Source: Lytechinus variegatus (taxonomy: Eukaryota > Echinodermata > Echinoidea > Temnopleuroida > Toxopneustidae). Taken from it: a stretch of DNA of 64,000 nucleotides. The DNA lies in contig NC_054743.1 in assembly GCF_018143015.1 (NCBI RefSeq), forward strand, positions 39,698,922 through 39,762,921. The letters are read 5' to 3'. Numbering within the stretch: position 1 is the first letter of the stretch; each line of letters begins with the position of its first letter. Under the pieces are notes generated by a model. The model was not told the origin of the DNA, made no database searches, and saw only the letters and a program-made list of their open reading frames with translations. Made by a program: the position numbers and the translations under genes. This document shows positions 1-64,000 of this stretch, in pieces.

Positions 1-633
1 AATACAGAAAAGATGCTGATTTATTTATCAGCTTTGTGGTTACTAATTATGATTCCATCAAAATTTTACCTGAAAAACATCCCACATCAGGTTCAAAGGC
101 AATTTTATATTGAAAATTGAGCCAAATTCGCCCCGCCCACAAAAAATTCAGCCCGATTTGGTTTCGTATATCATGTGACAATTATGACGTCAGGGAAGGA
201 AGCTGCTGAGCGTTGTTGACATTTGGAGCATGAAGTGCCTATTGTGTTTGCACATGTGATTCAAAGTAAATAAATTGAATTGCTGGAATAATATTCAGAA
301 CCTGAATCTTCAGTCTGAAGAATCAGCTGATGACGATGCTGCAGCCATGATCAAAACCTCATAAAAATAAAAAAAATCTGCTAAAGATGAGCTCGGTCGA
401 AGCAGCAACTACACAAGGAACGTGTACAATGACTAGGGGTCAAGCTGCACAGCTGAGAAAACCTTCCTTCGATGACGTCACAATGATTGAGAGATCGATC
501 GGTCGACTCTTTCAAAACTTTTAGTGGGAGTTCCCGTTGAAGTTCATTGCCATGAAACAACTTAACAAAGTACCTACTGATAGATATGTATCTAGAATAA
601 GATGGAATTGGTGTCACAGGACCTTTAACTTAC

Positions 634-3600
634 CTTGACTCATCATGTTTGGGCTCATTCCAGGTCCTCCTCCACCTGGACCCATGTTCATCCGACCCTG
701 CTCCATTCCTCCATGCATCCTTCCTTGTGGACCCTGCCCAGGACCCATACCCCTGTTCATATCCGGCCCACCCCCTCGACCCATCTCATTCATACCCATC
801 CCTGGCCTAGGACCTCCCATGCCCATTTCCTGTTGGCCCATGCTGCCGCGATTCATATCGCCAGGACCCATGCCGCCCCGGTTCATTTCACCCGGACCCA
901 TGCCACCGCGGTTCATTTCGCCTGGACCCCTGCCTTGGTGGCCCATGTCTTCGGGGCCCATTCCTCCACGGCCCATTTCTCCTTGTCCCATTCCACCACG
1001 ATTCATGTCCCCTGGGCCCATACCGCCTCTATTCATTTCTCCAGGGCCCATACCGCCCCTGTTTATTTCTCCAGGGCCCATACCGCCCCTGTTCATTTCT
1101 CCAGGGCCCATACCACCCCTGTTCATTTCTCCAGGGCCCATGCCACCCCTATTCATTTCACCTGGGCCCATACCGCCCCTGTTCATTTCTCCAGGGCCCA
1201 TACCTCCCCTGTTCATTTCCCCTGGTCCCATGCCACCCCGATTCATTTCACCCGGGCCCATTCCGCTCCGATTCATCTCTCCTGGGCCCATGCCACCACG
1301 GTTCATCTCTCCAGGACCCATGCCACTCCGAATCATTTCTCCTGGGCCCATGCCACCCCTCTGCATACCTCCCTGCATGTTCCTATCCTGTGGGCCCATA
1401 CCACCCCTGCCCATATCTTGGTGTCCCATCCCTTGCGGACCCATCCCTCGTGGTCCCATGGGCCCCTGATTCATTCCTGGGCCCATATTAGGATTCATTC
1501 CTCTTGGCCCACCTGGACCCATCTGATGATCAGGTCTTGGTCCACCCATACCCATTCCTTGGTTCCCTCCCATCATTTGCTGGTTACCCTGAGGACCTGG
1601 TCCTTGGTGAGGTCCAGGACCTTGATTAGATTCAGGAGGGAACAGTGGTTGGGGTGCATCTGTCTGTCTGTGAAGCAAGGTCTGAAGCAAAAACAGAATT
1701 TAAATTAAAGACATGAACATCACTTATCTTCTAAACTGATGGATGATTTGTTCTGTGTTGGTGTTGTGAGCTTATACCGCGCTGTCAAACTTTAATTCAA
1801 ACACTAAATAGAGTTTTACAAAATTGATACCGATTACATAATGTATAGTCAAATATTTTTTGAGGACAGATCAAGCACGAAAATCATTTAAAGTACTATG
1901 GTGTTGAAACTAGCAGCTGGTGACAAAATCATCCCAACAGAAATGCAAGCTGTTAATACCAAACTCTTTTTAAGATAAAAAGATATATCAAAAGTTCATA
2001 GGTCCCTGTAATTATAATACCAACCAACTTTCATGACTGAATACTTTATCACATTTATACATGTAATCAAAAATCATGATTAATTTCAGACCTCCCAAAT
2101 GATTGAACAGAAAAGTTGGGACGATCTAGCTACTAAAACAGCAAAGGAGCATCACTGGTTAGGAATTAGTTGTAAAATCATGAAAAAACAAAACAACCAA
2201 CAGGAAAATAAGGGGAGCCTTTCATTAACATTTTTGTCCAAAAAGTTGTCAGATCTTAAAATTGTCATAATTCAGATTCGTTCTCCCAAATTTAGAAAGG
2301 TGCGAAGGCCTGTGTCACTTGTATCACTGTCTCATGCCATGAGTCCATACGTGTCTCTTGAAAATGATCAAATATCCACTAAGGAACCTCTCTCACCATG
2401 GCAACATTTGGGTCCACGATGCGCATGACGACCTGGGCCTGAAGCAGAGCATAGGCAAGTTGAGGGTTCTGTAGGAGCATGTTACGAGCCTCAACAGGGT
2501 TGTTCTGAATCACAATCTTTGAATTCAAAGAAAAATGAAAACAATGAATATCAGCAATTATGATTTATTGTTTACTCTCGGAACTCCATCAACAAAACAC
2601 TTGCAAGAGTACATGACAATATCTTTTGGCAGCTTTAATTCATCAGAGTCACCTTGGTTTATTGACTATTGTCCCACATCTTTCATTACTACAAGACATA
2701 TATATTGAACAGCATCTACATGTACAAAAAATAAACAATACAATAAAATAGGAAACTGACTTTCGAGATGCCATTTAAAATTCTATATCTTTAATATTTT
2801 TTCTAATATCAATTTTGCAATAATCATTCATGACATTTTAATTTTTTAAAACTATGTACCATAGAAAATGTAATTATTTAGAATATGATGAGTGCAGGTT
2901 GATTACTAAGAACATTCTGTATCTGTACTGGACAACACTTACCGCTACAATAACACAAGACTTTTTTCCTTAAAATTCTTGCACCAGGCAACATAGATAT
3001 ATGGTTGAGCAACAAGTACAGGAAGGAGTTTTGAAAGGCTTAATTTTAAAAACAAACTATGAAGCAATGTATATATATATATATATTGTTTTTTCACCTT
3101 CATTTGTTTCATGACCTCGTACATCTGCTCTGGTGGAAGGCTAGCCACAGCTCTAGAGATGGCTTCAGGGGCTTCCTGGGGTGCTACAGCATCACCATAG
3201 GGAGACTAAAATTGAAATGAGGATTATGAATTCTCTTTGGCAATATCAGACAGCTATACATTCTCGAGTCTCGATGCAACTTGCAGTTATAAGGCAGATA
3301 TATTGTTAATGCTCTAATGCAGAGTAATAATATACTGTACTTGGATAGCGAAAATCACTTCAACTTACATCTCTACATGTATGCGATTCATATAAACGTG
3401 AATATCATTACACTGGAAAGCATTTACACAGCACAAAGGCATTTTAAAGGAATTATTTCTTGCCTGTAGTTTTTTCATGTCTTGTGAGCATTTATTACAA
3501 TGAATATCTCTAGCCATTTTTAATACTCAGGAATTATTTCAGAGCTTTGAGACATAATGAAATTAGCAAAGATGCACATTTTGAGCAAATCAAATAAAAA

Positions 3601-6600
3601 GTACCAGTGTTTTTTTTAAAAGAAGTATTGTGAAAACAATAACAAGGTGTTTTTTACCCCAATATTATAGTTCCCTAGATCACTAACAAATGTATAAAAG
3701 TATTCCTAACCCCATAATCCTTTAAGCTAATTAATGGTTAAAGAAGGTTCTCAAAATGCACTTAAAGGGCACAAATGAAAAGGTCCAACATCATATGTTT
3801 TATATATTTTCAAATTTATTTTCGGGGGGGGGGGGGGGGGTGGTGGTAAAAAAGTAGTGGTGTTACCTCACTTTCCATTTTTCCAAGTGGTGAGATTTAA
3901 AGACTTCTCAAACATTAAATATAAAGGGCTGAATGCACTCTTATTCTACATCTCTCTAGCTTATACTTGTAGATAGATCTAAAGCATTAAAAGACTATTC
4001 AGATTACTGGTGAAATCATAACATCTTTGACAAAAGCTTGGACTATTAAGTCTATAAAGGGTCAATAAAAATGAGATATTGAAACTTCTGTAAAATGTAG
4101 TTTTGAATGAATAAGATCAACAACCTTCATGACTGATCATAGAACTGTTTATTATTATTATAATTATTTTTTTACAGTTGATTACATCTACCATAACATG
4201 AAAAAAAAATGTTTCATAAAGAGTTGCAACTGTTGTAACTGTGCCATTATGGCAACTACCATGGTAACCTTGATTTTGATTGGCTGCTGAGCCCTGTTGC
4301 CATGGTAGTTGCCATTATGGCAAAGTTACAACAGTTGCAAATCTTGATGAAAAAGGCCCCTGGACAATGAGTACTTACCTCAGGGGGAGGCTGACTCTGC
4401 TGCAGTGCAGCTAAAATGGAATAAAACAGAATATATTATAAAATTGCAGGTAATTCACAAACTGAAATCAAGATAATATATTATGTAATTTAATAAGTTT
4501 TAAACATAAACTTCATAGGAACACAATCAACCTTAGAAAAAATAATTACTATGAACATATATTTGCTAATCTTTGTGAAGACAATAAAAGAGTCATCATA
4601 TATTCATAATTATGTACATGTAATTGCAATAATTTCTAGTCAAGCAAAGCAATAGTCTCTGAGACAATAATTTTGATACTCTTTCACTTTTATCAGTGAT
4701 ACCTTTCTTCCCTAATTACAATGCAATAGGCCAATGAAAAGCTGATAAATAGTAATTTGCAATAATTTTAAACTGACATTCACGTAAGCTTGGACAAGCA
4801 TTTTAAGGAGAGGGGAAGGTTCACTTTAAAAAAGTGGATCTCACTGACAACGCCCCTTCCCCTGAAAAAAAAAAAACCTTCAAGGTAGAATGGGTCAACA
4901 TTTGCCTCTTAATTTCTTTTGACAAGCGAAAAATTTTTTTAAAAAAGGGAGATATTTTTAAAGTTGATAACGCTTAAATTTGCTATTTGTGGAATTTACT
5001 TTTCCAAGGAGTTCACCAAAAACCCTGAATATCCCCTTTTCTTATTCAACCCTGATACTTTAAAGCAGTAAATACTAAAAAGCCAATATGTCTACTGCCA
5101 ACTCATCCACTCACCACACGGTCTACTTTCAGTAAGTCTAATGCTATTCTGTCCATCATTATTTCGTCTAACAACCATTTGGTCCTATCATCACCTCGTA
5201 TAATCACCATTTCATCTAAACCAGTTGGTCTAAATATCCATTTCATTTTCATTCATTGTGCACAATTTAGTCCAATTAGACCAAATGAAATGGTATATGG
5301 ACTAAAAGGCTATTGGACAAACTGGTTATTAGACGAAATGGTGAGTAGACGAATTGGCAATTATAACATGTGGACAGTAGATGAATAGATGGTAGACCAA
5401 ATGATAGTAGATGAGATGGCAATTGGACGAATTAGAATTAGATTACTGGGAAATAAATCCTTTATAGCTTTTACTATTTTCGATTGCATGAGAAGAAAAG
5501 GATATTCCCCCAAATAATAAACAGATGTTGTTAAACTCACTTTTTAGCTCCTCCCTGTTTTTCTCACTGGTAGCATTATCCACCCGAAGACTCCTCCCAC
5601 TGAGCTCATAGCCATTCAGGTTCCTCATCGCAGAGAGAGCCGTCTCTTGATCCTGGTACTCGCAGAACCCATATCCCTTGGGTTTGCCGGTGTCCCGATC
5701 AAAGACCAGACGGAAGCTAATCACCGGGCCAACCTCTGAGAAGATATCTTTCAATTTCTCTTCCGTTATCTCATATGGAATATTACCCACTGTAATCAAA
5801 ACGACATAGTAACAGTAATTTTGTTGCAAGAGTTCCCACTGTGTACAGATCTACAACAAAGCGTGAGACGATTTAAGTTTATAGAATGGCAAATTATGTG
5901 CAAAAGTATAGTATAAATAATGTCATACTTTGCCTATCATATCTCTCATAGACTCATACCATCACTTGATAATAATTAAAGGACAAGTCCATCCCAACAA
6001 AAAGTTGATTTGAATAAAAAGAGAAAAAATCCAACAAGCAGTACACTGAAAATTTCATCAATATAATAATAATAATAATAATAATATAGGATATTTATAT
6101 TGCGCACATTTCCACCTTGTTAGGTGCTCAAGGCGCTCCTATATTACCCGGCTAAGCTAGGCGTTCATAGCGCACACAGCTTCTTAAGGAATTACTTCCT
6201 ACCGGTACCCATTTACCTCACCTGGGTCGAGTGCAGCACATCGTGGATCAGTTTCTTGCTGAAGAAAATTACGCCATGGCTGGGATTCGAACCCACGACC
6301 CTCTGTTTCAAAGTCCGAAGACTAATCCACTGGGCCACAACGCTCCACAATCAAAATCGGATGCATTATAAGAAAGTTATGATATTTTAAAGTTTTGCTT
6401 TATTTCACAAACCAGTTATATGCACATCCTGGTGGGTACATAAATGAGGAGACTGATGACGTCATCCACTCACTATTTCTTTGGTATTTTATTACATGAA
6501 ATAGGCAATATTCTATTTTTCTCCTCATTGTCAAGTGAAACAAAAATTAATTTCTCCCTGAACATGTAGAATGAGCATTGTTTAATACTGTCTTATGATT

Positions 6601-9600
6601 CAGTCAAGTTGGCCCTTATTGTCAAATCTATAAAAAATGATTATATAATTCAAATACAACGTGAAACAAAAGAAATAGTGAGGGACATCATCGACTGTCT
6701 CATTTGATTTGTGCACAAGACTGTGATGTGAAAAATAAGCAAAATTTTAAAATGTCATAACTTTCTTATTTTACATCCAATTCTGATGACATTTTCAGCA
6801 TTTTACTTGTTTGATTTTTCTATCTTTATTCAAATCAACATTTTTCTAGGGTGGACTTGACCTTTAACAAATGTATAGAAATAAAATAAAACAAACATGA
6901 CAAAGAATTTGAATGACTGCGCGTTGTGCTAACATTGCGATTGGCAATATGGTAAAGGTATTCCAATATCATTACAGACTCTTCTGCAGTACATTGCAGA
7001 TCTAGCCAGGAGGCTCCTAGAGAGTAAAAATCATTCACTGATTAATGTATGCTTACTCTCCACGGAGCCAGGGATTGTGCCCTCATGTGCGTACATGTAT
7101 ACTGCGGTCAACATTGCAATTTTTGCCCCCGAGATTTCTACTTTCCCTGTAAAAGATTTATGACTAAATCAATTAAAGGGGAATCCAGCCTTGGCCATAA
7201 AATGTTGTGTTGGGAAGGTGAAAAATAAATTTAACAGAATGGTGAAAGTGTGAAAGAAAGAAATTGGACAAGCAATAAGAAAGTTATAGATTCTTTAAAA
7301 TTGAGATCACTAATACTATGTAGATTTCAAATTGGCAACTGGGTAAGTAAATCATGACAAGGGGCAAGGACAACTTTCCCATAGGCCATGTACTTTATTA
7401 TCAGGGATTTGTGGTTTTCTCCTAAGTACCCATTCCCCTGGGGCAGTAATCTAAATATAACCCATGTAGTATATTGTTTTATGTCCTCATGAAAGAAAAA
7501 TATAATTTGAAATAAAACCTTTGGGAAAATGACATTTTAGCCATAATATGTATTGGAGTACATGGAAGAGTAGTCCTTGCCTTACATCACTATGACATCC
7601 CATATGCGGCCAATTTGAAATCTCAATTGGTATAGTGATTACCAATATTTACAACTTTAAAAAATTTATATCTTTCTTTTTGGTTGTCCAATATTGTTCA
7701 AACTTTCACCTTTCAACTTGTCTGATTTTTCTTTTCCTTATAAAAACAAGTTTTTATTTGGGTTGGATTCCCCTTTAAATGGGCTAGAACTTTATTTCCA
7801 ACATTTAAAGAATATCAATTAAAAATGGCTCTCAATTTTTTTTTCTGAATGACCCCCCCTGAGTATATTTTAAATATATACATGTAACATGTAATGTAGA
7901 ATAATGTTTAAATCATTCACTTGACATGAACATTTTGCTTTACAATAATACAGACAGTACTGGTAATACATCAATAATTTTTTTTATTGCATAATACATT
8001 TTCCATAGAATTCCAATTAATTGTTCAATATTCATATTCAACATGCATCGATCATATAAATTCAGGCCTTGCATGGTCTGACAATCGTCTGATTATATAA
8101 TAGCCAGGGCTCCACACTAACCCATTTTTTCTACTGGTCCAACCTATTCATGTCGGACCAGTAGATACCCAGTTTTTCAAATTTTTACTGGTCCGAACCT
8201 AAAATCTACTGGTCCCAAAAAGTAAAAACATTTAAAAAAAGGCGCAAGTTTATTTTTCTAGCCTTTCGTGACCCCCCCCCCCGTAAAACGAAGGAATGAA
8301 GGACAAAAAGAAAGCAAGACAGAAACGAAGAGAGTAAGAAAGAAGGAAAGAAGGAAGGAAAGTCAGAAAGAAAGAAAGGATGGAAGGAAAGAAGGAAGGA
8401 AAGAAGTAAGGAAAGAAGGAAGGAAGGACAGTAAGAAAGAAAGGATGGAAGGAAGGAAAGTAAGAAAGGATGGAAGAAAGGAGGGAGGAAGGAAGGAGGG
8501 AGGAAAGAAGGAAGGAAAGTAAGAAAGGATGGAAGGAAAGAAGGAAGGAAAGGAGGAAGGAAAGAAGGAAGGAAAGAAAGAAGGAAGGAAAGTCAGAAAG
8601 AAAGGATGGAAGGAAGGAAGAAAAGGAAGAAAGGAAAGAAGGAAGGAAGGAAAGAAGGAAGGAAAGAAGGAAGGAAAGAAGGAAGGAAGGAAAGAAGGAA
8701 TGAAAGAAGGATGGAAATAAGGAAGGAAGGAAAGAAGGAAGGAAAGAAGGAAGGAAAGAAAGAAATGATGGAAGGAAGGAAGGAGGAAGGGATGAAAGAA
8801 GGGAGGAAAGAAGGAAAGAAGGAAGGAAAGTAAGAAAGAAAGGATGGAAGGAAAGAAGGAATGAAAGAAGGAAGGAAAGGAGGAAGGAAGGAAGGAAGGA
8901 AAGAAGGAAGGAAGGAAAGAAATAGAGAAAAAAAATTAAAAGAAAGATTGAAAAGAAAGAAGGAAAGAAAACAGGAAGAAAACAGAGGAAGAAAGCTAAA
9001 ACTATTATCATAAATAATTTGTTTCTTTTTTTGGCTCAATTAAAATAGCTACGAAAGAAAGTCAGAAACCAAGTGTATCAACACACACATAAATGCATAT
9101 GTGGGGCTATATGTATTCAGACGATACCACCCGAGACCCGATCTGTTTGAACCAAACAGAAGTGAAAATTTACCCTTTTACTGCTTACAGATGACAGAGT
9201 TACTCCAATTTTTAGGAAATATGGACATTATAAGAGCCTTTCATGAGTATGAACCGTGAATTTTGACAGTTCTGTGAGAGATTTCTGCCAGAGTTTAGCC
9301 AGGCTTCGTTCGTGCGGCCAGTGGAGAATTCACCATGTGGATTGTGTGGCTGACTACATGTACACTATACGCATGCTGTATAGTACTCTAGTAACACGTG
9401 CGATTCATTCTGTGTGTATTCTGTGTGTGAATTGCAGAATTGAACGGGGGGAAATGGTTTGCTGTGAATTTGACCATTTCTGGAAAAGTTATTGGCCCAA
9501 CAATGGTTTTTATTACTGGTCATGTCGGACCCTTAAATCTTGCTATTTTTGGAAAAATTACTGGCCCGACAATGATATTTTTTACTGGTCATGTCGGACC

Positions 9601-10864
9601 AGTAAATCTTCCAATTTCTGAAAATCTACTGGCCCAACAGCGATTTTTACCGGTCTGGGACCGTCGGACCGCCGCTAGTGTCGAGCCCTGTAATAGCAAA
9701 TAGTAAGGACCTCCATCATCACTGCTCTCGAAAAACCTGGACGATCAACTACTTTCTTTTTTACTTGGCCTTTTATAGTTAAAGTTTAACTTTTTAAGTT
9801 GATAAAAATCGAAAAGCCCCGTGGAGGTTTTTCTACCCCTCCAACATGTACATGATGTAGGCTGCTGCACCATCGCTAACCCAGGGAGCTGTCTATCGTG
9901 ACACAGACTGGAACCTCAAAAAAAACCCCAAATATAGCCTCCGTCTTGATCAGCCATTTTGTTTTGAATTTTTTTAAAGGAAAGGTATCGCGACAGAACT
10001 TTTCATTTTTTGAGGTTCCATTCTGTGCCTCGATGTCAGGATTTGTGTGTCACGATAGACCTTCATCCATATAATTGTAGTAAGTGCATAATTTCTGTTT
10101 CCACAATTTTTATACTATTGAGACCCCAATCTACCCCAGTGTCTCCCTCATACTCGTTTTGCACGGTCTACTCCTGGCGCCGATTGCACGAAAGGGTCTT
10201 TCCAAGGACCGTCTTTCGTGTCGCCCATCTTTTATGATACGCTGTAAGCGGGGAGTTTCTGACATTTATGATAAATAATAAGATTCGTTAGCTTGCTTTT
10301 TAATCAAATTTTATACAATTTCATATCACATCATTTTATAAACAAATAATTTGTTTATTTTAACGGACGAATGAAATATGTTTGCAGATGATTTATTTAA
10401 AATGCGTTTTACATGGTGCATCATAAAAGATGGGCGACACACAAGATGGTCCTTGCAAAAGACCCTTTCGTGCAATCGGCCCCAGGCCCAGGCTCCAGCG
10501 GAGCTCCCTCGGTTACACGATCGCGAGCAGCAAGCCATCTGTGCAGTGACAGTGTACACAGAGAAAAAAGACTCCTAAAAACAGAAGGTTGCTAGCTGGA
10601 CTCTAACAAGCCTCTAACTAAGTTAGTCAAATACGATTACGTCTACCGTCCCGTGTCCAATTGCCGCCGAGCCGCGAGGGGAGCCGGCGGCATCGCATCC
10701 GCCGTATCACTATCGTCTACGCCTCGCCTCGGCCCCGGTAAAGAAAAAAAGAAAAGAAAAAGTCAGCGGCGAGTTTCAACATCATTTCAGTTAATTCTCT
10801 GCAAATAATGGCTCATAAATTCCTTACCAAAGACAGAGCGGATGGATCTATCGGCAGCAGACAT
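634..10864 (-). CDS. CSTF2: Cleavage stimulation factor subunit 2 (CstF-64), 3' part outside window
   Basis: CstF-64 binds the GU-rich element downstream of the poly(A) site through an N-terminal RRM and, with CstF-77 and CstF-50, promotes nuclear pre-mRNA 3' end cleavage. Six coding exons join in frame: 10864-10828 (start [12 protein letters not shown]), 5789-5541 (RRM, with VGNIPY as RNP2 and KGYGFCEY as RNP1), 4410-4379, 3205-3098 (hinge, [16 protein letters not shown]), 2516-2397 (hinge, [20 protein letters not shown]) and 1681-634 (Gly/Met/Pro-rich). All junctions have AG acceptors and GT donors with matching phase. Summed coding length is 1594 nt, ending in a split codon at the donor GTAAGT (633-628). 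The C-terminal helical domain therefore lies left of position 1. Intron 1 is about 5 kb and full of repeats. The first exon is tiny and was placed by its VF-G/GTAAGG donor, which supplies the missing base of the RRM valine codon. The hinge that binds CstF-77 or symplekin is strongly conserved with vertebrates. Confidence 0.95.
845..1375 (-). repeat. 30-bp coding minisatellite encoding [10 protein letters not shown] decapeptides in CSTF2
   Basis: About 17 tandem 30-bp units in the CSTF2 Gly/Met-rich exon encode variants of [10 protein letters not shown]. Several consecutive units between about 1030 and 1200 are almost identical in DNA, which suggests recent unequal exchange or gene conversion. 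Vertebrate CSTF2 has a different short array (MEARA/G pentapeptides) at the equivalent position after the Pro/Gly region, so this looks like a lineage-specific array in the same slot. The long open frames seen here on the plus strand are by-products of the 30-bp periodicity. Confidence 0.93.
4209..4363. mobile_element. MITE-like inverted repeat in a CSTF2 intron
   Basis: The ends are inverted copies (GTTTCATAAAGAGTTGCAAC at the left and the matching GTTGCAAATCTTGATGAAA at the right), with a near-palindromic body around GCCATTATGGCAACTACC. A related copy lies at 23402-23531. No coding capacity is seen, so it is a non-autonomous DNA transposon by inference. Confidence 0.7.
5119..5440. repeat. 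Foldback element built from short GACRAAATGG-type units
   Basis: The left half repeats motifs such as TTCGTCTAATAACCATTTGG and the right half repeats their complement (AGACCAAATGA, AGACGAAATGG), giving a quasi-palindrome with a centre near 5270. A second copy is at 46318-46655. It lies in CSTF2 intron 2. Confidence 0.65.
5976..6867. mobile_element. MITE with TTAAAGG-AAGTCCA ends, interrupted by a SINE
   Basis: The left end TTAAAGGACAAGTCCA and the right end TGGACTTGACCTTTAA are inverted repeats, followed by inverted AAAATCAACTTT-like arms. Copies are at 53477-54048 and, as one arm, at about 26400-26757. The SINE at 6062-6349 splits the sequence TTCATCAA/AATCAAAATCGG, which is continuous in the 53.5 kb copy, so the SINE came later. 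It lies in CSTF2 intron 1. Confidence 0.75.
6062..6349 (-). mobile_element. tRNA-derived SINE (copy 1)
   Basis: Read on the minus strand, it begins with a tRNA-like head (A box GTGGCCCAGTGG, B box GGTTCGAATCC near 6285), then a body, and ends in an (ATT)n-rich tail at 6062-6085. A diverged copy is at 19700-19960 and a tail fragment at about 34935-34998. A short ATCAA direct repeat flanks it. Confidence 0.75.
7173..7778. mobile_element. MITE with TTAAAGGGGAATCCAGCC ends
   Basis: The left terminus TTAAAGGGGAATCCAGCC and the right terminus GGTTGGATTCCCCTTTAAA are inverted repeats about 600 bp apart. Secondary inverted similarity runs inwards (GTTGTGTTGGGAAGGTGAAA versus its complement). No gene is inside. 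It lies in CSTF2 intron 1. Confidence 0.75.
8105..9689. mobile_element. Non-autonomous element with AGGGCTCNACACTA ends, containing a purine satellite
   Basis: The left end AGGGCTCCACACTA (8105-8118) and the right end TAGTGTCGAGCCCT (9676-9689) are inverted repeats. Both subterminal regions carry repeated units with TACTGGTC and GTCGGACCAGTA. Between them is a long GGAA/AAGG tract. A short open frame at 9256-9621 is made of these units and is not a gene. Confidence 0.7.
8333..8990. repeat. Purine-only (GGAA/GAAAG)n satellite, about 650 bp
   Basis: The plus strand is almost entirely A and G, in GGAA, GAAAG and GGATGGAAGG units. It creates long low-complexity open frames on both strands (Lys/Arg/Glu-rich and Phe/Leu/Ser-rich) that are artefacts. 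It lies inside the element at 8105-9689. Confidence 0.97.
9891..10060. mobile_element. Short MITE with GTCTATCGTGACACA ends
   Basis: GTCTATCGTGACACAGACTG at the left and GTGTCACGATAGAC at the right are inverted, with inner arms GGAACCTCAAAAA and TTTTTGAGGTTCC. Confidence 0.7.
10174..10486. mobile_element. MITE with about 65-bp imperfect terminal inverted repeats
   Basis: The left arm GCGCCGATTGCACGAAAGGG is matched at the right by CCCTTTCGTGCAATCGGCCC. The similarity extends inwards through GGGCGACAC and CATCTTTTATGAT-like segments on both sides. Confidence 0.78.
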
Positions 10865-12602
10865 TTTGCATGTGTCAAGTCGTGGAAAAACAAAGGTGAA
10901 AAGAGAAATTTTATAGAAGATACAAAGACATCAACAAGCTTCGTCTTCAAGTTCAACATCGACGAGACAGCATGTAAAATTAGTTGTGTAGCGCCATCTA
11001 CAGTTCACTAGCATAGCAACTCAACTCGAGTAGGGTAAACAAATTCAGAATCAAGAACTAAAAATTGCTTTTCTACTGTAAGTATGATTAGTTTTAAAAT
11101 TTTTCCTGGAGAAATAGTTTGAAAATTATTTTGTGTAACTGTTTCTTGGTTATTATCTTCTTGTGTGAAAGACATCTAACATTAATTCAAGGAGCCTAAC
11201 GTTAAATGTGCAAATTCCAGTTTGAGAAATGCCAGTCCCGTGCGTGCATTTATTTGTTTGTAGACCAGTGTAGACATGTTACTGATCTGGACGTTTGTTA
11301 AATTTTAGTGCCCAATATACTCAAAAGTTCATCACATAATTAAATTACATTGAATAATAAAAAAGGAAATTCGTACGAAAAAAATAGTTGATCTGTTGAT
11401 CGACAAATCACCTATTATAAATAAAAAATAAGAAAAAAAAATAATGAAAATGAGAATTCGTACAAAAATAATTGATCTGTCAATTGACAGATCACCTAAA
11501 TAGAAATTATAAACATCTTGAGATTAATGAATGATCAATTGGGAATGTTTTAAAATTGTTTTGAGGTCCTAAAATATTTGCATATCAAGGCTCAACATTA
11601 ACTTTAAAATCTTCATGTAATATAAATTTATAATATAAAGAAAAACATTAAAAATGAATAAAACAAACTTCTAAAATGTTAAATCTGCAGCCACGACCAC
11701 TAAGTTACTTGTACTTTCACTATATATGTCTATGTGTATCTTGTATGTAAACCTTGTTTGCTGTTTTTATATTTTGCAAATTGATTTTTGGTAATATAAT
11801 TTGTTTTTTCATTGTAAATATGAAATGATTGAAAGAGAATAAATGAATTGTATTGTTCCCAGGTTGTGTGGACTTTTTTCTTCGATCTAAACTTAATATT
11901 CTAGACACCCACTCTTCTTCTTCCTCCGCTTATATCGGAGATCAACAGCAAGGTGCTGCACAAAGAATGTCCAACAGTAGTTAATAATTACAGAGAGGAG
12001 AGAGATGTAATACGGCTAATATGAAGTTTATAATATGAAGTTTACACTCGTAATGGTAAAGTAAACAAATTATGCATAACAAATTCAGATACAAAACAAT
12101 AATTTCCCTTTCTTTCTCTTTGAATCCCAAAACCTAGCGTATGGAGGCCCCAAATCAAATTTTTTTTTCTCTGCCTTGCAGCATATTAGCAGGAGAAAAT
12201 CATGGATAAATATGCTGCAAAATTAGAACAATTCATAAAAGTAAGCAACAAAAAATATTTTTCAAAAAATATAATAAAAAAAGAAAACAAAACTAATTAA
12301 GAAAGAAGTGAAATAAAACAACCAAAAAAAATAAATGAAGAAAGAAAAAAGACAGGAAAAAATAAAAAAAGGAAAAAAAAAATAAAAAAGAAAAACAAAT
12401 GAACATGAAAGAAAAATGAATAAAACTAAATGAAAAAAAAAAATGGGGGAAAGGGGAAGAAAAACGAGAAGCTAAACGAATATTTTTTAACAGCTGTGGC
12501 AAAAGTCTATTCTGACTGGAATGCAATTAAAAGCCAAGCAAATAACTTTCACTTGCCTTCTTGGAATAAGGCATTTACATGTTTTATATCCTTTAGTTTT
12601 TT
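10865..12602. other. Upstream flank of CSTF2, no gene recognised
   Basis: This begins the divergent spacer between CSTF2 (start 10864, minus) and the C6orf118-like gene (start 14642, plus). It is AT-rich, with a duplicated patch around 11365-11500 (GAAATTCGTACGAAAA and a diverged second copy) and an A-rich stretch at 12270-12450. CSTF2 promoter sequence should be here, but no motif is strong enough to call. Confidence 0.4.
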
Positions 12603-13693
12603 GTCTCACCTGCGAAGCAAAGTGAGACTATAGGCGCCGCTTTTCCGACGGCGGCGGCGGCGGCGACGGCGGCGTCAACATCAAATCTTAACCTGAGGTT
12701 AAGTTTTTGAAATGACGTCATAACTTAGAAAGTATATGGACCTAGTTAATAAAACTTGGCCATAAGGTTAATCAAGTATTACTGAACATCCTATTAGAGT
12801 TTCATGTCACATGACCAAGGTCAAAGGTCATTTAGGGTCAATGAACTTAGACCATGTTGGAGGAATCAACATCGAAATCTTAACCTGAGGTTAAGTTTTT
12901 GAAATGTCATCATAACTTAGAAAATATATGGACCTAATTCATGAAACTTGGACATTAGGTTAATCAAGTATCACTGAACATCCTACATGAGTTTCACGTC
13001 ACATGACCAAGGTCAAAGGTCATTTAGGGTCAATGAACTTTGGCCGAATTGGGGATATCTGTTGAATTCCCATCATAACTTTGAAAGTTTATGGATCTGA
13101 TTCATGAAACTTGGACACAATAGTAATCAAGCATCACTGAAAATTTTGTGCAAGTTTCAGGTCTCATGATTAAGGTCAAAGGTCATTTAGGGTCAATGAA
13201 CTTTTGCCGAATCGGGGGTATCTGTTGAATTACCATCATAACTTTGAAAGTTTATTGGTCTAGTTCATTAAACTTAGACATTAGAGTAATCAAGTATCAC
13301 TGAACATCCTGTGCGCGTTTCAGGTCACATGAACAAGGTCAAAGGTCAATGAACTTTGGCCGAATTGGGTGTATCTGTTGAATTACCATCATAACTTTGA
13401 AAGTTTATGGATCTGATTCATGAAACTTGTACATAAGAGTAATCAGGTATCACTGAATATCCTGTGCGAGTTTCAGGTCACATGATCAAGGTCAAAGGTC
13501 ATGTAAGGTCATTGAACTTTGGCCATGTTGGGGTTTTTTGTTGAATAACCATCATATCTCTGTAAGTTTATTGGTCTAGTTCATAAAAAGTGGACATAAG
13601 AGTAACCATGTATCACTGAACATCTTGTGCGAGTTAGAGTAGTATTCAAAGTCAGCACTGCTGCTATATCGAACCGCGTGATGCAGGTGAGAC
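12603..13693. mobile_element. Element with GTCTCACCTGC ends and an internal array carrying DR1 sequences
   Basis: The terminal inverted repeats are GTCTCACCTGC (12603-12613) and GCAGGTGAGAC (13683-13693). Next to the left end is a CGG-rich tract (about 12648-12676). The body is about five tandem units (192, 164, 162 and 153 bp apart) sharing CATAACTTTGAAAGTTTATGG, ATCACTGAACATCCTGTG and AAGGTCAAAGGTCA. There is no open frame of note, so it is non-autonomous. Confidence 0.8.
12818..13501 (+). promoter_or_regulatory. Array of five DR1-type sequences AGGTCAAAGGTCA
   Basis: AGGTCAAAGGTCA occurs exactly at 12818-12830, 13010-13022, 13174-13186, 13336-13348 and 13489-13501. It is the classical direct repeat with one-base spacer recognised by HNF4, COUP-TF and RXR heterodimers. 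Whether any factor binds here is not known. The sites lie inside a repeat element in the shared upstream region of two divergent genes. Confidence 0.5.
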
Positions 13694-14641
13694 GGCCAGA
13701 GGCATTCCACTTGTTATAATTTATTTTTTTGTCCGTAGCAACATATTCTTTAATCAGGCAAAGTCAATGGGAAGAGGTATAAAGAGCTTAACCAAAAAAT
13801 TAAAGAGAAAAAATGATGATAAGGGAATGGCAAAATAGTTCCTTCCTGGAAAAAAGTGTGAGAAAAGTCCTTCCCTATATTTGCCAAAATGTTGGAAAAT
13901 CCGCATATCATATCAATGAAATGCTTTCCTAGAGTATTTATTTTCTCAAGAGTGGGTTAAGAAGTCATTTATAAACCAATAAAGAAATTATCTGTTTAAT
14001 TTTGGCTAGAAAAGACACAGCTGCGAAAGAAACTAAGTATCAACAAACATACAAATGCACATGTGGGACAGCAATGTACTCACCTATGGGTTTTCGTGTG
14101 TATTAATTTAAAATTCTGTTTTTTTTAGTCGAAAAGAGAGGTCATAATTGCTCCTTCTAATGCTTGCAAATAATCAGGGTACACAAGATTTTAACAATAT
14201 GGACTGTAGAAGGGCATTTCATTGGTGTTAAATGCGACTTTGACTTAGATTTTCAAAGTTCTGTGGAAGATTTCTTAGCAACACTTTGTATGCAGCTCCT
14301 CAAGTCTGTAGGCTGCTAGTTGCAATGGCTTCTTAGTCATACTTATGTATGGTGATAATAAATACAATTACTACGACTACTACTAAAACTTCTACCTCAT
14401 GAATTATTTTGAATAAAAGAATCAAATTACATAATGAATTAATGTTGATAATATTATTAATGATGATGTCAATCTTTGCTATAATTGATCATTGTTTTTA
14501 AAGATGTCTTTTTCACTATTTGATACATTTAAAAATCTGTTTTATATCATAGTCAAACCTTCAAAACATTCTACGGCCTTCCTAAATAGAGAGTGTTGTA
14601 ATAAGCATCCGACGGGACTATCATTGGTCTTTAAATTAGCC
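13694..14641. other. Upstream flank of the C6orf118-like gene, no gene recognised
   Basis: AT-rich spacer with simple TTAATGATGATG-like patches near 14440-14470. No repeat ends or confident promoter motifs are recognised. Confidence 0.4.
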
Positions 14642-17600
14642 ATGGCAACAAAGCAAGAGGATCTAGAAGGGCCACTCCCTCCAGCGGGGGTCAGTTCCCG
14701 TCCACTGAGAGATGTCATGGAAGGCATCTTTCTGGAGCAGAAGTATGACATCTTACTTCGAACCAAGGGTCACCTGAACCACAACCGCCTTGCGAAGCCC
14801 CCCGAGCTGGCAACCCACAAGCCCTGGGAGAGTTCAGGCAAGGAAGTACCCCTGCTGCTTGCTCCGAGCAAGCTACCTTCACCAAGAAGGGCTCAGGTAA
14901 ATATGAAGTGATATCAATGAACTAGGAAACAATTACTCCTTACTACTCAATACAGTAAATCCTTATTGCTTTTTGTCAGTGGAGAAATGGATGGGAATCT
15001 TGTAGAGTACTTCTGAGGCCATAATGCTAATTGGAAATACATGTAGGTGTCTTTATTTTAACTATGGAAAAACAAAATACAGCATCTACCACAGATGCAT
15101 GCTTTATACCCAGTTTTATGAGAATGCACCTGATTATCATTATGAAATAAGTAACATTTCATTTTATTTACATTATGCAAAATGAGTCACCAGAGAGTAA
15201 CAAAATTTGCCTTGATAAAGTATTTTTGTAACAAAACATTAAACATGTTCATTACCTACCTGACAATGGATTTTGGGCTTTCCTCCTCTTACAGAGTAAA
15301 GAAGAAGAAATGGTACAGGCCTTATATCACTTCAGCACTGGGACAGCAGGGAGCATGCCCCACCCCACACCTGCGGACTTGCAAACGGACCAGAGAATGG
15401 CAAAAACATCCTCCAGTAGTCCTCGCTTTGCTAGCAGAGCCAGATCCCATGGAGCATCCAAATCAGATGCTAGGATGGATTCCCCAGCTTCGTACATTGA
15501 TGATGGCGTTTGCGTTGAAGAGCTAGCAATGCCCGAAATAATGCTCCCAGTCTCTCGACAAAAAACAACTCGGGGGCTCTCGCGGACTCAGTCTCCCCCT
15601 CACAGGCTGCCTCCATTTGAGAAGAGGGAGGATAGGAGCGCTGGAGGGAAGGACTTGCACAAGCAACAATTTGTACAAAGTCATCTGGCTGGAATAACCA
15701 AAAAAGATCAGCTGAATAGGTTTCTGGACTTTCAGAAGAATGTACTTAGGAAAGAAGAGATGTATGAGAAAGGGGTCTTAACAGGAAGAAAGGCAGTTGA
15801 ACATTTGGAGAGAAAATTATATGAGGTAAGGGACTCCGGAGGGGATTTACAATTAAAAAAAGGATAGATACCACTTTCTTGATCATTCAAACTGTAGCTC
15901 ATTTTATTTTATAGATGCATTTAACTTTTGAGAATGTGTTTTCTTATCTCCTTTGCTCAGAAGTGATATTTGAGATATAATCAAGATGAAGTCAAATGCA
16001 TGGCATTATTGTTCCCTGCAAATTGGTGAACAGTTTATTGAATGATTCACTTGGCTTCATATCAGATATCTTCTGGTTAGTGTCTTTTTCTTATTTATGC
16101 CAATAAGTACTTGTTATCTGTTGCAAGTATCATTGATTATCTGATTTGAATTATAAATTTTGATTGAACAACCAACTTGTAGAAACTGCAGGAGCTGAGT
16201 GTTGAGACGAGGTTCAGTGCGCCCAACTTCCATCGGTTGCAGATCTACAGTGATGTCTGGGATGAACTCATTGAAGAAACACCTACCTTTGCAAAGGTTC
16301 TCCAAGACATCAAGGTAAGATCTATCATAGATGAAGATCTACAGGAAGCATGATTTCTGGTCACTTAAGACACTTTGCTTGAGTAGGAATTTACAACCCA
16401 GCAGAAGTATGATCGCCTTGTATACTCTTTCTTTGTAGTACATGTTTTGCTAAAACGTTTAAATTATATATGAATTTTTTTTAGATGCATGGATAATTGC
16501 ATGAATGTATGGAAGTGTAAATTTAAACCCATAATCATAGTCTTGAAATCATTGGGGTGTCCAGTCTTAGAAAAAAACTTGCCCATCAGAAAATAGTTCC
16601 GGATAGATAAGGCACGACTGTGACTAAGACGGGAAAGATATTAAATCTTATATCCTCTTTGCTATTTTGTCTAATGATTAATTTGAGACGTATGTTACTT
16701 CAGTTTTACAAAATATAAGTATTGCTTCAATAACAACAACAACAACACAAATTTTCAGCTTTGTTAATAAAAAGCATTATTGCTACGACAAAACAACAGT
16801 ACATGTAGTATTGCTTCAACAGTGATAACAATTAAGATCATATTTTTTTCAGTTTCAGGTCTGTTTCAGTTCAATATTCTTTTCTTTGCTCTTTCCCCAA
16901 TGCAGAGTGAGTTTGATCTGTACATGGGGTCTATCCTGGACACACAGCCTCACAAACACAGTGAGATCCTAAGCCAACAGGTCAGAGGACTGACCGCTAG
17001 TGGTGTGGTCCTGCCTGGTGAGCTGACCATTGGTCAAGAAGTGGTGAAGAAGATGGAGAAACAGACCAAAGATCTGCTTGAAGAGAATGAAAGGTAATGA
17101 TCATATAATTTGAAGAGTAATCCAACTCAAATAGAAACATTGCAATTTTGCCCAACTTGTAGTGGAATGTAAGTCGCCGGTCTATCAGTTTCATTTTATA
17201 TTATTTTGAATAAACATCATGCTTGTTTGGTTTTTGGTCTTTCGAGTAGAGTGGAATTCCACTCGAGTAGAGTGGAATTTTTCATTGATTATCATGATAC
17301 TGTCTTTTAATAGGTTTTTAATAAAATCATTACTGTGTGAGTTCGTTTTAGTGTATAATTCTGATTGCTCTATGATAATAGTTGTGAAATTTTCTTTTTG
17401 AAAAAGATTGTACTATGTTTTTTTCAAATGTTTTGCTTATTTGCTTGAAAAAAAATAGACAAAAATAATGAAGAAACTTTTGTTTTACAACCCAGTACAC
17501 CCACTTTATAACCTTAATAGACCCATATGCTTTTTAAAAGATTGAAATCTTTGCAAATATTCCTCTTCATGCTTTTCTTGTGTTAATTATGTTTTAAATT

Positions 17601-20598
17601 GATATTTATTACTTCTGTTTATATGCTTTAAGTGGATAGGTATTGGTGGTGATTTTTTTTTTACCTGATTGCTAAGAAAGCATGAATGCTTGTAAGCAAG
17701 CAACCAGAGGACCGACGGCTTAAGGTCCTCTCCGAAGGACCTGGTACTGAGGATTAATGCCTTACCAAAGGGCACTGGCGCACAAAGTGGGAATCGAACC
17801 CGGGTCACCGGAATACGAATTCCCCGCTCTGCCGACTGAGCTATCGCGCTATCACGCCTCCTCAAGTATTTGAAACTCAATTTGTATATATCTGTACCAT
17901 TTGTTATACAGTTTATAAATGCAAAATGCAAAATATCCCTGTACTTAGGATAATATATTACTTACGAAATTTAAAGTTGACTAATTTACTCTTGGTTCTT
18001 ACTGATCAAAATCAGGTTACGTGAGAAACTGCGACAAGAGCAATACGCAGTTGCCCGTCTCCCGCAAGTCATTGTCAACACTGACCCCTACGCCAAGAGT
18101 GCTAATTCCAAGGAGGAGGAGATAGTCCTGGGCCATGGCGATCAGGTCCTGGAATACCATAATGAGATCCTGGCCTTGCAGGAAGAGATAGAGGAGCTGA
18201 CCGAGGACCTTCACAAGCACCATGTTCCTCGGTCTATCTGTGATCACATGGAAGGCTGTTTGAGGGATACAGAGGCTGAGGTGCTGAAACTACTATCTAC
18301 CAATGAGTACCTGGAGAAGACAATACAGGTGATTTTTTTTTATTCTGAAGAGATAGGAAGAGAGAGAGAGAGAGGGAAAGAAAGAAGTGTGGACAAAAGA
18401 GAGACCTGGGTCCCGTCTTACAAAGAGTTACAATTAATCCAATCGATCATAAATCTATGGAAATCCATCAGTGTCATAATTTTTTCTATAGGAAATTTGC
18501 ACAATGTCCTTTGTAAACAAAGAGAAGCACAGTGACTTTTATACTAATATATTAATCTTTTCATTGCAGGGTCTTGGGGTGGATGTCGATAAGCTTCTTG
18601 AGAGATATGATGCACCAGATACAGATATAAGGTGAGTCATTTGATTATCAAATCATTCATCCATTCTTTAAGGGATGTACTCAGATGGTTGAGCCGACCT
18701 TTTGCAAATAACAACCTGTGATAGGGTCGTGCTCAATTGCAAAGTAATTGATCGATTATTTAATTTTTAAAGGGAAAGTAATTGTAATTGTAATTGAAAA
18801 ATTGTCATTTGAATTACTGTCGATTATTTTGATTACATTCAATTACATATCTTTTGATACTGGTACTCAATTTATTCTGGATTGCTTATTTCTCTTTTCC
18901 CTTTAAAGTCCGTCTCACACTATGCCGTTCATTGCAATCAGAATTTCAAATTAATTGTGATAACATTTGATAATGGATAATCCAAGTAATAAATATTACG
19001 GATCAGGGTTCAGAATAGTGGTAGGACTACTGAAATCAAAATTCAGTCCGGTTTAGAGCCTCCCTAAATAAATAAAAACAAATTCCACTCCAAATTTTAA
19101 TGATGTCATCATTGGCTGCAGCTTGAAGCTAATTTGGACTATCCTCCGACAGTAGGGCTTGTCGAAAAGTAAAAAATATGATTTTAGATAAAATAAAATA
19201 TGATTCTAAATGAAATAAATTTGCTTCTTGGAACTTTCACATTTAATGCAAAATAAGATTTCTTGAAAAATCGCGTTGCATCAGATTGCATAGTGTGAGC
19301 CAGGCTTTAAGTTTACATGTTGTACGTCATGATTTCTACAAATGAAGCATGCAAGTCTACATATTTTTGAGAATGTCAATTAATTTTAGCATTAAAGGGA
19401 GCGATAGGCGGATCAAAAATAAAACTAAATATTCCTTTTGTCAGTTTCTCTCTAACTTAAAATAATGTTCAAAGGGGTGTGCTACATACCAAGTATAAAT
19501 TGATTTGATTTATGGCTTTTTAGAAAGTAATTGAATAGTAAATGTAAATGACAAAAGTAATTGTAAATGAATTGAAAAGTAATTGTAATTGAACATTTCT
19601 TCATTTACGTAATTGTAACTGAAGAAAGTAATTGAGCCAAACCCTGGCCTGCTATGATTTCATAAAAGGTAAATTCACGGGATTACCACAGCCAAAGGCA
19701 ACGTGCTGCCACAAATATGTTTATACTTGCTTATATAGCACCTAATCCTTCTTTATCCCTGGCCTTAAGGCTTAGCCGACATACTATTACGCGTGTTCGC
19801 ACATTGCAAGTTACACATTTACCTCCCCTGGATTGAGTGCAGCACCATGTGGTTTAATTTCTTGCTGAAGTTAATTATGCTTGACTGAGATACAAATCCA
19901 CGACGCTGTTTCAAAGTCCGGAAACTAATCCATTGGGCAATGATGCTCTACATATTATTATTGAAAATAATCATGTAGAAAAATTCTTGATCTTGAACTG
20001 GGATTTGTAACTATATGTAAGTTTGAGAGCAGTATCTTTCAATTTGATTTCCTGGTTCTGGGGGTGTTGAGTGGACATTGGTTAGTGATACACTTATTTT
20101 CTCTTTTTCTAAATTTCAATATTTTAAAAAGAAATTATAGGAGAAATTTTAGGCTTGGAATGAGGATGGAGGATATTTTGTATTGGGCAAAGTCAAAGGG
20201 GAGGGGATAAGATACCTTGTTAAAAAGTCTGTGCCACATCTTTTGGCTGGAATCCAACCATAAAAGCACAATGCATCTTTTCATAGTGGCTATCCTGCAT
20301 TCCCTTTTCTTTTCGTCTATGATGTTGGTTGAAAATTACGGGATCCCCTCTCGAAAGACGCAGTTTTTACTTTTGACAAGGTACCTAAGGGCAAATCCAC
20401 ATGAGGTAAATTCAGCCGCCTCTGCCCTTGAGAACAAAACTGGAGTCAAGACATTGGATCGCTTCTACTACTAATATCACACACTTGTAATGTTATCTTA
20501 CAGTATGTTTTTAAAACATGATCTGATTTTCCCTTTGCAGAGCCATCTGGAAGAGCATAAACACTGCAGGGACAACACCATTTCCTGGTGTATTCTGA
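14642..20598 (+). CDS. C6orf118: C6orf118-like coiled-coil protein, complete, seven exons
   Basis: Exons 14642-14896, 15295-15825, 16183-16314, 16906-17093, 18016-18328, 18570-18631 and 20541-20598 join in phase to about 512 codons; the human protein is about 470 residues. The start ATG has a good context (GCCATGG). Exon 1 encodes QKYDILLRTKGHLNHNRLAK, resembling the human DVYLYTSGHLNPNKLYRP region (from memory). Exon 2 ends with a conserved LAGITKKDQLNRFLDFQK helix. Exons 3-4 encode IYSDVWDELI and EFDLYMGSIL, the segment shared with the N-terminal domain of translin-associated factor X interacting protein 1. Exons 4-6 are coiled coil. The last exon encodes about 20 residues and stops at TGA 20596-20598. 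The function is poorly known; cilium or sperm expression is inferred from the family. The gene diverges from CSTF2. Confidence 0.87.
17640..17865 (-). mobile_element. tRNA-derived SINE in a C6orf118-like intron
   Basis: On the minus strand a tRNA-like head has A box ATAGCTCAGTCGGCAGAG and B box GGGTTCGATTCCC (about 17790-17850). It is followed by a body containing CCTTTGGTAAGGCATTAATC and AGGTCCTTCGGAGAGGACC. The anticodon arm does not pair well, so it is not a working tRNA gene. Confidence 0.75.
18407..18533 (+). mobile_element. Half copy of the GGGCCCGTCTTACAAAGAG MITE
   Basis: TGGGTCCCGTCTTACAAAGA starts a left arm that matches the complete copy at 33052-33297 through TGGAAATCCATCAGTGTCAT. 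The right arm is missing. It lies between exons 5 and 6 of the C6orf118-like gene. Confidence 0.7.
19700..19960 (-). mobile_element. tRNA-derived SINE (copy 2, diverged)
   Basis: It aligns by eye along its length with the SINE at 6062-6349 (CACCTGGGTCGAGTGCAGCA versus CCCCTGGATTGAGTGCAGCA; TTTCTTGCTGAAG; TTTCAAAGTCCG). It has many substitutions, hence it is older. It lies in the last intron of the C6orf118-like gene. Confidence 0.72.
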
Positions 20599-22470
20599 GT
20601 GTTCCAGGAGACATGCTGTCACCTGTCACAGGATGTAGAGGTACTGACCATCCCCAAGGAATTGTTTTGAATGGGTGAATTGAACAGTGAGAACTCCATC
20701 ATCAGTGTGCATCCTCCATGTATTTCAGTTGCAACATCCCACCGAGCCCGTACACTATTCTTTGCCATCTTTGGGATTATGGAGTATCCTTACAGCATTC
20801 CACGTAATGCAGCATTTGTTTACTAGATCAATGAATGTATCAAGGAAACATGGTCTCATGTATTAGCTTTAACGAGCAGCACACCTTGTACTGACTCCAG
20901 AATGCTGTATTCTTGGCCTTTTGTTTATATTATCATCATCCCAACAGTGCATCTTGTGGTTCATGAATTCTGAACTGCATTTTGTAGAACCAATGGCAGC
21001 ACACCTCACACCATGTATAGACAGTCCTTTCTTGTTTTTGCTAGGAATAGAGTATGCCTGAACATTCCAGAAGGTGCAGCATGAGATGACTAAAGCCGAT
21101 TAGTCTTTTGTTAAGCATACTTGAAGCCCCAGTTAGAAATTACCATAAATAGCAGACCTTAACTGACTTGGTCAATGTTATTCAACTTTAAAAACCCTGT
21201 GGGTAGCAGGGGCCATGGAATGGTTTTCAAAGTGGGGTGAGGGGGTCTTACAAAGCAAAAAATCACAATCATATGGTCATTTTTACGTTTTTGTGCACGG
21301 TTTTGGGAAAAAAGGGGGGGGGGGGGCTGAAGCATACAAATGTTTCTTCTCAGTTTGAGAATTTTTTACAAAGTGAAACGATCCCTTTAAGATTGATTGA
21401 TGTCATTGATTGAACTAAAGGCCCTTGAAACTTAGTCACAGATGTGTAGCAAACAGGTTATCAAAATCATCTTTTTTCTAACCCACCATAAATATTCATG
21501 TGCTATTCAATAATCTTCTTGTTGTTTTTTTAAAGAATGTAATTTATATGTACAGTATTTATAGTCTGCTGAGAGCATGAAGTGTACCAGAATATATTTT
21601 TTCTTGAATTTCATTTTTTGTCCAGCAATACAGTTCAAGAAAAGGAAGCATTCTGCACACTTAATGATCTAACCATATTGGCTTTTGGAACAGTCAACTG
21701 TTGTGGATTTTTATTCATTGATTTGGTTGAAAGCATTTGACATTACAAAGGTTTTGTGAACAAAATCCTGAACTTTGTTGTGTTGTATATATCCTATGGA
21801 TTGGACGAAACAGCTACATGTATGAAGAAAAAGTCAAATTACTCTGCCAGAGGTTAATAATTGTAATAACACATGTAATATGTGGAATGATATGTTTGGT
21901 CCTTTTACAAAAAGGGCTTCGTTTATACAACATATCACAGACAAAAGTTACAGCTAAGATTTAAAAAAAGTAAAATCAATGTTAACTAATGTTGTGAAGT
22001 CGGGTCTTCACAAATTGTAATTTTTGTTTTCTAAAATCAGATTGGAGACAGATTTGGAGATGTGCAAATGGATTTACACTCTTCTAATTTTCAGAGGATT
22101 TGGTAACTAATCTCTTCCAAAGTGAATTATCTACCGTATATCATTGAAATGGATTTTCAATTGTATCATAAGAAGACGTGAAACTCTTTTACCTTTTATA
22201 TATATTCAACTATAATTGATTTATTTTCCAACCTCCAGGAAAAATGTATGTTACATATATGTTTTGTCAATCAAATTAAAATTATATATAGAATTATTTG
22301 TGAATTGATTTCCTCTTTCATTCATGCATTTGCTCAATAGACTTGACAAAAGCAAGCATTTACATGTATGTCTGCTGTAGTGATGTTTATTAATGAAAAT
22401 ATGTACAATGATAATCACTTTATTTACATCATACATCTACATACAAAAATTTAAATGAAATCAAGACAAT
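20599..22470. other. Probable 3' UTR and spacer after the C6orf118-like gene
   Basis: No conserved coding sequence is seen. The first part is presumably 3' UTR, but no poly(A) site can be chosen. A G-run element at about 21200-21330 (AGGGGCCATGGAATGGTTTT ... GGGGGGCTGAAG) is related to 44625-44805. Confidence 0.4.
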
Positions 22471-22891
22471 TAAAGGCGACCGCACACCTTACGACTGGTC
22501 TGCGACCCGATTTTGGAACAAATTGCTTTTTGCTCATTTTCTGAAGATGTGAATGGAACATAGGGTATCATTTTATTTGAGGTTAAAATTAATAGAAATA
22601 ATATTATGGCAATTTTGAAAGATTGCAAGTCCTTATTTTGGAGTAAAGTCCAAATTAGTTTCAAATCGTAGCCAATCGTAAGACTGCTATGACGTCATTA
22701 TGACTAGATATTAAATTCGCTTTTATTCTAAGGATGATAGCACAGTCACAAATTTGATCATAGGTATTCGTACAATGATTTAGAACATTACAGAGTAAGA
22801 TATTCCAAGTCTCAATATTAGCATCACATTCTACTACAATCTATTCTAAAATCGGGTCGCGGACCAGTCGTAAGGTGTGCGGTCGCCTTTA
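22471..22891. mobile_element. MITE with about 45-bp terminal inverted repeats
   Basis: TAAAGGCGACCGCACACCTT at the left and AAGGTGTGCGGTCGCCTTTA at the right, extending inwards through ACGACTGGTC and GACCCGATTTT. The interior is non-coding. Confidence 0.85.
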
Positions 22892-23401
22892 CACTTTCAA
22901 ATGAATCAGAAAATTAAGACTTTCCAGTTTCATTTAAAATCCTCAAGGTACAGCCACTCTGAGTATCCTGTATTATAAGAAAATGGAGACCATATAAAAT
23001 TTAGAAAATCTTTTGTAGTCTAGGGGTTCACTGCTTAAAAGGTATTCATGCACATTTTAATAAGCGAGACCAAAAACAATTCAACTTTAGGCCCTGAAGT
23101 TATGTATTGTAATTGTTAGCTGTACCAACAAAATATATAGTCACTGTGCCTTTTAATTATCATGAAATGGAAACCTTGTTTGATTTGCTGCTAAGCCCTG
23201 TTACATGTACATGGAGTTAATAATATATCAAATAGCCAAGTAACCATAATAATCAATTCTTTATGCAAAATGACCCTGCTCCATTTCATTCAACCATGGT
23301 AGCTGCATGCTTTAAATTTTTGATTAGATTTTAGCACAACTGTCAGGTACATTTCTATAATACAGCACAAATTGAACACTCAAACTAAAGGGCATGTCAG
23401 A

Positions 23402-23531
23402 GGCCTGTTTCATGAAGGACTTATAGCTGTTGTAACTGTGCCATTATCACAACTACCATGGTAACAGGACTCGGCAGCCAATCATAATCAAGGTTACCAT
23501 GGTAGTTACCATAATGGCAAAGTTACAACAG
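23402..23531. mobile_element. MITE related to 4209-4363
   Basis: It contains TGTTGTAACTGTGCCATTAT and CTACCATGGTAAC inverted against GGTTACCATGGTAGTTACC, as in the CSTF2 intron copy. It directly abuts the next MITE. Confidence 0.68.
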
Positions 23532-23670
23532 GGGAGCGTTTCATCAACATTTTTGTCAGACAAGTTGTCAAATCTGACAACTTTCCTTGATTCTGATTGG
23601 CTGTGAGGCACTATTACCATGGTAACTGTCGGATAAAACATCCGACAAGTCCTTTCAGGAAACGCTCCCC
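23531..23670. mobile_element. MITE with GGGGAGCGTTTC ends
   Basis: The exact inverted termini are GGGGAGCGTTTC (23531-) and GAAACGCTCCCC (-23670); inside is AAGTTGTCAAATCTGACAACTT and CTGTCGGATAAAA. Relatives are at 40612-40926 and 61103-61261. Confidence 0.8.
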
Positions 23671-23847
23671 AGATGTAACTCTTTATGAAATGGGCCCCAG
23701 AACTCCAAAGGTCAATTGGAGGGAACTGAGCACAGTGGACATGGCATCAACAACCATTGCTTTTGTGGCCTTCAATCATGGATAAATCAATGGATACAAT
23801 GGTGTCTGGATGTCATCATGATTGCACATTGCCAGAAAAAGACAACA

Positions 23848-24451
23848 CCCCGTCTTTACTTTTACAAAGAATTACGATTGATCTGATCAATCACAACTAT
23901 GGACGGCCAACATCTATTATGCATGTTTGTTCAAAATATTTTCTAGCTATGATGTACAATCATGCATTCATTGTTTTCTTGAAAATTCACTGCACTTCTC
24001 TTCCATGGAATTATGACTGATTGGATTAATTGTAACTCGTTGTAAGACGGGTCCCAGGATCATTTTCTTACAAATTGTAATTAATGATTATTACCACAGC
24101 GGGTGGGTGTTTTATAAAGCTGTTCATACTACAAAAGACAGGTGACCTTAAATAAGAAACTAACCCAATGCCAATGGAGATCAGGGGCCCATCTCACAAA
24201 GACTTGCGATTGATCGGATCAATCTCAACTTTGGAAAGCCAGCAAAGTCAACATATTAGATGCATCTTTGCTAAAAAAAATTTTCTAGATATGGATGTAT
24301 ATCCATAAATTCATTGATTTTTTGACAGTTCAGTATGCTCTCCTTTCTTTACTTTTCGCACATTTCTTGTAGGAAAAATTATGACACTGTTGGATTTCCA
24401 TAAAGTTACGATTTATTTGATCAATCATAACTCTTTGTAAGACGGGGCCCA
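23848..24451. mobile_element. Two copies of the GGGCCCGTCTTACAAAGAG MITE
   Basis: Copy one (about 23848-24057) has left arm TTTTACAAAGAATTACGATTGATC and ends CGTTGTAAGACGGGTCCCAGG. Copy two (24184-24451) runs from GGGGCCCATCTCACAAAGAC to CTTTGTAAGACGGGGCCCAG. Both have the inner sequence TTTTCTAGATATGGAT or a close variant. They are separated by about 120 bp. Confidence 0.72.
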
Positions 24452-24506
24452 GGGCTCCGGAACCAAGGTTTGCAATGAATTGCAAACATGAAAGAACTGC
24501 ACTCAT

Positions 24507-24810
24507 TGGCCAGTATTCTGATAGCAGGTTTAACTTAAACTCGGGTTTAAAGTTGTGGTTTAAGAATGGATAGCCAATTGTTACATAAATCACTAGAGAT
24601 ATCATACTTAAGCTCACTTGGCTCTCAAATCATTCATGATTGTCTAGGAAGTATAAATAGATAATTGTCTTCACCATAGATGAATCAGGAAAGAGCAGAG
24701 AGTAAACACAAGAAATTTACAACTTAATGAAAATTTTGATACTGTCGGCTTCCCATACTACAACTTTAAATCTGAGTTTAAGTTAAACCTGACTTCAGAA
24801 TACGGGCCAT
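24507..24810. mobile_element. MITE with TGGCCAGTATTCTGA ends
   Basis: The left end has GGTTTAACTTAAACTCGGG and the right end CTGAGTTTAAGTTAAACC, inverted. Relatives are at 51016-51319 and 62885-63166. Confidence 0.72.
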
Positions 24811-24912
24811 TGGCTCCTGGCCAGTATTTTAAACAGAGTGTGCATGCAACGATAATCTTGATTGGTCATTGGTATTTAGCTATTGATTGCAAAGCTTTGT
24901 GTTATGGAGCCC

Positions 24913-25112
24913 TGGGGCCCGTCTTACAAAGAGTTGCGATTGATCCGATCAATCGCAACTATGGAAAGCCAGCAAAGTCAACATATAAAATGAAGTTTGT
25001 TCTAAAGAAAAAATCTAGATATGAATATTCATCTAGATATCCATATATTCATTGATTTCTTGACAATTTGGTGTGATCTCCTTAGTTTACAATTTTCCTG
25101 TAGAAAAAACTA
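24913..25112 (+). mobile_element. Truncated GGGCCCGTCTTACAAAGAG MITE next to RPP21
   Basis: It starts GGGGCCCGTCTTACAAAGAG and follows the family through GATTGATCCGATCAATCGCA. It ends without the right terminal repeat, about 65 bp from the RPP21 stop codon. Confidence 0.7.
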
Positions 25113-25176
25113 TGCACTATCGCGCATCCTCTTAGCACAAGTTTCTTTTGGCAATCTACACTTAAAAGCCGATTTA

Positions 25177-25539
25177 TCAGCTCTTGTCTTGAATGGCTTC
25201 TGTTTTATGTGCCCACAGGACATGCTTTTCATCCGTATTGAACCTCTTGACTTGTTTACAATCCAAGCATGTCACGACCATGTGCTTCTGCCTACGACCT
25301 TTGACCCTGACGGTAGCAGTGACCCCAGGGATCAAAAGGGAACTGCACTTTTTGCATATAGTACGCTTGATATGAGGATCAAGTCTCAGCACAAGCTTTG
25401 CTGCTACACTCTTCATGGTCTCGATGTAGAACCTGGCCAGCTGAGTGTTCCCTGGGTTCTGTGCCAGGGTGCAGTGGGCTGCTTGGTACAGGTAGTTCAT
25501 TCGCTGGTGACCCGTGTCACCTTTGCAACTTTTCACCAT
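25177..25539 (-). CDS. RPP21: Ribonuclease P protein subunit p21, single exon
   Basis: RPP21 is a zinc-ribbon protein subunit of nuclear RNase P, which removes 5' leaders from pre-tRNAs. The 120-residue product begins MVKSCKGDTGHQRMNYLYQA and matches the family helix (NYLYQAAHC..A..P....ARFY). It then has the core KLVLRLDPHIKRTICKKC and a second CxxC (TCLDCKQ). The two CxxC pairs form the zinc site. Human RPP21 is about 150 residues with an extra C-terminal tail. The ATG at 25539-25537 is the first in frame; an upstream TTG codon in the same frame is less likely. Neighbour: the TAF13 stop codon is about 310 bp upstream on the same strand, so the RPP21 promoter must lie in or next to the TAF13 3' end. 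Open frames on the opposite strand are shadows. Confidence 0.93.
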   Translation of the reverse strand: MVKSCKGDTGHQRMNYLYQAAHCTLAQNPGNTQLARFYIETMKSVAAKLVLRLDPHIKRTICKKCSSLLIPGVTATVRVKGRRQKHMVVTCLDCKQVKRFNTDEKHVLWAHKTEAIQDKS

Positions 25540-25752
25540 CTTGGGCAAGGCCGATCCTTCAGAGGTTCCGAAGCTAAGGATGTCTTCAAGAAATGCAGCG
25601 GTAATATGTGCTGAAAGTCACTGTATCGTAACCTTCATATCGTTTCCACACCAATAACAAACTCCTAATACTATCTCACTGTATTTCAGTTCTTACAATT
25701 CACAGCTGTCGTATCACCAGAAAAATTATCTAAGATCGAATATCTATATTAG

Positions 25753-25758
25753 TTTATT
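25753..25758 (-). terminator. Poly(A) signal AATAAA for TAF13
   Basis: AATAAA on the minus strand lies 91 bp after the TAF13 stop codon and before the RPP21 start. It would end the TAF13 mRNA inside the short gap between the two genes. Confidence 0.65.
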
Positions 25759-25848
25759 GGTCCTTTGCTGAGTTTCCTAAAGTAGCGGAACTTCCGTCCT
25801 AGTACCCGTATCATCTCCTATGATTGACAGTTCAACAGGATATTTTCA

Positions 25849-28800
25849 CTAATAATTGGCTTCGTCAAATGCCTTCCTGGCTTTCTTGAGTTCTTCATTC
25901 ATTAGCAGAAGCTGTTTGATTCTGGAATACTTGCGAGGGTCTTTCCTGATGAGAAAGATGATATCCTCTACTTGAACTCTGCCTTGTCGGCCTACCTGGG
26001 TTGCCTTCAGGGTCTGATTGAAAACAAAATGAGGAAGAGAATGAGATGCTGCATGGAACTATTATTTACTCTACTGCATGCAGTACTTTCCAAAAGTCAA
26101 TAACAATTTAAAGCAAGTTTAAGGGTGGATAATGGGAAACATGTATTGTACCTCTGAAAAGACAAGCATGGTCTAGTTACTAAAATAAATCTCTATATTC
26201 TTCTAGACTACACCTCTAAAGAAAAAAGTTGACAAGCTTTCATGGGTAATGCATATCTTCATAAATATAATTGGAAAATCCATTCAAATACCTGTACATG
26301 TAGTTATTACTCTCTTGGCTTATAAGAGTAGAGACATTGCATCTAACTCTATTATTTTTGTTTTTTTATTGTTTGAATAATACAATTTTTTGTTGTTGTA
26401 TATATTGGACAATAAGGACCAACTTGACTGAACCATATAGTATTGACCAATGCTAATTCCACATGTTCAGGGAGGAATGAATCATTGTCGTTTCCCTTGA
26501 CAATGAGAAAATCAGAATATTTCATATCATAAAATACAAAAGAAATAGTGAGTGGATGACGTCATCAGTCTCCTCATGCGCATCCCGACCAGGATGTGAA
26601 TATAACTGTTTTGTGAAATCATCCAAACTTTTTAAATGAAATGTCACAACTTTCTTATTCTGCATCCGATTTTGATGAAATTTTTAGCATTTTGCTTGTT
26701 TTGATTTTTCCCCATTTATTCAAATCAACATTTTTCTGCGGTCGACTTGACCTTTAAATATGATGACTATCAATACCATCATTGTCACGTTTAGTATAAA
26801 CTTGTAAAAATCCACCTTGAACATTTGTGGAATATGCACTTTAGTTTATCCACACTTCTTTTTTTCTATTTATTTTCAAAAGCAACATGCATAGCACACT
26901 TACTATATCTGTAATAAAGCCAAGAACTAAATCTTCTAGTAGATCCACAGTTTCAGCATATGGGTTCTGATCATCACCAAAGCCATACATCATACATCTC
27001 ACTGTACAGTAAGAAGAAAAAAGAACGAGATGTAAACATTGCTTTTCTGTAATATGATAAAAAAATATACATGTATATGGATAAATGATTTATACTTTGA
27101 TACCTCCTACAGAATGACAAATGCTATCTCAAACTTGAAAAATTCTGTTCTCTCCATACATATCTATATATCAGGGGCGGATCCAGCCTTCGCCAATGGG
27201 GGGGGGGGGAAATTTTTTTTTTCAGCCATATTTTCCCTGATCGGCTACTCAAAGATGATTTTTGCCGAGATTTTTGGTTTGTTTGAAGGGGTAGTCCTAA
27301 TAGTCACTTCTTAGCTTTATTCTCATTAAATAAACATAATATATAATACCATAATCCTTACTTATATAATGCGGGCACAAAGCGCAAGCTATTTTTTTTT
27401 GAAATCTTATGTATTTTTTCCTAAAATTTTGAACATTCTGGGCAATGTTCATTATCCTGAAAAAGATGTGTATGCAAATGAATAATTCTATGAACGTGAA
27501 GCGCGAGCAGAAATGCATTGATGGGAAAGGTACTATTAAAGACTGTTTGCAGTTAACCATGAAGACGTTATACATATTTCAAAAATCAAATAATGCGAGC
27601 GCGAAGCGTGAGCTGAAATTTTTACATAAGGAATGGAAATTCTAAGCACTTTTTGTGACTTAAACATAATAGGTATAACTAAACAATTGATGCGAGCGCA
27701 AAGCACGAGCGGAAAAAGTAGAGATTTAGACCTACTGAACGAGACACTCTATTCAAGTTTTGTAAATCATGAAAAGGATGAGTAACTGGGGATCTTCCTT
27801 ACATTAATAATGCGAGCGCAGAGCGCGAACAGAAATTTTTTATATACGTTTTGAACTGATCAAAAAGGTACCTATTAAGGACTGCTTGCACTTAGCCATG
27901 GAGACGTTACATATTTCAATAATCAGATAATGCGAGCAGAGTGCGAGCTGAAAAATTCTGACATTTTCACACAAAGAATGTAAAATTCTAATCAATTTTT
28001 TTAATCGTAAACAGGATAGGTATTTATCTAAAGAATTGATGCGAGCGCGATCGGAAAAAAATTCGAGATTTAGACTTAAAAATGGGACACTCTATACATG
28101 TTTCGTAAATCATGAACAGAATGAGTAAAAAGGGATCTTCCTACATTAATAATGTAAGCACAAAGTGCGAGCAGAAAATTTTTGATATTGTGATCTGAAA
28201 CTGGATAATGATTTAGTAGAGAACAAGTTGACTATCTGAATAAACATTATTCATTATTACTTTGAGTTTTAACATAGGAACGGCACATCCTTAGGACATG
28301 CATATGAGAATGATGACTTTCTTCCTATTCCTCTTGCTAAGTGTGAGATGAAACAAAAGGGGAAATTTGATTATTAGATTGATATCTTATTCATCAATGC
28401 CTAATAATAAAATTTTATAGTGACATGAAAGATTCTTTTTATTTTCCAAGTCTTAACCTCATCTTATTTCATTCACTTGTCTTCCTCCTCTTCTGTATAT
28501 TCTTTTAGTATGGAATGATAAAACTCAAGGCATATCCACGTTAGCCATGTGCCCTAGAGGATGTACATGTAAATTAGAAAAAAAGGAGCATACATTTTAA
28601 GTTTATCTGCTAAATGGACCTTCAGTTATCTTGCAAACTAAAACAGGATGGAAAGCCTGAAATCATAATGCCTCTTACACTCTTTGTTGAAGAACCTTTT
28701 TTTCTTATCGGCACTCTCAGCTGGAATTTCTTGATCAACTTCCTGCCCATCGAAGTCCTGGGTATCCTCAGTTTCCTGTTTCAGGAGAGAATGATCAAAT

Positions 28801-30232
28801 TGCAAACAAAACCGTTTTCTATAGATGACAGTGTGATGCATGCAGAGGGAAAAATCCCATACTGGTACATGTACCCGTAGATCTAGCTCTGTAATTTCAG
28901 TTCATCGGTGAACAGTAGAGCCGCTGGTCCAAAAATTGGGATTGTCCCAGAAACGAAGGACATCCTCATAAACCAAGACAAACCATATCTTGAAAAATGG
29001 AGATATTCCTTGTTTATGGGGACAGCTTTTTTTTCACTTACCCCTCCGAGAAATAGACAGCAATTACAGGGATATCGTGTGCTAATACAGATTCAGTGAC
29101 CTCAATTCCCCAAATTCACCATCTATTTTTCATGACTTGTCATCTTCCAATAATCTTGTTATGAGACCTGATATGTTTAAGATTGGAGTCGGCACTTGAC
29201 TGGTGAATGAACTATCCTAGATTTCATGTTTGGAGAAATCTTTGAAAACCGAGACAGTCCCTGTAACTTGGACGTCCCCAATTTTCTTACCAGTGCCTCT
29301 ACTGGTGAACTACACTGTTAAGCAATAATGAAGGTCAATTTTTTAGCCTTTCCCGCATGACTTCCTGGGAAAAATGGCGGCCGACTTTAGCTCATGAAAG
29401 TGCCATTTTCATGAGAGGACGTTTCCAACATCCATGAACATGGGGAAAACCATTGAAAATCCACTTTGAGTCACCGTACAGATCGAGCTAGAACTTTGGT
29501 CTTTGTATTCGATGAGTGGAGCCAACGGACTTCAGCGGAACAACCATGAAGCTTTTGGTCTAATCATAACCTATCACAAGGGAGCTCTGGCCCGCAAAAC
29601 GGGTCGGAGCCCAGGACTTGCCCTAGTAATATTAGGCAGCGGGTACACCAGAAGTGGGAACGCAGCACACGCGACCCACAAATTAGAAATCCACTGCCAA
29701 ACGCGGTTCATGGTGTACGTGTGTTCTTCATCCATTAATAATAATGGATGAAGAACACAAAAAAGTCACAAACGATTTTTATATTATTATAAGTAATCAT
29801 GATAATCGAGGCGCAAGTGCACAATTTATTTTTCCCCAATTTATTTGGAAAGCTATTGCAACCCCATCTTGGAGTATACCCTTGTCTGCCTAGTATTACA
29901 CGGAAAACCACTGGATCACTTCAGATTCCCTGACCTAATCATATTTCATAACCTTGTTGGCTTGTTCATTGAAAGAGTGGTATTTCGTAACACTAACAGT
30001 GCACAACAAACAAATTTTGCAGCATATGGGACATACAATAAAATATAACTTAACTTCATTACTGTTACCGATCTCTCAAAGTAACAATACGAAATAATTT
30101 TATCCTGAAATAAAGAAATACATCTTAGTTAAATAAAAACGAAAAGATTATAGCAAATAGTGCCCTATTATTGTGACAAAACGAAAAGCAAACCTCTGAA
30201 TTGGAAGCAGCAGCACTTGAAGATTCAGCCAT
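25849..30232 (-). CDS. TAF13: TFIID subunit 13 (histone-fold), complete, four exons
   Basis: TAF13 pairs with TAF11 by a histone fold inside TFIID, at RNA polymerase II promoters. Exons 30232-30194 (start MAESSSAAASNSE), 28775-28679, 27001-26904 and 26013-25849 join in phase to 399 nt, giving 132 residues including an acidic N-terminus. Diagnostic blocks are KKKRFFNKELRCMMYGFGDD, the helix TVDLLEDLVLGFITDI, and GRQGRVQVEDIIFLIRKDPR, then the C-terminus KARKAFDEANY and stop TAG 25851-25849. Human TAF13 is 124 residues; the extra length is in the N-terminus. The exon 1 donor is GTTTGC, weaker than the others, so the first exon is slightly less sure than the rest. Intron 2 holds a GCGAAGC-type element and intron 1 an inverted repeat. 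RPP21 follows directly downstream. Confidence 0.95.
26400..26757. mobile_element. One arm of the TTAAAGG-AAGTCCA MITE in a TAF13 intron
   Basis: It matches the right half of the 5976-6867 element, from GGACAATAAGGACCAACTTG to GTCGACTTGACCTTTAAA, with AAATAGTGAGTGGATGACGTC in between. Confidence 0.65.
27172..28505. mobile_element. GCGAAGC-motif element, copy 1 (TAF13 intron 2)
   Basis: It starts CAGGGGCGGATCCAGCC and a poly-G run, followed by the family opening TTTTCAGCCATATTTTCCCTGA. Modules of about 100-120 bp each contain a variant of TGCGAGCGCGAAGCGCGAGC (near 27370, 27497, 27593, 27690, 27809, 27928, 28039, 28150). It fades at a pyrimidine-rich CTTCCTCCTCTTC stretch that other copies also have near their right end; the poly-G right terminus is absent here. 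Confidence 0.75.
28873..29490. mobile_element. Imperfect inverted repeat in TAF13 intron 1
   Basis: GATCTAGCTCTGTA at the left mirrors TACAGATCGAGCTAGAAC at the right; inner arms such as AGTAGAGCCGCTGGTCC mirror CCAGTGCCTCTACTGG. Probably a degraded non-autonomous transposon. Confidence 0.5.
29720..29759. repeat. Perfect 18-bp-arm hairpin
   Basis: TGTGTTCTTCATCCATTA is followed after ATAA by its exact reverse complement TAATGGATGAAGAACACA. No terminator or binding function can be assigned. Confidence 0.85.
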
Positions 30233-30277
30233 TATTGTAAAAATGACGACAGAGGGCGTGCGTGACTGCAACATGAT

Positions 30278-30743
30278 CCAGTGCTTCCCCTTTTTAAAAC
30301 GAAACTTCCTGGAATTTACTCTGAAAGTTCTTGGAATTTTACAAAATATCTTGGAATTTTCTGAACGGTTCTCTAATCTTAAATAAGTTATAATTCTCTT
30401 CTATACACACACAAAGCATGAAATATAGGACCCAGTGCCGTAATTAATCCGAGCCTGCTATCCTGTTTAAAGATATTTTAATAAATAAATAATAAATAAA
30501 TTGAGCCAAAAATTTTGAGGGGGCAAAACGTGACGTATAACGGAAAAAGTTTATAAAGAGTCGCGAGCGAGCGAGATAAATTTTTGACATTTTAATTAAA
30601 GTGATCCAATTTTGTTACAGATTTTGACATAATATTCAGATAATATGTTATTCTAGAAATTCCTGGAAAACTTCCTGGAATGATTCTGGAAAATAGCAAA
30701 ACTTCCTGTAATTTCCTGGATTCCAGGAAGAGTGGAAGCGCTG
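30278..30743. mobile_element. Degenerate inverted-repeat element rich in TTCCTGGAA
   Basis: CAGTGCTTCC at the left mirrors GGAAGCGCTGG at the right, with many ACTTCCTGGAATT-type units near both ends. A GCG-type remnant (GTCGCGAGCGAGCGAGA) lies inside at about 30560. It lies just upstream of TAF13 exon 1. Confidence 0.5.
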
Positions 30744-31139
30744 GCAACATCGTCAGTGCATTAGTGTTTCCTCAGATCCAAAACATTTTTTCCGCAACTG
30801 AATCCCAAATTTCCTGAAAATTCATGAATTTCCAGAAATTTTCAAATTTGATTTTTTAAAATCAAAATCGGCCAATAATACAGCGAGCCTATATTCAGTC
30901 CAAGTGACCAAAATCAACGAATTATTGTTCAACAAAATTGACGAAATGCGAGCTCGGAGCCAGAGCAGAAAATTTTGAGCTTCGTATCGAGGTACACAAT
31001 TCTTTAATAACATAAATATCAAAAAAATTTTCATTGTGATTTTCGGATTAGCCAGAATTACCTAGAATTTTTTATCGTACCCGAAAATTACCAGAAAATG
31101 ATCCGGATTCACCGGAATTCGGGTAATTTCCTTCAAAGT

Positions 31140-32620
31140 GCTTAGTGGAAAGACTGGTCTGGATGCAAGCTATAAGCGCGGGGGGGGGGGATAATCAGGT
31201 GGGAAAAAACCCTGACTGAACAGAGATTGCAGCTTTCCTTGGTCTGCCTTGGCCATGGCCTTAAGGATTTGAAGCCTTGAAATCAATTCAAGGCATTTAT
31301 AAGAGTTAAGCATTTACTTAGTTTTAAAAACATTTTTTGTTTGTGAAAGACGATAATTATAGCATCCCCATCACCAGACATTTGAACTAATAGAGAAGTA
31401 TAACAATAATGTTTTTATGATTTTGAACATGAAAAATATATAACATTAAATAATGAGAATGGAGATTTAGCATCAAGATGGAGCGGTAGTCATGCAGTTT
31501 AAGTTGAAAAAGAGTATTGAATTTATTTTCATTTTTAAGCCTTAGGCCCTATACGATACGTCACTCACTATTCAAAAACACAAATTCGAAGCTTAAACTC
31601 AATTCGATAGAAAAAAAAATCTGGAAAAATATCTTTAAAAGCACTTTTTCATTCATTCATTCATTCATTCATTCATTCATTCATTCATTCATTCATTCAT
31701 TCATTCATTCATTCATTCATTCATTCAATTTTTCCAACAATATCAATAAGCAATAATTACAACAAATAAAATATAACATCAGAAAATACAAATGACATAA
31801 ATATTCAAATAAACCAAATATAAAGAATATACACTTGATACAGAAGACAATATATCAGAAATGTTGTAAAAATGGAGTTATAATTGAGTTATTTTGTGAT
31901 AATCGTGCCTACAAATGCCACAAACATACAGGCAAATCTGCCATCAAGACATTCATGAATGGCATATCATAAGATAAGCCTATCTAAATATTCCCAAAGT
32001 AAGAATAAACACAAACACATCATTTCGCATCGATGGCTCGAGTAAGTACATTATGAAGGCGTGTCTGCTATAGGTATATTTTCAAACATTTTCCCCAGTT
32101 TTGGAATACCGAGTTCAACAACTTCTAAAGTTCAAGGTCAATGTTTGCTCTTTTTCACTCATAGTACAGCAACGAGGAGACATCTAATAAATATATATTA
32201 CCCTGATTACAAGATAAAAGTTCATTCAAATGTTTGCGTAGTCCTTTGAACTGTACATTGATTTATTTAATGGCCCAATAATTTGGAACAACCACATTTT
32301 TCTCATGAACTTCGTAATTTGTTTACTAGATGGGGGTAGATTTAATTCATATATGTTTCCCTTTTTGTTTTCATTCTTGCTTTTGTCTTTTTGTAAGTGT
32401 TGTTTCCTACCATAAACATGTAATTACATCTTTGGCCGATGTGTGATCAGTGACGGGGGCATTCCATACAGTCACCCAAGTTGGCGAAGTAGATCATGAA
32501 AACATAAACATAAACAACTTTACTAAAATCTAGATATTGATACAATTAATTTGTATAAAATGAAGATCCTTCAATGAACGATGCAAACAGAAACATTAAC
32601 TTTTGAAGGCATGCAATTAA
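31140..32620. other. Gene-free stretch with simple repeats
   Basis: AT-rich. It contains a G run at 31180-31190 and the (ATTC)n array. No conserved coding sequence or repeat ends are recognised. Confidence 0.4.
31651..31728. repeat. (ATTC)n microsatellite
   Basis: About 19 uninterrupted tetranucleotide units, creating a Phe-Ile-His-Ser open frame that is not a gene. Confidence 0.98.
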
Positions 32621-32904
32621 CACTGTTAGAAAAAATAAAAGAAGTTCCTGCAGCAGAGTCTCGAGAACACCTGTAATCTTACCGAATTGCGTAATAATCA
32701 TTCTGTAAATTCATAAAACAAGAATTTTTCTGCAATTTAACAGAACAGGTCTGTTTAAAAAGGGAAAAAGGGTGTTTTATTCAAGGAAATTTGTAAGATT
32801 CCATACATCAAATACCAATTTCCTGTAAGATTACGCAATTCGGTAAGATTACAGGTGTTCTCGAGACTCTGCTGCAGGAACTTCTTTTATTTTTTCTAAC
32901 AGTG
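32621..32904. mobile_element. MITE with 75-bp identical terminal inverted repeats
   Basis: The left arm 32621-32695 (starting CACTGTTAGAAAAAATAAAA) and the right arm 32830-32904 are exact reverse complements by eye over about 75 bp. The 134-bp centre is non-coding. Identity of the arms suggests recent arrival or arm conversion. The superfamily cannot be named; the target-site duplication is unclear. Confidence 0.9.
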
Positions 32905-33051
32905 AAGGTATAAAGAAAATTTACCGTTCTAGGTCACACAGTATACGCAGGATTCTGGCCAACTATTGAGTTCCGCCTGGCCAAAAAGCTTGTCCCAACA
33001 AAGCTTTCTACTTCTCAGATGAATATATTTTTTTTTCAACCACCAGAGATC

Positions 33052-33297
33052 TGGGCCCCGTTGTACAAAGAGTAACGATTGATCCGATCAACTGTAACTC
33101 TATGGAAATCCATCAGTGTCATAATTTCTTCTACAGGACATTTGCAAAATGTCCTTTGTAATCAAAGGAGAACACTCCAAATTGTCAGGAAATCAATGAA
33201 TTTATGAATATGGATTCATATCTAGAATTTTTTTGACAAACATGCATTTCATTTCATTGATTGGATCAATCGTAACTCTTTGTACAACGTGGCCCTG
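33052..33297. mobile_element. GGGCCCGTTGTACAAAGAG MITE, most complete copy
   Basis: TGGGCCCCGTTGTACAAAGA at the left and TCTTTGTACAACGTGGCCC at the right are inverted repeats about 245 bp apart. Inside is GACATTTGCAAAATGTCC. Use this copy as the family reference for 18407, 23848, 24184 and 24913. Confidence 0.82.
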
Positions 33298-33386
33298 ATC
33301 TGCCAGGCAGGCCAATATGTTGTCATGATATTAGCTAAAAATATGTAACTTATACATTTCCCACCAGAGTGGGAACTGGACCATAC

Positions 33387-33640
33387 GGGTCGTGTGGTCC
33401 AGTGGTTAGAGCATTGGACTCATAATCGCAAGGTTGTGAGTTCGAATCCCAACGCTGCCATTGATAAAAAGGCCCGAGAGTGTTATCTCGTCTATAACGT
33501 CAGCCACTATGATTGACTAACCTAGACGTAAAATGTTTACTATAGGTAACTGGTTGTATACCAGCTTAAAAAATTACGTTTACCAGCAAAACGCGCAGTC
33601 CTGCTGAGTTTTTATACGTTGCCATAAACAGAAACATAAT
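33387..33640 (+). mobile_element. tRNA-derived SINE with a tRNA-Met-like head
   Basis: The head at 33387-33459 has A box TGGTCCAGTGGTTAGAGC and B box GAGTTCGAATCCC; the loop CTCATAA would give anticodon CAT, but the anticodon stem has mismatches. A non-tRNA body (AACGTCAGCCACTATGATTG...) follows. Called SINE rather than tRNA gene. Confidence 0.72.
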
Positions 33641-33784
33641 AACCAGTAAAGAAATAATTTGCTACCTTACGAAAGATTTGGAATTAAATATTCGTTCCCA
33701 CTCTAATACAGTATGTACATTCAGAGAATACCCTCAAAGTTAGGATTCTAAATATCTGAAAAGGAACTCCAATTAGCACTGCAT

Positions 33785-33920
33785 TCACGAGGCATGAAAG
33801 AAGGCGGTTTGAATTCAATTGAATATCCTTAACCTGCTTCAACTTAGTCCATGAGAACTTAGAACTTAGGCGGTTTGAATTCAATTGAATATCCTTATCC
33901 TGCCTTAACTTAGTCCATGA
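33785..33920. repeat. Short tandem duplication, about 70-bp unit
   Basis: GGCGGTTTGAATTCAATTGA followed by ATATCCTTA and CTTAGTCCATGAGA occurs twice in direct orientation with few differences. Confidence 0.85.
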
Positions 33921-36272
33921 GATGACATTTTATATACGAAATAATGCCAAGCCATATAAAGATTTATTTTTTTCTTTCACAAACATGGACACGTTGAATA
34001 TTAAACATCAAGTCGTCTATCCACAGAAAATCTTCATTTAAAAAGAAAATGTGAAAGATTTAACTTATATTCTCTGGATAAATATTTTATCCAAGTAATC
34101 AGAAAATAAGAAATCTCACATTATGAATGACGTTTAAAGTGTGAATATGAAAGAATCATAGTTTTTGAATAATTATTATTTTTCAACTCACTAAAAACCT
34201 TAGTTTCATACTTCAAGAACGACATTGCAATTTCCAGATAGCTTGAGGGTTTAAAGTGATTGCTTATTATGCACACACCGATGTGTGCGCAATATTTGCA
34301 TGTAAATCTTTACCAAATGGCTCTTTGCCAAACTGCTTCATGTTTTATTTCATTATGATGATCACGTAGTATAGTAAACAAAGAAGTCTTTTGAAAATTC
34401 ATGTTCATTTATTATATTAATCATGTTTGCTTTTTTATAGTTATCACATTTCAGCACCTAATCAATTGGTGTATCCATAAGGCATCACAACACCAATAAA
34501 TCAATTTGTCCGCGTATCATTAAGTTTATTTTATGATTACTGTTTCTGCACAGAGCAGTTAGTCGGGCCTTTTGGGACCTTCGCTTCCTCCAAGAACCTG
34601 TAATTAATGGATCACTTGACATTATGCCCCGGGCCCTGGGTGCATAATTAGGATAATGATACCCTTTTATTAAGCTGGAGAAATCAAACTGTCCATTTTT
34701 TTTAATGGTAATTCCATCTTTATTGAGAAACGGATTGCTGGGACGCATACTGTAGACATATTTTGGTAAAGATTTGTTGAATATGAACGTTAAAAAGGGG
34801 AGCAGAGAAAAGGTATTATAAAAAATTTCCTACCGGGCATACATGACTAAAATGTTTCAGTTTAAGTCAGCAAATATGAGGAGTTTCAGCAGTTTAGATT
34901 GTGAATTGGCATGGTTGAAATTGAAGGGTTATTACATTATTATTATTATTAATTATTTATACTGCTCTTTTCCCATGCGGCCCAAAGGGCTCACCATGAA
35001 ATAATTGAAAGAAATTATGTAATATCAATATAATATAATATAACGGTCTTCGTTAGGAAAATCCCCCTGAACTTCGACTTTGTTGCATATGGATTTTTAA
35101 GAAACACACAAGAAGAAAACACAACCCAAATTCATGCAGAAAACAATTTATTTAGTTTTTCTGATAGTGACTCTTATTGTATAACAATGAAGAATATAAA
35201 ATGAAATTGGGACGGTGTTTCCAGTCAATTTATTTTCTTACCTTTAAAGTAGTAGATAATAGTGCAGTTTTCTTACGGCTTAATTTGTATAACGTATGGG
35301 ACCTTGTTACAAACTTTAAAAAGTCAAATAAAAAGAATCGGCTCAACTTAACATCGGTAATGTAAGTAACGTAAAGTATGACCAAAGTTTGGATCAGCAG
35401 GTGGATATAAGTACTGTCAACGCATCCTATCTAAAATGTGTAATAAAAATGCATCCAAATGTCTTATTTAGACTTGAAATTTATCTTGATTTTGCAAAGA
35501 AAAAAATATACATAATAGATTTGTCTTAAACATAAACTTTAAGGTATATGGAAAAGATAATGATTTTAAAACATTTGTTAATGTCTTGTGCTAATGGTAC
35601 GGTTATATAAGTCAGTATTCAATAAACATGTATAACTTACCCGAAGAGTACAAGAGTAACCATAATATCATTGAGATCGGAGCAATATCAGCCCCTCTTT
35701 AAGGGCTGATGACATGGATTAGCATATTGCACTTACAGTAATTAATGACAAGTGATCAGATATGTATTTCTGCAGACCCCTAAAACCCTCTTTTAAATGG
35801 TAATGAATTATTTAGTATTCGAGGGTTTTCGTTTAACGTGAACGAACTGTCAAATGAAATATCGTTATCAGGAAGTACAATGATGTAACTTCGATGAATT
35901 AAACATTTTAGAAATATGAAGTCTCGAATGAGATCATCATCAGACAACAAACCAGGGGGCGTGCTGGATAATCAGGTTTTCGGGTGCGTCCCCGAATCGA
36001 AATTAATAAAAATGTAAACAACACCAACTATTACAATTATGGCGGCCATATCAACGTCCATACTAAGATTAATAATGATGATGACAGTCAGAATGATGAT
36101 GATGACAATTAAAGTAACAATATGGTACAAACTTCATTGCTACGAAGTGTACCTTATACTGTTCGAAATCGACGTATTATAAGAACAAAAATGAACCAAC
36201 AGAAATGTTTCTTAGATTACAAATTTACAATGGACTACAGATATAAGAATTGTATAGGCTTATTCAGTGTTA
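33921..36272. other. Gene-free stretch downstream of the SLC10 gene
   Basis: AT-rich with no recognised gene. A truncated SINE tail is at about 34935-34998 (ATTATTATT then TTATACTGCTCTTTTCCC). The final part should hold the SLC10 3' UTR. Confidence 0.4.
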
Positions 36273-37802
36273 CTAATCACCACCATCACCGCCTCCATCA
36301 CCACCATCACATCCACCACCACCACCACCACCAACCCCATCGCCACCACTATCGCCACCAGCATCTCCACCAGGAAAACTGATACCGACAAGTTTGTTGT
36401 TGTTTTTGCATATAATTTGGTCATCATCAAGCGTGTTTATAGAGGTGAGGACAACTGCCTTTCCATTTTCCTCCTTTCCTTTGCCTTGGTCATCCGACTC
36501 TATCTTGATGATATTTTCGGTGTCTTCGCCTTGCTTCCGCTTTACAAATCTGGTGTAGACGATCTTGCCGATGACCAGTACGATGCCAATAAGAAGCATT
36601 GACAGAAAGGATAAAGTTGGCGCCGAAGAAGCCAAATCTGCTTCCGGTGAAGGGTACACGGCTCTAAGGACAACTAAAGCAAACAACCCGTTCTGAACCC
36701 CTGTTTCCATAGAAATGGCAACCACTTTATTGTTCGGAAGTTGCAGCAGTTTTGCAATAAATCCACCAAGGAATGCTCCACATACAGGTAGCAGGAAAGC
36801 AGCAAGGTAAACATATAAGGGAGACAAAAAGATATACAAAGTAAACGGAATCAGCAGGCCAGCAGATGCTAACATTACGACTGCTACAATGGGCTTCAAA
36901 ATCTTCAAAACCTTGTCTTTGATTGATGGAAGCTTATACTTAAGCAACATTCCGAGTAGGATAGGGGTCATGAGAATGGCTATCTGCATAGCAATCTGGC
37001 CGTAAGGCGTTTCGATATTTTCTGACTGAATCAAGAATCTGGTATATATGAATATATTCAAGGGCATCGTTGCCAAAGCCAGTGCCGTCGAACAAGCCGT
37101 CATCGTTACGCTAAGGGTATAATCAGCGTCGAGTAGGATAGTTAGGTCGTTGCTAATCTTACCGCCGGGACAGCATCCCAATAGAAGAAGACCCAGCGCG
37201 TACCCGGTGTCAAGTCCAAACATCTTCACAATACCCAGCGATAAAGCGGGCATGATGGCGAACTGACAAAAGAATCCGACGAAGATCGGGATTGGATGCT
37301 TGAAACAACTTGCGATTTCTTCGAGATCCATACTCGCTCCCATCATGAAGAATATACAGACCAAAGGGATATAGAAAATATACTGGAGAATCCCCTGGAT
37401 CAAAAAATTTCCGACATTAACCTTCACTTTTAGAGATGCAACCTGAGTACTATTGGTAGATCCCACTGCTGACATAAAAACCCGAAGATTAGAAATGCCA
37501 ATGTGTCGTCCTTTAAGAGTCACTTGGGCGGTCACAGGAAAATGGCTATCGTTATTCATTTCAAGTCGGGCGAATGTCTGGTTCATAACTTCAAATGTGT
37601 ACGAGTTTTCACTGTCGAAGAAAACGGAAACGGCACCATCGTAAGAAACTACTGAAACATTGATGGTTTTATCTTGGCCTTCGAACATAACTACTTGCGT
37701 GACATCACCAAATGTTATGTTGATAGGCTGCAGCTCACCAAGCCCTGCATGTAGAATGCACAATAGGACACAAATGCTCGTACAGAGTGAAGTCGCACCC
37801 AT
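36273..37802 (-). CDS. SLC10-family (bile acid:sodium symporter) transporter, intronless
   Basis: Plasma-membrane sodium-coupled organic anion transporter family. The 509 residues run from an N-terminal signal peptide (MGATSLCTSICVLLCILHAG) through an extracellular domain of about 110 residues with several NxS/T sites. About nine hydrophobic segments then span roughly 135-420. Family motifs present: GCCPGG (209-214), SN (217-218) and TACSTALALATMPLN (235-249) in the core, and ETGVQN (366-371), which supplies the Glu and Gln of the sodium sites in bacterial ASBT structures. The long ectodomain and single coding exon resemble SLC10A3 and SLC10A5 more than the bile-salt carriers NTCP and ASBT, so the substrate is not predicted. 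The tail (about 476-509) is Gly/Asp-rich and encoded by a trinucleotide repeat. A duplicated block lies just upstream. Confidence 0.93.
   Translation of the reverse strand: MGATSLCTSICVLLCILHAGLGELQPINITFGDVTQVVMFEGQDKTINVSVVSYDGAVSVFFDSENSYTFEVMNQTFARLEMNNDSHFPVTAQVTLKGRHIGISNLRVFMSAVGSTNSTQVASLKVKVNVGNFLIQGILQYIFYIPLVCIFFMMGASMDLEEIASCFKHPIPIFVGFFCQFAIMPALSLGIVKMFGLDTGYALGLLLLGCCPGGKISNDLTILLDADYTLSVTMTACSTALALATMPLNIFIYTRFLIQSENIETPYGQIAMQIAILMTPILLGMLLKYKLPSIKDKVLKILKPIVAVVMLASAGLLIPFTLYIFLSPLYVYLAAFLLPVCGAFLGGFIAKLLQLPNNKVVAISMETGVQNGLFALVVLRAVYPSPEADLASSAPTLSFLSMLLIGIVLVIGKIVYTRFVKRKQGEDTENIIKIESDDQGKGKEENGKAVVLTSINTLDDDQIICKNNNKLVGISFPGGDAGGDSGGDGVGGGGGGGCDGGDGGGDGGD
36275..36375 (-). 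repeat. Trinucleotide repeat coding the Gly/Asp tail of the SLC10 protein
   Basis: CCACCATCACC-type triplets on the plus strand read GGT and GAT on the coding strand, giving the terminal GGGGGGGCDGGDGGGDGGD. The same DNA reads His-rich on the other strand, which is a shadow. Confidence 0.9.
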
Positions 37803-37892
37803 ATTGAAGTGTCAAGAAGAATGACGTTCACAGAAATCTGGGCGGAAGGAAAAACAAAACAACATTGTTGTATAACAATATCAATCTTAGTG

Positions 37893-38280
37893 TATTTTCA
37901 AACGTGAATCTTGAATCATAATTGTAATGATGATTGCTATTGTTATCGTGACTGTGATTAGCGTTCATGATTCTAATCATGTTCTGGTTTGGTTCCACAC
38001 GTGCTAAATATTCGTTAATAGCCTTATTTTTCACTGGAATTATATCATTGAATTTTTTTTACCGTTTGAAACAGCGGTTAGTTAACTAGATGACCAAGGC
38101 CAATAAATCCAAGGGCCTTTTCAAACGAATCTTGAATCATCTGTGTAATGATGATTGCTATTGTAATCGTGACGATAATTAGCGTTCATGATTCTAATCA
38201 TGTTCTTGTTTGGTTTCACACGTGCTTAATATTCATCATTAGCCTTATGTTTCACTTGAATCATCATTCAAATTACGATT
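37893..38280. repeat. Direct tandem duplication upstream of the SLC10 gene
   Basis: Copy one (37893-38050) and copy two (38116-38280) share TTTTCAAACG, GTAATGATGATTGCTATTGT, TTAGCGTTCATGATTCTAAT and CACACGTGCT with about 222-bp spacing. The block starts about 90 bp upstream of the start codon, so it may contain promoter sequence twice. Confidence 0.85.
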
Positions 38281-40264
38281 TCTTAACCATGTGAAAGGGC
38301 GGCAATACCAATCGCTTATAGTAGCTCAGATTGAAAAAAATCTTTCCTCTAACCTTAATCTTTACGTTCATTATTTTTTTTCTTCTGTGGAATACATTGC
38401 TTTTTTGACCAATCATTTTTAAGATTTAGATTGTGATAGTGAATACGGGTTGTTTTAACGTCTCAGGGACGGTGGAGTCAATGTTCTGTTGTGAGAAACA
38501 AAGTGCCTCCCCTTACAGACCTACTCAAGTCATTTGGACCAAAATGTCATATTCAAGTAAGGAATGGAGGAAATCAATGCAAAGCACATTTACATCAATA
38601 CACACACGTGCGCGCACACACGCACATATCCACCCTACATACATGATTTATAAGTGTTTCTTATTTGGATTCACACTAAAATGCAACTCAAGCAATAAGA
38701 TTAATCATTGCAACATCATAGTCACTTACTTTGCTAAATACAAGGCCCCTGGGAAGCGGGGGTGCTGAAGCACACCTAATATTTTCCAAGGGGGTGCTGC
38801 GTGTATCATTTTCCATAGAAAGCACCCCCTGCAATTCTGGTAGATGTGTCAAATTGGAAAGATGTATTGAAAATGACCACCATTTTGTGTTGGTTCTACT
38901 TGAAACCATTTTTTTTTGCTTTTCAAATTTCTTGGGACCAAAACGACCTTAATTTCTAAATGAAACCCTTTTTTTGCTTGTCAAATTTCTCGGGACCAAA
39001 ATGATCTCGATATTGTAGTGAAAGTCCTTTTTTGCCTCAGAGCACCCCACAAAAGGGGAAACAAATGTTCCCAGGACCCTGGCTAAAATAATATTCTCAT
39101 ATATATATACATGTCAAACGAAAATCGAAATCATATACTTACCTGTAATTTCGAATCTTTGTCAACTACATGCCAGGAACCAACTCATGAAAATGTTGAC
39201 ATACACCCCTACACCTTCTTATACAAAGGGGAGTCTACGATTTAGTTGGTATACTACGTGTTATGATTATTATGGTATATTTACTTATTTTATTATCATT
39301 GTCAATGTCAATCCTCATCTGCCCTGTTAGTTCAAGTTCAAGTTCAAGTTTATTTATTCAAAACCAAAAACATCACATCATAATAAAAAAAAATGTTCAG
39401 ATCGTTTTTGTCCAAATGCTTTGGATATAATTTCTCGTGTTTACTTAATACTTAAATATTGACAATAGTCATGTTGATCTAAAATTTCAAAACTCAAAGG
39501 CCCTAAAAATCAAGCTCTATTTTACAGACATACTATACCTACAGTAGGCTCATACTTTTGGCCTCTCTATTATTGCGATGGCAGTTTGGACTGACTTATT
39601 TCTCGAATTATTTATTTTGTTGTGTTATGTATACTTGTTATGCCAATATGCAATGAACTTTCCATGTGGGTTCGATGTCCTACATATCAAGGTGCACGTG
39701 AGCTAGGGAGAGTGTGACGTCAGATTAGCGTTGATGTAAATGTTTTTGAAACTCTACTCGAAAAAAAGGATGAAAGGCACTTGGACTTCTGGCAAAAGTC
39801 TCATGGATCATGAATGCTGAAAAAGGGTATCTCACTAAACAAAAACAATGAAAGTTCAAAGTGTGAGCAGTACATATTTTGTATATTGACCTGAAAATTT
39901 CGTAATCCATGACATATACTCCGGCGACAATTGATCCGCTGTGAATTCCACACACAAATGGAATCGCCAAATTCAACTCTGGATTCAACACTGTATCATA
40001 TCACAAACCTAACCCTAAACCTAAAAAATAATACCCCATTGCAACCCCAATCCTTTATCTTAGACCAAATAAAGCCCGGAGCAATTGTCGCAGGAGCAAA
40101 ACCGGGTCACCGCTTAAACAGGATATGTATCTCTTTTATATTGGATAGCGAAGCGCGAGTGGAATCACCTTTACATCTCATCCTTGGCCATTTTGTTTGG
40201 AGATTAAGCCTTTAGCATTGGCCTTTAGTAGGGTTTACACCTTGACTAATACACTGGTATGATT
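38281..40264. other. Gene-free stretch with repeat remnants
   Basis: A CA/CG simple patch is at 38597-38630. A CCCC/GGGG-ended repeat is at about 38740-39085 (AGGCCCCTGGGAAGCGGGGG ... CCCAGGACCCTGG). At about 39330-39400 is a (TTCAAG)n TTTATTTATTC end typical of the 3' end of a minus-strand LINE or SINE. No gene is recognised. Confidence 0.45.
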
Positions 40265-41100
40265 TACGCTAACGTATCTAATACCCTCTTCACACTAGTT
40301 TTCAAATTTTCCCCGGTGCTGTGGCGGAATGGCGACATCATCGCTATAAAATTCACAGTAGAAAAGTTATCCCGGCACAGTCCCGGGATAAATTCCATGT
40401 ATAAATTCACACTGCCGCAGTTCATTTTTTGATCTCCGTTACAAAAGACGTGTAGGTTTGTGACCCCATGAGTGACCCGACTCTGATACACCGGGAATAC
40501 TTGAGGGCGGGGAATCGAACCCACGTCCTTCAGATTGAAAGACGAGAGTCATAACAACTAGATTACGACGCCCCCACATCATAGTAAACATATCACAAGT
40601 GGTTAATCCAGGGTACTGTTTCATCAACATTTTTGTCTGACAAGTTGTCAGATCTGACACCTTTCCTTGATTCTGGGGGGCGTTTCATATTTTCGTCCGA
40701 CAAGTTGTCAGACATGACAACTTTCCTGGATTCTGATTGGTTGAGAAGCACTGTTACTGTAGTAACTGTCGGATAAAATATGACTTGTCGGATAAAACGT
40801 CTGACAAGTCCTTTCATGAAACGCTCCCCTGATTGACTGAGAGGCACTGTTACCATAGTAACTGTCGGATAAAATGGGACTTGTCGGATAAAACGTCCGA
40901 CAAGTCCTTTCATGAAATGCTCCCCCGGTGTTGTTGCGGTGTGCCTTCACACTGTACTGAAGGAACATCGCGATGGTCGTGGGGCTGTCCCGGTGCTCAC
41001 TATGACTTGCCTAGCGGTAGCTTGTTGCGGATATATAACGAGGCGAGGTTATCCCGGTATAGTTTATTGCGGGAGAATTCACACTGAAGGCAACAACGCT
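40265..41100. mobile_element. Composite: split element holding a SINE and MITEs
   Basis: The outer halves (40265-40430 and 40925-41100) share TTCACACT, CCCCGGTG, GTTATCCCGG and TTGCGG motifs and look like one element. Between them sit a minus-strand tRNA-like SINE (about 40440-40600, B box GGTTCGATTCC) and two to three joined GGGGAGCGTTTC-type MITE units (40612-40926) with CTTGTCGGATAAAACGT repeats. Confidence 0.6.
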
Positions 41101-41159
41101 ATATAGTCTCAAGACAGTCCCAGTAACTGTAGAGGTGTGGAGAGCGTTTGATATGATTT

Positions 41160-42530
41160 CCTAGTGGCGGGGCTTTGCTTTACGATGGGGACCGAATGGC
41201 AAGGGAGGGGGGGGGGGTAAAAAAAATTCACCAACATTTTATAACCCTATTCAAATATTGTGCGCGAAGCGCGATCATTTTTTTGTTGAAATTTTATGTA
41301 TTTTGTCCCGAATATTGGCCCGATCGAAAAGGGGCCTCTTAAGGACTCTCTGCAGTAAGCCACAAAGACGAGATACATATTTCATGATAATTTTTGACAT
41401 TCCGACCTAAAAAAAACGACATTTTAAGTCCTTTTTGTAATTTGGAACGGGATATATTACTAAACATTTGATGCGAACGCGAAGCACGAGCGGAAAAAAA
41501 ATGAGATTCAGACCTAAAAACGGAACACTCTATTCATGTTTTGTAAATCATGAAAATTAATGGATGGGTGATTGGAATTCCTACATTAATAATGTAGTAG
41601 AAAGTAGAAAATATTTTAGATTCTGAACTGAAACTGTATAACTTGAACACGTTTTGATTAATAATAAACCAGCTCAATAAACATGCGTGCGTGTGTTTTA
41701 GATTTAGACCTATAATCTGCACGGGCAATCTGAATATATTTTTTTTATCATGAATAATGCCATTGCGAAGTGCACGGTGAAAATATTTAATATTCCTATC
41801 TAAAAAGGATCAAATTAAGGACTACTTCAAACAATATATGCATACAAACTGTAAAAAGGGATGGATAGCACTAAAAATGATGCTAACGCGAAGCGCGAGC
41901 TTCTCTTTTTATTATTATTTTTTTTACCTAGGACCGGACATTCAAATAACATTTTGTCATCGAATGAAAGTGATGACTGTATCTTTCTATTCCTCTTTCT
42001 AAACACGAGATGAAAGTTTTCGATATTCCATTCTGCAAAAGGGGTCAATGTAGTTATAAGGAATTCATGAAAGTGTTATTGTCTTATTCATAAATCTGAT
42101 AAGCCTTATGGGACGAATTTTATTGATATTAAGGCCTGAAAACTGGACATTAACACTTTTGTAATAGTGCATAGAATGCAAAGGTTGACATAATTAATTT
42201 TTAACAATAAAATGTACGCGCAAATCGCAAGGCGAATTTTTTTTATAAACTGTTTCCCTTTTCCGCCATTTCGAAATAGGGCTACAAGTATGTCTGTGTC
42301 TTACGGTAATCTGCCGGAGTTTGAAACCGATCAGCCGGCGGATTGTGTGCCTAGTACCGTATCTGCCGTTATACGAAGCCGTAAATTAACATGGGTATAA
42401 TACCTCCTTATTTTTTTTTAGCGCTTCTCTGAAGTTAAAAAGGACACCTTTCGGGCGTTCGCCAAAAATAAGGGGGGGGGGAGGGGGAGGTTCGGCCTCC
42501 CTTGGACCCGCGCCTGGGGGTTGGTAAACT
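41160..42530. mobile_element. GCGAAGC-motif element, copy 2
   Basis: It opens with a G run and AATTCACCAACATTTTATAA. Motifs lie near 41262 (GCGCGAAGCGCGATC), 41472 and 41883 (ACGCGAAGCGCGAGC). The segment GACCTAAAAACGGAACACTC then TATTCATGTTTTGTAAATCA matches copies 1 and 5. It ends in GGGGGG...GGCCTCCCTTGGACCCGCGCC near 42525. Confidence 0.75.
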
Positions 42531-43057
42531 TGGTAAAGATATTATTGCTCCATACGATTCAATCTCTAGATGCATAACCTCTGTGGTCTTTATCTGTTTG
42601 TTTTTATAGAGTATAATATCTCAGGAATTGAGTGAGATGGTAAAACAAATTGTGAGATTGTTTAAAAGTTTACTGCAAATATATATAAAAATAATAAAGT
42701 TGTCACTTTTTCGATTAAGCATCTTAGAACATGGTGAAAATGGTTGATATCAATAAAATTACCATGATGCTCCGGTGTACATCCCTGGACAAGGTTCTTT
42801 TTCTTACAATAACATAAGTTATATTAATGTCATTGTCTTTATAAATGAAGAAAAAAAATCTTCCAGAAGTAATCTGTTTTGTTCGACTTCAGCTAATACT
42901 ACGAATTTTGCAAATGTCAATTTAGCACCAACGGTTTTTTAATATCAAACAGGGGCGTCGATCCATTTTTCAGATTGGGGGGCAAAATCATGAAACGCGC
43001 ACATAGGCCTATACATACACACACACACCTTCACCCCCCACACACACATATTATATA

Positions 43058-45156
43058 TACACAACAAAAAAAGTAAGTCCCCCTTGAACAAACATCAATA
43101 ATTTCCGAACCAATTCGAATTATTGATATATTTTTCCATGAGCGTGTAGGTAATTTTATAGGCTACCCTCTGAGTAAATGTTATGGACGTATTTTACGTC
43201 ATGCTTCAGTGAGCACCGTCAGAAGGCAAAAATGTCACTTTTCAAAAGTCACAAGCCAAATATCATGACTTTGATTCCATTTTACTGGAACTAATTCCAC
43301 ATTCTCTTCATGAAAAATAGTCAGAAGGCTTATAAAATGTACTTTCTAAAGTACGATACAACTTTTTTGCTAAATTTCTTGGTTGAATAAACACAAGTCC
43401 AAATTTGCAATAATTGGATTTTTTACACATTTATATCACTAGGAATGAAAGAATATGATGACAGTTATTTTTGGGAAGAGTATCTTCAACAATATTCATC
43501 GTTTCACGGTTAAATGAACATTTATTAAAAACAAAAAATACGATTTTCAAATATCATAGACAATTATTGTTTCATTTTGGTAACTGAAAATGATCTTTTC
43601 TCAACTTTTTCGTTATGTTCACGACCATTTAACTTGCTTGAATGATTCAAAGGCTTTTAATTAAACATTCACGCTTGAATGAACATGTGGAATGTGATGC
43701 TCTCTTTTTTACGTTATTGGAAAAAATGCCATTCGTAACTATGGATATCCGTTAAAAACCTCCTTGCATAGTTTATTTGATTTGATGTTTATGAAAATCC
43801 CGATGTTTAATGCATCAGTGAGCACATAATATTCGAAAATTATGCAAATGAGAAGAAAGTTCAAAGCCTTGGCCCCACTCTGTGCCGTGTTGAATGGTTA
43901 TTTTGGTGTGCGCGCCTTTTGGATAGTGTTACTCTGAAGCCATGTGCGTAGTTTCATGAAAAAACTGTTGGCAGAAGTAGCACAAACCGTCCATGAAACA
44001 AACCCTCATTTCATATTTGTGAAAATTTTGACTTCTTCTCTCATAGACTTGTGTACATTATGGGTGCATATGTTTAAGCATACTTAACCCCTTATTCAAT
44101 ATAGTGGAACTTTTTTTCAAGGCTGTCTTTAGCAATGTCATTTGGCAGTAATGTTTATTAACCTATGGGCAGAATTCTGTGCAAAAATGAAATCAATATG
44201 TTTATTCATGGATGAGTGAGCACGCATCAAAGTGGGAAAATTGGTATTTTCAATGTCACAGACTCATTTTAAAGGGTCATAAAGTGCATATTGAGGGCAA
44301 ATTCGGTTTCAAATGTTTTTGTTTTATCATCCATCATATTTTCTATCACCACACACTTTTTGAACTTAAAACATTTTCATGGTTGAGCGAGCACATTCGA
44401 AAACTTAGGAATGAATACTCTTTATACGGCATAAATGCATTCTTTTCGTAACAAATTTTCATGATCAGTTTAATTTATGGGCAAATTAGTGGTGGACCCA
44501 GAATCTTAAAATGGGGGAGGGGCCTATAATCGGGGGAGCCACCAACATTTTCAAATTCTAACATGATCTATAGCAAGTTGTAAATGATACTACCATAACC
44601 CCCTATGATGATACGTCACAATAAAGGAGCCGCGGAACGGTTTTCAAAGTGGGGGGGGGGGGAGGTTGGGGGTAGCTGAGCCAAAAGTGGGAGGGTGGGG
44701 GCTGACCATGCAAAAAATCACAATCGTTTGGTCATTTTTGTACATGCTTTTTGAAAAAGTGGGGGGGGGGGCTGAACCCCTCCCCCCGCTTCCGCGGCCC
44801 CTGCAATACAATGTGCTCACTTAACCATGAACATACGATATCAAAATTGTGTGTGGAGTGGCTAAATGATGGATAGTAAACCAGTATAACACCATAAAAT
44901 TCACCTAAAAAACAACTTTTGTCCAACATTGTATTTGCACAATCTGAAACACGACTCTTGTGACTTTCAAAAATGGTCATTTTTAATTCAATCTTTGATT
45001 ATTCATGCATGACTCAACCGATCAGTTTCATATTTCCCCAGGAGTTGCCTAATGGGTGTAGAAATCCACCTACGAAACATCATATCTCAAAATCATTCCG
45101 TTCAAAAGTTACAGCAATTTGATTTAGGGGGGACTTACTTTTTTTGTTGTGTATAT
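43058..45156. mobile_element. TIR transposon with ACAACAAAAAAAGTAAGTCC ends, copy 1
   Basis: ACACAACAAAAAAAGTAAGT at the left and ACTTACTTTTTTTGTTGTGT at the right are inverted repeats next to (TA)n, compatible with a TA target. The interior (ACGCTCATG, GTGAGCACC and GTGAGCACG repeats) has no long open frame, so it is non-autonomous. An inverted second copy is at 57510-60470. Confidence 0.78.
44625..44805. mobile_element. G-run MITE inside the TIR transposon
   Basis: AGGAGCCGCGGAACGGTTTT at the left and CTTCCGCGGCCCCTGC at the right are inverted, with poly-G tracts and CATGCAAAAAATCACAATCG between. It is related to about 21200-21330. Confidence 0.65.
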
Positions 45157-45164
45157 ATATACAG

Positions 45165-45245
<81 letters not shown>
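45153..45245. repeat. (TA)n microsatellite
   Basis: Nearly pure TA repeat at the right edge of the 43058-45156 transposon. Confidence 0.97.
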
Positions 45246-45251
<6 letters not shown>

Positions 45252-46317
45252 ATATAAATATGTCATGAGAAAGAGACACATATCTCACAAACAAATTAAT
45301 GCGAGCGCGAAGCGCGAGCTGAAATTTTTTAGTATACTGTCCTGAAAACAGGAAAAAGGCACCTCTTTATTGGACTTTTTGTAGTAACTCTTGAGGAGGA
45401 TGCATATCTCACTACACAGATAATGCGAGTGCCGAGAGCGAGCATAAATTTCTTTATAATCTGACCTGAAAACTTGATATTCTAAGCATTTTTGTACCAA
45501 TAAATAAGACAGGTATCTAGAAGAACAATAGATGCGAGGGCGAAGCGCGAGCTGAAGTTTTCGATATCGATATGAAAAAAAGGAGTTTAAGATCCTACAA
45601 AAGATTATTGCAAATCGAAGTGGGAGTTCGTTTGAGGTTTAAACCTGCAAACGGGACATTTTATTCACCTATTTAATCATAAAGAGTATGGGTTTTTGCT
45701 CAAGAAATCATGCGAGCGCGAAGCGCGAGCTGAAAATTTTTACATTCCAGTTGGAAAAGCTGACATTTTGAGCACGACTTTACGACTTTAACCAAAGAAC
45801 GAGTTGTGTATCTCAATCTCGCTTGCTAATTTCTTTGTAACATTACAATCTCATTTTATTTTTGCACTTATACGGAATTATTGGGGGGGGGGGGGCAAAA
45901 CGATATGTTTGCCCCCCAATATTTTCATTGGTTGGGCGATCGCCCCCCCTACCCCCCAGGATCGACGCCTCTGATATTAAAATACTGAAACATTAAACTA
46001 TTAAAATATTGTCGTGGTTACCTGCATTCTGCATGTTGTTAGTTTGGATCTTTATAAAAAAAAGTTAATTGTGAAAGGATTAAATTCTCCTCTAGAAATC
46101 ACTCGAATAAAGTTGACGGTATGATAATGATACCCATAAAAATCGCACAGTATGCCTTTGCACGATCAACTAGGAAATTCATTATGTTTATACTGCCTGT
46201 GTTGGCTCGAGTGGTATTAACGATCTTCTTGGCGCGGGCCTGGTATCATGACAATCATTCTCGACATTACCTGCTTCTTTCGGTAAATTGCCGATTCGTC
46301 TCGTCCACTCGTTTCAT

Positions 46318-46655
46318 TTAGTCTAATGTCATTCCGTCCATCAACATTTCGTATAACAACCATTTGGTCCAATTATCACTTCGTCTAATCACCAGTTTGT
46401 TTATTACCATTTCGTCTAATAACCAGTTGGTCTAATACACAGTTTCTTTTCACTCATTTCGCCCAATGAACACTTATCGAATTAGACCGAATGGTTTAAG
46501 GAATTGGACCAACTGATCATCAGAAGAAATGGTAAGTGGACAAATTGTCAATTAGACCATGCAGATAGTGGACGAAATGATGGTAGACCAAATGATAGTA
46601 TACGAGTTGGAAATTGGACAAATTGGCATTAGACCAATTGGAAATAAACTCCTCT
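46318..46655. repeat. Foldback GACRAAATGG element, copy 2
   Basis: Same organisation as 5119-5440: CATTTCGTCTAATAACCA-type units on the left, AGACCAAATGA and GACGAAATGA complements on the right. Confidence 0.65.
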
Positions 46656-46847
46656 TTCCCTTAGTCCACCGGACCCTCCTTTTATGATTGTGTTAAAATC
46701 ATTCAGGTCTCTTTCTTACATTTACCTTCGTTTCTCCCTATTTCAAACTGCTATTTTTTGCTTCAAATTATATTTTATTTCTTCATCGTCAAAACTAAAA
46801 AAATATTACAATATATCATGTGTGATAATGTCAGTAAAATGTAGTGG

Positions 46848-48055
46848 CGAAGCTAAGATTTTTTTCCTGGGGGGGTCCTTGCTTTTTCAGGGGGGGGGGG
46901 GCATTTTTTCCGATGTGTGTATGTGTCAAAAGGGTGGATCTGACTTTCCCCAATAGGGACCGGGGCCCGAAATTATCTTCACCTATATTTTCCCCGATTA
47001 GTCACTTCTTACATTTATTCTATTAAAACAACATAAACATGAAATAATCTCATAAGCCATATAAAAAGTGCGAGCGCGAAGGGAGAGCGATTTTTTTTAT
47101 TTACTTTCATGCATTTTGTCCTAAAAATTAGATATTCTGGGCAGTGTTATGTATGATCCTGAACAAGATTCGTATGTAACTATATGATTACTGCAAATGC
47201 CAAGCGCGAGCAGAAATTTTTATGAACTGTTCTAGCATTATCGAAAAGGGACTCGTTAAGGACTGCTTAGTTACCCACGAAAACGGTACATATTTCAATA
47301 ATGGAAGCGCGAAGCGCGATAATTTTTTTTTGATAATCCGACCTAAAAAATGGTCATTCTATTAAGCACTTTTTGTATTCATAAATGGGATAGGTATGTA
47401 ACTAAAAAATTATGCAAAAGGAAGAAAATTGAGATTTCATACCTAAAAGCGGGACACTATTCATATTTTGTAAATCATAAATAGGATATGATTAATTGGG
47501 TATCATTAATATTGCTATCGTGAAGCGTGAGCAGACAATTATTGATATTCTGATGTGAAACTGGATAATTCAAGTACATTTTAAACATAGAACATGCAGG
47601 CCATCGCGCATGTTTTAGATATAGACCTAGAATCTGGGCATCCTGAATACATTTGTTTAATGGAATTTTATGGAATACACGTAGACAATGGGAACTTGGC
47701 AAATCAAACAATATGACCAAGCAGCGTGAGATTAAAATGCTGATAATAAGACCATTAAACGGACATTTTACAGAATAAATTTGTAAATGAAAAAAAATAA
47801 TGAAAGCTCGATGTCCGAGCCAAAATATTTTTTTTTGTATATTGACTTCAAAACTTGCTCCATATCAGCCTTTTGAGCAAGATATGAATCTCATCGAACA
47901 GGCCATTCTGGCGCGAAGCGCAAGCAAATTTTTTATAAAGTAACATGAAAGATTTTTTTTGCAAGTCTTCCCCTCACATTATTTTATTCACTCGTCTTCC
48001 TCCTCTTCTTTTTTTCTTCTGACTTTCTCCTTCTTTTTCTTTCTTCTTTACACGG
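46848..48055. mobile_element. GCGAAGC-motif element, copy 4
   Basis: It starts AGTGGCGAAGCTAAG and G runs; motifs near 47069, 47198, 47306 (AGCGCGAAGCGCGAT), 47517 and 47911 (GGCGCGAAGCGCAAGC). It ends in CTTCCCCTCACATTATTTTA and CTCGTCTTCCTCCTCTTC as copy 5 does. Confidence 0.72.
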
Positions 48056-49225
48056 GTAAAATGTTCAAATACACCATGTACATATTAGCTTTTCGCAACC
48101 GAAACACATAGAATGATTGTGCAGATATTACAAAATTAGGTACATTACCTTGCATCAATCTATGATAACTATATTTGTTTATATTTCACTTAGCGCTCTT
48201 ATGAATTCTTTTTTTTCAAAATGTATAAAAACATTTCTTAGGAAAAAGGGGGAAATTAGTTATATTATACTGAAACCCACCCCTAATAAACCCTAACACT
48301 TCAGTCCTCCACACTACCCCTCAAAACCTAACACATATAAATATTGCACCACATTCAAACAAATACAAAAACACCCATCCATCCACCCACCCACACACAC
48401 CCACCTTCAGCTTACACTTGTAAATATCCTTTACAAATATGACGCACACTCACAAATCAAACGCATAATACTTATCCAAGTCACTTATTTTGAACTGTGC
48501 GTACTCCCAGAAGACCATGTTATTATTCTACAGTCTAAAACGTCGAACGCCTCATCAGAAGGCACGCGTTTGGTCCATTTTTTTTTTTTTGGGGGGGTGA
48601 ATCCAATGGGATCAAAGCCCCGACCTCCCGTTAATGAGAGCACTCAACCACCTGGCCACCTTCTGCACACTCCTTTTACTAACACCCACTCACCGCACAC
48701 AAGCATACCCACATACTTTTTCATAATCAAAAGAGCACACGGTGGTATAAATAATGCCTGAATCAATTTCACTTATTTGATGGATCATTTAAAAAACAAT
48801 GTAGATACAACCCATGTTCAACTTAAGTAAACGTGTGCCGGGAATCGAACCATGGACCTCTCACGTGTGATATCGGGCACCTCAGTTAAGACAATAGTCG
48901 TTCACATACCCTGCGAAGACATTACAAACATGTTCATTAACCCCTATACCCACCCCACACCCCTCCCTCACATACATCTTACACCAAACACTACCCACAA
49001 CATGATTTAGATCCATTTACATGTACATGTAAAGCTTTACACATTTGTATTCTTCTCCCATACGTGTACTGTATCAAAGCAATAGCTTCGATCCAGCCGA
49101 GGCATGGCGGCTTGTCATTGTTCAAAACTCACCTTCACCCGACAAAGGAAAATATAATTGGTATAGTGTCGAAAATCTGTCTATCTGACGGTCAATCGGA
49201 TCTGGCTCGCCCTAACCATTAACCC
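48056..49225. other. Gene-free stretch with tRNA-like remnants
   Basis: CA-rich and CCCAC-rich patches at 48290-48420 and 48940-49000. Degenerate minus-strand tRNA-like heads lie at about 48590-48665 (GGGATCAAAGCCCC) and 48838-48905 (GGGAATCGAACCATG). No gene is recognised. Confidence 0.45.
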
Positions 49226-49296
49226 ATCTCTGTGGTCTAGTGGTTAAGGCACCGGCGTTCAAAGCTGGGGGCCCGGGTTCGATTCCCGGCAGAGAC
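49226..49296 (+). tRNA. tRNA-like cloverleaf with anticodon TCA (tRNA-Glu-like body)
   Basis: 71 nt folds as acceptor ATCTCTG/CAGAGAC (six pairs, first position A-C), D stem GTC/GGC, anticodon stem CCGGC/GCTGG with loop GTTCAAA, variable GGGC, and T stem CCGGG/CCCGG with loop TTCGATT. The anticodon is TCA at 49259-49261, which would read UGA. A and B boxes are intact (TGGTCTAGTGG, GGTTCGATTCC). The body resembles tRNA-Glu. It could be a true suppressor-type gene, a tRNA pseudogene or a SINE head; the last is most likely in this context. Confidence 0.55.
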
Positions 49297-49508
49297 ATTT
49301 TTTCGGCATCACCAATTTTCTAAAGGGTAGATAGCTCTGGGGAACCTTGATTTAAGCTACGCCTACCATTGTTCTCTTCATCCATTTCTTTACAATATAT
49401 ATATGAAATATATATAAACCCACACACTCTTAGTTTATTTTTTGTCTATTTAAAGGGTCTTTTTTATATTCGCGAGGATACGTTGCCATATAGTTGATTG
49501 ACACACCT

Positions 49509-49690
49509 GGGGGCCGTTTCATAAAGCTGTTCGTAAGTTAAGAACGACTTTCAGAACGACTGGTGATCCTTTCTTACGCACTAAACCATCGCAAATTAAC
49601 ATTTTGGTATATACCATTTACCACAAGAAATGATCACCAGTCATTCTTAAAGTCGCTCTTAACTTACGAACAACTTTATGAAACGGCCCC
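49509..49690. mobile_element. MITE with GGGGGCCGTTTCATAAAGC ends
   Basis: The two arms are long inverted repeats (GTTCGTAAGTTAAGAACGAC ... CGCTCTTAACTTACGAAC). It sits exactly where the other half of the segmental duplication has a different MITE. Confidence 0.85.
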
Positions 49691-50457
49691 TGATCCTACC
49701 AATCCGAGTAAATTCTAATAAAAAACCAGCATTCTTTTTTGTGTGTTCCCCATGTTCCCCATTATCCCAGGCTAAAATAACAAAACAAAACTAATATCAA
49801 GGTTATGTTTGAAATGATTTAATTGTGTTTTATAGCTTTAACAGATAGATGTGGCGATAAATCAATAGCGAAAGATAAAAAAACCCCCTTCCCTGTAGGG
49901 ACAGACTCACCTTAATTTAGTTATCAAGAATATTCTATGAAAGTTAAATGGTTTACTGTAACATAAAAAGCATTTTAAGTGTACACTTTCACGATCTGCT
50001 ACTCATTTAAGATAATGTGTATTTGTTAATATTCAAATCAACTGACATTAGATGAGACGATAAAAAAGCAAATCTGGTAGAGTACTATTTTCATAATAAT
50101 GTTGTCATAAAGATGCCGGGTAATGTGAAAATACTACGAAAAGTCTGTTCTATGCATAAATACATAATTGTCTAAATAGTCTACAATAAAATTATTGAAA
50201 AAATTAAGATGACCCACCATGACTTACAAGGAGACTATGGTAAATATGGTAGCTATGGTAACTAAGGTAATCATAAATAAAACGTGAAAATGGAGTGGCT
50301 TCGAAATACCCTATGACTCTAAACTAAACTAAACTTGTTTCAAGAGATGTGCAGAAATGAATATCTATGACCATGATATATTTCCAGAAACACATCCCCA
50401 CACAACCAGTATCTGATATTTTAAGAAGACAATAAATCTTCATGACTGACTCCCTCA

Positions 50458-53400
50458 TTAGTCTTCATCAAATGCTGGTAACCCGATGTTGCAGTACTCC
50501 CAGCGAGTATTAGGGTCGGTTGTGTAGCACCAGGCAAAGTCTTCGCGGTCAGGGTTGCGGCAGTAGTTGTGGTTACCCAGGCCAGCATCAGGGTAGTTAT
50601 CAGGAGTGCGAGAGTGACCATGGGGACTCTGGGAAGTCCATGCCTGGCATTCGAGTCCGTTCCTTGTGGTAGAGACGTATCCCCGGTAATCGGTGCCACT
50701 GGGTTCCTCATAGTACTCAGGATCTGGGTAGAAAGAGAAAAAGGGAGTATGTTTATTCATTGACAGATGGGTCATTCTCGCGAAAGTGTCGCAATTCATG
50801 AAAATCACGACTCGACCATCTTTTGGCCCACGTCCCCAAGCAAGACCAACAAAGATAAAAATGTAAAAGGGCTGCACACGGCGTCCACTTTCTGATCAGT
50901 GACCAGTAAATCGTTCAGCGGAATGTAAATGCAGATTAAAAATTATTTTGTTAGACACGTGTTAACAGACTTGCTCACATGTTCAAGCCGAAGCCTCACT
51001 GGCCACCAGGCACATTGGCCCATATTCTGAAGTCAGGTTTAACTTAGACCATGGTCTAACTCTGTGCTAAAATTATGGGAAGCCAAAAGTGTCAATTTTT
51101 TAATGAGGTTCTATGTTTCTTATGTGCTCTTTCCTGCTTCATTGATGGTGAAGACAATCATCTATTTATATTTCCGAGACAATTATGAATGATTGAAGAG
51201 CCAAATGAGCTGAAATATGATATCTTAATTGTTAGTGATTTATGTAACGATTGGCTATCCATACTTAAACCACAACTTTAAACCCGAGTTTATGTTAAAC
51301 CCGACTTCGGAATACGGGCGTCTGTGTTCTAATGGACCTCCGTCCACGTTATTGCTCAAACAAAATGTAGAAAGACCTTGCAAGGTATGATAATGATAGT
51401 TTGATCTGTTTAGCTTTATAAATAAAACTATTACTATTTTTCATATCTTGCACAGCGCGTCATACGTTGGTTTCTAAGCGCTTTTTGCAATTACCATTAC
51501 CCCGGTCATAGGATCTATAATTTCTCCACACATAAAGTGCACTACTTCAATGAAAACCCATTTGCTCACTCCGGTCAAAGACGAGATGAAAATAAAACAA
51601 AGGGATCATGATTATCATGATTAAGGGTGCTTTATAAAATAATTAAAGACCATCACAGGCCAAAAATATACTTCAAAAAATGTGGAAATAGCACAATAAT
51701 GCAAATTAAAAGAAAAATATTGCAGAAAAAATATTTTTTAAGATTATATTTCAATATAACATTTAGAATTTGAACAAAACTCATATTTTAAATATCTATT
51801 AGACTGTTAAAAAATAATATGATATAGAGTCTCCTATAAACGAATAAAATTGTGAAGTATCTGGCTAATATTGCTGTCTTAATTTGCCTCTATGTTTCAT
51901 TAACAGCATTGATTTGGGTAAATTCCATCAGTAACTAATCGCACACTTAACTTGAAGTATAGAGTATGCCTATATTTTCTGTACACATTAACTCCCGCTT
52001 CCATAAATGCTAAGATATTATTCAAATGATGTTTCGAGATTGGTTTATGATCAAAGTTGTAACAATATCATATTAAATGTCGACGATATCTTACAATTTA
52101 TAAATGGACGTATTATAACCTTACTCTTCTGATGCAGGGGATATAACATTTTTGCAGTATGCTAAACGTAGAGATTTGTTATGACCAAAATCTTGTAAGA
52201 TAAGACTGAGCGCGGAGGATCGGAGCGACCGTGCGAGAAATTTAGCTTTGTTTTAGAATGCAAAATTGGGCAAATTTCAGCACTTTAAGCAATTAAGACT
52301 AGCAGTATTAATAATTTGGTTTGAAAAAAAAAATGTTTCTGTCTTGAAAACTTGGGGAGGGGAGGTGATTGTACATGCCACCCCCTGGCCGAAAAGTGTG
52401 TGTTTGTGTGTGTGTGGGTGTGTGTGTAGGTGCTGTGGCCGAGTGGTCTAAGGCGCCTGGCTATACATGGAAAGTCCGGAGTTCGATCCCCGGCTGCGGC
52501 ACCTATGCCTGTGAGCAAGGCGTTTAATCTACAATGCTCTTTTATCCTGCTTTCAAATAAATGGAAATGCTATATGCATTATTGGTAACTAGGTGTGCAC
52601 TTGTTTTTGTTTAAAAAAAAAAAAAAAAAAAGTGTTGTGTGTGTGTGTGGGGGGGGGGGCTATGCTATATTGTTTTGAAAAAAATATTGTTTCTGTCTTG
52701 AAATCTTGGGGAGGGGGAGGTGATTGTACATGCCAGCCCCCTCGACGAAAAGCGTGTGTGTGTGTGTGTCTGTGCGTGTGGGGGGGGGGAGGGTGGCTAT
52801 ATCACCCCATCCCCTTCGATTTTCGCACGTGTATTGAGCCCATTTTTGCGGAAAAGGTGTTCTATGAATAGACATTAACTTTCACTTACCTGTGCATTGT
52901 CGACTGAAATCACCAATGGCGCAATATTCCCATCGGCGATCGGGATCAGTAGTGTAACACCATGCAGTGAAGGCCCTGTCAGGGTTTCTGCAGTGGTTGT
53001 GGTTTCCAAGGCCTGCATTCGGGTAGTTATCGGGTGTCCTGCTGTGGCCATGAGGGGTCTGAGATGTCCAAGATTGGCATGTTTTACCGCTCAAAGTTAC
53101 AGATAAATCCCCTCTGTAGTTTGTCCCATTTGGATCATCCGTGCATGCCGCTGTAAAATAACGATAATAATGAAATGAACTACTTGTCTTAAACATGTTA
53201 AACATGACAGTGTAAGCGTTTCAGTCAAACAACTGTGGTGCGTCCCACCAAGAAGGAAACCTGTTTTCAGAGATACATTTCACAATCATTAAACATGTTT
53301 TTTTGCAAATTTGAGTATCAAATTGATACTCAGTTTTGCATATCCTTCACACATGGCAGATTACAAACAAGAAATACGAGGCATAGGAAACGATTTGCGC

Positions 53401-56400
53401 ATAATCTCGCGTGTGAATCTGAATCCAATCTCATTTCAGCAATCAGTGAGAGAAACTTCACGAAAAAATACAAAAGTTTAAAAGACAAGTCCACCCCCAA
53501 AAATTAATTTGAATAAAACAGGAAACAATCAACAAGCATAACACTGAAAATTTCATCAAAATCGGATGTAAAATAAAAAGTTACGGCATCTTTAACTTTC
53601 GCTTAAATTCACAAAACATGTAGGCCTATGTGCACATCCTGGCCGGAAGGCAAATTAGGAGAATGATGGCGCCATCCACTCACTATTTTCTTTTGTATTT
53701 TATTACATGAAATATTCTTATTTTCTCCTCATTATCAAGTGAAACAAAGATTAATTCCTCCCTAAACATGTGCAATTACTATTTTATGATTTAGCCAAGT
53801 TGGCCCTTATTGTCTGTAAAAATAAAATATTGTATGATTAAAAAAAAAAATCATAAAATTGAAAGTGATGGACATCGTCGACTGTCTCATTTGCATGTCA
53901 CTGAGATGTGCATATAACTGTTTTGTGAAAGTTTAAAATGTCAAAACTTTCTTATTTTACATACGAGTGTGATGACATTGTCAGCATCATGCGAGTTTGA
54001 TTTTCTCTATTGATTAAAATCCACATTTTTCTGGGGTGGACTTGGCCAATGGTCGAATAAGCGCGGTCTTCGTATCACGAATAGTCTAGCTCTAGACGAT
54101 TTTAATTCAATGAATTATATTCTCCGTCGTATCGTACTATCCCGTGCGTAAGCTCAAGCCGAGTGAGCGCGCAAATCCGAGAACCTTTCCGCCCGAGATT
54201 TTATTTTTTATTTTCTTTTTTTTTTCGGGTGGACAGGTTCTCGGATCGAATCAAGATGGAAAGTGCGCAATACAAATCTGATGTAATGATTGATTGATTC
54301 ATTTATTTCCACACTTCATAAAAAGAACAATACAGAGTAAAGATGGTATTACAAAACACAGTACAATATATTCCGATGCATAAAGAATATATTGTTCTGT
54401 ACTACACAAAACAATAAACCAAAATCTGAACAATGCTTAAATCAGATAAAAAGAAAAACACTATATGTAAATGTGGGGGATCATTCAAAAAGTTAAAAAG
54501 TGATAACATAATCCCGATTTTTGCAATAAAAGTTTGAGTTTTGCAGAGAAAGACTTAATTGAGGTAACTTAGTCTAGGAAATTAAAGGTTTTGTAGAAAG
54601 AAACGTTTTAAGTTTATATTTAAATACATTAAGGGAAAGAGAATTTTTGACAACTTCAGGGAGACTGTTTCAGAATATAGGACCATTATGAATTGACTTT
54701 CGGGATGAGGATAAGTTCCCACATGGTAAACGGTAATCAGATTTTCTTCTAATATCATAATTGTGAATATGAGATTTTTTAAAAATAAAGAATCAAAATT
54801 TATTGGAAGTAATTTCTTATAGTATAAATACATAAAGATACCAAGATTGTAACTATATAATTCATACACAGGCAATATTTTAAACTTAAGAAAGAGTGGA
54901 GCAGTGTGAGCTCTGAAACCAGAATGAGATATCATTCTGATAATTCTTTTTTGTAAAACTAAAGTTCTATCTAATAAAGTTTGAAGACCCCCAAACAACA
55001 ATTCCATAATTGAGATATGATAAAATGAAAGTGTTATAAAGTATTAAGAGAATATTATGTGGGACAAATTCACGTAATCTATTTAAAACACCTATATTTC
55101 TAGAAATGAGGGAGTTTATCTTGTTAACATTACTTTTCCATTTTAAATTATCATCAATGTAAATTCCAAGAAGTTTTACACATTCTTCACCGTTTCTACT
55201 TCAGTATCATTAATATATAATTTAGCAGATTTTTTATCTACATCGTTTCTACTGATGATCATAAAATTTGTTTTCTGAATATTCAAAGCTAAATTATTAT
55301 TAGAGAACCATTCCTGTACTTTATTAAGTTCAATATTCATATTTTGTTGTAAATAATCTATGTCAATGTGATTAAAAATATATTTGTGTCGTCAGCAAAC
55401 AAAAAACAAACAAATTTTGATAAATTAGAGCAGAGATGAAGATCATTAACATATAAAAGGAAAAGAAGAGGACCGAGGATTGAACCCTGCGGTACGCCTA
55501 TTGATACTTTCGTGAACGCATAATGACATGAATTATAAAGAACACATTGCTTTGTATTACTTAAATAATTGTGTATCAATTTAAGGGCAATACCTCGTAT
55601 TCCATAAAAAGATAATTTACTAAGCAATATGTCATGGTTAATACAATCAAACGCCTTTTTAGATCAATGAACACTCCAAACGATATTTCGTTATTCTCAT
55701 AAGCATTTATAATATCATTTAAATAATCTATCAGAACATGAGACGTACAATGTTTTTTCTCTAAATCCAAATTGTTTTTGATAAAGTATAGCATTTTGGA
55801 GAAGTACGATAATAAGGAAATTGGTCTATAACTTGAGAAAACATTCTTTGGACCAGATTTATATACAGGAATAACTTGTGATATTTTACAACTATCAGGA
55901 AATATACCTTCTTGAATACATAAATTGAAAATAAAGCATAATGGTTTACATAAAATATGAATTGTCCTTTTTACAACATCATTTTCAACACCATCAATTC
56001 CTGGGGCTTTTTCATTCTGTAAATAATTGGCAATGTTAATAATTTCCTTTTCTGTAATTGGTTTGAGATATAAAGAACAAGGCAGGGTGTTTTTCAGGTA
56101 AAAACTATAATCAATATTACCTCTTGCAATGTTGTTTCTGATAGTCCAATGTTGGTAAAATATTCGTTAAATGCAAGTGCATTGTCATTTTCATTTCTGA
56201 TTTCTATTTCATTATTTCTAAAATTAAGATAGGCCTCAAAAAGATTATTATTATCATTATTATTATAAGGGAGGGTGATGGATTTCTGTGTGCGTGTGTA
56301 TGTGAGAGAATGACAGAGAGCGAGGGGGGGGTGTAGAGTAAGAAGAGAGAGAAAACTGCTAATACTTACGAATGCTAGAAACAACCCCGACAACAGTAGA

Positions 56401-56430
56401 GAGTGCGAGAAGCAAGAACAGTCGGTCCAT
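50458..56430 (-). CDS. Secreted two-kringle protein, complete, three exons
   Basis: Exons 56430-56370 (signal peptide [20 protein letters not shown]), 53150-52890 (kringle 1) and 50723-50458 (kringle 2 and stop) join in phase 1 at both introns, as expected for shuffled kringle modules, giving 195 residues. Kringles are disulfide-bonded extracellular protein-binding modules. Kringle 1 has all six cysteines ([13 protein letters not shown] ... TCQSW ... HCRNPD ... AWCYTTDP ... YC ... SRQC). Kringle 2 keeps C2-C5 ([25 protein letters not shown]) but lacks C1 and C6, replaced by [10 protein letters not shown] and GLPAFDED. There is no protease or other domain, so a binding or scavenger role can only be guessed. 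Intron 1 (52-56 kb region side) contains a LINE. A paralogous last exon is at 62115-62380. Confidence 0.9.
51016..51319. mobile_element. MITE with TGGCCCATATTCTGAAGTC ends
   Basis: AGTCAGGTTTAACTTAGACC at the left and its inverted form (GTTAAACCCGACTTCGGAAT) at the right. It is inside the kringle gene intron and also inside the duplicated block, so it predates the duplication. Confidence 0.75.
51801..52428. other. Intron sequence, nothing recognised
   Basis: AT-rich intron of the kringle gene ending in a (GT)n run at about 52397-52427. Confidence 0.4.
52429..52503 (+). mobile_element. tRNA-Leu-like SINE head in a kringle intron
   Basis: The acceptor GGTGCTG pairs with CGGCACC (one G-T), A box TGGCCGAGTGGTCTAAGG, B box GAGTTCGATCCCC. 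The T stem is imperfect. A SINE-like tail (CCTGTGAGCAAGGCG) follows. GT-rich duplicates on both sides (52335-52420 and 52690-52780) share TTGGGGAGGGG and GGTGATTGTACATGCCA. Confidence 0.65.
53477..54048. mobile_element. TTAAAGG-AAGTCCA MITE, uninterrupted copy
   Basis: TTTAAAAGACAAGTCCACCC at the left and CTGGGGTGGACTTGGCC at the right; the inner TTCATCAAAATCGGATG is continuous here, unlike in the 6 kb copy. Confidence 0.75.
54285..56280 (-). mobile_element. Non-LTR retrotransposon (reverse transcriptase part), 5' truncated
   Basis: Minus-strand coding traces of a LINE reverse transcriptase: SSYRPISLL (about 55830), [17 protein letters not shown] (about 55610), [20 protein letters not shown] (about 55498-55440) and the catalytic FADD (about 55400-55388). 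Then come thumb and C-terminal remnants down to about 54580. The 3' end is a TGATTGATTGATTC repeat near 54289. Frames are interrupted several times, so it is inactive. The motif style fits the CR1/L2/Jockey group; the clade is not certain. It sits in kringle intron 1, same strand as the gene. Confidence 0.9.
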
Positions 56431-57509
56431 GTTTACTTTCGAAGTCAAAGAAGGACTGAAATTAAAACAAAATGCACATTTGTCAAAATCAAAGATTAAT
56501 AACCGTGGTATATTATTCTGTAGTGGCATATGGAGAAGTATTCCAAGGATTACAAGTAGTCCTTCTCAGCATGTCTAGGCCCACTTTGGATTTGAAAAAT
56601 TCTTCAGAGGTAAAAATCTCTCTTTTTGAGGCCCATCTGAAGTCAAAATAAAAAAAAGTACAGAAACATGGCAAGACAGAAGGAAGAAATTATATGACAT
56701 TTTATAAAATCCCAATAAATATTAATCTTAGAGACGCATTGAGACTAATATCATTTTTTAAGGGGCACGACAATATCAAAATCATTTGCTTGTTGTAGAG
56801 ATTGGTTGAATAGTGAAATCACTTACTCTGCTCGAAAAGATTTGTTGAAGATATGTTGCTCGCCCAGTCTCGCTGTTCTAATGCCTGTCGAATCTTCGAT
56901 GTGATTCTGGAAAGACAAGATGCCTACATTTATAATGTTTGAATTAGAAGGCGATCCCACACAGTATACCAGGCTAAATTTCATTGGTCCAAGCAGAGAC
57001 AAAAGTCACCCATATCAGAAACCAATCAAATGTCACCGAGTGTCTCATCGCTTATCTGATTGGTCCAAATTGTCGCCAAGCCTGGCCCATATTTTGAAGG
57101 ACATGAACATCATCCTCTTGAAACGCAAAGCGAACGTCATGATTGGTTGGGACAAAGAGTGATACCACACTTAATTATAGCCTTCTAATTAAGAAAAAAA
57201 AATCCCAGTCCTGGACGCCCCTGGATAAACATGTGCATATCAAGGTACTGATTCATTAAAACCTTGGTCGGTGATTTTCACTGAAAAGCCTGTTCTGAGT
57301 CAATATCATTCAGATGCAAAGATTTCAGTTGCTTAAAAAAAACAGACTATTTGTTTCAAGAGATGCATAACAGGCCAGCGAGATGTATATCTGGTTGTTC
57401 TGATGGGAAGCTGACCTAGACATATTGATACAATCCTGGCGAGAGATTAGGGGGAGCATTTGATATCGAAATTGCCCCCATTATTGACTTTATTACCCCT
57501 CAAAATAAG
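56431..57509. other. Upstream flank of the kringle gene
   Basis: 5' flank and possibly 5' UTR exon. No clear TATA box or repeat ends. An open frame at 56920-57162 shows no recognisable domain. Confidence 0.4.
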
Positions 57510-58189
57510 TTGTGACATTTAAAATGTTCACTCATCCATGAATAAACATATCGATTTTATTTTTGCACAGAATTCTGCCCATAGGTTGATAAACATAACT
57601 GCCAAATGACATTGATAAAGACTGTCTTGAAAAAAAAGTTCCACCATATTGAATAAGGGGTCACTTATTCTTAAACATATGCACCCATAGGTACACAATG
57701 TCTATGAGAGAAGAAGTCAAAATTTTAACAAAATGAAATGAGGGTTTGTTTCATGGACGGTTTTTGTTACTACTGAGAAGAATTTTTAAAGAAACTTCGC
57801 ACATTGCTTCAGAGTAACACTATCCAAAAGGCGCGCAAAAAATAATCATTCGATACCGCACAGAGTGGGCCAAGGCCTTAAACTTTCTTCTCATTTGCAT
57901 AATTTTCGAATATTTTGTGCTCACTGAAGCATTAGACATCGGGATGTTTATAAAAATGAAATAAAATGAACTATGCAAGGAGGTTTGTGACAGATATCCA
58001 TAGTTAGCAATTGCATTTATTCCAATAACGTAAAAAAGCTGATCACATTTCACATGTTCATTCAAGCGTGAATGTTTAATTAAACGCATTTGAATAATTG
58101 AAGCATGTTAATTGGTCATAGACATAACGAAAGAGGATGAGAAAAGATCATGAACATAACAAAAAAGGGTGAAAAAAAATCATGAACAT

Positions 58190-59845
58190 AACGCAGGGGG
58201 GGGGGTGGGCGGAATTCTTTTTCAGTCATATTTTCCCCGACCGGCCGCTCGAAGATGATTTTTGGTTTCTTTAAAGGGGTAGTCCTAATAGTCACTATTA
58301 GCTTTATTCTTATGAATTCTTGTGTATTTTTTCCTAAAATTTGAACATTCTGGGCAATGTCTGTTATCCTGAAGAAGGTGTGTATGCAGTTCAGTAATTA
58401 CTTACGAACGCAAAGCGCGAGTAAAAATGAACTGATGGAAGAGGTACCTGTTAAACACTGCATGCAGTTAGCCATGAAGACGTTACATATTTTGAAAATC
58501 AAATGATGCAAGCGCGAAGCGCGAGCGAAAAAAAAATCGAGATTTAGATTGAAATTTCTAGATAAAGAATGGAAAATTTTAATCAATCGTGAACAGGATA
58601 GCTATATAACTAAGCAATTGATGCGAGCGCGAAGTGCGAGCGAAAAAACGAGATTTAGCTCTAAAAACGGTAAAAAAACTGTATTCATGTTTTGTAAAGT
58701 ATGAAAAGAATGAATAATAGTGCATCGTCCTACAAGCGGCGAGCCCAAAGGCCAAACAGAAAATTTTTGGTATTGTGATCCGAAACTGGATAATGTTATA
58801 AATAGAGATAAAGTTGAGTATCTGAATATCTAGGCATTCTATATAATCTTTTATTATAAAAATCAAAGCGAGTGCGAAGCGCGAGCTTTAACTATTTGAT
58901 ATTCTAATCTGAAAAAAAGAGTCAATTTCAGCTCTATACTTTTTTATTGTGAGGTGGATATGGATCGTTCCTAATGAAGAGCTGACATTTTTTTATTATT
59001 ATCACATGTCATTTTATCAAAATAAAGACTATCTTCCTATTCCTCTTGCTAAGCGCGAGATCAAACAAAAGGGAAAATTTGATTATTAAATTAATATCTT
59101 ATTCATCAATGCCTAATGAGGTCGCGAAATCTGATGATATTTTGGCCTGATAACTGGACATTTCTAGCACTTTTGTTATTATAAATAGGATGCATTAGTT
59201 AATATATTTTTAACCATTAATGCGAGCCAATTTTTTTTATTCATTTTCATGAAAAGGGGATTTTAAGTATAGTTTGTTGTATAATCAATGACACATACAT
59301 AACTCGCCAATCAAAATGCGAGCGTGCAGCGCTAGCTGATATGTTTGACAATTAGACCTGAAAAGGGATATTTTGAAAACTTTATGGAATATACGAAAAT
59401 GATAGGTACCTGATAAATTTGCGAGCGCGAGCAGAAAATGTTAATATTTAGACCATAAAACCGACGTTTTTACAGAGAACGTTTAAAAAATCAATTTTTA
59501 TATCACACAAAATAATGAAAGCTGGATTTCGATCCGCGGTGAAATATGTTTTGTATATTGACTTCCAAACTTGATAGTTAAAATCCCTATTGAACAAGAA
59601 ATGAAAGTCACGTAAAAGGCAATGCGAGCGCGAAGCGCGAGCGAAATTTTAAAGTGACATGAAAGTTTTTTTTTTATTTTCCAAGTCTTCCCCTCATCTT
59701 ATTTTATTCACTCGTCTTCCTCGTCTTCCTTTTTCTCCTCTATTTTCCCTCCTTTTTTTCCTCTCCTTTTTTCCTTTTTTTCTGCTGCGCCAATAGGGGG
59801 GGGGGGGGGGTTGGGGGGCCCGGGCCCCCCTGGATCCGCCTAAGT
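58190..59845. mobile_element. GCGAAGC-motif element, copy 5, nearly full length
   Basis: It opens with a G run then TTTTTCAGTCATATTTTCCC (as copy 1) and closes with CTTCCCCTCATCTTATTTTA, a pyrimidine tract, poly-G and CCCCCCTGGATCCGCC. Motifs near 58408, 58509 (AAGCGCGAAGCGCGAGCG), 58622, 58870, 59318 and 59625 (GCGAGCGCGAAGCGCGAGCG). About 1.65 kb, with no open frame of a transposase. Confidence 0.8.
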
Positions 59846-60139
59846 GTGTTTTATATTCAACCGTGAAAATAAGCCAAAAAATTGTCTCGTCTTTTGGAAA
59901 GTACCTTTAGAAGCCTTCTGACTATTTTTATGATGAGAATGTGGAATTCGTTCTAATAAAGTGGAATAAAAATCATATTTTGCTTGTGACTTTTGAAAAG
60001 TAACATTTTTTTCTTCTGGCGGTGCTCACTGAAGCATGACATGAAATACATCCATAACATTTACTTAGAGGGTAGCCCATAAAATTACCTACACGCTCAT
60101 GTAAAAATATATTATAAACTCGCATTGGTTCGGAGATTA

Positions 60140-60415
60140 TATTATAATATACGCAACCGGTGTGTGGATCAGTTGGTAGAGCGTCCGTCTCACAACCGGG
60201 AGGTCGGGGGTTCAAACTCCGGCCGCGTCAGACCATAAGACGTTAAAAGATGGGAGTTGCTGCTACCCTGTTTGGCGTTCAACGATTGAAGGGATAGAGC
60301 CTCGTCGATCTGGCGCTGCACAGTGGCTGCTGGGCCCACGATCAATTGGGCAAAGCAAATTTTCGGAATATGTCATTTTATGTCTATTTCGAACAATAAA
60401 TAAATGAATAAATTA
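60140..60415 (+). mobile_element. tRNA-derived SINE nested in the TIR transposon
   Basis: The head GTGTGTGGATCAGTTGGTAG with B box GGGGGTTCAAACTCC (about 60160-60236) is followed by a body and an AATAAATAAATGAATAAATT tail. The flanking transposon sequence is continuous in copy 1 (GGTTCGGAAATTATTGATGT), proving the insertion; a short ATTAT-type duplication is visible. Confidence 0.78.
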
Positions 60416-60459
60416 TGGATTATGGATGTTTGTTTAAGGGCGGACTTACTTTTTTGTTG

Positions 60460-60499
<40 letters not shown>

Positions 60500-60689
60500 A
60501 ATATAAATGTGAGAAAGTGTCATGTACAAAAGCTTCAGAAACTCTTTTATTTCAGATACGTTTTGGAAGATCTATATGTATAAATATATATACGCGCCTA
60601 CCATTGCTGTCTTCATTCATTTCTTTCGCGCAACATATTGAATAAAAGAGTTGACAAAGCCCTTGTACATGTATAGTTTCTCATATGTA

Positions 60690-60725
60690 CACACACACAC
60701 ACACCCACACCCTTACACACACACC

Positions 60726-60797
<72 letters not shown>
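60690..60797. repeat. (CA)n followed by (TA)n microsatellite
   Basis: CA-rich at 60690-60760 and pure TA at 60761-60798. Confidence 0.97.
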
Positions 60798-60798
<1 letters not shown>

Positions 60799-60802
<4 letters not shown>

Positions 60803-60848
60803 AACAACCTAACGCGACAGGTGCACCTGTCGCGTTATGCTGTTGCGC
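60799..60848. repeat. 50-bp palindrome next to (TA)n
   Basis: The core 60810-60837 (TAACGCGACAGGTG then its exact complement CACCTGTCGCGTTA) is a perfect 28-bp palindrome with no spacer. The outer arms GCGCAACA and TGTTGCGC extend it to 50 bp with a 3-bp mismatch. Confidence 0.92.
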
Positions 60849-61102
60849 AATGTATTCATTGCGCGTTTGTATCGTCACTAAATGATGCAACCTGTTTTGG
60901 ATAATAAAACCATCCCTGAAGAAGGTCTATGACCGAAAATTTGGAAGACTATGTCTCCTCACGGCGTTCTTTTTAAGTCTTCTTTTGTTTCTACATTATG
61001 ACGCCGACGCAGAACTCATATATACACCCACGCACTCCTAGTGTATTTAAAGGTTCTTTTTTATATTCGCGAGGATACGTTGCCTAGTTGTTTGACACAC
61101 CT

Positions 61103-61261
61103 GGGGAGCGTTTCATGAAAGGACTTGTCGGACGTTTTAGCCGACAAGTCCTGTTTTATCCGACAGTTACTATAGTAACAATGCTTCTCAACCAATCAGA
61201 ATCAAGGAAAGTTGTGAGATCCAACAACTTGTCGGACAAAACTATTGATGAAACACCCCCC
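61103..61261. mobile_element. GGGGAGCGTTTC MITE at the duplicated site
   Basis: GGGGAGCGTTTCATGAAAGG to ACTATTGATGAAACACCCCC, with CTTGTCGGACGTTTTAGCCG. Flanks CACACCTGG and CTGATC are the same as those of the 49509-49690 MITE. Confidence 0.8.
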
Positions 61262-62114
61262 TGATCATACTAATATGTGTAAATTTTGATAAAAAAAATA
61301 TCTGTGAAGTGGAATATAAACGTAGAAAAAACAGCATTCTCTTTTTTGTATTCCCCATGTTCCACATAATCCCAGGCCAAAATGATAATAAAACAAAACT
61401 AATATCAAGGTTATATTTGAAATGTTTTAATTGTCTTTTATATCTTCAACAGATAAATGTGGCGATTTAAAATAATTATTAGAAATCAATAGCGATAGAT
61501 AACAAACTTACTCCGTAGGGACAGGCTCACCTTAATTTCGTTATAAAGAATATTCTATGAAAGTTAACTGGTTTATTGCAGTGTTTAATTCAATTTACAG
61601 TATAGGTACTGTTCAATTAGCTCAAGAATTATACTGTAACATAAAGAGCATTTTAAATGTACACTTTCCACGATCTGCTACTCATTATTTGAGATAATGT
61701 CTATTTGTTAATATTCAAATCAACTGACACTAGATGAGGCGATAAAAAGCTAAACTGGTAGTGTTTTCATCATAATGTTGTCATAAAGATGCCGAGTAAT
61801 GTGAAAAGACTACGAAAAATCTGTTCCATGCATAACGACATGATTGTCTAAATAGTCTACAATAAAATTATTGATGAAATTGTAATGACCCACAATGACT
61901 TACAAGGAGACTATGGCAAATATGGTAACTAAGGTAAGTATAAATAAAGTGGAAAATGGACTGGCTTCACAATACCCTATGACTCTAAACTTGTTTCAAG
62001 AGATTTGCAGAAATGAAAATCTATGACCATGAGATGTTTTCAGAACACACATCCCCACACAACCAGTATCCGGCATTTTAAGAAGACAACAAAACTTCAT
62101 GACTGATGCCCTCA

Positions 62115-62380
62115 TTAGTCTTCATCAAATGCTGGCAACCCGATGTTGCAGTACTCCCAGCGAGTGCCAGCGTCGGTTGTGTAGCACCAGGCAAAGTCCG
62201 AGTTGTCAGGGTTGCGGCAGTAGTTGTGGTTACCCAGGCCAGCATCAGGGTAGTTTTCAGGAGTGCGAGAGTGTCCATGAGGACTCTGGGAAGTCCATGC
62301 CTGGCATTCGAGTCCGGTCCTTGTAGTAGAGACGTATCCCCGGTAATCGGTGCCACTGGGTTCCTCATAGTACTCAGGAT
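62115..62380 (-). CDS. Last exon of a paralogous kringle gene, 5' exons outside window
   Basis: The exon has the same borders, phase and stop as 50723-50458. It encodes a kringle with [35 protein letters not shown] and [13 protein letters not shown], nearly identical to the first gene's kringle 2, and it again lacks C1 and C6. Differences cluster in the loop before the fourth cysteine (DNSD versus [11 protein letters not shown] versus PNTRWEY). The acceptor is TTCTCACTCTACCCAG. No other exon of this gene is seen before 64000, so the signal peptide and any first kringle must lie to the right, or the copy is a pseudogene. Confidence 0.85.
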
Positions 62381-62503
62381 CTGGGTAGAGTGAGAAAAAG
62401 GGAGTATGTTTATTCATTGACCGTAGATGGGTCATTCTCGCGAAGATAAAACGTGTAAAAGGGCTGCGCACGGCGTCCACTTTCAGTGACTAGTAAATCC
62501 TTC

Positions 62504-62775
62504 AATTCAATTCAATTCAATTCTTTATTCAATTTCCATTCAAAACACAATACAAAGTAATATAAAGTAATACAAATTAAGTACAATTTTACAGACGAGC
62601 ATTCTTACTTCGTAAAACAAAAGAAAAAAAACACAGTATAATATTGAGCATAAATGGAAATGAGGGGGTCCACTAAGCTTATAAAGTGTGGAACCCCCTT
62701 GGAAAGGAAGAAAATATAGTCGATTTATATATGCGTATATATATACAAGAAAGAAAAAGGAGAATGAACAATATA
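62504..62775 (-). mobile_element. Retroposed insertion with (TTCAA)n end
   Basis: (TTCAA)n TTCTTTATTC at 62495-62530 then a non-coding body; the insertion is absent at 50925-50935 in the other duplicate (CAGTAAATCGTTCAGCGGAA). It resembles the 3' end of a LINE or a SINE on the minus strand, similar in style to 54289 and 39330. Confidence 0.65.
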
Positions 62776-62884
62776 AAAATTCTTGACCGGAATGTAAATG
62801 CAGATTATAAATGATTTTGTTAAAGACGTGTTAACAGTCTTGCTCACATATTCAAGACCAGGCCTCACTGGCCACCTGGTACAT

Positions 62885-63166
62885 TGGCCCATATTCTGAA
62901 GTCAGGTTTAACTTAGACTATGGTCTAACTCTGTGCTAAAATTATGGGAAGCCAAAAGTTTCATTTTTTTTGGAGGTTTTGTTTCTTATGTGCTCTTTCC
63001 TGATTGATTGATGGTGAAGACAATCATCTATTTACACTTCCGAGACAATTATGAATGATTTAAGAATCAAATGAACTGAAATATGATACCTCTACTATTA
63101 GTAATTAATGTAAAAATTGGCTATCCATACTTAAACCATAATTTTAAACCCGAGTTTAAGTTAAAC
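62885..63166. mobile_element. TGGCCCATATTCTGA MITE, right-duplicate copy
   Basis: Same as 51016-51319 but its right end (ACTTCGGAATACGGG) is lost. Confidence 0.72.
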
Positions 63167-63469
63167 CGAGCGACCAAATTTTCAAAAGTTGGAAGACAGA
63201 ATAATGACCAAAAACCATCTTTCAGGGGTGAGTAATTATGGGATAAATGCAGCATCACAGGCCCCAAAATATACTTCCAAAAAGATGGAGATAGCACAAT
63301 GATGCAAATCAAAAGAAAATATTGCAGGAAAAAAGTTGAATGATTTTGAAGATTATATTTTAATATAACATTTAGAATTTGAACAAAACTCATATTTGAA
63401 ATATTTATTAGAAAGTTAAAGAATTAATATCATTTTTATCCCCACATAACATTTTTGATGAAATCAGAG

Positions 63470-64000
63470 TAACACTGCTGAGAACGCAGAAAATCCCAAA
63501 ATATGCATATAGTATTTTACTTAAACATGTGTTCCAGAAAAACGTATAGTGTTTTGGACTGATCTCCATAATACAGATGAGGCAAATTGGGAGAAAGTTT
63601 ATGTAAATAATTTCAAGTTCGCTATAATGACACGTGTGCGCTCTATTTATTTCAAGTGATTTCATAAAGCAATCAAAAGGAAGGACTCCCCTAATTTTTC
63701 TTTTTGTAACACTGACCCGGAAACCTATTTACATATTTTTATTGAATGTCCTGTTGTGAAACCTATTTGGGATGAAACTATGAAAGGTATTATTAAGGAA
63801 ACCCCAATAACATGGTTTACAGAATGTTTCAAAATTTGAAAAGATGTTCGGTTATATTGACAAATTCCTTACATATTTGTTTCGTCTATTATATTTGTAA
63901 AATTCAGAACCACCAACTTTTGACGGTTATAAACCATATTTGACCTCTAACAAGGTTATTGAATATCGTATTGCCAAGAAAAATAATAAATTTATCAAAT
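63470..64000 (+). mobile_element. LINE C-terminal fragment, runs off the window
   Basis: Plus-strand coding traces of the region after a non-LTR reverse transcriptase: ANWEKVYVNNFKFAIMTRVR (about 63580-63640), the zinc-type CNTDPETYLHIFIECPVVKP with IW (about 63705-63770), and PPTFDGYKPYLTSNKVIEYR near the end. The pattern CxxxxxTxxHxFxxC is typical of L1/Tx1-like and related LINEs. It has frame breaks, so it is an inactive copy, and it is different from the LINE at 54-56 kb. Confidence 0.8.

Follow-up and report, generated by a model that had tools for sequence, protein, structure and literature searches.

A GC-rich motif arrayed within hAT-type elements of Lytechinus variegatus, a candidate subterminal repeat multiplied in tandem

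Subterminal as well as internal repeats are known in outline from hAT elements, and hAT transposases rely on those located inside the ends. As described in the parts of the cited papers used here, the Hermes transposase binds subterminal repeats by its BED fingers; two repeats form a quasi-palindrome, and the sites are 4-bp AAGT/C words (PMC10368747). In Tol2, three repeats, each about 30 bp long, lie close to one end (PMC8151067), and in Kat1 repeated hexamers are thought to aid its transposase (PMC4763223). In Galileo, internal tandem repeats are reported to hold extra transposase-binding sites (PMC4079207). Very stable mini-hairpins are formed from GNA loops, a chemical property of oligonucleotides (PMC4686876).

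We analysed a 64-kb window, the whole stretch of DNA presented here, in which copies of a motif recur. The elements that carry this motif resemble Hermes and Tol2 in their 8-bp duplications, short inverted ends, repeats inside the ends and hAT dimerisation domain (the last in family B, described below). They differ from these elements in that a 20-bp word recurs throughout the interior of the non-autonomous carriers, which have ends of several types. Galileo and Tetris of Drosophila also have tandem units inside the element, but they are described in the parts of the sources used here as foldback elements with the units in long terminal inverted repeats, whereas the ends here are short. The Galileo transposase is reported there to bind with a THAP domain (PMC4079207), whereas the sole transposase found here is of the hAT type. 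The core word is identical to the d(GCGAAGC) GNA mini-hairpin, but the data here do not clearly show base pairing to be what is preserved. What is unusual is a long GC-rich site that is arrayed and common to several terminus types. No description of this layout was found in the literature searched and GCGCGAAGCGCGAGC occurred in 0 papers, a weak test without Repbase and Dfam.

The motif and its five copies in the window

The motif is quasi-palindromic and packs three tandem GCGA(A)GC boxes into 20 bp. With at most one mismatch, its core GCGCGAAGCGC was found at 12 sites in the 64 kb, 12/12 on the + strand and none outside the five intervals to which the first-pass annotation had assigned a repeated motif; shuffled sequence gave 0.06 sites. 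The 20-mer TGCGAGCGCGAAGCGCGAGC confirmed these intervals. At up to six mismatches it matched 25 sites within them, 25/25 on the + strand, compared with 3 sites (30947, 31164 and 40141) in the remaining 55 kb and a mean of 0.8 sites in mononucleotide shuffles of the window (n = 5). At up to seven mismatches, 32 sites were located inside the intervals (31 on the + strand) and 8 outside. Recognisable motifs inside one copy were 97-450 bp apart, a wider range than the 100-250 bp given at first. Rfam detected two tRNAs in the window and no other RNA match. The features of the window are as follows.

27172..28505, + strand: copy 1, a family A element with left end CAGGGGCGGATCCAGCCTTCGCCA at 27172; 6 motifs
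41160..42530, + strand: copy 2, a related element that starts with AGTGGCG; 3 motifs; boundaries as in the first-pass annotation
42950..45973, + strand: copy 3, with 15-bp inverted ends CAGGGGCGTCGATCC / GGATCGACGCCTCTG; 4 motifs at 45300-45730
43060..45151, no strand given: element nested inside copy 3, with ends CACAACAAAAAAAGTAAGTCCCCC and the complement of CACAACAAAAAAAGTAAGTCCCCC
45300..45319, + strand: exact motif TGCGAGCGCGAAGCGCGAGC in copy 3
45711..45730, + strand: exact motif TGCGAGCGCGAAGCGCGAGC in copy 3
46848..48055, + strand: copy 4, a related element that starts with AGTGGCG; 6 motifs
58190..59845, + strand: copy 5, a family A element with right end CTGGATCCGCC at 59830; 6 motifs
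59623..59642, + strand: exact motif TGCGAGCGCGAAGCGCGAGC in copy 5, about 200 bp inward of the right end

Copy 3 was flanked by ATATCAAA (42942-42949) and ATATTAAA (45974-45981), an 8-bp duplication matching at 7/8 positions. It is not a single element but a composite with the 43060-45151 element inside. A sibling of this nested element lies at about 57525-60140 in the opposite orientation and is the host of copy 5. The terminal ends that had been proposed for copies 1 and 5 were recovered on the left of copy 1 and on the right of copy 5, but the right end of copy 1 was looked for and not found, and no intact left end was found for copy 5. The right end of copy 4 was not found either. Copies 2-4 are probably of hAT type, an assignment supported by their end sequence, to which copy 3 adds the 7/8 duplication.

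In the 870-Mb genome (33 contigs), 14,565 exact occurrences of the 19-mer GCGAGCGCGAAGCGCGAGC were counted; the backward control gave 1,887 and is not independent, because the word is nearly identical when read backwards.

Transposon families that carry the motif

The main carrier, family A, is bounded by CAGGGGCGGATCCAG(CCTTCGCCA) on the left and CTGGATCCGCCTATG on the right, and copies in which both ends were seen are about 1.4-2.9 kb long. Its 23-bp left end has 644 exact matches in the genome. Twelve loci were fetched by the left-end sequence, independently of the motif. The first motif (at most five mismatches) was located 158-209 bp inward of the left end in 11 of the 12 loci and at 312 bp in the twelfth. 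Five exact family A left ends lie in the initial 4.72 Mb of contig C1; inspection by eye placed an exact motif behind three of them, at distances of 184, 184 and 193 bp. Motif direction was uniform: where a matching right end was present (nine loci), 93/93 matches ran in one direction (one overlapping pair included). L033 and L035 showed no right end within the stretch fetched, and L036 showed only a different right end.

Perfect 8-bp target duplications were found in L030 (CCTATCAG) and in L024 (CATATCAT), the latter having GGCGGATCCAG-type ends and a different left half. Family A thus shows, in these two loci, the 8-bp target-site duplication and CAG-type ends of hAT elements. The duplication matched at 6/8 positions in L031 and was imperfect or unclear in several other family A copies. 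The element interiors consist of diverged tandem units, each bearing a motif, and in the best-kept array (L009) the motifs were mostly 90-130 bp apart. Six open reading frames (141-268 aa) that lie inside motif elements or extend across them were considered for a coding function; none had a Pfam match at E ≤0.01, and family A was therefore taken as non-autonomous. A transposase-encoding copy bounded by family A ends was not found, the fetched hAT loci having other or unlocated ends. Among the hAT transposase matches listed on contig C1, none was seen, by eye, less than 10 kb from an exact left end of family A.

A further left end, CAGTGGCGTANCGTGGGTCACGGC (family C; CAGTGGCGTA(C/G)CGTGGGTCACGGC), has 1,280 exact matches, and families A and C together account for 1,924 exact left ends. 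The family C left end was followed by motif arrays in L021 and L022, and of the eight in the same initial 4.72 Mb of contig C1, five had, by eye, an exact motif on the same strand within 900 bp inward. A hAT nature of family C is likewise supported by the sequence of its left ends and is considered probable. In L022, further motifs were seen just beyond its family C left end, on the outer side.

A Pfam search of the genome for the hAT dimerisation domain gave at least 63 matches. The transposase-encoding carrier, family B, has an open 862-aa frame at C5:24863300-24865885 with the domains Dimer_Tnp_hAT (PF05699, E 1.4e-8) and DUF4371 (E 2.4e-17). Downstream of this frame, on the other strand, the motif was found; it has 3 mismatches, and its 17-bp core, CGAGCGCGAAGCGCGAG, is identical. 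When the 3' regions of nine further hAT loci were read, eight proved to be family B siblings, which end at a common terminus CTGGTGCCGCCACTG (one substitution in L053) and have different flanks; the ninth (L052) belonged to another hAT family and had no motif in its 3' region. In all nine family B copies read, the motif was present and stopped 93-105 bp short of the right terminus; these copies are nearly identical and therefore uninformative on conservation. This motif near the right end is single, and the left 1.34 kb of family B contained none. Duplications matching at 8/8 positions flanked a 5,483-bp copy with an interrupted frame (C5 45227357-45232839; CCGATCGG) and a shorter deletion derivative on C1 (TAGGGATC); for the open-frame copy no left end was located. 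Family B thus combines the C-terminal dimerisation domain with short inverted ends and, in the interrupted copy and the derivative, the 8-bp duplications of hAT elements.

Patterns for the family B ends gave 89 matches for the 17-letter left end and 51 for the 22-letter right end. As many as 42 of the 51 right ends paired with a same-strand left end less than 8 kb away, and 32 of the 42 pairs spanned 979-1304 bp, which indicates that internally deleted derivatives exist within family B itself. The 3' regions of eight other hAT transposase loci (L043-L045, L052 and L057-L060), with ends unlocated, contained no motif at up to six or up to seven mismatches. L052 and L059 look like one family.

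The motif was present under several terminus types, namely those of families A, B and C, the CAGGGGCGTCGATCC ends of copy 3 and the AGTGGCG starts of copies 2 and 4. Since its three closely packed GCGA(A)GC boxes fit a hAT repeat site, we took the motif as an amplified hAT subterminal repeat. We consider it fairly probable that the copies are old non-autonomous hAT transposons and that the motif is a hAT subterminal repeat, most likely a transposase-binding site, multiplied in tandem inside them. Points against it are that family A yielded no transposase-encoding copy, that several of its duplications are imperfect or unclear, that family B has a single motif, and that the eight other hAT loci lacked the motif in the 3' regions read. 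According to this explanation, a group of hAT elements in the genome would share TGCGAGCGCGAAGCGCGAGC as their subterminal repeat, a putative site that the transposases would bind through their N-terminal DNA-binding region. A unit of motif and AT-rich linker would have been multiplied in tandem within the non-autonomous elements, placing many sites between the ends, and the extra sites would raise mobilisation. The first-pass annotation had suggested a role in mobility, possibly through transposase binding. The hAT-type ends, the 8-bp duplications and the presence of the motif in a transposase-encoding family point to such a role, whereas the binding itself is what we infer. In a testable way, this would tie a hAT family that encodes its transposase to a large non-autonomous set with arrays of a putative binding site. 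The explanation also bears on how transposon interiors become satellite-like, as extra transposase sites may win mobilisation.

Divergence of the motif and of its spacers

Ten independently inserted family A elements were compared with the family consensus. They were 10 of the 12 end-selected loci, without L035, which belongs to the passenger group described below, and L033, which gave a short weak alignment; the consensus also used L011, L010, L016, L018 and the window. The mismatch rates of motif and spacer were 0.102 vs 0.246 at CpG (ratio 0.41, p 6e-7), 0.073 vs 0.162 at other G/C (ratio 0.45, p 1e-4) and 0.036 vs 0.080 at A/T (ratio 0.45, p 0.011), where the motif windows were taken from the consensus by motif likeness, which favours the motif somewhat, and the p values are optimistic because sites within one alignment are non-independent and tandem units can be misaligned. 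The claim that the motif is better kept than the DNA around it was borne out in every base class, at about 0.4 times the spacer rate in the ten end-chosen elements.

Eleven copies with a common flank, which had been multiplied as passengers within a larger repeat, were used as a control. The motif to spacer ratios of these passengers were 0.43 at CpG (p 0.0056), 0.38 at other G/C (p 0.043) and 0.88 at A/T (four events), with p values optimistic in the same way and with 10 of the 11 copies fetched for an exact motif somewhere inside. Motifs that are inexact in the passenger consensus gave similar ratios, 0.32 and 0.27. The comparison of rates that had been proposed as a check was thus positive in that the motif changed more slowly, but the passengers behaved alike at CpG and G/C. 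Because the passengers were protected to about the same degree at these positions, slower mutation may explain much of the motif conservation, and selection is unproven.

It is possible, though we regard it as doubtful, that the arrays are passive: the motif would have no role, its units would have spread by unequal exchange, and the GC-rich word would change more slowly than G/C in AT-rich DNA. The closeness of the passenger ratios at CpG and G/C to those of the independent elements agrees with this, as does the unequal number of higher-order units in L009 and L011, which are copies of the same array. However, the A/T positions of the motif were protected between independent elements and not visibly so in the four passenger events, and these positions alone hint at selection on the motif. 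A motif without a role also accords poorly with its location close to the terminus of a hAT family that encodes a transposase, and with its presence in elements bounded by other ends.

Base pairing within the motif

An extraordinarily stable GAA mini-hairpin at the centre of the motif had been emphasised in the first-pass annotation. GCGC-GAA-GCGC is quasi-palindromic and GNA loops are very stable, so that the motif might extrude as a GCGC-GNA-GCGC mini-hairpin and be recognised in that form in transposition or replication; G.A pairs might flank the stem. We consider this unlikely. In 344 de-duplicated items, 21 compensatory doubles were observed in the stem vs 17.3 expected, and 328/5000 random G/C pair sets matched or beat the six stem pairs. 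The loop G was the most variable motif position, changed in 35% of these items, and the last loop A was changed in 3%; as the GNA turn needs the loop G, its variability counts against the hairpin. Intact stem pairs slightly exceeded those in column shuffles (3.401 vs 3.361, a value reached in 0/100 shuffles; 3.043 vs 2.995, sd 0.026, in items with at least three mismatches), an excess that uneven divergence between items could raise by itself. The mean predicted folding energy was worse than in 100/100 column shuffles, and the folding z was about 0 against dinucleotide shuffles, by energy tables that may not credit GNA loops. The GNA loop was not kept: besides the changes at the loop G, 53/200 GCGC-N3-GCGC sites (not de-duplicated) had AAA, AGA or TCA loops.

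With covariation ranging from chance to marginal, a variable loop G and folding no better than in shuffles, the emphasis on the mini-hairpin was not supported, and a hairpin reading of the motif is weakly supported. The motif lets one ask, in a natural setting, whether words that form very stable DNA mini-hairpins are of consequence to genomes, and the evidence here mostly indicates that they are not. Since the motif families are of hAT type and one has its own transposase, a docking site is likelier than a selected DNA hairpin.

GNA-loop palindromes elsewhere in the sequence speak for a structural role. L042, a hAT transposase element with ends placed by eye, carries three perfect palindromes with stems of 8-9: CCTCCCGAT-TTC-ATCGGGAGG close to the left end (loop GAA on the other strand), and TCGAGCGC-TCC-GCGCTCGA and ATGTGCGC-TAC-GCGCACAT close to the right end (other-strand loops GGA and GTA). 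A fourth is weaker (stem 6) and its loop is not GNA. The family C locus L021 contains a GAGCGCGC-GAA-GCGCGCTC hairpin. The sequence examined contained 25 distinct hairpins with perfect pairing (stem ≥7, loop 3, GC ≥35%), of which 6 had GNA loops, three of them from L042. One could suppose that a hAT group reads GNA-loop palindromes near its ends, extruded or bent, and that one such site was multiplied into satellite-like arrays in many hundreds of elements or more, which we think very unlikely. Least probable of all is that the motif, as a long CpG-rich word with many copies and slow change, recruits a host DNA-binding protein (for transcription, chromatin or silencing) that benefits or controls the elements, whereas the common denominator found among the carriers is their hAT-type ends.

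Nesting of a second transposon with copies 3 and 5

Another transposon was nested with two of the five probable hAT copies that carry the GCGAAGC-centred motif. Its two copies in the window were as follows.

43060-45151, copy one, orientation opposite to copy two, within motif-carrying copy 3
About 57525-60140, copy two, orientation opposite to copy one, host of motif-carrying copy 5

The nesting is mutual and can be used for relative dating.

Palindromic and motif-like words elsewhere

In the hAT element at L042:530-4010, which has a transposase frame of 830 aa, perfect palindromes of 8-9 bp with 3-nt GNA-type loops were located close to each end. L024:3400-4050 contained arrayed short units centred on GGCGCC, a second arrayed GC-rich palindromic word beside the GCGAAGC motifs of the same element. 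The motif-related word GTCGCGAGCGAGCGAGATAAATTTTTGACATT was found at window positions 30560-30600, in a repeat with matches in three loci elsewhere in the genome (L019, L025 and L026). Outside the five copies, isolated, degenerate motif-like sites were located at 30947, 31164 and 40141.

Other features of the window

49226-49297, tRNA with anticodon TCA, predicted by ARAGORN; the Rfam match was tRNA
50458-50895 and 62115-62489, minus strand, two near-alike open frames
614-1699, minus strand, open frame of 361 aa made up of repeats (exemplified by a 10-letter protein sequence)

The ARAGORN prediction indicates a putative selenocysteine-type tRNA. The two near-alike frames appeared kringle-like by eye.
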